Assembly: GCA_029005135.1 (NCBI GenBank)
Contig: JAQXFO010000076.1
Location: forward strand, 1-35,185
Reading direction: 5' to 3'
Origin: Lachnospiraceae bacterium
GTDB lineage: Bacteria; Bacillota; Clostridia; Lachnospirales; Lachnospiraceae
Length of the DNA stretch: 35,185 nucleotides
A program made the translations under genes and the position numbers. Under the pieces are notes generated by a model, which made no database searches, was not told where the DNA came from, and saw nothing but the letters and a program-made list of their open reading frames with translations. Positions 1 to 35,185 of this stretch are shown here, in pieces; the stretch's first letter is position 1, and the number at the start of each line of letters is the position of its first letter.

Positions 1-102
1 GCAGTCATCTACAATATCCCGAATGGTAATTTGGCTCAAAGGCTTCTCGTTCAATAGTTTCACAAATGAATCCCGAATGGCTTTTTTAGTAAAACTGGCC
101 AT
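1..102 (-). CDS. TetR/AcrR-family regulator, N-terminal fragment
   Basis: The first 34 codons are visible; the rest lies beyond the left edge. The start is ATG at 102, preceded by an AGGAGG Shine-Dalgarno at about 112-117. The peptide begins MASFTKKAIRDSF and continues through LSQITIRDIV, which is the first helix and the beginning of the helix-turn-helix of TetR-type repressors (compare DhaS-like and other small regulators). The DNA-recognition helix and the whole ligand-binding domain are missing from the window, so the effector and target cannot be inferred. The gene points out of the window, and the repeat element at 141-363 occupies the space upstream of it. No convincing promoter was found between the repeat and the start. 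Confidence 0.75.
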   Translation of the reverse strand, partial: MASFTKKAIRDSFVKLLNEKPLSQITIRDIVDDC

Positions 103-140
103 GCGTTACGCCTCCTTTCTTTGGAGTTCAACTATGTCTG

Positions 141-363
141 GCTTGTAAAAGCATTGAGCCTCAGCTCGCGCCCTGTGCTCTCCCCTGCAAGCAGGGGAGC
201 CGGGCGTTGCTATACTCGACGCTGTACGCTTGTAAAAGCATTGAGCCACAGCTCGCGCCCTGACGGCCGCTCGCTGTGGGCTTTCGCCAAAATGAATGCG
301 CCCTGTGCTCTCCCCTGCAAGCAGGGGAGCCGGGCGCATTCATTTTGGCTCAATGCTTTTACA
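141..363. repeat. Composite REP/MITE-like repeat element
   Basis: A compact mosaic of direct and inverted repeats. A 35-nt unit occurs at 141-175 and 228-262 with one mismatch. A 39-nt unit occurs identically at 168-206 and 298-336, each holding a GC-rich palindrome (CTCCCCTGC-AA-GCAGGGGAG). The 17-nt sequence at 144-160, repeated at 231-247, returns as an exact inverted copy at 347-363, so the block is bounded by inverted termini. A 17-bp perfect inverted repeat (288-304 with 332-348) encloses the second palindrome. No target-site duplication and no coding capacity were seen. The right terminus supplies the stop codon of the neighbouring phosphotransferase gene. It may act as a transcription barrier or be a non-autonomous mobile element. 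Confidence 0.75.
288..348. repeat. Long nested palindrome (possible cruciform or terminator)
   Basis: Arms 288-304 and 332-348 are perfect 17-bp inverted copies. Between them lies a second palindrome, CTCCCCTGC-AA-GCAGGGGAG. An RNA from either strand would form a very stable branched hairpin. It stands just downstream of the minus-strand phosphotransferase stop codon (359-361), where a terminator or 3'-stabilising structure would be expected, but no U-tract follows. Confidence 0.7.
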
Positions 364-1105
364 TGTATTCGACCACCGAGATCCACTTCATGAGGAGATC
401 TTTTTCTTCCGGGATGTGTTTGGTCAGCTGGGCGGCAGCGACGATGGGCATCCACTGCTGGATATACTGGATGGCCATGTCGGCTTTGAGGCTGTACGAT
501 TTCAGGTAGTATTCCGCCAGTTTTTCATCAGTCAGGCAGAAACGCAGGTAGGTGATGGCGGCATCAGCACCGGCGTTGCCTTGTGTGGCGTGGGCCCAGT
601 CAAGAATTTTGTAACGGCCATCCTTCAGGATGATGACGTTGGACGGAACAAAATCACCATGGCACAGCTTGGTATGGCGGCTCATGCCGTGAACTCTCTG
701 AAGCAGCTCATACCGCGTACTGGCATCGATTTCCTTCAGGGTGTTGATCTTCTTGGCCATCTTGTCCAGGGTATTGTTGAGCTGCGGCACTTTGTGGGAG
801 GAGACTTCCAGCTGGATGTCGATGAGCCTGTCGATCAGTTTTTTGTACTGACGCGGCTTCTCATCCATCATCTGCTGCAGTGTCTGGCCTTCGATGTATT
901 CCTGAACGAGGGCCCAGCGGCCGTCGAGGCATTTGACGGCACGGACTTCCGGCACGGGGATGCCGGCTGTTTCGACATGGGCATGAATCCAGGCTTCATT
1001 GAAAAGCTCTGCCTTCGCATGTCCCGGCTTGAACAGCTTGACGACTTCGTCATCGACGCGGTAGACCGTCTTATTGGCATGTTCGACTATGATTTCTTTC
1101 TTCAT
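359..1105 (-). CDS. Aminoglycoside/choline kinase-family phosphotransferase
   Basis: This 248-residue cytoplasmic protein has the APH/choline-kinase fold. A nucleotide-binding lysine candidate is K23 (VVKLFKP), the Brenner catalytic loop is HGDFVPSN at 149-156, and the metal-binding aspartate is D169 in ILDWAHAT. The family transfers phosphate from ATP to a small hydroxylated substrate such as an aminoglycoside, choline, a sugar or homoserine; the sequence does not show which. The start codon overlaps the adhE stop in an ATGA (1102-1105), so the two genes are almost certainly cotranscribed and translationally coupled. That argues for a metabolic or housekeeping substrate rather than acquired resistance. 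The stop codon lies within the terminal repeat of the element at 141-363. Confidence 0.85.
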   Translation of the reverse strand: MKKEIIVEHANKTVYRVDDEVVKLFKPGHAKAELFNEAWIHAHVETAGIPVPEVRAVKCLDGRWALVQEYIEGQTLQQMMDEKPRQYKKLIDRLIDIQLEVSSHKVPQLNNTLDKMAKKINTLKEIDASTRYELLQRVHGMSRHTKLCHGDFVPSNVIILKDGRYKILDWAHATQGNAGADAAITYLRFCLTDEKLAEYYLKSYSLKADMAIQYIQQWMPIVAAAQLTKHIPEEKDLLMKWISVVEYM

Positions 1106-3723
1106 AAATCATACTCCTTTCCGTAGTAGGCCATCAGATAGATCTCTTTCAGCTCGCTGATCAGCGGATAACGCGGATTGGCGCCGGTGCACTGGTCATT
1201 GAAGGCCTGTTCTGTCATATCGTCCAGCGTCTCCAGGAAATATTTCTCATCGACGCCGTAATCAGCGATCGTGGCCTTGATGCCGACGGCTTTCTTGAGT
1301 TCTTCTACCCTGGCCAGCAGAAGCTCGAAGGTTTCTTTGTCATTCTTGCCGCAGATGCCGTTGTATCGGGCAATCTCACAGTAGCGTTCCAGGGTATGCG
1401 GATAAGCATACTGCGGGAAGGTGCCCATCTTGGTCGGCTTTTCTTCTGCATTATACCGCATGACGTAGGTCAGCACCAGCGCATTGGCGATACCGTGCGG
1501 AATATGATGGAAGGCACCCAGCTTGTGAGCCAGAGAATGATTGACGCCCAGGAAGGCATTGGCGAAAGCCATACCGGCCATGCAGGAGGCGGTGGCCATC
1601 TTGTCACGGGCCTCCACATCGCTGCCGTTGTCATAAGCCCGCGGCAGATAGTTGAAGACATTCTTCGTGGCCTTCAGCGCCAGGGAATCGGTGAAGTCTG
1701 TCGCCATCATGGAGACATAGGCTTCGATGGCGTGGGTCAGTACGTCGATACCGGAAGCGGAGGTCAGCCCCTTGGGCTGTGTCATCATGTTGTCAGTATC
1801 CACGATGGCCATATTCGGAAGCAGCTCGTAATCGGCCAGCGGGTATTTTGTGCCGCTCTTTTCATCGGTGATGATGGCAAAGGGCGTCACCTCGGAGCCG
1901 GTACCGGAGGATGTCGGAATGGCGACAAAGTAGGCCTTTTCGCCCATTTTCGGGAAGGTATAGATTCTCTTGCGGATATCCATGAAGTCCATGGCCATAT
2001 CTTCGAAGACCACATCCGGATGTTCATACATAACCCACATGATCTTGGCCGCGTCCATGGCGGAGCCGCCGCCCAGGGCGATGATGCAGTCCGGTTCAAA
2101 ATCTCTCATGGCGTCCGTGCCGGCCAGGGCGCAGCCCAGGGTCGGGTCCGGTGCCACATCGTAGAAGCAGGTGTGGGTGATGCCCATCTCGTCCAGCTTG
2201 CTCTCGATCGGCTTGACATAGCCGTTCTTATAAAGGAAGGTATCGGTGACGATGAAGCATCTCTTCTTATGCATGACTGTGCCGAGTTCGTCCAGAGCCA
2301 CCGGCATACAGCCTTTTTTGAAATATACCTTTTCCGGGGTGCGGAACCACAGCATGTTTTCTCTCCTCTCAGCCACGGTTTTGATGTTCAGAAGGTCCAT
2401 AACACCGACATTGTGAGAAATCGAGTTGCCGCCCCACGAGCCACAGCCCAGCGTCAGCGACGGATCCAGCTTGAAGTTGTAGAGGTCGCCGATGCCGCCC
2501 TGGGAGGACGGGGTATTGATCAGAATACGGCAGGTCTTCATCGCGGCAGCATGGGCAGCGATCTTGTCCTGTTCCTTCGTGTCGATGTAGAGCGAAGCGC
2601 TGTGGCCGTAGCCGCCGTCGGCGATCAGGCGTTCCGCCTTGGCGATGGCGTCTTCAAACGTCTCAGCCCGGTACATAGCCAGGACCGGTGACAGTTTCTC
2701 GTGAGCGAATTCTTCGGAAATATCCACGGATTCCACTTCACCGATAAGGATCTTGGTTTCCTCCGGCACGGTGACGCCGGCCATCTCGGCGATGGCAGCC
2801 GCCTTCTGCCCGACGATGCGGGCATTCAGAGCGCCATTGATGATGATCGTTTTGCGGACCTTTTCCAGTTCGTCCTTCTTCAGGAAATAGCAGCCGCGGG
2901 CCTTGAATTCGGCCTTCACGGCATCATAGATATCCGACATCACGGTGACAGACTGTTCGGAGGCACAGATCATGCCGTTATCGAAGGTCTTGGAATGGAT
3001 AATCGAGTTGACGGCCATGATGATGTCGGCACTGCTGTCGATGATAGCCGGAACGTTGCCGGCGCCGACGCCGAGGGCCGGCTTGCCCGATGAATAAGCA
3101 GCATGTACCATGCCCGGGCCGCCTGTCGCCAGGATGCAGTCAGATTCCTTCATAACGACATTCGTCAGTTCCAATGACGGTGTGTCGATCCAGCCTATGA
3201 TATTTTCCGGCGCGCCGGCAGCCACCGCCGCCTCATAAACAAGGCGGGCCGCCGCCACGGTGCAGCCCTTGGCACGCGGGTGCGGGCTGAAAATGATCGC
3301 GTTCCGGGTCTTCAGAGCCAGCAGAGCCTTGAAGATCGCCGTGGAAGTCGGGTTGGTCGTCGGAATGACCGCGGCAATAAGGCCCAGCGGCTCCGCGATC
3401 TTGCGGATACCGTAGACCCTGTCCTCTTCCACCACACCGCAGGTCTTCGTGAAGCGGTATTTATTATAAATGTATTCAGAAGCGTAATGATTCTTGATGA
3501 CTTTATCTTCGATCACGCCCATGCCGGTCTCGGCGACAGCCTGCTTGGCCAGCGGAATACGGGCCTTATTGGCAGCCATGGCGGCGGCCCGGAAGATCTT
3601 ATCTACCTGTTCCTGAGTAAAGGTGGAAAATGTCTTCTGCGCGCAGCGCATGGCGGCCATCTTGGCTTTCAGCGCTTCGGGTGAATCGACGATTTCCGGT
3701 ACTTCCATTGCGTAGTTTTCCAT
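1102..3723 (-). CDS. adhE: Bifunctional acetaldehyde-CoA/alcohol dehydrogenase AdhE
   Basis: The 873-residue length is usual for AdhE, which reduces acetyl-CoA to acetaldehyde and then ethanol, regenerating two NAD+ during fermentation. Residues 1 to about 445 are the aldehyde dehydrogenase domain, with the catalytic cysteine C253 in [11 protein letters not shown]. The rest is the iron-dependent alcohol dehydrogenase domain, with NADH-binding [10 protein letters not shown] at 551-560 and metal-ligand regions [12 protein letters not shown] (about 658-669) and the His-rich [12 protein letters not shown] (about 731-742). AdhE proteins form long filaments (spirosomes). The ATG at 3723 has a good AGGAGGT Shine-Dalgarno. 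A consensus promoter overlapping a Rex-like operator lies just upstream, so redox control is likely. A phosphotransferase gene overlaps the 3' end. Confidence 0.97.
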
Positions 3724-3755
3724 GATTACCTCCTGTTTATCTCAATGACAACCTC

Positions 3756-3783
3756 ATTATATAGGTTGTTAAAGGTTTGTCAA
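3756..3783 (-). promoter_or_regulatory. Sigma-A promoter of adhE
   Basis: On the minus strand, TTGACA (3778-3783), a 16-bp spacer and TATAAT (3756-3761) form a full-consensus promoter about 35 bp from the adhE start codon. The Rex-like operator overlaps its -35 box and spacer. Confidence 0.85.
3766..3783. promoter_or_regulatory. Candidate Rex (NADH-sensing repressor) operator
   Basis: The 18-bp sequence TTGTTAA-AGGT-TTGTCAA fits the clostridial Rex pattern TTGTTAA-N4-TTAACAA perfectly in the left half and at 5 of 7 positions in the right half. It lies exactly across the -35 box and spacer of the adhE promoter, where bound repressor would block RNA polymerase. Rex is a known regulator of adhE in Bacillota, and no rex gene is in the window. 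Confidence 0.6.
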
Positions 3784-3898
3784 TTGGTTTTTGACATTTT
3801 TATATCAATGTTGATAAATTTTTATCATTATGCCCGGAACAGAAGAAAAAAGACGCCGGCCTTTTGTCTGTTTTGCCGGATCCTGCTCTGCGGGTACC

Positions 3899-3931
3899 AA
3901 AAAAAAGAGCACCGGCTTATAACCGATGCTC
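3899..3931 (-). terminator. Rho-independent terminator after tRNA-Thr
   Basis: A 10-bp stem (3907-3931, GAGCATCGGT with its partner, two G-U pairs, 5-nt loop) is followed on the minus strand by a run of eight U (3899-3906). It ends the tRNA-Thr transcript before the adhE promoter. Confidence 0.85.
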
Positions 3932-3935
3932 TCTA

Positions 3936-4008
3936 AGCTGCTTTCGGGACTCGGACCCGAGACCTCCTCACTACCAATGAGGTGCGCTACCACCTGTGCC
4001 AAAGCAGC
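3936..4008 (-). tRNA. tRNA-Thr (anticodon GGT)
   Basis: The 7-bp acceptor stem (GCTGCTT/AAGCAGC) closes a normal cloverleaf. The anticodon stem CCTCA/TGAGG holds the loop TTGGTAG, giving anticodon GGT, and the T stem is TCGGG/CCCGA. The discriminator is U, and CCA is not encoded. It is a single-gene unit with its own promoter and terminator. Confidence 0.93.
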
Positions 4009-4074
4009 CTGTGATGCGCCTCCTGAGAGGTGCTCTGTGCGCGTTTCGCCTGCAGCGTGACGCGGCACTTCATT

Positions 4075-4103
4075 ATAATAACAGCGGACCTTTATTCTGT
4101 CAA
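4075..4103 (-). promoter_or_regulatory. Promoter of tRNA-Thr
   Basis: TTGACA (4098-4103), a 17-bp spacer and TATTAT (4075-4080) on the minus strand. The -35 box lies inside the last codons of the DNA polymerase IV gene. Confidence 0.75.
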
Positions 4104-5387
4104 GCCTGACCTTTCAGGGTTTTTATTTTTCCTGATGAGGTTTGTCTGTCTGTCATCACCTTTGCCGCCGGATTTCATGAGACTGCCCCGCACAAGACTC
4201 TCACCGCCGAAGCGTTCACGTATGCTGTCCGCCATGGCGTCGAGCTTTTTCTGCTTTTCCCGGCGGGCCTCGGCCTCCGTATCCGTAAAGAGGCTCAACT
4301 GCACCGGACCCTCTCCCGCCGCAAAGCCCGAAACGGTGATGCCCAGCAGGCGATAGGATTCCCGCGCGCCGATCTCATCGAAGAGCCGGAGGGCCGTCTC
4401 AAAGATCACAGCTGTGCTGTCGGTGGGCTCCTTAAGCTGTGTCTGGCGGCTCCGGGTGCGGAAGGCTGTCGTTTTGACTGTCAGCGTTACCGTCCGGCCG
4501 GCGTGCCCCTTGCGCCGGAGCCGGGATCCGACGCTCTCGGCGAGGGATAACAGGGTCGGCCGCAGAAGTCTGTCCCGGTTCTCCGGTGTCAGATCCTCCC
4601 TGAGGGTCACGGAATTGCCGACGCTTTGTTCGGCCTCCTTCCCGGCACGGACCTGATCGTCCCCGCGGCCATTGGCCGCCTCATGGATATAGCGGCCACA
4701 CTTCTGTCCGGCCAGCCTGACCAGCTCGGCAAGAGGCGCCCTGGCGGCGTCGCCGATGGTCATGATGGCCGCCTTTTCCAGCTTCTCCGCCGTGGCCCGT
4801 CCCACACCGTAGAGTTCCCCGACGGGAAGAGGCCACATCTTTGAGGCAATCTCGTCGGGAAACAGGGTGTGGGTCCTGTCCGGCTTCTGAAAATCAGAGG
4901 CCATCTTGGCCAGCAGCTTATTGTCCGCGATGCCGATATTGACCGTAAAGCCCAGTTTTGTGCGTATCTCGGCCCGGAGCCTGTCGGCCAGGACACAGGG
5001 ATCACCGTACAGGCGGCCGGTTCCGGTGAAATCACAGAAGGCCTCATCGACGGACACCGGCTCCACCACCGGCGCATAGGATCTCAGAAGAGTCATCAGG
5101 GCCTCAGACTGACGTTGGTAAAGATCAAAATCAGGCTTGATCAGATAGAGATGGGGACATTTCCGAAGGGCGGCAGCTGTCGGTTCCCCGGTATGGATGC
5201 CGAAGGCCTTCGCCGGAATGGATTTGGCCAGGATGACGCCGTGGCGGCTTTCGGGGTCCCCGGTGACCGCGGCGGGCACCGTCAGCAGATCGGGACCTTC
5301 CACACCGCGCTGTGCCCGGTCGGCGGCCGACCAGGACAAATACGCCGAGTTCACATCGACATGAAAGATGATTCGTTCTATAATCAT
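4092..5387 (-). CDS. dinB: DNA polymerase IV (Y-family, DinB)
   Basis: This is a Y-family translesion DNA polymerase, which copies past damaged template bases at the cost of fidelity. From the chosen ATG at 5387 it has 431 residues. The catalytic D11 is in FHVDVNSAYLSW, Y16 is the steric gate that excludes ribonucleotides, and the carboxylates D114 and E115 are in SVDEAF. Palm, finger, thumb (helix-hairpin-helix) and little-finger regions follow in order. Near the C terminus, QLSLF matches the sliding-clamp-binding motif. An in-frame TTG at 5438 would add 17 residues but lies inside galE, so the ATG with GGGTGA upstream is preferred. The gene is divergent from galE across 44 bp. No LexA box was recognised. 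Confidence 0.93.
   Translation of the reverse strand: MIIERIIFHVDVNSAYLSWSAADRAQRGVEGPDLLTVPAAVTGDPESRHGVILAKSIPAKAFGIHTGEPTAAALRKCPHLYLIKPDFDLYQRQSEALMTLLRSYAPVVEPVSVDEAFCDFTGTGRLYGDPCVLADRLRAEIRTKLGFTVNIGIADNKLLAKMASDFQKPDRTHTLFPDEIASKMWPLPVGELYGVGRATAEKLEKAAIMTIGDAARAPLAELVRLAGQKCGRYIHEAANGRGDDQVRAGKEAEQSVGNSVTLREDLTPENRDRLLRPTLLSLAESVGSRLRRKGHAGRTVTLTVKTTAFRTRSRQTQLKEPTDSTAVIFETALRLFDEIGARESYRLLGITVSGFAAGEGPVQLSLFTDTEAEARREKQKKLDAMADSIRERFGGESLVRGSLMKSGGKGDDRQTNLIRKNKNPERSGLTE
5356..5384 (+). promoter_or_regulatory. Promoter of galE
   Basis: TCGACA (5356-5361), 17-bp spacer, TATAAT (5379-5384). It lies over the first codons of the divergent dinB gene, about 47 bp before the galE start. 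Confidence 0.7.
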
Positions 5388-5431
5388 AATCAGTTCACCC
5401 GCTATCCGTTTCCACTGAAGGAGGGTTTCCC

Positions 5432-6445
5432 ATGACAATACTGGTTACCGGAGGCTGCGGCTACATCGGCAGTCATACTGTCACCGAGCTTCTGTCGGCC
5501 GGCTTTGATGTCGTTATCGCCGACAATCTCTATAATTCTCAGGCTCTTGTCATCGACCGTATTGAGCAGATCACCGGCCGTCGGCCTGTCTTCTATCCCA
5601 TCGACGTGACAGACCGGCAGGCGTTGGATGTGCTGTTTACGAAGGAAAATATTGATGCCGTCATTCATTTTGCCGGTTATAAGGCTGTCGGAGAATCCAC
5701 ACGAATGCCAATCGAGTATTACAGCAATAACCTCGACAGTACACTGGTGCTGACGGATGTGATGCGCCGGCATGACTGCCGCCGCCTCGTCTTCTCTTCC
5801 TCAGCCACCGTCTACGGCGATCCGGCCTTTGTGCCGATCACAGAGGACTGCCCCCTCGGCGAGACCACGAACCCCTACGGGGCCAGCAAAGCGATGCAGG
5901 AGCGCATTCTGACAGATATTTACAAAAGCGATGCCGCATGGCGCATCATGCTTTTGCGGTATTTCAATCCCATCGGTGCCCATGAGAGCGGCCTCATCGG
6001 GGAGGATCCCAAGGGCATTCCGAACAACCTGGTGCCCTATGTCGCCCAGACAGCCCTGGGACGCCGGGAATATGTCCATGTCTTCGGCGACGATTACGAC
6101 ACTCCCGACGGCACCGGCGTCCGCGATTATATCCATGTGACGGACCTGGCCATCGGCCATATCCGGGCCATCGAGGCCATGGAACATCTGGAAGGCGTCA
6201 ATATCTTCAATCTCGGCACCGGCATCGGCTATTCTGTCCTCGATGTGATCCGTGCCTACGGTGAGGCCTGCGGTTTTCCGGTGCCCTACCGCATCGAAGG
6301 CCGCCGTCCCGGCGATATTGCCGCCTGTTATTCCGACCCGTCGAAGGCTAACCGCCTCCTGGGCTGGAAGGCTGAGCGCTCCCTGGCCGATATGTGCCGC
6401 GATTCCTATCGCTGGCAGTCCATGAATCCCGACGGCTATCGCTGA
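5432..6445 (+). CDS. galE: UDP-glucose 4-epimerase
   Basis: The enzyme interconverts UDP-galactose and UDP-glucose using tightly bound NAD+, the last step of the Leloir pathway and a supply of galactosyl donors for envelope glycans. The 337-residue length is typical. It is a short-chain dehydrogenase-type fold with the Rossmann motif GGCGYIGSH (G7, G10, G13) and the catalytic set S124, Y149 and K153 (YGASK). The C-terminal part has the RPGDIAACYSDPSKA region usual in GalE. The start ATG has AAGGAGGG about 6 bp upstream. No other galactose gene is adjacent, so a stand-alone role in sugar-nucleotide supply is likely. It converges on the AlaX gene with 36 bp between stops and no clear terminator. 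Confidence 0.95.
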   Translation: MTILVTGGCGYIGSHTVTELLSAGFDVVIADNLYNSQALVIDRIEQITGRRPVFYPIDVTDRQALDVLFTKENIDAVIHFAGYKAVGESTRMPIEYYSNNLDSTLVLTDVMRRHDCRRLVFSSSATVYGDPAFVPITEDCPLGETTNPYGASKAMQERILTDIYKSDAAWRIMLLRYFNPIGAHESGLIGEDPKGIPNNLVPYVAQTALGRREYVHVFGDDYDTPDGTGVRDYIHVTDLAIGHIRAIEAMEHLEGVNIFNLGTGIGYSVLDVIRAYGEACGFPVPYRIEGRRPGDIAACYSDPSKANRLLGWKAERSLADMCRDSYRWQSMNPDGYR

Positions 6446-6481
6446 CGGACGCCTTGGGGCATCCCTGACAGTTACCGATGA

Positions 6482-7654
6482 TCAGACTTGAAGGGAGGCC
6501 CGGATGGCAGCCTCGCTGCCGAAGACCGTGCCCTCCACCATTTCGGGGCGGCCGCCGCCTCTGACTGTCAGGCTCTCCTTCAGCCGGTTAAGCACGGTCT
6601 GGGCACTCTTTTTGGCAGAGCCGATGATAAAATGATACCCCTCGGCGTCATTGCCGATGAACAGCGCGCTGTAACCGCCGTGGGCGGCTGTCAGCGCGTT
6701 GACAGCCTGACGGGCCGCTTTGCTGTCCCCGCCGGCGAAAAAGAGGACGATATTCTCAGCCTCTGCCGGTATCCGGGACAGCACTTCCTGCATCTTCTCT
6801 TCTTCCAGTGTGGCGATTTGCCTCTTCAATGCCGCAATCTCGTCTTTAAGACCGTTCACCAGATCATAGACCTCCGTCGGCCGGGCACTCAGGAAACGGG
6901 CTGTCCTGATGAGCTCATCATGCTCGGCACACAGGGCCGCCATGGCTCTCTCACCGCAGAGAATGCTGATGCGCACACCGCCCTTATATTTCTGACAGGA
7001 CATGACTTTAAGAAGACCGATCTCGCCGGTACGTCTGACATGGGGTGCGCAGCAGGCACACAGGTCATAGCCCGGATAGCTGATGAGTCTTACCTGTCCG
7101 TCGATGGCGATCTTTGAGCGATAATCATAGGCGGCTTCCTCTTCCTTCGACGGATAGATGACGACACTTTCGATATCGGCGGTAATGGCCTCGTTGACGG
7201 CCCTCTCTGTCTCAGCAACCTGTTCCGGCGTCAGATAGTTATCAAAATCCAGCGTCACCTCCCGGTCACTCAGATGAAAGCCGACATTGTCGACTCCGAA
7301 ACGGTTATGGGCGATGCCGGAGAAGAGATGCTCACCCGAATGCTGCTGCATATTGGAGAAGCGGTGAGGCCAGTCAATCTCCCCCGCCACCCGGGTGCCG
7401 ACGGCAAGAGGCGCTTCCGTGACGTGAGTAATCACCGCGTCTTTGATCTGAACGTCGACAACGGTGATGCCGTTCAGTGTTCCCTTATCCGGCGACTGCC
7501 CTCCCTCCTCGGGGAAGAACAGCGTCTGATCGAGCACCACATGCCAGAGGCCGTCCCGGTTCTCACAGGCCAGCACAGAAGCCTCAAATGCTGTCGCGTA
7601 GGCGTCCTCATAATACCGTTTTTGCGTTCCGCCATCCAGGGTTCCGGGTGTCAT
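6482..7654 (-). CDS. Alanyl-tRNA editing protein (AlaX family, with DHHA1 domain)
   Basis: This trans-acting editor hydrolyses mischarged Ser-tRNA(Ala) or Gly-tRNA(Ala), backing up alanyl-tRNA synthetase. At 390 residues it is the long AlaX form. An N-terminal barrel carries the GG motif (FFPEEGGQSPDKG, about 47-59). The second-additional-domain zinc site is H105 and H109 (QQHSGEHLF) with C201 and H205 (CCAPH). A central helical, coiled-coil-like stretch (about 255-290) joins it to a C-terminal DHHA1 domain ending GGGRPEMVEG. No aminoacylation domain is present, so it is not a synthetase fragment. The ATG at 7654 has a GAGGAGG Shine-Dalgarno. It lies downstream of tRNA-Arg on the same strand, separated by a strong terminator. 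Confidence 0.9.
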   Translation of the reverse strand: MTPGTLDGGTQKRYYEDAYATAFEASVLACENRDGLWHVVLDQTLFFPEEGGQSPDKGTLNGITVVDVQIKDAVITHVTEAPLAVGTRVAGEIDWPHRFSNMQQHSGEHLFSGIAHNRFGVDNVGFHLSDREVTLDFDNYLTPEQVAETERAVNEAITADIESVVIYPSKEEEAAYDYRSKIAIDGQVRLISYPGYDLCACCAPHVRRTGEIGLLKVMSCQKYKGGVRISILCGERAMAALCAEHDELIRTARFLSARPTEVYDLVNGLKDEIAALKRQIATLEEEKMQEVLSRIPAEAENIVLFFAGGDSKAARQAVNALTAAHGGYSALFIGNDAEGYHFIIGSAKKSAQTVLNRLKESLTVRGGGRPEMVEGTVFGSEAAIRASLQV

Positions 7655-7713
7655 AGGTTCTTTCCTCCTCTATCTTCCTGCTGTCAGGTTATCAGCAGAT
7701 CTTTATCGGGTAT

Positions 7714-7745
7714 AAAAAATAGCCGCAGATCAGATCTGCGGCTAT
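7714..7745 (-). terminator. Rho-independent terminator after tRNA-Arg
   Basis: Two 13-nt perfect inverted arms (7719-7731 and 7733-7745) are followed on the minus strand by a U-tract at 7714-7719. The stem begins directly after the tRNA-Arg 3' end. Confidence 0.88.
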
Positions 7746-7746
7746 A

Positions 7747-7820
7747 CGTGAGAGACAAGATTCGAACTCGCGACCTTCTGGTCCGTAGCCAGACGCTCTA
7801 TCCAGCTGAGCTACTCTCAC
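7747..7820 (-). tRNA. tRNA-Arg (anticodon ACG)
   Basis: Acceptor stem GTGAGAG/CTCTCAC, anticodon stem TCTGG/CCAGA with loop CTACGGA giving anticodon ACG (read as inosine-CG after TadA editing), T loop TTCGAAT. The discriminator is G and CCA is not encoded. It has its own promoter and terminator. Confidence 0.95.
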
Positions 7821-7851
7821 AGGCTTGGCTGTTTCATCAACAGCAACGTCT

Positions 7852-7879
7852 ATTATACCTTGTTTGATTTGAATGTCAA
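7852..7879 (-). promoter_or_regulatory. Promoter of tRNA-Arg
   Basis: TTGACA (7874-7879), 16-bp spacer, TATAAT (7852-7857) on the minus strand, with AT-rich sequence upstream that could act as an UP element. Confidence 0.85.
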
Positions 7880-7938
7880 TAACTTTTGAAATTTTTTTCT
7901 TTTCTCTGTTTAACGTTTCTTGCCGGAGATAAAGAGGC

Positions 7939-7960
7939 GGAGGGATCCGAAGATCCCTCC
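7939..7960 (-). terminator. Hairpin after cysK, probable terminator
   Basis: A perfect 9-bp stem GGAGGGATC/GATCCCTCC capped by a UUCG tetraloop, 30 bp after the cysK stop. The U-tract is weak (GCCTCTTTA), so termination may be partial. Confidence 0.6.
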
Positions 7961-7990
7961 TCAAGGAAAACTATGTCTAAAATCTTGCTC

Positions 7991-8923
7991 TTACTCCTGG
8001 AATAAAGCTGTGGAATAATATCTGTCACCGGAATCCGGCAGCAGAGCCACGATCAGCTTGCCTTCGTTTTCCGGCAGTTTTGCCTGTTCGATGGCGGCAT
8101 AGAGGGCCGCGCCTGAAGAGATGCCGGTCTGAATACCTTCGGATTTTGCCAGAAGCCTGGAGGTCGCGAAGGCATCCTCATTTGCCACCGGGAAGACGCT
8201 GTCGTAGATACCGGTATCGAGGGTATCCGGGACAAAGCCGGCACCGATACCCTGAATTTTGTGCGGACCGCCATGGCCTTCAGACAGCACCGGGGAGGTC
8301 TTCGGTTCCACCGCGATGACCTTGACGCCGGCCTTCTGCTCCTTCAGATAACGGCCGGTACCGCTGACGGTACCGCCTGTGCCGACACCGGCGATAAAGA
8401 TATCAACCGTACCGTCGGTGTCCCGCCAGATCTCCGGGCCTGTGGTCTCATAGTGGGCCTTCGGATTGGCCGGGTTCGTGAACTGTCCGGGAATGAAGCT
8501 GTCCGGTATCTCTTTGGCCAGCTCTTCGGCCTTGGCAATGGCACCTTTCATGCCCTTGGTACCTTCAGTCAGGACGATCTCGGCACCGTAAGCCTTGAGG
8601 ATGTTGCGCCGCTCCACGCTCATGGTCTCCGGCATCGTCAGGATGATACGGTAACCGCGGGAGGCCGCCAGGGAGGCCAGGCCGATACCGGTATTGCCGG
8701 AGGTCGGCTCGATGATAGTGGAGCCTGCCTTCAGCTTGCCGCTCTTCTCGGCATCCTCAATCATGGCTTTGGCGATACGATCCTTGACAGAACCGGCCGG
8801 ATTCAGGTATTCCAGCTTGCCCACCAGACGTGCCTTCAGACCGAGTGCTTTTTCAAGATTTTTAAATTCCACCAGCGGTGTCCCGCCGATCAATGCCAGT
8901 GTTCCCTCATAAATACTGCTCAT
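7991..8923 (-). CDS. cysK: Cysteine synthase A (O-acetylserine sulfhydrylase)
   Basis: This PLP enzyme makes cysteine from O-acetylserine and sulfide. It has 310 residues from the ATG at 8923. The PLP lysine is K47 in NPAGSVKDR, the phosphate- and substrate-binding loop is PTSGNTG (about 78-84), GTGGTVSGTG follows mid-protein, and SSGAAL near the C terminus completes the cofactor site. An ATG 15 bp upstream has no Shine-Dalgarno, whereas 8923 is preceded by GGAG and AAGG. A consensus promoter lies about 70 bp upstream, and an Rrf2-family regulator gene is the immediate upstream neighbour on the same strand. That makes the regulator a natural candidate for controlling cysteine supply. Confidence 0.95.
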   Translation of the reverse strand: MSSIYEGTLALIGGTPLVEFKNLEKALGLKARLVGKLEYLNPAGSVKDRIAKAMIEDAEKSGKLKAGSTIIEPTSGNTGIGLASLAASRGYRIILTMPETMSVERRNILKAYGAEIVLTEGTKGMKGAIAKAEELAKEIPDSFIPGQFTNPANPKAHYETTGPEIWRDTDGTVDIFIAGVGTGGTVSGTGRYLKEQKAGVKVIAVEPKTSPVLSEGHGGPHKIQGIGAGFVPDTLDTGIYDSVFPVANEDAFATSRLLAKSEGIQTGISSGAALYAAIEQAKLPENEGKLIVALLPDSGDRYYSTALFQE

Positions 8924-8992
8924 AATCCTTATCTCCATTCTTTATGTCGGGTATGTGTTTCGAAATGCCTTATTTCCTATCGTCATGGTATG

Positions 8993-9021
8993 ATTATAAA
9001 GCCCTTTCAGCAGCCTGTCAA
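8993..9021 (-). promoter_or_regulatory. Promoter of cysK
   Basis: TTGACA (9016-9021), 17-bp spacer, TATAAT (8993-8998) on the minus strand. A short TCAT-GGT-ATGA inverted repeat lies next to the expected start point (8984-8994) and could belong to an operator. Confidence 0.85.
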
Positions 9022-9073
9022 TAGGTTTCGTTTTATTTTCATACTATTTTTCTATGTTTTAAGGGAATTGTTG

Positions 9074-9508
9074 TCAGATACTGAAATCGCTCTGGGAAGC
9101 CAGATATTCATCCTTCAGATCGGCCAGCGTTTTGGAATCCACATAGTCGTCGATGACCTTCTGAAGTCCCCGCCAGAAGGACAGCGTCACACAATTATCC
9201 GCATTGGCACAGGAGGCCGCGTTGTCCTCCAGACAGGCCACCGGTACGATAGATCCCTCCATCACGCGCAGAATATCGCCCACACGGTAGTTCTCCGGTG
9301 AGCGGGACAGGCGGTAGCCGCCGTTGGCCCCCCGCTCCGAGGTGACAAAGCCGGCGCGGGAAAGCGGAGTCATGATCTGCTCCATGTACTTGACCGTAAT
9401 ATTCTGCCTGGCAGCGATCGCCTTGAGCGGCACAAGCTGGGAACGGTCATTCATCGCCAGATCCAGCATAATACGCAGGGCATAGCGGCCTTTCGTTGAT
9501 ATTTTCAT
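9074..9508 (-). CDS. Rrf2-family transcriptional regulator (IscR-like cysteines)
   Basis: This is a 144-residue winged-helix regulator starting MKISTKGRYALR, the usual Rrf2/IscR N terminus. The chosen ATG at 9508 has GGAGG 5 bp upstream; an upstream ATG four codons earlier has none. The wing carries RGANGGYRLSR. Three cysteines, C92, C100 and C106, match the position of the [2Fe-2S] ligands of IscR, so an iron-sulfur or redox-sensing form is likely. CymR, the Bacillota cysteine-metabolism repressor of this family, lacks this triad. The neighbour cysK suggests control of cysteine or sulfur supply for cluster assembly; no isc or suf gene is visible nearby. Its promoter overlaps the terminator of the preceding permease gene. 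Confidence 0.9.
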   Translation of the reverse strand: MKISTKGRYALRIMLDLAMNDRSQLVPLKAIAARQNITVKYMEQIMTPLSRAGFVTSERGANGGYRLSRSPENYRVGDILRVMEGSIVPVACLEDNAASCANADNCVTLSFWRGLQKVIDDYVDSKTLADLKDEYLASQSDFSI

Positions 9509-9544
9509 AGACGCCTCCATTTCCTACAAGAAAACTATATATTT

Positions 9545-9572
9545 ATTATAATAAAAAACGCCGTCCCGTCAA
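9545..9572 (-). promoter_or_regulatory. Promoter of the Rrf2-family gene
   Basis: TTGACG (9567-9572), 16-bp spacer, TATAAT (9545-9550) on the minus strand. The -35 box lies within the 3' arm of the permease terminator and the U-tract forms part of the spacer, so terminator and promoter share sequence. Confidence 0.75.
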
Positions 9573-9597
9573 GCAAAGACCCGACAGAGACGACGTT
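9552..9597 (-). terminator. Rho-independent terminator after the permease gene
   Basis: Arms at 9583-9597 and 9557-9570 pair over about 14 bp with G-U pairs and one bulge, with a 12-nt loop, followed by a run of U on the minus strand. It ends the glycosyltransferase-glycosylase-permease unit. Confidence 0.75.
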
Positions 9598-9613
9598 ATT
9601 CCGCAGAGAATCC

Positions 9614-10474
9614 TCAGATTCCAATAAGGTGCAGCACCATACCGGCGGCTGAGGCGATGACATAGAGAAGCCCCGTGATCATCACACTCTCCCGGCGGTC
9701 CCGATTGACACGGAACAGCACCACCAGTCCCAGACCGGCTGCCGTGCCGAGACCGGCCGTCACCGCGCCGAAGGACAGGATGCCTTCCAGGTAGAGTTGT
9801 GTCAGCAGGATCGAAGCGGCACAGTTAGGAATCAGTCCTATGAGACCTGCCAGCAGGGGTTGAAGAACGCTGTCCGCCAGAAAAAGAGAGGCCAGCGATT
9901 CAAACCCGGCGAGGGCCATCAGGAGATTGAGGGCCAGGGTGAAAATCAGAATAAAGCCAAACACCTTCGCGGTATGATGCAGGGCCGGCTTCAGAAGGCC
10001 CGCATTGTCATCGTGACAATGGCAGTCATCGTCACGGCAGAGATCGCCGATCTGGCGGTGATGGATGTCGCCGCGTCTCTGAAGGCGCATCACCAGCATA
10101 ACCGCATACCCGGCGATCACCGCGATGATGACCTTGGCCAGGAGGATCAGCAGAATGCTTTTAACGGGGGCCCGGCCGCTCAGAAGAATGATCAGCGCTT
10201 CATCGGAAGTGGCCAGATAGACGGCCATCAGAGTGCCGAGGGAAAGGACACCGCCCGCATAGAGATTGGAGGCCATGATGGAAAAGCCGCACTGGGGGAT
10301 ACAGCCCAGCAGCGCGCCGACCAGGGGGCCCAGATGCCGGGTTCGGATCAGACAGGAATTCATCTTGTCGGCCGCGTGGTGTTCGAGAGCTTCCATCATA
10401 AGAAAGGCCACAAACAGATACGGCAGTGTTTTCAGGCTGTCAAGGACAGCATCAAGAACAGCATCAAAAATCAT
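9614..10474 (-). CDS. Putative heavy-metal/manganese exporter (ArsP_2-like permease)
   Basis: This 286-residue integral membrane protein has about eight to ten hydrophobic segments in two similar halves. Each half carries a Pro-Cys motif inside a helix: CIPQC at 58-62 and LIPNC at 214-218. A hydrophilic central loop (about 137-158) is rich in histidine, cysteine and aspartate (CRDDDCHCHDD), a likely metal-binding segment. This architecture matches the ten-helix putative heavy-metal exporter family, often annotated as arsenic efflux or manganese transport; the true substrate is unknown. The start ATG lies 9 bp after the stop of the DNA glycosylase gene with only a weak Shine-Dalgarno, so translational coupling is likely. 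Confidence 0.8.
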   Translation of the reverse strand: MIFDAVLDAVLDSLKTLPYLFVAFLMMEALEHHAADKMNSCLIRTRHLGPLVGALLGCIPQCGFSIMASNLYAGGVLSLGTLMAVYLATSDEALIILLSGRAPVKSILLILLAKVIIAVIAGYAVMLVMRLQRRGDIHHRQIGDLCRDDDCHCHDDNAGLLKPALHHTAKVFGFILIFTLALNLLMALAGFESLASLFLADSVLQPLLAGLIGLIPNCAASILLTQLYLEGILSFGAVTAGLGTAAGLGLVVLFRVNRDRRESVMITGLLYVIASAAGMVLHLIGI

Positions 10475-10483
10475 ATTTTCTTT

Positions 10484-10984
10484 TTACTTCTCTTCTAATT
10501 CCGTGTTGATAACAGACCAGGCCTCCGTCAGCTGTGTCAGAGACCAGGCGGCATTGGCCGGCGAAGTGGATGGCAGACAGACCGCCTCCCGGTGAAGCAC
10601 CGGGGCCTGCCATCGGTCATAGTATTTCTGCGAGGTCCTGCCGTTCGTGAAGATACGGCGTATAGCAGCCCCCTCCAGGATGGGATGCAGGTCGGCCGGC
10701 TCTGCGTTTGTAATACTGCTGTCAGCCGAACCGCGGATATCACAGGCTTCCAGCGTATCGTAAAGCGCGATGTGATTGGCAGCCAGAAATACCTTCTTCT
10801 CCTCGATCGTCTGAGGACAGGGTTGACGGCGAACCGCCGCCAGGACCTGCCAGAAACGGTTGCGGGGATGCCCGTAAAAAAAGGACGTTTCCCGGGATCT
10901 GACCGACGGGAAGGAGCCGAGGATCAGAATGACGGCATCCCTCTGCCAGAAAGGCGGAAAGCCATGGGTCACATGCTCCCGCAC
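10484..10984 (-). CDS. DNA-deoxyinosine (hypoxanthine) glycosylase, UDG superfamily
   Basis: The enzyme would remove deaminated adenine (hypoxanthine) or related bases from DNA to start base-excision repair. Starting at GTG 10984 gives 166 residues. Motif 1 is GSFPSVRSRE (23-32), followed by YGHPRNRFW with N42, the asparagine used for catalysis in the hypoxanthine-specific family; motif 2 is LPSTSPANA near the C terminus. A TTG at 11017 overlapping the glycosyltransferase stop is also possible. The GTG is preferred because GGAGG (10990-10994) sits 5 bp before it and the resulting N terminus (MREHVTHGF) fits the family. The gene lies between a glycosyltransferase and a metal permease and looks cotranscribed with both. 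Confidence 0.85.
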   Translation of the reverse strand: MREHVTHGFPPFWQRDAVILILGSFPSVRSRETSFFYGHPRNRFWQVLAAVRRQPCPQTIEEKKVFLAANHIALYDTLEACDIRGSADSSITNAEPADLHPILEGAAIRRIFTNGRTSQKYYDRWQAPVLHREAVCLPSTSPANAAWSLTQLTEAWSVINTELEEK

Positions 10985-11013
10985 CGGCGCCTCCGCCGTA
11001 CCCCGACGGCGCG

Positions 11014-12018
11014 TCAAGGACGTTTACCGCCGGCGCAGCCCCCTTCTGCGGGCGCAGCCGTCTCATCGAGGATCTCGTCCACCAGAAAGCGCGGACGTCC
11101 CTTGGCTTCCAGATAGATCTTGCCGACATATTCGCCGACGATGCCGATCGAGAGGATCAGAAGGCCGCCGAGGGCCCAGATCGAGACCATCAGGGAGCTC
11201 CAGCCGGCCACCGTGCTGCCGGTCAGCTTGCGGACGATGCTCCAGATGAGAAGCACGATGCTGACGGCAAAGACCAGAAGGCCTGTGTTGGTGATCATAC
11301 GCAGGGGCCTGACCGACAGGGATGTAATGCCGTCAATGGCGAAGTCCAGCATTTTCTTAAAAGGATACTTGCTCTCGCCGGCAAAACGGGCGCCGCGCTT
11401 ATAGTAGACCTTGTCGGATTTGTAGCCGACCATCGGCACGAGGCCGCGCAGGAAAAGATTGACCTCCCGGAATTCGGCCAGGCCGTTGAGAGCCCTTCGG
11501 CTCATCAGTCGGAAATCGGCGTGGTTCGGCACCGTGGCAGCCCCGCAGAAGGTCATCAGGCGGTAGAACATCAGTGCCGTCTGCCGCTTGAAGGCAGTGT
11601 CGGTATCGCGGTTATTTCTGACGCCGTAAACCACGTCGCAGCCCTCATGATACTTCGCCGTCATCTCATCGATGGCATCGATGTCGTCCTGGAGGTCGGC
11701 GTCCATGGAGATCGCCATATCGCAGTGATCCTTCGCATACATAAGTCCGGCCAGCAGAGCATTCTGATGCCCGCGGTTGCGGCTGAGGGACAGGCCGGAA
11801 AACAACGTGTCCTCCCGGTGGAGGCTGCGGATCAGCTGCCAGGTATCGTCTTTGGAGCCGTCGTTGACGAAAAGAACACGGCTCTCAGGGCTGATCAGTC
11901 CCCGCTCCGTCAGGGACGTCATCTTCGCCTTCAGCCGCTTCGCTGTCTCGGGCAGTACCTCTTCCTCGTTGTAACAGGGGATTACCATGTACAGAACCGG
12001 TTTTTCGGAAAGACTCAT
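11014..12018 (-). CDS. Family 2 glycosyltransferase, membrane-anchored (GtrB/DPM1-like)
   Basis: This 334-residue enzyme probably transfers a sugar from a nucleotide sugar to undecaprenyl phosphate on the inner face of the membrane. The GT-A domain begins MVIPCYNEEEVLP, with VNDGSKDDT and the metal-binding DADLQDD (about 106-112), as in GtrB and dolichol-phosphate mannose synthase. Two transmembrane helices (about 243-263 and 276-298) lie near the C terminus, followed by a short basic tail. The ATG at 12018 has an AGGAGG Shine-Dalgarno. It lies about 36 bp beyond the terminator of the tRNA cluster. No flippase or polymer glycosyltransferase gene accompanies it, so the glycan it decorates is unknown. 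Confidence 0.9.
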   Translation of the reverse strand: MSLSEKPVLYMVIPCYNEEEVLPETAKRLKAKMTSLTERGLISPESRVLFVNDGSKDDTWQLIRSLHREDTLFSGLSLSRNRGHQNALLAGLMYAKDHCDMAISMDADLQDDIDAIDEMTAKYHEGCDVVYGVRNNRDTDTAFKRQTALMFYRLMTFCGAATVPNHADFRLMSRRALNGLAEFREVNLFLRGLVPMVGYKSDKVYYKRGARFAGESKYPFKKMLDFAIDGITSLSVRPLRMITNTGLLVFAVSIVLLIWSIVRKLTGSTVAGWSSLMVSIWALGGLLILSIGIVGEYVGKIYLEAKGRPRFLVDEILDETAAPAEGGCAGGKRP

Positions 12019-12054
12019 CGCACACCTCCTGGCACTGAAAAACTGTCTAAGGAT

Positions 12055-12085
12055 AAAAAAAAAGGCTCGTGCCTACGCACTAGCC
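12055..12085 (-). terminator. Terminator of the five-tRNA operon
   Basis: A hairpin GGCTaGTGC-GTAG-GCACgAGCC (12064-12085, one internal mismatch) is followed on the minus strand by nine U. It stands 13 bp after tRNA-Leu. Confidence 0.85.
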
Positions 12086-12098
12086 GAAAATTTCAAAC

Positions 12099-12182
12099 TG
12101 CCGGTGGCCGGACTCGAACCGGCACGGATTTTACTCCGAGGGATTTTAAGTCCCTTGTGTCTACCAATTCCACCACACCGGC
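12099..12182 (-). tRNA. tRNA-Leu (anticodon TAA)
   Basis: Acceptor stem GCCGGTG/CACCGGC, anticodon stem AGGGA/TCCCT with loop CTTAAAA giving TAA, and the long variable arm expected of a class II tRNA. Discriminator A, no encoded CCA. Last gene of the five-tRNA unit. Confidence 0.95.
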
Positions 12183-12194
12183 TAAAAAAAATAG

Positions 12195-12268
12195 CGACCC
12201 GGATCGGACTCGAACCGACGGCCTCCGCCGTGACAGGGCGGCGCTCTAACCAACTGAGCCACCGGGCC
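12195..12268 (-). tRNA. tRNA-Asp (anticodon GTC)
   Basis: Acceptor stem GGCCCGG/CCGGGTC, anticodon stem CCGCC/GGCGG with loop CTGTCAC giving GTC, discriminator G, no encoded CCA. A substrate of the AspRS encoded at 24373-25713 if that enzyme is non-discriminating. Confidence 0.95.
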
Positions 12269-12305
12269 TTACTACTTTTTACCAGATATGGCGAATGCCA
12301 CAAAC

Positions 12306-12379
12306 TGGATCTTCGGGGACTCGAACCCAGGACCGACCGGTTATGAGCCGGTTGCTCTAACCAACTGAGCTAAAGATCC
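12306..12379 (-). tRNA. tRNA with anticodon CAT (elongator Met or Ile2)
   Basis: Acceptor stem GGATCTT paired with its complement across a U-G position, anticodon stem ACCGG/CCGGT with loop CTCATAA giving CAT, discriminator A, no encoded CCA. It is not an initiator, since position 1-72 is paired and the anticodon stem lacks three G-C pairs. The body resembles Bacillota tRNA-Ile2, whose C34 becomes lysidine, but an elongator methionine tRNA is not excluded. Confidence 0.88.
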
Positions 12380-12389
12380 GCGAAAGAAG

Positions 12390-12461
12390 TGACCCCAAGC
12401 AGATTCGAACTGCTGTTACCGCCGTGAAAGGGCGATGTCTTAACCGCTTGACCATGGGGCC
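12390..12461 (-). tRNA. tRNA-Glu (anticodon TTC)
   Basis: Acceptor stem GGCCCCA/TGGGGTC, anticodon loop CTTTCAC giving TTC, T arm with loop TTCGAAT, discriminator A, no encoded CCA. Confidence 0.95.
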
Positions 12462-12483
12462 TGACGCTGACTTTATCAGCTAA

Positions 12484-12555
12484 CTCCCCGAGTAGGGCTC
12501 GAACCTACAACCCCTCGGTTAACAGCCGAGTGCTCTACCATTGAGCTATCGAGGA
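12484..12555 (-). tRNA. tRNA-Asn (anticodon GTT)
   Basis: Acceptor stem TCCTCGA/TCGGGGA with a U1-A72 first pair and a T4-G69 wobble, anticodon stem CTCGG/CCGAG with loop CTGTTAA giving GTT, discriminator G, no encoded CCA. First gene of the five-tRNA unit. A U1-A72 pair is a known recognition feature for bacterial GatCAB on tRNA-Asn, which fits the transamidation genes in this window. Confidence 0.95.
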
Positions 12556-12578
12556 ATGTTCGCGCTTGCGACTTTGCT

Positions 12579-12607
12579 ATAATATCACAAGGCTGTAGGC
12601 TTTGCAA
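12579..12607 (-). promoter_or_regulatory. Promoter of the Asn-Glu-Met/Ile2-Asp-Leu tRNA operon
   Basis: TTGCAA (12602-12607), 17-bp spacer ending in an extended -10 TGA, then TATTAT (12579-12584), about 24 bp before tRNA-Asn. Confidence 0.7.
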
Positions 12608-12649
12608 GAACTTTTTTTGTTCTTTTCAGCCGTTCTGTTGAGCGGGTTA

Positions 12650-12723
<74 letters not shown>

Positions 12724-12729
12724 ATAGAG

Positions 12730-12819
12730 CGGAGAAGGAGGGATTTGAACCCTCGCGCCGCTATTAACGACCTGCACCCTTTCCAGGGGTGTCCCTTCGG
12801 CCAGCTTGGGTACTTCTCC
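12730..12819 (-). tRNA. tRNA-Ser (anticodon GGA)
   Basis: Acceptor stem GGAGAAG/CTTCTCC, anticodon stem CACCC/GGGTG with loop CTGGAAA giving GGA, long class II variable arm, discriminator G, no encoded CCA. Confidence 0.95.
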
Positions 12820-12842
12820 AAGTTGCTCGAACAGCAAGGTTT

Positions 12843-12871
12843 ATTATAAAGAGTCATCCGCGTTTTGGCAA
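12843..12871 (-). promoter_or_regulatory. Promoter of the Ser-Ile tRNA operon
   Basis: TTGCCA (12866-12871), 17-bp spacer, TATAAT (12843-12848) on the minus strand, about 23 bp before tRNA-Ser. Confidence 0.8.
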
Positions 12872-12905
12872 GGATTTTTTTGTAATTTTTGAAAAATCTC
12901 GCATA

Positions 12906-12935
12906 CGCCGGCAGCACCGCTGTGCTGCCCGGGCG
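12906..12935 (-). terminator. Hairpin after the glycerate kinase gene, probable terminator
   Basis: An 8-bp GGCAGCAC/GTGCTGCC core extended by CGCC/GGCG across a 2-nt bulge, about 20 bp after the stop. The following T-run is about 8 nt beyond the stem, so efficiency is uncertain. Confidence 0.55.
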
Positions 12936-12955
12936 CTGCCCTTCGACGCACTGGT

Positions 12956-14212
12956 TCAGGGCCGGCGGATCAGAAGCACCGTAACATCGTTGACATTGGT
13001 CCCGGTGGGCCCCGTCATGATAAGGCCGTCCACGGCGTCCAGCGCCGGGTAGGCATCGTTGTCTGCCAGCACGGCGTGAAGGTCGATCCCCTTCGCTCTT
13101 AAGGCTCCGGCCGTCCCGTCATCCACATAGCCGCCGGCGGCGTCGCAGGGGCCGTCGGTGCCGTCGCTGCCCAGACTGAAAAGGGCCGTTCTGTCAAGGC
13201 CGTCAAGGCCTGCGGCCGCTCCGAGGGCGATTTCCTGATTCCGGCCGCCACGGCCTTTTCCCTTAAGATGTACCACGGTCTCCCCGCCGGCGATGTAGGC
13301 GAGACTGACCGGCGTGTCCTGGTGGCTGGCTGCGATCGAAGCCAGAAAAGCCCCGGCCTCCCTGGCCTCGCCGTTAAGACGGTCTGTCAGATAGACAGTC
13401 TCATAGCCCCGTGCCCGGCAGGCCGTCTCCGCCGCCCGGCACAGATTCCTCACGCTGCCGGTGATGACAGTCTCCACATTCGGCAGGCTCTTGGGTGTCT
13501 CCGTCTCCAGAAGGCGCTCAGCCTCCGGTGACAGGGTCAGACGGTATCGTGCCGCCACGGCTTTGGCATCCCCGCAGGTGGAGGCGTCGGGACAGGCCGG
13601 TCCCGACGCTATCATATCCAGCGGATCACCGATAATATCGCTCAGCACAACGGCATAGACCCGGGCCGGCGCACACAGGCCGGCAAAACGACCGCCCTTG
13701 ACTGCCGAGAGGCGTTTGCGGACGGTGTTCATTTCCACGATATCGGCACCCGAAGCCAGCAGCTGCCGGGTAATGCCGGCCAGCTCCTCCCCGGGGATCA
13801 GGGGTTTTTCAAACAAGGCCGAGCCGCCGCCCGAGAGGAGAAAAAGCACCGTATCCTCTTCAGACAGGCCTGACACCAGGCCGATGGCCTCTTCCGTGGC
13901 GGCAAAACCGTTCTCATCCGGCACAGGATGCCCGCCCTCCCGGCAGACCACACGGGGGATACTCCCCTTCACATGATCGTATTTGGTGATCACGATGCCG
14001 CGGTCGAGCCGGCTGCCCAGGATATCCGAGGCGGCTTTGGCCATCTGCCAGGCGGCCTTGCCGACGGCGACCAGCACCAGGCGGCCGCTGCCGAATTCAC
14101 GGTTCTTAAGGGCTCTTGCTACGGCCTCATCGGGAAGAACGCTGCGGATGGCTTCCGAAGCGATGGCGGCGGCATCCTGCCGGAGCGCGCTGCCGTTCTG
14201 TGGAATAATCAT
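12956..14212 (-). CDS. Glycerate 2-kinase (MOFRL family, GckA/TtuD-type)
   Basis: This ATP-dependent kinase phosphorylates D-glycerate, normally to 2-phosphoglycerate, feeding lower glycolysis. Its 418 residues fit the MOFRL family. An N-terminal Rossmann-like DUF4147 domain includes GKAAWQMAK and the loop LLSGGGSALFEKP. The C-terminal MOFRL domain has GRGGRNQEIALG, LGSDGTDGPCDAAGG and a final TGPTGTNVNDV. It is unrelated in sequence to the GlxK/GarK glycerate kinases. The start overlaps the stop of the flavodoxin-like gene in ATGA (14209-14212), so the two are cotranscribed from the promoter at 14779-14807. No other glycerate or hydroxypyruvate gene is present nearby. Confidence 0.92.
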   Translation of the reverse strand: MIIPQNGSALRQDAAAIASEAIRSVLPDEAVARALKNREFGSGRLVLVAVGKAAWQMAKAASDILGSRLDRGIVITKYDHVKGSIPRVVCREGGHPVPDENGFAATEEAIGLVSGLSEEDTVLFLLSGGGSALFEKPLIPGEELAGITRQLLASGADIVEMNTVRKRLSAVKGGRFAGLCAPARVYAVVLSDIIGDPLDMIASGPACPDASTCGDAKAVAARYRLTLSPEAERLLETETPKSLPNVETVITGSVRNLCRAAETACRARGYETVYLTDRLNGEAREAGAFLASIAASHQDTPVSLAYIAGGETVVHLKGKGRGGRNQEIALGAAAGLDGLDRTALFSLGSDGTDGPCDAAGGYVDDGTAGALRAKGIDLHAVLADNDAYPALDAVDGLIMTGPTGTNVNDVTVLLIRRP

Positions 14213-14736
14213 ACGTCATTTTCCTCCTTATGACAGGCTTCAAACCAGGCAAGTACCGCTGTCAGATTATCCTCGCTGACCCGGGAGCCTCCGTTTGTCA
14301 TAAGATCGAGCATATCATCCTCCTCCGGTGTCCGGCCGACCTTATTGGCCAGCGAACGGCCGGCAGTTTTGGCCATCACGGTCATCATAAAGCGGTACAG
14401 GCCCCGGAGACGTGTTCTGTCAAAACCGCCCTGAAGGGAAAAGACCGGCATGGCCTCCGGCACGCCATTCTGACGGCGGATGTCGTCCAGCTGTGTGCCC
14501 GTCCTGCCCATGCCGACACCGCAGAGGGCCGAGACGCGATAAATCTTCCGGGCTTTATCGTAACCCTGCACCTTGCCGGCCATCAGCCAGCCGAGGTAGA
14601 GGATCTCACTCTGCTCCGGCACGGCGGATACCGCCTCTTCCAGAGACACGGCCTTCACACCGGTTTTGTCGGCCAGCAGGGCCGCGTAGGCGGCAGTATA
14701 GCCGGTCTGAGAGGTATACACAATGGCTTTTATCAT
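14209..14736 (-). CDS. Flavodoxin-like protein
   Basis: This is a 175-residue cytoplasmic protein with a flavodoxin fold. The N-terminal beta strand and phosphate-binding loop are IVYTSQTGYTAAYA, followed by LYLGWLMAGKVQG, resembling flavodoxin-domain proteins of the HemG/Flavodoxin_5 type. It probably binds FMN and shuttles electrons; the partner is unknown. The ATG at 14736 with GAAGG upstream is chosen. A longer reading frame reaching 14829 would include the promoter, so the upstream codons are not translated. It is the first gene of a two-gene unit with glycerate kinase, which overlaps it by 4 bp. No known link between the two functions explains this pairing. Confidence 0.8.
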   Translation of the reverse strand: MIKAIVYTSQTGYTAAYAALLADKTGVKAVSLEEAVSAVPEQSEILYLGWLMAGKVQGYDKARKIYRVSALCGVGMGRTGTQLDDIRRQNGVPEAMPVFSLQGGFDRTRLRGLYRFMMTVMAKTAGRSLANKVGRTPEEDDMLDLMTNGGSRVSEDNLTAVLAWFEACHKEENDV

Positions 14737-14778
14737 AGTTCTGCCTTCTTTCCGACGGCAGACTTTGCCGTCAACGCC

Positions 14779-14807
14779 ATTATAACGGTGAAAAGCCGCC
14801 CGGGCAA
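14779..14807 (-). promoter_or_regulatory. Promoter of the flavodoxin-glycerate kinase unit
   Basis: TTGCCC (14802-14807), 17-bp spacer, TATAAT (14779-14784) on the minus strand, about 45 bp before the chosen flavodoxin start. Confidence 0.75.
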
Positions 14808-14889
14808 ACCCTTCATAAAAAACCGACATATTTCACTTCAGAAGAGACACAGGCCTTTTGCGATGGTACGTGATTAATAAGACGGAAAG

Positions 14890-14931
14890 GGCCCGGCCCC
14901 GGGGACTTGCCGTCCCACTTGAGGCCGGGCC
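14890..14931 (-). terminator. Terminator after gltBD
   Basis: Outer arms GGCCCGGCC (14890-14898) and GGCCGGGCC (14923-14931) enclose an inner GGGAC/GTCCC hairpin. On the minus strand CTTT follows, a short U-tract. It lies about 60 bp after the gltD stop, and the near-symmetry lets it work on either strand. Confidence 0.7.
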
Positions 14932-14988
14932 TTTATCAGGCACCCGGAAAGCTTGTGTCAGCCTTCCGTTATCTCATTCGCCGATATA

Positions 14989-16482
14989 TTACTGGATGGT
15001 CAGACCGGTGTAGCCCATCAGGTCACAATCTACCGCCGCTGCGGCTTCGCGTCCCTCTCGAACGGCCCAGACCACCAGAGACTGCCCGCGGTGCATATCA
15101 CCGGCGGTGAAGACGCGGTCGCGGGAGGTCTTGTAGGCCCCCGGGGCTGTCTCCACGTTGCTGCGGGCGTTTACCCGGACCTCAAAGGCGTCCGTCACAT
15201 AGGCTTCACTGCCGAGGAAGCCGGCTGCGATCAGCAGGAGTTCGCAGGGCAGCGTCTGTTCACTGCCTTCGATGGGGGTCGGCACCCGGCGGCCGGTGAC
15301 GGGATCCTTCTGCCAGTCGAGGCGTACGGTGACCACCGCTTTGAGGCGTCCCTTCTTATCTTTCACAAATTCTTTGACCGTCGTCTCATAGATGCGGGGA
15401 TCATGACCAAAGACGGCAGCCGCCTCCTCCTGGCCGTAATCGGTCTTTTTCACCTTCGGCCACTCCGGCCACGGATTGTCCGCGGTGCGCCCGGCAGGCG
15501 GTTCGGGCATCATTTCCAGCTGCGTCACTGAGCGGCAGCCCTGACGGACACAGGTGCCGACACAGTCATTGCCGGTATCGCCGCCGCCGACAATGATGAC
15601 GTTCTTGTTTTTGGCATTGACGAAGTCTGCCGCACCGGCCTTTTCATCCAGGAGGTACTTCGTGCTGCGTGTCAGGAAGTCCACCGCAAAATAGATCCCG
15701 CCGGCATCACGGCCGGGGGCGTTGAGGTCCCGGGGTCTGCGGGAGCCACAGCACAGGAGGACACGGTCGTAGGTCTTCAGAAGCTCCGCTGCGGTGATAT
15801 CGACACCGACATTGATACCGGTGCGGAATTCCACACCCTCTTCCTTAAGAAGGGCGACACGGCGGTCGATAATGGGCTTTTCCAGTTTCATGTTGGGAAT
15901 GCCGTACATCAGAAGTCCGCCGACGCGGTCATCCCGCTCAAATACCGTGACCAGGTGACCGCGCTGGTTGAGCAGGGCCGCTGCCGCCAGGCCGGCGGGG
16001 CCGGAACCGACCACCGCCACCCGTTTGCCGGTCCTGACCGTGGGCGGATTGGCGGTGACAAGACCGTGTTCAAAGGCGTATTCGATGATGGCGTGTTCAT
16101 TCTCGCGGGTCGACACGGCATCGCCGTTAAGTCCGCAGGTACAGGCCTTTTCACAGAGTGCGGGGCAGACCCGGGAGGTAAATTCCGGGAAGCTGCTGGT
16201 CTTGGCCAGCCGCTCATAGGCCAGCTTCATGTTGCCGCGGCAGGCCAGATCGTTCCATTCCGGGATCAGGTTGTGGAGCGGGCAGCCCGAGGTCATCCCC
16301 ATCAGACTGCCGCCGTACTGGCAGAAGGGCACGCCGCAGTTCATGCAGCGGGCACTTTGCTGTCTCTGGAGTTCCGGCGCCAGCCAGGTGTGGAACTCAT
16401 GAAAATGATGTATTCTCTCAAGAGGTGCCTCCGCCGTGGATTCCCGGCGTTCGTAATCTAAGAAGCCTGTTGGTTTTCCCAT
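14989..16482 (-). CDS. gltD: Glutamate synthase, small (beta) subunit
   Basis: This subunit takes electrons from NADPH and passes them through FAD and two 4Fe-4S clusters to the large subunit. It has 497 residues, slightly longer than the Escherichia coli protein. The N-terminal cluster cysteines are C46, C49, C54 and C67 (CMNCGVPFC then CPLH), with C106, C110, C114 and C116 (CPALCEKACTC) for the second. The first dinucleotide fold is VVGSGPAGLAAA (158-169) and a second, VGGGDTGND, binds NADPH mid-protein. It starts 4 bp after gltB with a GGAGGG Shine-Dalgarno, so the two are cotranscribed. It closes the nitrogen block and is followed by a terminator. Confidence 0.96.
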   Translation of the reverse strand: MGKPTGFLDYERRESTAEAPLERIHHFHEFHTWLAPELQRQQSARCMNCGVPFCQYGGSLMGMTSGCPLHNLIPEWNDLACRGNMKLAYERLAKTSSFPEFTSRVCPALCEKACTCGLNGDAVSTRENEHAIIEYAFEHGLVTANPPTVRTGKRVAVVGSGPAGLAAAALLNQRGHLVTVFERDDRVGGLLMYGIPNMKLEKPIIDRRVALLKEEGVEFRTGINVGVDITAAELLKTYDRVLLCCGSRRPRDLNAPGRDAGGIYFAVDFLTRSTKYLLDEKAGAADFVNAKNKNVIIVGGGDTGNDCVGTCVRQGCRSVTQLEMMPEPPAGRTADNPWPEWPKVKKTDYGQEEAAAVFGHDPRIYETTVKEFVKDKKGRLKAVVTVRLDWQKDPVTGRRVPTPIEGSEQTLPCELLLIAAGFLGSEAYVTDAFEVRVNARSNVETAPGAYKTSRDRVFTAGDMHRGQSLVVWAVREGREAAAAVDCDLMGYTGLTIQ

Positions 16483-16486
16483 CTTG

Positions 16487-19400
16487 TCAGCCCTCCTTCT
16501 TCATCGCGTAGAAAGCTTCGATGCGGGCCTGTTCTTCGGAAAGGCCCCGCTCTTCCATCCGGCCGATGATTCTGAGCATCTTCTCATAATCATGGGGGAT
16601 GATCTTCTTGAACTTCGGCAGATAAGCGAAGAAATGCTCCAGGATCTCACGGCCCTTAGGTGAACCGGTGCGCCGGACATGTTCTTCGATCATGGCTTTC
16701 AGTTCAGCCACATCGTATTTATCGGTCAGCTCGTAAGAAGCGACCATACCCTTATTGAGACGGGTGTAGAGATCGCTCTTCTCGTCAAGCACATAGGCGA
16801 TGCCGCCGCTCATGCCGGCGGCAAAATTCTTGCCCGTCGGGCCCAGGATGGCCACACGGCCGCCGGTCATATACTCGCAGCCGTGATCGCCGACACCTTC
16901 GACGACGGCAAGGGCGCCGGAATTTCTGACGGCGAAACGTTCACCGGCCACACCGTTGATAAAGGCCTTGCCGCCGGTGGCGCCGTAGAGGGCCACGTTG
17001 CCCACGATGATGTTGTCCTCCGGTCGGAATGCCGAGGCTTTCGGCGGATACAGAACCAGTGTGCCGCCGGAGAGTCCCTTGCCGAAGTAATCGTTGGCAT
17101 CGCCTTCCAGGGACAGTGTCAGGCCTTTCGGGATAAAGGCCCCGAAACTCTGGCCGCCGGCACCTTCGGCCAGGACGGTGTACTGATCTTCCGCGGCCTC
17201 GCTGCCCAGCCGACGCGTGATCTCGGAACCGGTGATGGTGCCGAAGGCTCTGTCGGTATTGCTGACAGCCATGGTCACAGAAGCGCCCTTCCCGGCCTCC
17301 ATAGCCGGCCGGAAGACCTTCAGAAGCTGTGTCTCATCGGCGGTTCTGTCAAGGTGGAAGTCATAGACCTGATCCTTTGTGAAGCAGGACGGAATCTCTT
17401 TTTTGCCGGCATACGGATTGTCAAGAATCGGTGACAGATCGATGGCCTTCAGAGAGGCGGGCAGATCGGCGCGTTTTTCCAGAAGGTCGGTGCGGCCCAC
17501 CAGTTCATCCACGGTGCGGACACCAAGCCTGGCCATATGCTCGCGCAGATCCTCGGCGATAAAACGCATGAAGTTGATCACGTATTCCGGCTTGCCGCGG
17601 AAGCGTTTGCGCAGCTCCGGATTCTGGGTGGCGATGCCCATCGGACAGGTATCCAGGTTGCAGACACGCATCATCACGCAGCCCAGGGCTACCAGCGGCG
17701 CCGTCGCGAAGCCGAATTCCTCCGCGCCGAGCATAGCGGCGATGCAGACATCCCGGCCGGTCATCAGCTTGCCGTCCGTCTCCAGACGCACCTTCTGGCG
17801 CAGACCGTTGAGGATCAGGGTCTGATGCGTCTCGGAGAGACCCAGTTCCCAGGGCAGACCGGCATTGTGGATCGAATTGCGCGGGGCGGCACCGGTGCCG
17901 CCGTCATAACCGGAGATCAGAATGACCTCAGCGCCGGCCTTGGCCACACCCACGGCGACGGTACCGACGCCGGATTCGGCCACCAGTTTGACATTGATGC
18001 GCGCGCCGGTATTGGCATTTTTCAGATCGTAGATCAGCTCGGCCAGATCCTCTATCGAGTAGATATCATGGTGAGGAGGCGGTGAAATCAGTGCCACGCC
18101 GGGTGTGGAATGGCGGGTGGCCGCGACCCACGGATAAACCTTGCCGCCGGGCAGATGGCCGCCTTCACCGGGCTTAGCGCCCTGAGCCATTTTAATCTGG
18201 ATCTCCTTTGCGGAGGTCAGATAGCGGCTGGTGACACCGAAGCGTCCCGAGGCGACCTGCTTGATCGCCGAGCAGCGGTTCGGGCCGTCCTTGGGTATGA
18301 CCATACGGTCCTCGGCTTCACCGCCCTCACCGGTATTGGACTCACCGCCGATGGCGTTCATGGCTACGGCCAGGGCTTCGTGAGCCTCCTGCGACAATGA
18401 ACCGTAGCTCATCGCGCCGGTCTTAAAGCGTCTGACGATGCTGTCGACGCTCTCGACCTCGTCAAGAGGGATACCCTTTTCCGGGTATTTGATGGCCATC
18501 AGTCCCCGAAGGTTCATGGGGCCGAGTTCCTCGTTGATCTGACGGCAGTATTCTCTGAACAGACTGTAATCGCCGGTCTGGGTGGATTTCTGAAGAAGGT
18601 GGATCGTGGCCGGGTTGTAGAGATGTTCCTCTCCGCCGCTTCTCAGACCGTGATCGCCGAAGGAATCGATGGACAGATCCGAGCGCAGGCCCAGCTGGTC
18701 GAAGGCATTGTTGTGCCGTCTTTCAGTCCCTTTGGCAATATCCTCCAGGGAAATACCGCCGACGCGGCAGACGGTATTCGTGAAATAACGGTCGATCACA
18801 TCCTTATTGATGCCGATGGCTTCGAAGATCTGGGAGCCGCGGTAGGACTGGATCGTGGAAATGCCCATCTTGTCGGCGATCTTGACGATACCCTTGAGGA
18901 TCGCCTGATCATAATCGCTGACGGCGGCATAGTAATCCTTGTCCAGCAGACCGTCGTCGATCAGACCGCGAATGGTATCTTCGGCCAGATACGGGTTGAT
19001 GGCCGAGGCGCCGTAGCCCAGGAGGGTGGCGAAATGATGAACCTCGCAGGGCTCCGCGGATTCCAGGATCAGGGAAACCGAGGTGCGTTTCTTCATATTG
19101 ACCAGATGACGGTTCAGGGCCGATACCGCCAGCAGGGACGGGATCGCCGCGTGGTTTTCATCAGTGCCGCGGTCGGACAGGATCAGCATATTGGCACCGT
19201 CGCGGAAGGCCCGGTCGGCCTCCACGAAGAGACGGTCCAGTGCTTTTTCCAGGGATGTGCCGACATAATAGGTGATAGGCAGGATGCTGACACGGAAGCC
19301 CTCTGTGTGCATGTTTTTGATCTTCAGCAGGTCCGTACCGGTCAGGATCGGGTTGTGGATCTTCAGCACATTGCAGTTGGCCGGATCCTCCTCCAGCAGG

Positions 19401-21040
19401 TTGCCGTCGGTACCGCAGTAGACGGAGGTCGAGGTGACGATCTCCTCTCTCAGGGAATCGATGGGCGGATTAGTAACCTGGGCAAAGCGCTGTTTAAAAA
19501 AATGAAACAGCGGGTTGCAGTCCGGATTGAGCATCGGCAGTGCGGTGTCGACACCCATGGAGGCGGTCTTCTCGATGCCGTTGGCGGCCATCGGCAAAAT
19601 GCCGTCCATGATATTTTCGTAGCTGTAGCCGAAGGCCTTCTGCATCTTCTTCAGCTCATCGCCGGTATAGTTCGGGATACGGTTGTTCGGGATACGAAGA
19701 TCCTTCAGGTAGACCAGGTGATTATCCAGCCATTCGCCGTAGGGCTGGCGGGAGGCGTAGTCGTTTTTCAGTTCACTGTCATCGATGAGGCGGCCTTCCT
19801 TCAGGCTGACGAGCAGCATTTTGCCGGGTCTTAAGCGGTCTTTGAGCACCACCTCCTCCGGTTTGACCGGCAGGACACCTGTCTCGGAAGACAGGATGAG
19901 ACGGTCGTCGGCGGTGATGGTATAGCGCGACGGACGGAGGCCGTTTCTGTCAAGGACAGCGCCGACCACGTCACCGTCGCTGAAAATGATGGATGCCGGA
20001 CCGTCCCAGGGCTCCATCATGGTGGCGTAGTACTGATAGAATTCCCGGAGGGCCCGCGGCATATTCTTGTTGTTTTCCCAGGGTTCCGGAATGGTGATCA
20101 TCACGGCCATCGGCAGAGCCATGCCGCTCATGGTCAGGAATTCCAGGGTATTATCCAGCATGGCCGAATCGGAGCCTTTGGCGTTGACCACCGGCGTGAT
20201 GCGTGACATTTCCCCGTGAAGCTGATCGGAATCCATGTTTTCTTCACGGGCATACATGTTATCCACATTGCCGCGGATGGTATTGATTTCGCCGTTGTGT
20301 ACGATCAGGCGGTTCGGGTGGGCTCTCTCCCAGCTTGGGAAGGTATTCGTTGAGAAACGGGAATGAACCACGGCGATGGCCGATTCAAAAGCGGGACTCT
20401 GGAGATCGCTGTAGAAGGTCTTCAGCTGATCCACCAGGAACATGCCCTTATAGACAATGGTACGGCAGGACAGGGACAGCACGTAGGTGTTGTCGGAGGA
20501 CTGCTCGAAAACACGCCGGGCCACATAGAGGCGGCGGTCGAATTCCAGCCCCTTCTCACAGTGGGCGGGACGCTTCACAAAGCCCTGGACAATGGCGGGC
20601 ATGCAGGCCTTTGCCTTCTCCCCCAGGACCTCCGGATTGACCGGAACGTCACGCCAGCCCAGGAAGGTCATGCCTTCTTTTTCAATAACGACTTCAAACA
20701 TCTTCTTCGCACGGTTGCGAAGCAGCTCCTCCTGCGGAAAGAAGAACATACCGACGCCGTAATCCCTGACGCCGCCCAGATCCACACCCCTTTCGGCCAT
20801 GACCTGTGTCATAAAACGATGGGGGATCTGTGTCAGGATACCGACACCGTCACCGGTCTTGCCTTCGGCATCCTTACCCGCCCTGTGATCGAGATTCTCC
20901 ACGATCTTCAGCGCGTCTTCCACATTGCGGTGGTTCTGACGTCCCTTGATATCGACGCAGACACCGATGCCGCAGGCATCATGCTCAAATGACGGATCAT
21001 ACAGCGGCGGGATCTCCTGCGCTTTTCTGCTGTCAAACAT
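16487..21040 (-). CDS. gltB: Glutamate synthase, large (alpha) subunit
   Basis: It converts glutamine and 2-oxoglutarate into two glutamates, completing the GS-GOGAT cycle. The 1517-residue protein has the full domain set. A short propeptide precedes C22 (EHDACGIGV), the N-terminal nucleophile of the class II glutaminase domain (about 22-430). A central domain follows, then the FMN-binding synthase domain with SGYDGGTGAAPRNSI, then C1121, C1127 and C1132 for the 3Fe-4S cluster (CVMMRVCNLDTC), and a C-terminal GXGXG beta-helix domain. The ATG at 21040 has AGGAGGAG upstream. No promoter is visible in the 123 bp after gatB, and a strong terminator hairpin stands 35 bp before the start. Expression therefore probably depends on read-through or antitermination from the upstream genes. 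Confidence 0.97.
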   Translation of the reverse strand: MFDSRKAQEIPPLYDPSFEHDACGIGVCVDIKGRQNHRNVEDALKIVENLDHRAGKDAEGKTGDGVGILTQIPHRFMTQVMAERGVDLGGVRDYGVGMFFFPQEELLRNRAKKMFEVVIEKEGMTFLGWRDVPVNPEVLGEKAKACMPAIVQGFVKRPAHCEKGLEFDRRLYVARRVFEQSSDNTYVLSLSCRTIVYKGMFLVDQLKTFYSDLQSPAFESAIAVVHSRFSTNTFPSWERAHPNRLIVHNGEINTIRGNVDNMYAREENMDSDQLHGEMSRITPVVNAKGSDSAMLDNTLEFLTMSGMALPMAVMITIPEPWENNKNMPRALREFYQYYATMMEPWDGPASIIFSDGDVVGAVLDRNGLRPSRYTITADDRLILSSETGVLPVKPEEVVLKDRLRPGKMLLVSLKEGRLIDDSELKNDYASRQPYGEWLDNHLVYLKDLRIPNNRIPNYTGDELKKMQKAFGYSYENIMDGILPMAANGIEKTASMGVDTALPMLNPDCNPLFHFFKQRFAQVTNPPIDSLREEIVTSTSVYCGTDGNLLEEDPANCNVLKIHNPILTGTDLLKIKNMHTEGFRVSILPITYYVGTSLEKALDRLFVEADRAFRDGANMLILSDRGTDENHAAIPSLLAVSALNRHLVNMKKRTSVSLILESAEPCEVHHFATLLGYGASAINPYLAEDTIRGLIDDGLLDKDYYAAVSDYDQAILKGIVKIADKMGISTIQSYRGSQIFEAIGINKDVIDRYFTNTVCRVGGISLEDIAKGTERRHNNAFDQLGLRSDLSIDSFGDHGLRSGGEEHLYNPATIHLLQKSTQTGDYSLFREYCRQINEELGPMNLRGLMAIKYPEKGIPLDEVESVDSIVRRFKTGAMSYGSLSQEAHEALAVAMNAIGGESNTGEGGEAEDRMVIPKDGPNRCSAIKQVASGRFGVTSRYLTSAKEIQIKMAQGAKPGEGGHLPGGKVYPWVAATRHSTPGVALISPPPHHDIYSIEDLAELIYDLKNANTGARINVKLVAESGVGTVAVGVAKAGAEVILISGYDGGTGAAPRNSIHNAGLPWELGLSETHQTLILNGLRQKVRLETDGKLMTGRDVCIAAMLGAEEFGFATAPLVALGCVMMRVCNLDTCPMGIATQNPELRKRFRGKPEYVINFMRFIAEDLREHMARLGVRTVDELVGRTDLLEKRADLPASLKAIDLSPILDNPYAGKKEIPSCFTKDQVYDFHLDRTADETQLLKVFRPAMEAGKGASVTMAVSNTDRAFGTITGSEITRRLGSEAAEDQYTVLAEGAGGQSFGAFIPKGLTLSLEGDANDYFGKGLSGGTLVLYPPKASAFRPEDNIIVGNVALYGATGGKAFINGVAGERFAVRNSGALAVVEGVGDHGCEYMTGGRVAILGPTGKNFAAGMSGGIAYVLDEKSDLYTRLNKGMVASYELTDKYDVAELKAMIEEHVRRTGSPKGREILEHFFAYLPKFKKIIPHDYEKMLRIIGRMEERGLSEEQARIEAFYAMKKEG

Positions 21041-21075
21041 AGACTGTGTCTCCTCCTGCTTGTCTAAACCGTAAT

Positions 21076-21123
21076 AAAAAAGAAGTCGCCAAGAAAACGA
21101 ACTTCGCTTCCTTGCGACTTCTT
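21076..21123 (-). terminator. Terminator or attenuator between gatB and gltB
   Basis: A 10-bp AAGAAGTCGC/GCGACTTCTT stem (21114-21123 with 21080-21089) is extended by about ten inner pairs including G-U, and followed on the minus strand by TTTTTT. It stands 35 bp before the gltB start with no promoter between. It either ends the gat transcript or acts as a regulated leader terminator for gltBD. Confidence 0.85.
21104..21117 (-). promoter_or_regulatory. ANTAR-target-like hexaloop hairpin in the gltB leader
   Basis: On the minus strand UCGC-AAGGAA-GCGA forms a 4-bp stem with a six-base loop, A first and G fourth, the invariant loop positions of ANTAR-bound RNAs. It uses the 5' arm of the terminator at 21076-21123, so the two folds exclude each other. 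The second, upstream hairpin of the canonical two-hairpin motif was not found. Confidence 0.4.
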
Positions 21124-21163
21124 TGTAAAATACGTATCTGTTATGGTGTCAGACGGTGCTCCG

Positions 21164-22600
21164 TCAGCCCTCCAGGGTCCGGATGATCCGTTTGTTGACT
21201 TCAGCCGGGTCGGCCTGACCGCGGGTCTCCTTCATAACGGCGCCCACCAGGGCTCCCAGGGCCTTCTTCTTGCCGCTGCGATAATCCTCCACCGCCTTCG
21301 GATTGGCGGCAATGGCATTTTTTACGGCACTGTCGAGGGCACTGTCGTCACGAACGATGAGAAGACCGTTCGTTTCGGCATAGCTTTCGGGATCCACATC
21401 CGCCTCGAACATGGCAGCGAAGATCTGCTTAGCTGCACCGGAGCTGATGCGGCCGTCGGTACTCATACGGACCAGAGAGGCCAGATGTTCGGCCGAGAAG
21501 GGGATGCGATCGGCATCCAGACCCCTTTCCTTCTGAAGCTGACGCAGCTCCACGATGAGATAATTGGCCGTCTTCTTCGGCTCTCCCGACAGGCGGCCGG
21601 CTTCTTCGAAGAAATCCGCGGTCTGTCTGACCTCGGTGAGAATCGCGATGTCCTTCTCCGGCAATCCGTAGGTCTTCCGGAAACGTTCCGTCTTCTCTTC
21701 CCGGAATTCGGGGAGTCCGGCGGCGGCTTTCTCAAGCTGTGCCTCCGTGACATGAACAGGCGGCAGGTCCGGATCCGGGAAATACCGGTAATCCTTGGCA
21801 TCCTCCTTGGAACGCATGGCCCGGGAGGATTCCTTGTTCTCATCCCAGCGCCGCGTCTCCTGAGTCACACTCCGTCCCATTTCCAGAAGCTCGATCTGAC
21901 GCTCGGTCTCACCGGCAATGCAGTGGGCGATGGCCTTGAAAGAATTCAGGTTCTTCATCTCGGTACGCGTCCCGAAGGTCGTGCTGCCGACGGGCCTCAC
22001 GGAAATATTGATGTCGGCACGCATGGAGCCTTCCTGAAGCTTGCAGTCCGAAGCTCCCAGATAGCTGATCAGCATGCGCAGCTTCTCCAGATAGGCGATG
22101 ACTTCCTCCGCCGAGCGCATATCCGGCTCGGAGACGATCTCCAGCAGGGGTACACCGGAACGGTTGTAGTCCACCAGAGAGGTATTGGTCCATTCATCAT
22201 GGATCAGCTTGCCGGCATCCTCCTCCATATGGATCTCATGGATACGAATCGTCTTCGGTCCGGCTTCCGTCGTGATGGTCACATGACCGTCGGTGCATAT
22301 CGGCGCGTAGAGCTGGGATATCTGATAATTCTGAGGATTGTCGGGATAAAAATAGTTCTTGCGGTCAAAACGGCTGTCCCGGGTGATTTTGCAGTTGGTC
22401 GCCAGACCGACGGCGATCGCCGCATTCAGGACCTCGCGGTTGAGGACCGGCAGCGAACCGGGCATGCCGGTACAGACCGGGCAGGTATGGCTGTTGGGCT
22501 TTCCGCCAAAGGCGGTGGAGCAGGCACAGAAGATTTTGGTCTTCGTGGCCAGTTCCACGTGGGTCTCGAGGCCGATGACGGTTTCATAGCGCTGAGTCAT
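21164..22600 (-). CDS. gatB: Asp-tRNA(Asn)/Glu-tRNA(Gln) amidotransferase subunit B
   Basis: GatB binds the mischarged tRNA, activates the Asp or Glu side chain by phosphorylation and accepts ammonia from GatA. It has 478 residues, normal for the family. The N-terminal kinase-like cradle includes VIGLETHVEL and a zinc-binding set C25, C27, C40 and C43 (CAC...CPVC). The C-terminal helical and YqeY-like tail (GRISSGAAKQIF onwards) contacts tRNA. The start overlaps the gatA stop in ATGA. A strong terminator follows 40 bp after the stop. Its place in an operon with an archaeal-type AspRS points to Asn-tRNA formation as at least one of its jobs. Confidence 0.97.
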   Translation of the reverse strand: MTQRYETVIGLETHVELATKTKIFCACSTAFGGKPNSHTCPVCTGMPGSLPVLNREVLNAAIAVGLATNCKITRDSRFDRKNYFYPDNPQNYQISQLYAPICTDGHVTITTEAGPKTIRIHEIHMEEDAGKLIHDEWTNTSLVDYNRSGVPLLEIVSEPDMRSAEEVIAYLEKLRMLISYLGASDCKLQEGSMRADINISVRPVGSTTFGTRTEMKNLNSFKAIAHCIAGETERQIELLEMGRSVTQETRRWDENKESSRAMRSKEDAKDYRYFPDPDLPPVHVTEAQLEKAAAGLPEFREEKTERFRKTYGLPEKDIAILTEVRQTADFFEEAGRLSGEPKKTANYLIVELRQLQKERGLDADRIPFSAEHLASLVRMSTDGRISSGAAKQIFAAMFEADVDPESYAETNGLLIVRDDSALDSAVKNAIAANPKAVEDYRSGKKKALGALVGAVMKETRGQADPAEVNKRIIRTLEG

Positions 22601-24054
22601 CCGATAGCCTCCTTTCCTCTGACCGTCTGCTCATAGGTGTAAGCGGCACGAATCAGTGTGTGCTCCCGGAACGGGGCCGCCATCAGCTGAAGGCCGACGG
22701 GAAGTCCGCTGCGGTCAGCGCCGCAGGGAACGCAGATGCCCGGGATACCGGCCAGATTAGCCGGAACGGTATAAATATCCGACAGATACATCGTCATGGC
22801 ATCCTGCAGACTGGAGCCCAGAGAGGGCGCCGTTGTCGGCGAAGCCGGTCCGAGGATCAGGTCGTAATCGGCGAAAATCTCGTCAAAGGCCTGCCTGATG
22901 AGGGCTCTGACGCGCAGGGCCTTCAGATAATAGGCATCATAATAACCGGAGCTCAGAACAAAGCTGCCCAGCATGATGCGGCGTTTGACTTCGGGACCGA
23001 AGCCGCGGCTCCGGGTCCTCTTGTACATCGTGTGAAGATCCTCGGCATCCTCGGCCCGGAAGCCGTATTTGACACCGTCGTAACGCTCCAGGTTGGAACT
23101 GGCTTCGGCATCGGCGATGGTATAATAGCTCGCCACGGCATAATCCGTGTATTTCAGGCTGACGGTCTCCACCACAGCACCGGCTGCTCTGAAGACATCA
23201 GCGGCTTTGAGGACTTCCTGTCTGACATCGTCATTCAGACCGTCGCCCAGGTATTCTTCCGGAATCGCGATCTTAAGTCCCCGGCCGTCACAGATCAGGG
23301 CATCGGTATAGCGGCCGTCCTGTCTCTCGAGAGAGGTGGCATCCTTCACATCCCGGCCGGCGATCGCCTCCAGCATCGCAGCGGCATCCGCCACGTCCGC
23401 GGTGATAGGGCCGATCTGATCCAGAGAGGAGCCGTAGGCTACCAGACCGTAACGGGAGACAGTGCCATAGGTCGGCTTCAAGCCCACGACACCGCAATAG
23501 GAAGCCGGCTGGCGAATGGAGCCGCCGGTATCGCTGCCCAGGGCTGCCAGGGCTTCCCCGGCCGCCACAGCGGCAGCGGAACCGCCCGAAGAGCCCCCCG
23601 GCACATGGCCGGTGTTGACCGGATTCTTCGTGGGGCCGAAGGCTGAGGTCTCCGTGGTGGAGCCCATGGCGAATTCATCCATATTGGTCTTGCCGAGGAT
23701 CAGGGCGCCGGCCTTTTCCAGGCGGCTGACCGCTTCGGCGGTATAGGCTGGACGGAAGCCCTCCAGAATGCGGGACGCGCAGGTACAGGGCAGACCTTCA
23801 TAGCACAGGTTGTCCTTCACCGCCACCGGCACACCGGCCAGGGGGCCTGTGACAGCGCCGCTGCGAATGGCCTCGTCCAGCGCATCCGCTTCTTTTTCCA
23901 GGCTTTCCCGGTCCTTCAGGGCCAGATAAGCGTGGATCTCATTTTCCTTCTCATCGACAGCGGCAAGAACACCGGCCAGGGCCTCCCGTACCGTAATCTT
24001 GCCCTTCTTCACGGCGGCGGCTGTCTGAAGCGCCGTCATTTTTCTGATATCCAT
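22597..24054 (-). CDS. gatA: Asp-tRNA(Asn)/Glu-tRNA(Gln) amidotransferase subunit A
   Basis: GatA is the amidase-signature glutaminase that releases ammonia from glutamine and channels it to GatB. From the ATG at 24054 (AAGGAG Shine-Dalgarno) it has 485 residues. The Ser-cisSer-Lys triad is K80 (VAVKDNL), S155 in GGSSGGSAAA and the nucleophile S179 in GSDTGGSIRQPAS, at nearly the same positions as in the studied Gram-positive enzymes. An open frame extends to 24120 but would begin inside gatC without a Shine-Dalgarno, so it is rejected. It lies 10 bp after gatC and overlaps gatB by 4 bp. Glutamine for the reaction would come from the two glutamine synthetases encoded upstream in the same block. 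Confidence 0.97.
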   Translation of the reverse strand: MDIRKMTALQTAAAVKKGKITVREALAGVLAAVDEKENEIHAYLALKDRESLEKEADALDEAIRSGAVTGPLAGVPVAVKDNLCYEGLPCTCASRILEGFRPAYTAEAVSRLEKAGALILGKTNMDEFAMGSTTETSAFGPTKNPVNTGHVPGGSSGGSAAAVAAGEALAALGSDTGGSIRQPASYCGVVGLKPTYGTVSRYGLVAYGSSLDQIGPITADVADAAAMLEAIAGRDVKDATSLERQDGRYTDALICDGRGLKIAIPEEYLGDGLNDDVRQEVLKAADVFRAAGAVVETVSLKYTDYAVASYYTIADAEASSNLERYDGVKYGFRAEDAEDLHTMYKRTRSRGFGPEVKRRIMLGSFVLSSGYYDAYYLKALRVRALIRQAFDEIFADYDLILGPASPTTAPSLGSSLQDAMTMYLSDIYTVPANLAGIPGICVPCGADRSGLPVGLQLMAAPFREHTLIRAAYTYEQTVRGKEAIG

Positions 24055-24064
24055 AGAGCTCTCC

Positions 24065-24376
24065 TTATCGGTCGAAGGTCGGCGGCACCTGATACATGCC
24101 GTCCTTGGCCAACGGCGCATTTTTCAGGCTGTCTTCGGTACCGTCACGGTCGGAGGGATCGTCCTCACGGAACACATTGGGCACCGAATTCGGATGGGAC
24201 AGGGGCTCTACGCCGTCAGTATCCAGCTCGTTCATCTTCTCGATATAAGCCAGCATCCGCCCCAGATCACACCGGGCCGTCTCCCGCTCTTCGGCATCAA
24301 GCTCCAGCTTGGCCAGGATACTGACATTGTCGATGGTCTCGTCATCGATCTCTTTGATCACTCTATCGTCACTCAT
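24065..24376 (-). CDS. gatC: Asp-tRNA(Asn)/Glu-tRNA(Gln) amidotransferase subunit C
   Basis: This 103-residue helper wraps around the GatA-GatB interface and stabilises GatA. The N-terminal helical region ETIDNVSILAKLELDAEE and the downstream segment LDTDGVEPLSHP followed by VFREDD are typical GatC landmarks. The start overlaps the aspS stop in ATGA (24373-24376), making translational coupling of AspRS and the amidotransferase likely. Confidence 0.95.
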   Translation of the reverse strand: MSDDRVIKEIDDETIDNVSILAKLELDAEERETARCDLGRMLAYIEKMNELDTDGVEPLSHPNSVPNVFREDDPSDRDGTEDSLKNAPLAKDGMYQVPPTFDR

Positions 24377-25713
24377 GGTGTTAACCTCGTCATATCCCGC
24401 GGGAACAGCGTTGTCTCCCGGACATTATCTTCGCCGATCAGCTGCATGGTCAGCCGCTCCAGGCCGATGCCCAGGCCGCCGTGGGGCGGCATGCCGCATT
24501 CAAAAGCCAGCAGATAGGCTTCCATGCCTTCCGACGTCATGCCCTTCTTCTCGATCTTGGCCAGAAGCTCATCCTTCTGATGGATGCGCTGGCCGCCGGT
24601 GGTGATTTCCAGACCGCGGAAGAGACAGTCAAAACTCAGGGTAAAGGTCTCATCCGCCGGATCGTCCATAGCATAGAAGGGACGCTTTTTCGACGGATAA
24701 TGGGTGATGAAGACGAAATCGGCGTCGTATTCCTCTTTGAAATAACGGCCTATCAGAGCTTCCTCCTCCGGCTCAAGGTCGTAGGGATTGCGGATCGGAC
24801 GGTCGTATTTCTCCGACACCAGCTCTTTGGCCCTGTCAAACCGCACCGACGGGATGTTGTCCGTCCGCGGCAGTGACGTGATGTCGAGGGCCGCCAGCTC
24901 CGGTGCGTAATTCTCCTTAAGATTCGTCATGATGGCTTCAAGGACACCGGTCTCCATGGCCATAATGTCGTAGAAGCTGTCGATAAAGCCCATTTCGAAG
25001 TCCAGGGAGGTGTATTCGTTCAGGTGGCGCTTCGTGTTATGCTTCTCAGCGCGGAAAACCGGACCTATCTCATAGACGCGCTCGAAAACGCCCACCATCA
25101 TCTGCTTGTAGAACTGCGGGCTCTGGGCCAGCACAGCCGGATGATGGAAATAATCCAGCTTGAAGATATTGGCGCCGCCTTCAGCACTTCTGGCCGAGAG
25201 CTTCGGGGTGTGGATCTCGGTAAAATGCTGCGCCGTCAGGTAATTCCGGAAGCCCTCGCAGATACCCATCTGGATGCGGAACTTGGCCCGCTCGCGCAGG
25301 TTGCGGAGCGTCACGGGACGCAGATCCAGATTTTTCTCCAGAGTAACATTCATGCGCTTCTTGCCGATGGCCACCGGCAGGGTTCTGTCGGCATGGGACA
25401 GTACTCGAAGGCCGGAAAGACGGATCTCACAGCCGCCCGGTGCTTTCTCATTGGCCTGCAGGACACCGGTCACTTCCAGGGCCGAGGCCATCACCGGCAC
25501 GTCGATGCCGTCTTCTTCCGTCAGCACGCACTGCAGGAGACCGTCGCGCTTTCTCAGGATCACAAAGGTCACTTTACCCATTTCACGGACAGCATGCAGA
25601 GTCCCCCGGGTGGTCACGATCTGACCGATCATGCCGGAGCAGGCAAGGTCTGCCACAGAGGGATTATTCATGAAATCACCGCCATAACCGTTTATTTTGA
25701 TGATATCTTCCAT
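24373..25713 (-). CDS. aspS: Archaeal/eukaryal-type aspartyl-tRNA synthetase, probably non-discriminating
   Basis: The enzyme charges tRNA-Asp and, as inferred here, tRNA-Asn with aspartate; GatCAB then amidates the latter to Asn-tRNA. It has 446 residues, far shorter than the usual bacterial AspRS (about 590), and lacks the bacterial GAD insertion, so it belongs to the archaeal-type AspS2 group. An OB-fold anticodon-binding domain spans about 25-110. The class II catalytic core contains LAQSPQFYKQMM (195-206), motif 2 VFRAEKHNTKRHLNEYTSLDFEM (219-241) and motif 3 GGLGIGLERLTMQL near the C terminus, ending RLTP. The start has AGGAGG 7 bp upstream, 41 bp after the ANTAR gene. Overlap with gatC supports a role in tRNA-dependent asparagine formation. 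Confidence 0.93.
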   Translation of the reverse strand: MEDIIKINGYGGDFMNNPSVADLACSGMIGQIVTTRGTLHAVREMGKVTFVILRKRDGLLQCVLTEEDGIDVPVMASALEVTGVLQANEKAPGGCEIRLSGLRVLSHADRTLPVAIGKKRMNVTLEKNLDLRPVTLRNLRERAKFRIQMGICEGFRNYLTAQHFTEIHTPKLSARSAEGGANIFKLDYFHHPAVLAQSPQFYKQMMVGVFERVYEIGPVFRAEKHNTKRHLNEYTSLDFEMGFIDSFYDIMAMETGVLEAIMTNLKENYAPELAALDITSLPRTDNIPSVRFDRAKELVSEKYDRPIRNPYDLEPEEEALIGRYFKEEYDADFVFITHYPSKKRPFYAMDDPADETFTLSFDCLFRGLEITTGGQRIHQKDELLAKIEKKGMTSEGMEAYLLAFECGMPPHGGLGIGLERLTMQLIGEDNVRETTLFPRDMTRLTP

Positions 25714-25734
25714 AATAGTCCCTCCTCTTTCTCT

Positions 25735-25756
25735 GCCGGTCTCGCCGGCGTTTTTT
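25735..25756 (+). terminator. Plus-strand terminator-like hairpin between the ANTAR gene and aspS
   Basis: GCCGG-TCTCG-CCGGC followed by G and TTTTTT reads as a compact rho-independent terminator on the plus strand, opposite to every gene here. It could stop antisense transcription, or the hairpin may only shape the aspS leader on the minus strand, where it lies just upstream of the Shine-Dalgarno. Confidence 0.45.
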
Positions 25757-26300
25757 ATTTGAACAGGTCCAGAACCATCTGGGCCGTTTCGACAAAATCG
25801 GTACCCGTATCCATGGCGCTTTTCTGAATATAGCGGTGGGCCTCCGGCTCCGTCATATTGTTGCGCGCCATCAGAAGCGCTTTCGCTTCATTAATAATAG
25901 CGATCTCTTCTCCGGTACGGTTGAGCTTCTTATTTTTGCGTTTGCGGATATCGGCCTCCACGGTTCTCTGAAGCATCGAGACCGTGTCGATCAGGGCTTT
26001 CACCCGTGTCGGCATCGCCAGGCAGACGATACCGTTGTCCTTCAGATCGGGAAGGACGGATTCTCTGGCCATCAGGAGCATCTGAAAGCCCGGCGGCAGA
26101 GACTCGTGCAGCTCGGTATAGTACATATCCGCCAGCTGATAGCCGCATATGACAATACCGTTTTTCAGATTATCGATCTGTGACACAGCCTGAATTCCGG
26201 CTCTGCAGACGGCGGTCACCGAAAAACCGTTGCGCGCCAGAATCGCGCGGATATTTTTCGCATCTTCGATTTTCCGGAAGACCACAATAATATTCGTCAC
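25755..26300 (-). CDS. ANTAR-domain RNA-binding antiterminator with degenerate receiver
   Basis: This is a 181-residue regulator. Residues 1 to about 112 have a response-regulator-like alpha/beta fold, but the acidic pair is replaced (VVFRKIED) and the strand that should end in the phosphoacceptor Asp reads IVICGYQLADM. Phosphorylation in the usual way is therefore unlikely, as in AmiR. A helical linker (about 105-130) suits dimerisation. Residues about 130-178 form the three-helix ANTAR domain, with INEAKALLMARNNMTEPEAHRYIQ and a final AQMVLDLF. ANTAR proteins bind paired RNA hairpins and prevent terminator formation, often for nitrogen genes. It starts at GTG 26300 (CGGAGA upstream), 15 bp after glnA, inside the nitrogen block it may regulate. 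Confidence 0.9.
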   Translation of the reverse strand: MTNIIVVFRKIEDAKNIRAILARNGFSVTAVCRAGIQAVSQIDNLKNGIVICGYQLADMYYTELHESLPPGFQMLLMARESVLPDLKDNGIVCLAMPTRVKALIDTVSMLQRTVEADIRKRKNKKLNRTGEEIAIINEAKALLMARNNMTEPEAHRYIQKSAMDTGTDFVETAQMVLDLFK

Positions 26301-26315
26301 AGAAGTTCTCCGTCA

Positions 26316-27650
26316 TTACAGGCGATACAGGTCGTGATCGATCTCCCACTGGCTGATGTAGGTGGAATAATCGTTCCATTCCTTCTTCTTGGCTTCGACG
26401 TATTTTTCGGACACATGGGCGCCAAGGACTTTCTGAAGGAATTTGTCTCTTTCGAAGGCCTTCAGGGCCTCATTCAGATTCTCCGGCAGAGAGCTGATGC
26501 CCTGCTTGGCTTTCTCGGCATCCGACATCAGATTCAGATTGCCGGAGATCGGTGCCGGCGGATTGATCTTGCTGCGGATACCATCAAGGCCGGCCCGCAG
26601 GCAAAGTGCCAGGGCCAGATACGGATTGGCGGCACCATCCGGTGATCTCAGCTCGATACGGCGGTCCTTGCTGTCGGCCGCGTAGGGAATACGGATCAGC
26701 GGGCTTCTGTTGCCGGCGCCCCAGGCCTTGAAGGACGGAGCCTCGTAACCGGGGATCAAACGCTTATAGGAATTGACCAGAGGATTCAGAACGGCGCACA
26801 TGCCGTCGATATGCTTGATCAGGCCGCCGACAAACCAGTAGGCTTCCTCAGACAGTCCCATCGGATCAGTGGGATCATCGAAAATATTGCGGCCGTCACG
26901 GTGCAGTGACATATTGATATGCATGGAAGAACCGTCGACACCGGCCAGCGGTTTCGGCATAAAGGTGGCGTGAAGGCCGTGCTGACGGGCAATGGTCTTG
27001 ACGGCCAGCTTGAAGGTCATGATGTTATCGGCCGTCCTCAGTGTCTCGTCATACTGGAAATCGATCTCATGCTGGGACGGCGCCCCCTCATGATGCGAGG
27101 ACTCCACGACAAAGCCCATATCCTCCAGGGTCAGGACCATGTCGCGGCGGGCATTTTCGCCGAAATCCACCGGGCCCAGATCAAAATACCCGGCCATCTC
27201 GCGGGTCTTCGTCGTCGGCACACCGGCATCATCAGTCTGGAACAGGAAGAATTCGCATTCAGGTCCCACCTTCATGGTATAGCCCATGCGGGCAGCCTCC
27301 TCCACGGCCTTCTCCAGCACATAACGGGAATCACCTTCAAAAGGCGTCCCGTCCCCTTTGCAGACGTTGCAAATGAGACGGGCCACCTTTCCCTGCTGAG
27401 GACGCCACGGGAAGATGGTAAAGGTATCGAGATCCGGTTTTAAGAACATATCGGACTCTTCGATCTTGACCAGGCCTTCGATAGAGGAACCGTCGAACAT
27501 GATCCTGCCGTCCAGTGCTCTTTCGAGCTGACTGGCTGTCACAGCCACATTCTTGAGAGTTCCGAAAATATCGGTGAACTGAAGCCGGATAAAAGCTACA
27601 TCTTCATCTTCGACCAGGCGAATGATATCTTCTTTCGTGTAAGACGCCAT
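26316..27650 (-). CDS. glnA: Glutamine synthetase type I
   Basis: It makes glutamine from glutamate, ammonium and ATP. It has 444 residues from the ATG at 27650 (AGGAG Shine-Dalgarno), the length of the Bacillota GSI-alpha form; an in-frame ATG nine codons upstream has no Shine-Dalgarno. The N-terminal beta-grasp contains RLQFTDIFGTLKNV and FDGSSIEG (52-59). The catalytic barrel contains GPECEFFLF, HHEGAPSQHEID, the KPLAGVDGSSMHINMSL segment and NRSPLIRIP. GSI-alpha enzymes are controlled by feedback and protein partners rather than by adenylylation. It follows glnN by 41 bp with no promoter between, so it belongs to the same transcript. Confidence 0.96.
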   Translation of the reverse strand: MASYTKEDIIRLVEDEDVAFIRLQFTDIFGTLKNVAVTASQLERALDGRIMFDGSSIEGLVKIEESDMFLKPDLDTFTIFPWRPQQGKVARLICNVCKGDGTPFEGDSRYVLEKAVEEAARMGYTMKVGPECEFFLFQTDDAGVPTTKTREMAGYFDLGPVDFGENARRDMVLTLEDMGFVVESSHHEGAPSQHEIDFQYDETLRTADNIMTFKLAVKTIARQHGLHATFMPKPLAGVDGSSMHINMSLHRDGRNIFDDPTDPMGLSEEAYWFVGGLIKHIDGMCAVLNPLVNSYKRLIPGYEAPSFKAWGAGNRSPLIRIPYAADSKDRRIELRSPDGAANPYLALALCLRAGLDGIRSKINPPAPISGNLNLMSDAEKAKQGISSLPENLNEALKAFERDKFLQKVLGAHVSEKYVEAKKKEWNDYSTYISQWEIDHDLYRL

Positions 27651-27691
27651 TGTTTTACTCCTCAGCACAATATTCAAATGATTTGTTCGGA

Positions 27692-29809
27692 TCAGACCTC
27701 AAACATCAGATCGGAATAGGACGGCATCGGCCAGACAGACTTGTCGACGATGCTTTCGGCTTTGTCGATCGGTTTTCTCAGGGCTTCCATGGCCGGGATG
27801 ACCGTATCGCGGTAGGCCACGGCCTGTTCACGGCCTTCGGCTTTGGCATGGGCCTCCGCCGTGACATCGCGGAGAACACCCAGGGCACCGTAGGCCTCCT
27901 TCAGATAGCCGTTCAGTTCGGTAAGGACCGCCTCCTGAACCTCGGCGCCGGCGCCGATGCTCTTGAGGGCGCCGATATCGGAAGCCAGCTTGCCTGCGTA
28001 GCCCATAATGGCCGGGATCAGTTCTTTGGAGGCCATCTGTTCCATGGTCATGGCTTCAATGTTGATCGCCTTGCTGTAGGCTTCGTATTTGACTTCCACA
28101 CGAGCTTCCAGCTCAACATCTGTAAAGATCTTCTGTTCGCTGAAAAGCTTCTTAGCTTTGTCGGTGACCAGAGCCGGGATCGCATCCACCATAGACGGGA
28201 TATTCGGCAAGCCGCGTTTCTGCGCTTCTTCAACCCAGGCATCGGAGTAGCCGTTGCCGTTGAAGACGATTCTCTGGTGCTCTGTCATATATTCGCGGAT
28301 CAGGCTGCGGACGGCACTCGGGAAATCATCGGCCGCCTCCAGTCTGTCACAGGCTTCTCTGAAAGCCTCGGCAGTGATGGCATTAAGCACCGTATTCGGA
28401 CCGGCAACGGAATCGCGGGAACCGACCATACGGAATTCAAACTTGTTGCCGGTGAAGGCAAAGGGAGAGGTTCTGTTGCGGTCCGTGGCATCCTTGCTGA
28501 TATCGGACAGAGAACCGACGCCGGTCTCCAGGCGGCTGCCCTCCAGAGAGCTGCTGGCGAAGCCGTTTTCGATGATCTGATTCATCAGATCCTCGATCTG
28601 AGCACCCAGGAAGATGGAAATGATCGCCGGCGGGGCTTCGTTGGCACCCAGACGATGATCGTTGCCCACATCGGAGGCCGATTCGCGCAGCAGGTCAGCG
28701 TGGACATCGACGGCCTTGAGGACACAGGCCAGAACCAGCAGGAACTGCAGGTTCTCATGGGGTGTACTGCCCGGATCCATCAGATTGATGCCGTCATCGG
28801 TGACCAGGGACCAGTTGTTGTGCTTGCCGGAGCCGTTGACGCCGTCAAAGGGCTTCTCATGCAGCAGACAGCGCAGGCCGTGGCGGGTGGCCACTCTCTT
28901 CAGAGTCTGCATCACGATCTGGTTATGATCGACAGCGAGATTGGCTTCTTCATAGATGCAGGCCAGTTCATGCTGGGCCGGGGCTACTTCGTTATGCTGT
29001 GTCTTGGCCGGAACACCCAGCTTCCACAGTTCCTCATTAACCTCCTTCATAAACGGGGCAATACGGGAACGGATGGTGCCGAAGTAATGGTCGTCCATTT
29101 CCTGACCCTTCGGCGGCATGGCACCGAAAAGGGTACGGCCGGTGAAAACCAGATCCTGTCTCTTCAGATATTTCTTACGGTCAATAATGAAGTATTCCTG
29201 TTCGGCACCAACAGAGGGCTTCACGCGTGTTGACGTGGTGTTGCCAAACAGCTTCAGCAGGCGCAGTGCCTGTGTATTCAGCGCTTCCATGGAACGCAGC
29301 AGCGGTGTTTTCTGATCCAGAGCTTCACCGGTATAAGAGCAGAAAGCTGTCGGGATCACCAGAATTGCGCCGCTCTCATCATGACGGACAAAAGCCGGGG
29401 AGGTGCAGTCCCAGATCGTGTAGCCGCGGGCTTCGAAGGTGGCACGGATACCACCTGACGGGAAGGAGGAGGCATCCGGTTCACCCTTGATCAGTTCCTT
29501 GCCTGACAGATCCATCAGAACCTTGCCCTCCGTCGTCGGACAGGTGATGAAGGAATCGTGCTTCTCGGCTGTCGTGCCGGTCAGCGGCTGGAACCAGTGA
29601 GTATAATGGGTAGCGCCCTTCTCGATAGCCCAGGCCTTCATCTCATGGGCAATCAGATCGGCGGATTCTTTGTCCAGTTCCCCGCCTTCGCAACGAACCT
29701 TCTGAAGTTTCCTGAAGACTGCCTTGGTCAGTCTGGCCTTCATAACCGTGTCATTGAAAACATCAATACCATAGATATCGGTAATATCGGTTTTTACAGC
29801 GTCACTCAT
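27692..29809 (-). CDS. glnN: Glutamine synthetase type III
   Basis: A second, structurally distinct glutamine synthetase; GSIII enzymes are large dodecamers, found mainly in Bacteroidota, cyanobacteria and some Bacillota. The 705-residue length is typical. The N terminus has HYTHWFQPLTGTTAEKHDSF, followed by FPSGGIRATFEARGYT and the catalytic KTQHNEVAPAQHE, GSGKHNNWS and GNKFEFRMVGS regions characteristic of GSIII, with a helical C-terminal extension absent from GSI. The ATG at 29809 has TTAGGAGGG upstream. It is first in the nitrogen block, preceded by a promoter and a leader terminator, so its expression is probably controlled after initiation. Having both GSIII and GSI in one operon is unusual. 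Confidence 0.96.
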   Translation of the reverse strand: MSDAVKTDITDIYGIDVFNDTVMKARLTKAVFRKLQKVRCEGGELDKESADLIAHEMKAWAIEKGATHYTHWFQPLTGTTAEKHDSFITCPTTEGKVLMDLSGKELIKGEPDASSFPSGGIRATFEARGYTIWDCTSPAFVRHDESGAILVIPTAFCSYTGEALDQKTPLLRSMEALNTQALRLLKLFGNTTSTRVKPSVGAEQEYFIIDRKKYLKRQDLVFTGRTLFGAMPPKGQEMDDHYFGTIRSRIAPFMKEVNEELWKLGVPAKTQHNEVAPAQHELACIYEEANLAVDHNQIVMQTLKRVATRHGLRCLLHEKPFDGVNGSGKHNNWSLVTDDGINLMDPGSTPHENLQFLLVLACVLKAVDVHADLLRESASDVGNDHRLGANEAPPAIISIFLGAQIEDLMNQIIENGFASSSLEGSRLETGVGSLSDISKDATDRNRTSPFAFTGNKFEFRMVGSRDSVAGPNTVLNAITAEAFREACDRLEAADDFPSAVRSLIREYMTEHQRIVFNGNGYSDAWVEEAQKRGLPNIPSMVDAIPALVTDKAKKLFSEQKIFTDVELEARVEVKYEAYSKAINIEAMTMEQMASKELIPAIMGYAGKLASDIGALKSIGAGAEVQEAVLTELNGYLKEAYGALGVLRDVTAEAHAKAEGREQAVAYRDTVIPAMEALRKPIDKAESIVDKSVWPMPSYSDLMFEV

Positions 29810-29834
29810 TATCTTTCCCTCCTAACGAGTTATC

Positions 29835-29877
29835 AAAAAAAGAAAAGGCGTTCAAGAAAATAATCTCGAACGCCTTT
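29835..29877 (-). terminator. Leader terminator (attenuator) of glnN
   Basis: A 10-bp AAAGGCGTTC/GAACGCCTTT stem plus four inner pairs (14 bp in all, loop of six) is followed on the minus strand by TCTTTTTTT. It lies downstream of the glnN promoter and 25 bp before the start codon, so glnN transcripts must pass it. It might also catch transcripts from the HAD gene. Confidence 0.88.
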
Positions 29878-29882
29878 GTCCA
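29867..29882 (-). promoter_or_regulatory. ANTAR-target-like hexaloop hairpin in the glnN leader
   Basis: On the minus strand UGGAC-AAAGGC-GUUCG pairs over 5 bp (two G-U) around a six-base loop with A first and G fourth. It consumes the 5' arm of the leader terminator and so would act as an antiterminator. The expected start point is only 1-2 nt upstream, leaving no space for a first hairpin of the canonical pair. Confidence 0.4.
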
Positions 29883-29889
29883 TATCGGT

Positions 29890-29918
29890 ATCTTAGACTT
29901 CGGATTCTTTTCTGTCAA
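29890..29918 (-). promoter_or_regulatory. Promoter of the glnN operon
   Basis: TTGACA (29913-29918), 17-bp spacer, TAAGAT (29890-29895) on the minus strand, in an AT-rich stretch. The predicted start is near 29883, just before the leader terminator. The rest of the 29810-30003 gap shows no gene. Confidence 0.75.
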
Positions 29919-30003
29919 GAAAAAAGAGAAAACTTTTTCCATGTCTTACTATTTATACAAAGAAAACGAATAAACACTCAAATTTCCAGTCATTTTTTCA
30001 GTA

Positions 30004-30726
30004 TCAGGCTTCTGCCGGGTACCAGGAGCGTTCCAGGAACCGCTGCAGCGCCTCCTCGGACGCCGTCACCAGATCGGGTTGAGGGCCCTTGACAGGCTGT
30101 CTCACCTCGGGAGGTCTGACCAGATAGGCGGCATGCCACCCGGCCGCCAATGCGCCTGCGATGTCATTCCCGGCGTGATCCCCCACCATCAGGCAGGACC
30201 CGGCCGAAAGACCGCTCCTCTTCTCAAAAAGCCGGAAAATCGCCGGTTCGGGCTTTTCAAGACCCAGCTCCGAAGAGATCAGCATATACTCAGGCGGGAT
30301 AAAACGTTCCAGGCCCAGGCGGGTGATCTTCTCCCGCTGTCGTACCGAGGGACCGTTGGTGATCAGCCCGTTGATACCGCCCGCAGCAAGATTTTCCGAG
30401 AGAACAGCGGCCATGACCGGCCTAAGGGTGATGGTCTCAAGCTGATCCGCATAGACAGCCTCGAAGGCCTGTGCCTCCTCTTCGGACAATTCCCGATGAA
30501 AAACGGCGAAGGTATTCACCGTTCGCCGTCTGATCATCGTCTCATAATCGATTTCTCCGCGGCAGCGTTTTTCATACTGTTCGTAACTGCACCGGCGGCT
30601 GGCCCGGATAAGGTCATCCTCCCGTCCCTCAAAGGCCGTCCCGAAAACCTCCCGTACAGCGCGGAGATACGGCTCTGATCGCAGATACAGCGTGTCATCC
30701 AAATCGAAAACGATGGCTTTTTTCAT
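30004..30726 (-). CDS. HAD-superfamily hydrolase (probable phosphatase)
   Basis: This 240-residue cytoplasmic HAD subclass I protein has all four motifs: FDLDDT with nucleophile D8 and acid/base D10, LITNGPS (motif II), a lysine in GLEKPEPAIF (motif III) and MVGDHAGNDIAGA (motif IV). The helical cap between motifs I and II resembles YjjG/pyrimidine 5'-nucleotidase-type phosphatases, but the substrate cannot be read from the sequence. The ATG shares one base with the DegV stop (TAATG at 30724-30728), so it is translated by coupling. No terminator was seen directly after the stop; the next strong one is the glnN leader hairpin. Confidence 0.88.
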   Translation of the reverse strand: MKKAIVFDLDDTLYLRSEPYLRAVREVFGTAFEGREDDLIRASRRCSYEQYEKRCRGEIDYETMIRRRTVNTFAVFHRELSEEEAQAFEAVYADQLETITLRPVMAAVLSENLAAGGINGLITNGPSVRQREKITRLGLERFIPPEYMLISSELGLEKPEPAIFRLFEKRSGLSAGSCLMVGDHAGNDIAGALAAGWHAAYLVRPPEVRQPVKGPQPDLVTASEEALQRFLERSWYPAEA

Positions 30727-31610
30727 TATTTATACGCACACCCTCCCGGCAGGACCTTCGTGCAGGTCAGGGCCAGGGCACCAGGGCCGATGTGGGTGGC
30801 GATGCTGATGGGCAGCTGATCCACATGCACATCGTAATTCGGAAAATGAGCCATGACTTCAGCCCTGAATTCCTCGGCCATCTCAAAATTCTGAGTGTGG
30901 GCCAGACCGATCCAGGCATTCGGCGCCTCAGGCCGGATACCGCCGAATTCGCGGACGATCCCGTCTTCCACCGCCTTGATCATGACCTTTTTGGCCTGCT
31001 TGATGCCTCGCACCTTGGCAAAGGCGTCCAGCTTATCCCCCTGAATCTGAAGGACCGGCTTGATATTGAGGACGGAAGCCACCATGGCCGCTGCCGGTGT
31101 GATACGGCCGCCCTTTTTCAGGTATTCCAGGGTATCGACCATGATATAGATATGAGATTCATAGCGGGTCTTCTCCAGGATCGCCTTGATCTCAGCCCCC
31201 TCCGCACCGTTGTCGGCCAGGGCTTTGGCTTCCAGCACTGACTGACGCTGCGTCACGGAAATGCGCTGGTTATTGACAACATGAACACGGCCGCCAAAAT
31301 CTTCAGCATACAGCATGGCACTCTGGCAGGTGCCGGAGAGCCCGCTTGACATGGGAATCACCACGATCTCATCATACTCCTTCAGCAGAGCCTTCCACTG
31401 ACTCGTCACCTCGCCGGCGGAGGGCTGGGAGGTAGTGATATCCGCCCCCGCGGCCAGTTTGGTATAGAAAAGATTATCGTCGATATCCTTGTGCTCGGTA
31501 TACTGCCGGCCGTCTATGATCACCGGCATTCCCAGCAAAAAAATGCCGTGCCCGGCAGCATCCTTTTCCGACATGCCGCAGTTGGTATCCGTCAAAATCG
31601 CAGTTTTCAT
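30726..31610 (-). CDS. DegV family fatty-acid-binding protein
   Basis: DegV (FakB-like) proteins bind a fatty acid and present it to the kinase FakA for phosphorylation. This one has 294 residues from the ATG at 31610. The first strand and loop are AILTDTNCGM, then TSQPSAGEV contacts the carboxylate region, MSSGLSGTCQSA forms the conserved loop, and YLKKGGRITPAAA is the usual mid-protein motif. Another ATG two codons upstream directly abuts the GAGG Shine-Dalgarno, so 31610 with a 6-bp spacing is preferred. No fakA is in the window. It is coupled to the HAD phosphatase gene by a one-base overlap. Confidence 0.93.
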   Translation of the reverse strand: MKTAILTDTNCGMSEKDAAGHGIFLLGMPVIIDGRQYTEHKDIDDNLFYTKLAAGADITTSQPSAGEVTSQWKALLKEYDEIVVIPMSSGLSGTCQSAMLYAEDFGGRVHVVNNQRISVTQRQSVLEAKALADNGAEGAEIKAILEKTRYESHIYIMVDTLEYLKKGGRITPAAAMVASVLNIKPVLQIQGDKLDAFAKVRGIKQAKKVMIKAVEDGIVREFGGIRPEAPNAWIGLAHTQNFEMAEEFRAEVMAHFPNYDVHVDQLPISIATHIGPGALALTCTKVLPGGCAYK

Positions 31611-31692
31611 ACTCATCCTCTTATTCTTATGTGACGTTCCGGATCTGCCGCGGGGCTTTGCCGGCTGTCATCAGATAATAACCTAAGGCTAT

Positions 31693-31721
31693 ATCATAAC
31701 AGAAACGGGGCTTTTCCTCAA
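31693..31721 (-). promoter_or_regulatory. Promoter of the degV-HAD unit
   Basis: TTGAGG (31716-31721), 17-bp spacer, TATGAT (31693-31698) on the minus strand. It overlaps the last codons of the AraC-family gene. Confidence 0.65.
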
Positions 31722-32578
31722 CTCTCTTCGTCTGCGGTATCCCTCACACGGCCGTCGGTTTCCCCGTCCTGCCCTTCCGCCACCCTCACGCTGCGGATAA
31801 AAGTCCCCGGCGTCATACGATAACGCTTCTTGAAGGCCCGGTGGAAATACGACAAATTATGAAAGCCGACGGACAAAGAGACATCCAGAATCGATGTCCT
31901 CCCGCTTTCAAAGAGGGCCACCGCCCTCTCCAGCCGCCGGTTGTTGATATAGGCCACGCAGGTCATGGCCATATAGCGGCGGAAAAACCGCATAAAATAG
32001 CCGTCGCTGACAAAACACAGAGCCGCCAGTTCCCTGACCGTGATAGGCTCGGCCAGATGGGCATCGATATACTCCAGGACCGTCCGGAGCTTGGCGGCCG
32101 CTGATTCCAGCTCCCTGGGCGTCTCCGTCGTCTTTGTGCCGTATTCAAGAAGGGCGGCCAGAATATCCAGCAGACGGGCTTTGACCGACAGTTCATAGCC
32201 AAAGGGCCGCCGGGTATAAAGCGTCGTCACGGTATCGAAGATACCGGTGAGCTTTTGGGCCAACGGCGTATCCGCCGTTATATGACAGGGCAGCGTGTAC
32301 TCATGGGCGGCCAGCGGCGCCAGATAACGCGACGCACAGATATCCGCCGCCCCGGCGCCAAGGAATCCCGGATGGAAGACAAAGGTCTCCGTAGCCAGTA
32401 TGCCGCCCTTTTGACAGCTGATGCCGTGGAGGCTTTCCGGCGGTATGAACAGCACGTCCCCGGCTCCGACCCGGTAGTCGATCAGATCGATACGGTATGT
32501 CCCGCTGCCCTCCCGGACCACGGCCAGCTCCGCCTCCTCATGCCAGTGCAGCGGCACAGCTTCCTCGGGTGAGGTCAT
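31718..32578 (-). CDS. AraC-family transcriptional regulator
   Basis: This is a cupin sensor domain followed by two helix-turn-helices. From the first in-frame ATG (32578) it has 286 residues. The cupin core is VPLHWHEEAELAVV (about 8-21) and GDVLFIPPESLHGI. The C-terminal AraC domain runs from ITVRELAALCFVSDGYFMRFFRRY to SLSVGFHNLSYFHRAFKKRYRMTPG. The true N terminus is probably longer: the frame is open upstream and encodes LFPVKLYNTE, the usual first strand, but has no ATG, GTG or TTG. A CTG at 32662 with AGAGGG 8 bp before it is a possible start. It is divergent from an alpha-glucosidase, so control of that gene by a sugar is likely. Confidence 0.88.
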   Translation of the reverse strand: MTSPEEAVPLHWHEEAELAVVREGSGTYRIDLIDYRVGAGDVLFIPPESLHGISCQKGGILATETFVFHPGFLGAGAADICASRYLAPLAAHEYTLPCHITADTPLAQKLTGIFDTVTTLYTRRPFGYELSVKARLLDILAALLEYGTKTTETPRELESAAAKLRTVLEYIDAHLAEPITVRELAALCFVSDGYFMRFFRRYMAMTCVAYINNRRLERAVALFESGRTSILDVSLSVGFHNLSYFHRAFKKRYRMTPGTFIRSVRVAEGQDGETDGRVRDTADEES

Positions 32579-32595
32579 TTCCGTGTTATACAGTT

Positions 32596-32709
32596 TTACC
32601 GGGAACAGTCTCTCGCCATGTCTGGCGTTCTCCCGCTGCGCCGGATCCGGATGTTTCTGCAGTGTCGATTCCCTCTTTCTTTCTTGATCTGAGGCTCTTT
32701 TTCCTCCAT
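32596..32709 (-). other. Overlapping small open frame in the AraC leader (uncertain)
   Basis: An ATG at 32709 opens a 37-codon frame (MEEKEPQIKKERG...) that runs one frame away from the AraC gene and stops at 32596, past where the AraC sensor domain should begin. The first dozen codons look like a plausible regulator N terminus. A -1 shift in the purine-rich run near 32665-32685 would join it to the AraC frame. It may be a sign of a sequencing or real frameshift, a leader peptide, or chance. Confidence 0.3.
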
Positions 32710-32722
32710 CAGATCAGGATTG

Positions 32723-32739
32723 TGTTATTTCAGGTAACA
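32723..32739. promoter_or_regulatory. Inverted repeat, candidate operator for AraC or alpha-glucosidase
   Basis: TGTTA-N7-TAACA lies in the 249-bp divergent gap. It is about 10 bp upstream of a GATAAT -10-like box for the alpha-glucosidase gene, where no good -35 box exists, as expected of an activator-dependent promoter. Confidence 0.35.
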
Positions 32740-32765
32740 ATTATGCAAGATAATACCCGTTTAGA

Positions 32766-32794
32766 ATCCTACAATAGCCATATCCTGCCGTCAA
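32766..32794 (-). promoter_or_regulatory. Promoter of the AraC-family gene
   Basis: TTGACG (32789-32794), 17-bp spacer, TAGGAT (32766-32771) on the minus strand. The resulting leader is about 100 nt if CTG 32662 is the start and about 180 nt if ATG 32578 is. Confidence 0.5.
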
Positions 32795-32827
32795 GCTATA
32801 CCTGGGATACAAGAAAGGATTTTTATT

Positions 32828-34498
32828 ATGTTAAGAAAATGGTGGCACGACAAAATTGCCTATCAGATATACCCGAAGAGCTTCCTCGACACCAACGGAG
32901 ACGGCATCGGCGACCTCCCGGGCATCATCAGCAAGCTCGACTATCTCAAGGCGCTGGGCGTCGATATTATCTGGCTTTCGCCGATCTACCAATCTCCCTT
33001 CGTTGATCAGGGCTATGACATTGCCGATTATTACGCCATCGCCGAAGAATTCGGGACAATGGAGGATTTCGATGCGCTGCTGGCGGAGACAAAGAAGCGG
33101 GACATGGCCGTGATCATGGATCTCGTCATCAATCACTGCTCCGATAAGCATATCTGGTTTCAGAAGGCCCTGGCTGATCCGGAAGGCGAATACGCCGATT
33201 ATTTCTATATCCGTGACGGCAAAGACGGCTGCCCTCCCAGCAACCTGCGCTCCTACTTCGGCGGTTCCTGCTGGGAGCCGATCCCGGGCACCGGCAAGTA
33301 TTATTTCCATATGTTTGCCAAAGAACAGCCCGACCTTAACTGGGAGAATCCCGCGGTTCGTCATGAGCTCTATGCCATGATCAACTGGTGGCTTGAGAAG
33401 GGTCTGGCCGGGTTCCGCATCGACGCCATCATCAACATCAAGAAAGATCTTGATTTCCCGAGCTTCGCCCCGGACGGTCCCGACGGCCTGGCGGCCTGCT
33501 GGAAGATGGTGGACAGTGTCAACGGCGTCGGCGATCTGCTGGAGGATCTGAAGAACCACACCTTCCGCCACTACAATGCCTTTACCGTCGGTGAGGTCTT
33601 TAATATGAAGGAAGCGGAACTGCCCGCTTTTATCGGCGAGGACGGTCATTTCTCGACGATCTTTGATTTCAGTGCCCATTGTCTGAGCAACGGGGAGCAC
33701 GGCTGGTATGACGCGCCGCCCATCTCCTTCGAGAACTGGCGCCGCGCCATTTTCGAATCCCAGCTGAAGGTTCAGAAGGTCGGCTTCGAGGCCAACATCA
33801 TCGAGAATCACGATGAACCCAGGGGTGTCTCCCGCTTCCTGCCCGCCTGGGCTCAAAACGATGCCGGCGCCAAGATGCTGGGGACCGTCAGCCTGCTGCT
33901 CCGCGGTATTCCCTTCATTTATCAGGGCCAGGAGCTGGGCATGACCAATAACAACTGGCACAGCATCGACGAATTCGAGGACATCAACACCCTCGATCAG
34001 TACAGGACAGCACTGGAGGCCGGCCTTAGCGAAGAGGAGGCCCTGGCTGTCTGCGCCCGCTGCAGCCGTGACAATGCCCGCACGCCGATTCCGTGGACCG
34101 ACGGTCCCTGCGCCGGCTTCACCACCGGCACCCCGTGGCTGCCACTCAACGAGAACGCCTCTGCCCTCAACGCCGCTTCTCAGGAAAATGACCCAGCCTC
34201 CACACTGAGCTATTACCGCCGGCTGACAGCCCTGCGCAAGTCTCAGGAATGGCGTGAGGTCTTTACCTACGGCCGCTTCGAACCGGCCTATGAGGATGAA
34301 CCCGCGATCATGGCCTACTGTCGCGTCATGGACGGCACCCGTGTCCTCGTAGCCGCCAATTTCGGCCGTGACACCGTCACGCTCCGTCCCGACTATACCA
34401 TAAAGCGTGTCCTCCTCTCCAATCGACCAACGGAGCCGGAAAACACGCTTACCTTAAAAAGCTGTGATGTTATCGTCGCGGAATGCTGTCTGTCATAA
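32828..34498 (+). CDS. GH13 alpha-glucosidase (oligo-1,6-glucosidase type)
   Basis: This cytoplasmic exo-acting enzyme releases glucose from short alpha-glucans such as isomaltose, or hydrolyses related alpha-glucosides. It has 556 residues, with no signal peptide. The GH13 barrel begins WWHDKIAYQIYPKSF, and the calcium loop is DTNGDGIGD (21-29). The nucleophile is D199 (GFRIDA), the acid/base E256 (FTVGEVF), and the transition-state stabiliser D329 (ENHDEPR). A valine at V258, directly after the GE pair in FTVGEVF, is usual for 1,6-linkage enzymes of this subfamily, although that assignment needs comparison. The start has AAAGGA upstream. It is divergent from an AraC regulator and ends in a terminator placed inside the convergent next gene. 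Confidence 0.92.
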   Translation: MLRKWWHDKIAYQIYPKSFLDTNGDGIGDLPGIISKLDYLKALGVDIIWLSPIYQSPFVDQGYDIADYYAIAEEFGTMEDFDALLAETKKRDMAVIMDLVINHCSDKHIWFQKALADPEGEYADYFYIRDGKDGCPPSNLRSYFGGSCWEPIPGTGKYYFHMFAKEQPDLNWENPAVRHELYAMINWWLEKGLAGFRIDAIINIKKDLDFPSFAPDGPDGLAACWKMVDSVNGVGDLLEDLKNHTFRHYNAFTVGEVFNMKEAELPAFIGEDGHFSTIFDFSAHCLSNGEHGWYDAPPISFENWRRAIFESQLKVQKVGFEANIIENHDEPRGVSRFLPAWAQNDAGAKMLGTVSLLLRGIPFIYQGQELGMTNNNWHSIDEFEDINTLDQYRTALEAGLSEEEALAVCARCSRDNARTPIPWTDGPCAGFTTGTPWLPLNENASALNAASQENDPASTLSYYRRLTALRKSQEWREVFTYGRFEPAYEDEPAIMAYCRVMDGTRVLVAANFGRDTVTLRPDYTIKRVLLSNRPTEPENTLTLKSCDVIVAECCLS

Positions 34499-35185
34499 GC
34501 GGACAGCCTTCTGCGGACAGGCTTTGACACACGAAAGGCACAGAATGCATTCTGTGCCGTTTTTTCTTTTACGGGAAGGATCGGTCAAGTCCACCTCCAT
34601 GGGACAGACCCGGCGGCAGGCGCCGCAGCCGGTACAGGCGCTCTCATCCACCTTGATTCGCAAAAGGGCAAAGCGGCTGCCCATTTTCAGAAAAACCGCT
34701 GCCGGACAGAGATACTTGCAGAAGGCCCGGTTGTCCTTCAGGGCAAAGGCCAGAAAGATGCCTGCGGCGTAATAGAGCAAATTGCCGATGATAAAGCTTT
34801 TAAAAATGATCTCTTCTTTCACAGCGTCCGAGACACCCGACAAAAACAGGGCGCCGACAAAAACCAGAGAAAGAAAAAAGACCACATAGCGGCCCCACCC
34901 CCGGAAACGCCTTCCGCCGCGGGGAATCCTGTACGGCAGGAAATCCAGTACCATCGCCGTCCAGCAGGCATAGCCGCACCACCCCCGGCCGAAAAGCAGC
35001 GGGCCGCCGATCTTGGCAACGGCATAATGGATGACCGCGGCCTCAAAAACGCCGGAAAACAAATAGTACCAGAAGCCCTCGATCTGCATATTTTCCCGGC
35101 AGATCAGTCCGAGATACACCAGCATATAGAGGCCCACCAAAAGCTGAACAAGGCGCCGGGCATGGCGGTACTGCTTCTCATAGAG
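34493..35185 (-). CDS. Membrane 4Fe-4S binding protein (NapH/NosR-like), C-terminal part
   Basis: The frame is open to the window edge, so the N terminus is missing; 230 codons are visible. Several hydrophobic helices come first, with the conserved WCGYACW segment in a loop, then further helices and a KYLCPAA motif. The C-terminal ferredoxin domain has two cluster sets, CTGCGACRRVCP and CILCLSCVKACP. This layout resembles polyferredoxins such as NapH or YccM that pass electrons between membrane and cytoplasm. The partner is unknown. A TTG near 35140 could serve as a start, but the frame upstream reads naturally as protein. The 3' end overlaps the convergent alpha-glucosidase by 6 bp. Confidence 0.88.
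   Translation of the reverse strand, partial: LYEKQYRHARRLVQLLVGLYMLVYLGLICRENMQIEGFWYYLFSGVFEAAVIHYAVAKIGGPLLFGRGWCGYACWTAMVLDFLPYRIPRGGRRFRGWGRYVVFFLSLVFVGALFLSGVSDAVKEEIIFKSFIIGNLLYYAAGIFLAFALKDNRAFCKYLCPAAVFLKMGSRFALLRIKVDESACTGCGACRRVCPMEVDLTDPSRKRKNGTECILCLSCVKACPQKAVRL
34537..34565 (+). terminator. Terminator of the alpha-glucosidase gene, inside the convergent gene
   Basis: A perfect 9-bp stem GGCACAGAA/TTCTGTGCC with loop TGCA is followed by GTTTTTTC on the plus strand, 39 bp after the alpha-glucosidase stop. On the minus strand the same bases encode the second ferredoxin cluster motif of the neighbouring gene. Confidence 0.88.

Follow-up and report, generated by a model that had tools for sequence, protein, structure and literature searches.

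ANTAR proteins recognise hairpins with an A..G hexaloop. In solvent-forming Clostridium, an ANTAR regulator belongs to a glnA-nitR-gltAB cluster, inside which we know of no aspS-gatCAB. Clostridium acetobutylicum carries an operon in which an archaeal-type AspRS gene is followed by gatCAB; this AspRS2-GatCAB system is redundant with AsnRS and is reportedly under T-box control. ANTAR targets are known upstream of nitrogen genes (PMC3369931, in the part available), and the known ANTAR substrate comprises two hairpins, P1 and P2. For the minimal ANTAR target a single hexaloop has been suggested, while the available part of the same crystal-structure paper states that termination is prevented only when both hexaloops are contacted (PMC8934654). 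According to the accessible portion of a survey, tRNA-dependent asparagine synthesis occurs beside AsnRS and GlnRS in Deinococcus, Thermus and Bdellovibrio, the route requires a tRNA-Asn with U1-A72, and the combination with AsnA only is found in 2 of 547 genera (PMC4206432).

Here we describe a nine-gene minus-strand block, glnN-glnA-ANTAR-aspS(archaeal type)-gatC-gatA-gatB-gltB-gltD, in a 35,185-nucleotide stretch of Lachnospiraceae DNA (the window). The block shares the order aspS2, gatC, gatA, gatB and the AsnRS redundancy with the C. acetobutylicum operon, whereas here there is no T-box, the genes lie directly behind glnA-ANTAR, and GlnRS and AsnA are present. GS, ANTAR and GOGAT genes stand together as in the glnA-nitR-gltAB cluster, but here with aspS-gatCAB inside. 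As far as the available descriptions of EutV/eut, NasR/nasF and AmiR/amiE extend, the ANTAR gene within the locus, the A..G hexaloop hairpin overlapping the terminator 5' arm and the nitrogen genes as targets are all features in common, as are, with eut, attenuators repeated within the locus; the candidate targets here differ in including asnB or aspS-gatCAB. AsnRS, GlnRS and GatCAB together with tRNA-Asn U1-A72 are shared with Deinococcus, Thermus and Bdellovibrio, and an archaeal-type second AspRS with the first two, while AsnA and the placement in a nitrogen operon set this genome apart (PMC4206432, in its available part). With a probability of roughly 0.58, we read the block as one ANTAR-controlled nitrogen-assimilation locus in which AspRS2-GatCAB replaces AsnB as the glutamine-dependent asparagine route.

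The gene block and its recurrence

Profile matches and open reading frame coordinates identify each of the nine genes, in the order and on the strand given by an earlier note on this DNA. ATGA overlaps, which that note placed alongside short gaps, occur only at aspS-gatC and gatA-gatB, and the ANTAR-aspS gap is 41 bp. The features are as follows (all on the minus strand).

29918-29890, minus: sigma-70-type promoter TTGACA-17-TAAGAT before glnN (consensus scan)
29867..29882, minus: P2-like hairpin TGGAC-AAAGGC-GTTCG with an A1/G4 hexaloop (hairpin scan and pairing counts over relatives)
29877-29844, minus: intrinsic terminator between promoter and glnN, 14 bp stem then TCTTTTTTT (z -7.7)
29809-27692, minus: glnN, type III glutamine synthetase (GSIII_N, 250.8 bits)
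27650-26316, minus: glnA, type I glutamine synthetase (TIGR00653, 527 bits; start taken as the ATG at 27650, the listed reading frame opening at a TTG farther upstream)
26300-25755, minus: ANTAR protein gene (PF03861, 59.3 bits)
25713-24373, minus: aspS, archaeal-type, non-discriminating AspRS family (NF003483, 539 bits; TIGR00458 aspS_nondisc, 398 bits against a cut-off of 368.4)
24376-24065, minus: gatC (equivalog match)
24054-22597, minus: gatA (equivalog match; start read from the sequence)
22600-21164, minus: gatB (equivalog match; sole GatB match in the genome)
21124-21079, minus: intrinsic terminator in the gatB-gltB gap, then a T run (z -6.0)
21104..21117, minus: second P2-like hairpin TCGC-AAGGAA-GCGA (scanner score 10)
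21040-16487, minus: gltB, glutamate synthase large subunit (NF008730, 1640 bits)
16482-14989, minus: gltD, glutamate synthase small subunit (TIGR01317, 647 bits)
12484..12555, minus: tRNA-Asn(GTT), putative tRNA substrate, outside the operon (U1-A72 and G73 by eye)

A genome-neighbourhood search finds the block again in two congeners, as glnN-glnA-ANTAR-aspS-gatCAB-gltB in G026, where the fetched piece ends, and as glnA-ANTAR-aspS-gatCAB-gltB-gltD in G019, running from the contig start, and in the permuted order gltB-gltD-glnA-ANTAR-aspS-gatCAB in two genomes of another genus (G310 and G214), which rules out a chance order in a single strain. Carriers are thus this genome's species and two other species of the genus. 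Archaeal-type AspRS is found in 3 of 42 genus genomes, the same three being the only ones with GatB. An AspRS phylogeny built by a quick method, with long branches and SH-aLRT as its only support measure, groups the three carriers in a single clade among Lachnospiraceae sequences (support 98); their placement beside L012 has a support of only 80. In many relatives the same genes stand under a tRNA-sensing switch, or a different asparagine enzyme occupies that place.

Candidate leader attenuators and the ANTAR protein

The earlier note overlooked two terminators, one within the glnN leader and one between gatB and gltB; both overlap a small A..G hexaloop hairpin. In the glnN leader, the hairpin begins 7 nt past the -10 end, and its loop and 3' arm double as the 5' arm of the terminator. 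This terminator matches R1, a covariance model of glnA/glnN-type leaders only, at 45.7 bits, the sequence itself being an R1 training row. A joint model with gltB-type leaders was abandoned because the terminator registers of the two types differ.

Hairpin extraction was tried on 43 leaders, five of which gave none (including the G026 gltB leader, read there by eye); the picks for G011, G032, G005 and L017 are plainly wrong. The core and T run occur in 28 of the remaining 38, and the L087 row, which matched falsely, was counted against pairing. Over 27 distinct leaders, all hand-picked and several first chosen by a scanner demanding at least 3 pairs, 96.3% of 108 cells are paired versus 80.9% in shuffled sets and 54.6% for the best slid version of the hairpin. 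The covariation score is 0.621 versus 0.276 in shuffles, and 0 of 500 shuffles are as high on both measures. The signal comes from the divergent glnA and gltB leaders: a 15-leader subset is 100% paired, with covariation not above shuffles (96/500 as high). Counting against it, 3 pairs are changed on both sides in the 27-leader test, and 148 of 500 shuffles reach that number too. The scanner found the leader in 7 of 20 genus loci, and it also matches the window outside the block at 7958 (minus) and 454 (plus).

In the proposed mechanism, RNA polymerase would start at the promoter before glnN and reach the terminator within about 50 nt. The ANTAR protein would bind and hold the hexaloop hairpin at the extreme 5' end of the transcript, blocking the terminator and allowing transcription of glnN-glnA-ANTAR-aspS-gatCAB, and a second such switch would act before gltBD. 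Antitermination of an operon that contains the ANTAR gene implies that the ANTAR protein would raise its own operon. The protein has PDB relatives that include EutV and AmiR, and its N-terminal half is receiver-like.

The attenuators might instead be real but run by something else, such as another RNA-binding protein or transcription-translation conditions, with the ANTAR gene a mere neighbour. Two observations suit such an arrangement and tell against the ANTAR reading. Unlike the known two-hairpin substrate, only one hairpin fits downstream of the predicted glnN promoter, where P1 was sought by eye; among leaders with a promoter score of at least 10 (27 of the 37 usable from the 38 with a hairpin), the -10 ends 5-12 nt before the hairpin in 26 of 27, a count without a chance control. 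By eye, the phospho-acceptor is also absent at the place of EutV Asp54, from the IVICGY-type motif in 30 aligned proteins. We nevertheless regard this alternative as rather unlikely, since a glnA-type match adjoins ANTAR in 30 of 30 loci examined, hexaloop position 4 is G in 27 of 27 rows with A (22) or G (5) at position 1, and the hairpin-terminator overlap resembles the eut, nas and ami leaders in the available part of PMC3369931.

The gatB-gltB gap bears on how far ANTAR control of the block would extend as a single transcript. The earlier note had seen only one clear promoter, upstream of glnN, which is borne out in the window by the consensus scan but not in G026 and G019, where a consensus-like promoter lies directly before gltB (by eye; 10/12 matches in G019). 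Attenuator-like sequence is present in this gap in all three block carriers. The score of 10 for the second hairpin is alone no better than background, and the hairpin draws its support from like features in G026, G019 and G002. It is about an even bet that gltBD is a separate unit with its own promoter and attenuator, giving two operons in one regulon; against this, no good promoter lies close to gltB in the window itself (6/12 matches), so read-through may be needed there. The claim that glutamine supply and its use rise and fall together is therefore unproven, gltBD being set apart by the second attenuator and, in G026 and G019, by a promoter.

T-box absence and possible descent of the module

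The 41-bp gap before aspS, into which the earlier note held that no T-box fits, has the size that the note gave and yields no core motif and no permissive Rfam match. The core pattern and the permissive search likewise find no T-box, not even a cryptic one, before aspS-gatCAB in G026 or G019. The permissive search was used because the strict Rfam cut-off reported a T-box in just 1 of 7 loci; in a control on three of those seven, all from Lachnospiraceae, it finds a T-box before aspS in 3/3. Called by the core pattern alone, the motif precedes aspS in 77 of 80 relatives' loci, whereas 11 of the 29 loci sampled across the order lack it. Eight of these 11 belong to family f17, with no ANTAR match in the DNA searched around them; aspS-gatCAB thus also occurs with neither a T-box nor a nearby ANTAR gene, which counts against the main reading.

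The missing T-box, together with the ANTAR-type attenuator ahead of glnN, is best read as nitrogen-type control. The proposal that Asn-tRNA formation was moved from tRNA-charging to nitrogen control is thus supported only as to the control; Asn-tRNA formation itself does not depend on the module, because the genome has AsnRS (618 bits), bacterial AspRS (754 bits) and GlnRS (702 bits), and charging of tRNA-Asn or tRNA-Gln does not need it.

GatCAB and AspRS2 could also be spare tRNA-charging copies (for Gln-tRNA or Asn-tRNA) with no tie to asparagine or nitrogen, clustered by descent or convenience. In 16 of the 80 named loci glnA-ANTAR precedes aspS-gatCAB, the start of ANTAR lying 1.9 to 6.2 kb from aspS with dapF and/or dapL in between, so the closeness may be inherited. 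We consider spare copies unlikely, given the complete set of charging enzymes, the lack of the module in 39 of 42 genus genomes, and the two separate AspRS clades in which the T-box is absent and ANTAR adjacent.

The proposed asparagine slot and the candidate regulon

Apart from the charging enzymes, the genome encodes AsnA (350 bits); AsnB was not found, the sole PF00733 match, weak and below cut-off, being LarE. Sequence features of tRNA-dependent asparagine synthesis are present, namely an AspRS of the non-discriminating archaeal-type family, GatCAB and tRNA-Asn U1-A72. The module would therefore probably add glutamine-dependent asparagine synthesis beside the ammonia-dependent AsnA: AspRS2 would load tRNA-Asn with aspartate, and GatCAB would amidate it using glutamine from both synthetases, so that asparagine could be made from glutamine when limiting ammonium also limits AsnA. 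The suggested tie between glutamine supply and its use keeps its direction, with this refined mechanism.

Elsewhere in the genus, many species would rely on AsnB for the glutamine-dependent step beside these genes, and asnB is kept by many congeners, often adjoining glnN. Some PF00733 match above the family cut-off occurs in 37 of 42 genus genomes, and canonical AsnB (matches of at least 78 bits, on our reading) in 26: 0 of 3 carriers versus 26 of 39 non-carriers (p = 0.049, uncorrected for kinship). Its absence from 13 non-carriers weighs against replacement. Carrier G019 has two PF00733 matches of 50 bits above the family cut-off (C176 and C326), of which C176, the one compared further, has no tblastn similarity to genus AsnB at 1e-6.

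Similar leaders lie upstream of glnA, glnN, gltB, asnB and amt in relatives. An R1 search of the 42 genus genomes gives 20 loci, 9 of them training rows or near copies; 9 of the remaining 11 precede glnA, glnN, asnB, gltB-like genes, amt, dapF, dapL or agcS. Matches lie 14-63 nt upstream of the aligned asnB start in four genomes (G001, G024, G007 and G012) and before glnN in loci of seven (G011, G005, G018, G021, G004, G010 and G028), scoring 17 to 32 bits with E-values between 5e-5 and 0.18. Two matches were rejected as regulon members, one with a downstream gene without an NCBIfam match at 1e-40 (G028 C293) and one with no fitting gene near (G002 C420). The 17/20 from one region set is not an unbiased rate, because its regions were chosen for the presence of asnB, gltB or an R1 match.

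We tentatively propose, at slightly less than even odds, a Lachnospiraceae nitrogen regulon run by 5'-end single-hexaloop ANTAR attenuators, in which asparagine synthesis is a slot open to exchange, filled by asnB in many species and by aspS2-gatCAB in some, with aspS2-gatCAB having passed from T-box to ANTAR control on at least two occasions. The leaders would offer numerous naturally occurring candidates for an ANTAR target with a single hexaloop, which a structural study had put forward and encouraged others to look for (PMC8934654). If the reading is true, a tRNA-linked pathway would have shifted from tRNA-charging to nitrogen control, and AsnB would have been replaced within the same regulon by an unrelated, tRNA-dependent route.

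Gene block and its recurrence among relatives

Curated models and coordinates bear out the nine genes of the earlier note, in the order it gave and on a single minus strand. Two terminators, absent from that note, lie in the interval between the promoter and glnN and in the gap before gltB. The features are:

minus strand, first gene of the block: glnN, GSIII; 41 bp (counted from ATG) to glnA
minus strand: glnA, type I GS; 15 bp to the ANTAR gene
minus strand: ANTAR protein; 41 bp to aspS
minus strand: aspS, archaeal-type AspRS of the non-discriminating family (AspRS2); 4-base overlap with gatC
minus strand: GatC; 10 bp to gatA
minus strand: GatA; 4-base overlap with gatB
minus strand: GatB; 123 bp to gltB
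minus strand: GltB; 4 bp to gltD
minus strand: GltD
29877-29844: terminator between promoter and glnN, -21.6 kcal/mol, z -7.7, followed by a U run
21124-21079: terminator in the 123-bp gap before gltB, -26.3 kcal/mol, z -6.0, followed by a U run
12099-12819, minus strand: seven consecutive tRNA genes, from the low coordinate Leu, Asp, Met, Glu, Asn, Ile and Ser, ~2.2 kb past gltD (ARAGORN sets the tRNA-Asn ends one base wider per side than Rfam)

Among 42 genomes of the genus (completeness 64 to 100%), archaeal-type AspRS occurs in three (E below 1e-200; the next-best AspRS match, at 2.7e-34, apparently reflects other class II synthetases). GatB is found in the same three carriers and has no match in the other 39. 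The genome-neighbourhood search that the earlier note proposed found the block shared by the window's genome and the other two carriers, G026 and G019, with AspRS-GatCAB in the same place. Genome G002, whose gltB is equally near (78%), has glnN-glnA-ANTAR-gltB-gltD without aspS-gatCAB between, and a GatB search there gave no match. G310 and G214, from a different genus in the family, carry a permuted version, gltB-gltD-glnA-ANTAR-aspS-gatC-gatA-gatB, and no T-box was detected at their aspS locus. Among open-licence papers, none on the ANTAR domain in Lachnospiraceae was found, and no report on aspS-gatCAB in an ANTAR nitrogen locus was apparent by title; the arrangement combines known kinds of element, namely ANTAR antitermination, GS/GOGAT operons and tRNA-dependent asparagine synthesis.

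Candidate ANTAR leaders

Of 37 leaders, 27 follow a promoter that matches 10 or more of the 12 consensus bases; its -10 ends 5-12 nt upstream of a small hairpin in 26 of these and 18 nt upstream in one, distances given without a chance control. At position 4 of the hexaloop, G is invariant across the 27 distinct rows, and position 1 holds A in 22 of them and G in five. The terminator takes its 5' arm from the loop and 3' arm of the hairpin, making the two structures mutually exclusive. In the glnA type the hairpin 5' arm lies outside the terminator, yet 96.3% of its cells are paired; three of four pairs show changes on both sides, a number equalled by 148 of 500 shuffles, while none of the 500 matches the paired percentage or the covariation score of the hairpin. 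In a narrower 15-row set the terminator stem is supported and hairpin covariation is not above shuffles. When rows were selected on the loop core alone (only the closing letters of the stem being required), 27 of 28 were paired at the second and third pair. A strict pattern scanner finds the leader in 7/20 genus loci, against a background of 15 matches per 639 kb of Markov sequence, one scoring 14 or more; in the window it scores the glnN leader 18, the gltB leader 10 and an unrelated site (7958) 15. On this sequence evidence, the predicted glnN switch is supported on its own, and that of gltB leans on relatives.

The known ANTAR substrate comprises two hairpins, both needed in the eut system as described in PMC3369931, and in the EutV-RNA structure of PMC8934654 a dimer engages a single hexaloop at any one time, with single-hexaloop targets proposed. 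The leaders described here resemble this proposed class of target. By eye, the ANTAR domain retains the lysine used by EutV near G4, whereas most of the aligned proteins carry histidine, like AmiR, where EutV has tyrosine, and the N-terminal half lacks a phospho-acceptor. G026 and G019 share a near-palindrome (TTGTCTGAnnnTC.GA.AA, by eye), perhaps a site for a DNA-binding regulator. It precedes both the glnN and the gltB promoter in G026 (locus L120, near 6290 and 15250) and the gltB promoter in G019 (L122, reversed, near 6690); it was not seen at the window's glnN leader.

Distribution of leaders and the proposed asnB slot

R1, a covariance model built from 15 glnA-type leaders, gave 23 matches at E up to 2e-4 in 46 locus sources (834 kb), 15 of them training rows; 22 precede glnA or glnN and one (L221) a gltB-like gene divergent from glnN. 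Over the 42 genus genomes it marks 20 loci, nine being training rows or near copies; nine of the other 11 lie in front of nitrogen or amino-acid genes (amt, two gltB-like, glnN, glnA, dapF, agcS, dapL and asnB), and two do not. Fourteen matches of 17 to 32 bits (E 5e-5 to 0.18) lie 14-63 nt before the aligned asnB start (G001, G024, G007, G012), before glnN (loci of G011, G005, G018, G021, G004, G010, G028) or before gltB (G012, G024, G061). Tandem leaders (42.3 and 16.6 bits) precede the ammonium transporter gene amt in G023 (L260:1987-2094). In three genomes a leader precedes a gltB-like gene of glutamine-amidotransferase type that stands alone, divergent from glnN (L257:8677 in G004, L258 near 3742 in G010, L221:8080 in G059).

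The R1 match at dapF is in G006 (L240), where dapL follows by eye; the one at dapL is in G034 (L242) and the one at the AGCS amino-acid carrier gene in G020 (L241). Among the best 80 named loci, glnA-ANTAR lies upstream of aspS in at least 16 (many contigs stop before), with dapF and/or dapL between ANTAR and aspS by eye in those 16; 12 have the two genes together, as models confirm for L014. Given these leaders and this gene order, lysine or wall precursors may be part of the regulon.

Element L261 of the window's own genome (contig C51, 930-979) combines a promoter with the leader-like hairpin AAC-GAAGGC-GTT (R1 27.2 bits) and two terminator-like hairpins; no same-strand gene is evident downstream, the next gene being convergent and by eye of small heat-shock type. 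EutX is said to bind ANTAR protein as a small RNA, and the L261 element could perhaps do likewise.

Canonical AsnB occurs, by our reading of the match list, in 26/42 genus genomes and in none of the three carriers (Fisher p = 0.049, uncorrected for kinship); the wider AsnB family does have two matches in G019, each of 50 bits. In 17 of 20 asnB loci, from regions not randomly chosen, asnB lies within ~2.4 kb of glnN, glnA, gltB or amt, often adjoining glnN.

Proposed role of AspRS2-GatCAB and absence of the T-box

As the earlier note had suggested, the own genome was searched for asparagine and Asn-tRNA genes: AsnA, AsnRS and bacterial AspRS are encoded, as is GlnRS, and AsnB was not found. Neither Asn-tRNA nor Gln-tRNA should thus need GatCAB. 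The proposal that Asn-tRNA formation has come under nitrogen control was right in direction, and its mechanism has been refined; that formation should not depend on the module. The module would newly allow asparagine to be formed from glutamine on tRNA-Asn. The window's tRNA-Asn bears the U1-A72 pair that GatCAB requires according to PMC4206432, in whose table AsnRS, GlnRS and GatCAB with AsnA only occur together in 2/547 genera. AsnA is present in 34/42 genus genomes, the three carriers among them. The own genome's LysRS (L003, contig C41) has 699 aa, with a C-terminal stretch after the LysRS match, which stops at residue 535.

A strict T-box core lies at most 400 nt from aspS in 15 of the 16 named loci with glnA-ANTAR upstream, and a looser core at most 600 nt away in 77 of the best 80 (228 to 361 nt of upstream DNA being available in the other three). 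The AspRS tree divides the three carriers from the pair G310/G214, in distinct clades; should the T-box be the ancestral state there, the T-box-less, ANTAR-adjacent arrangement would have arisen more than once. Judged from this tree and the family labels, the window's genome probably belongs to Lachnospiraceae. The pattern has exceptions: the core is missing from 11 of 29 order-level loci, and for the eight of these that belong to family f17 the available DNA (up to 1.5 kb upstream; little for two) shows no ANTAR match. G324 has ANTAR 1.7 kb upstream of aspS, and no T-box was detected there either.

Two things would come as a surprise to specialists: the apparent replacement of asnB by aspS2-gatCAB within a single regulon, and the apparent disappearance of the T-box from more than one lineage.
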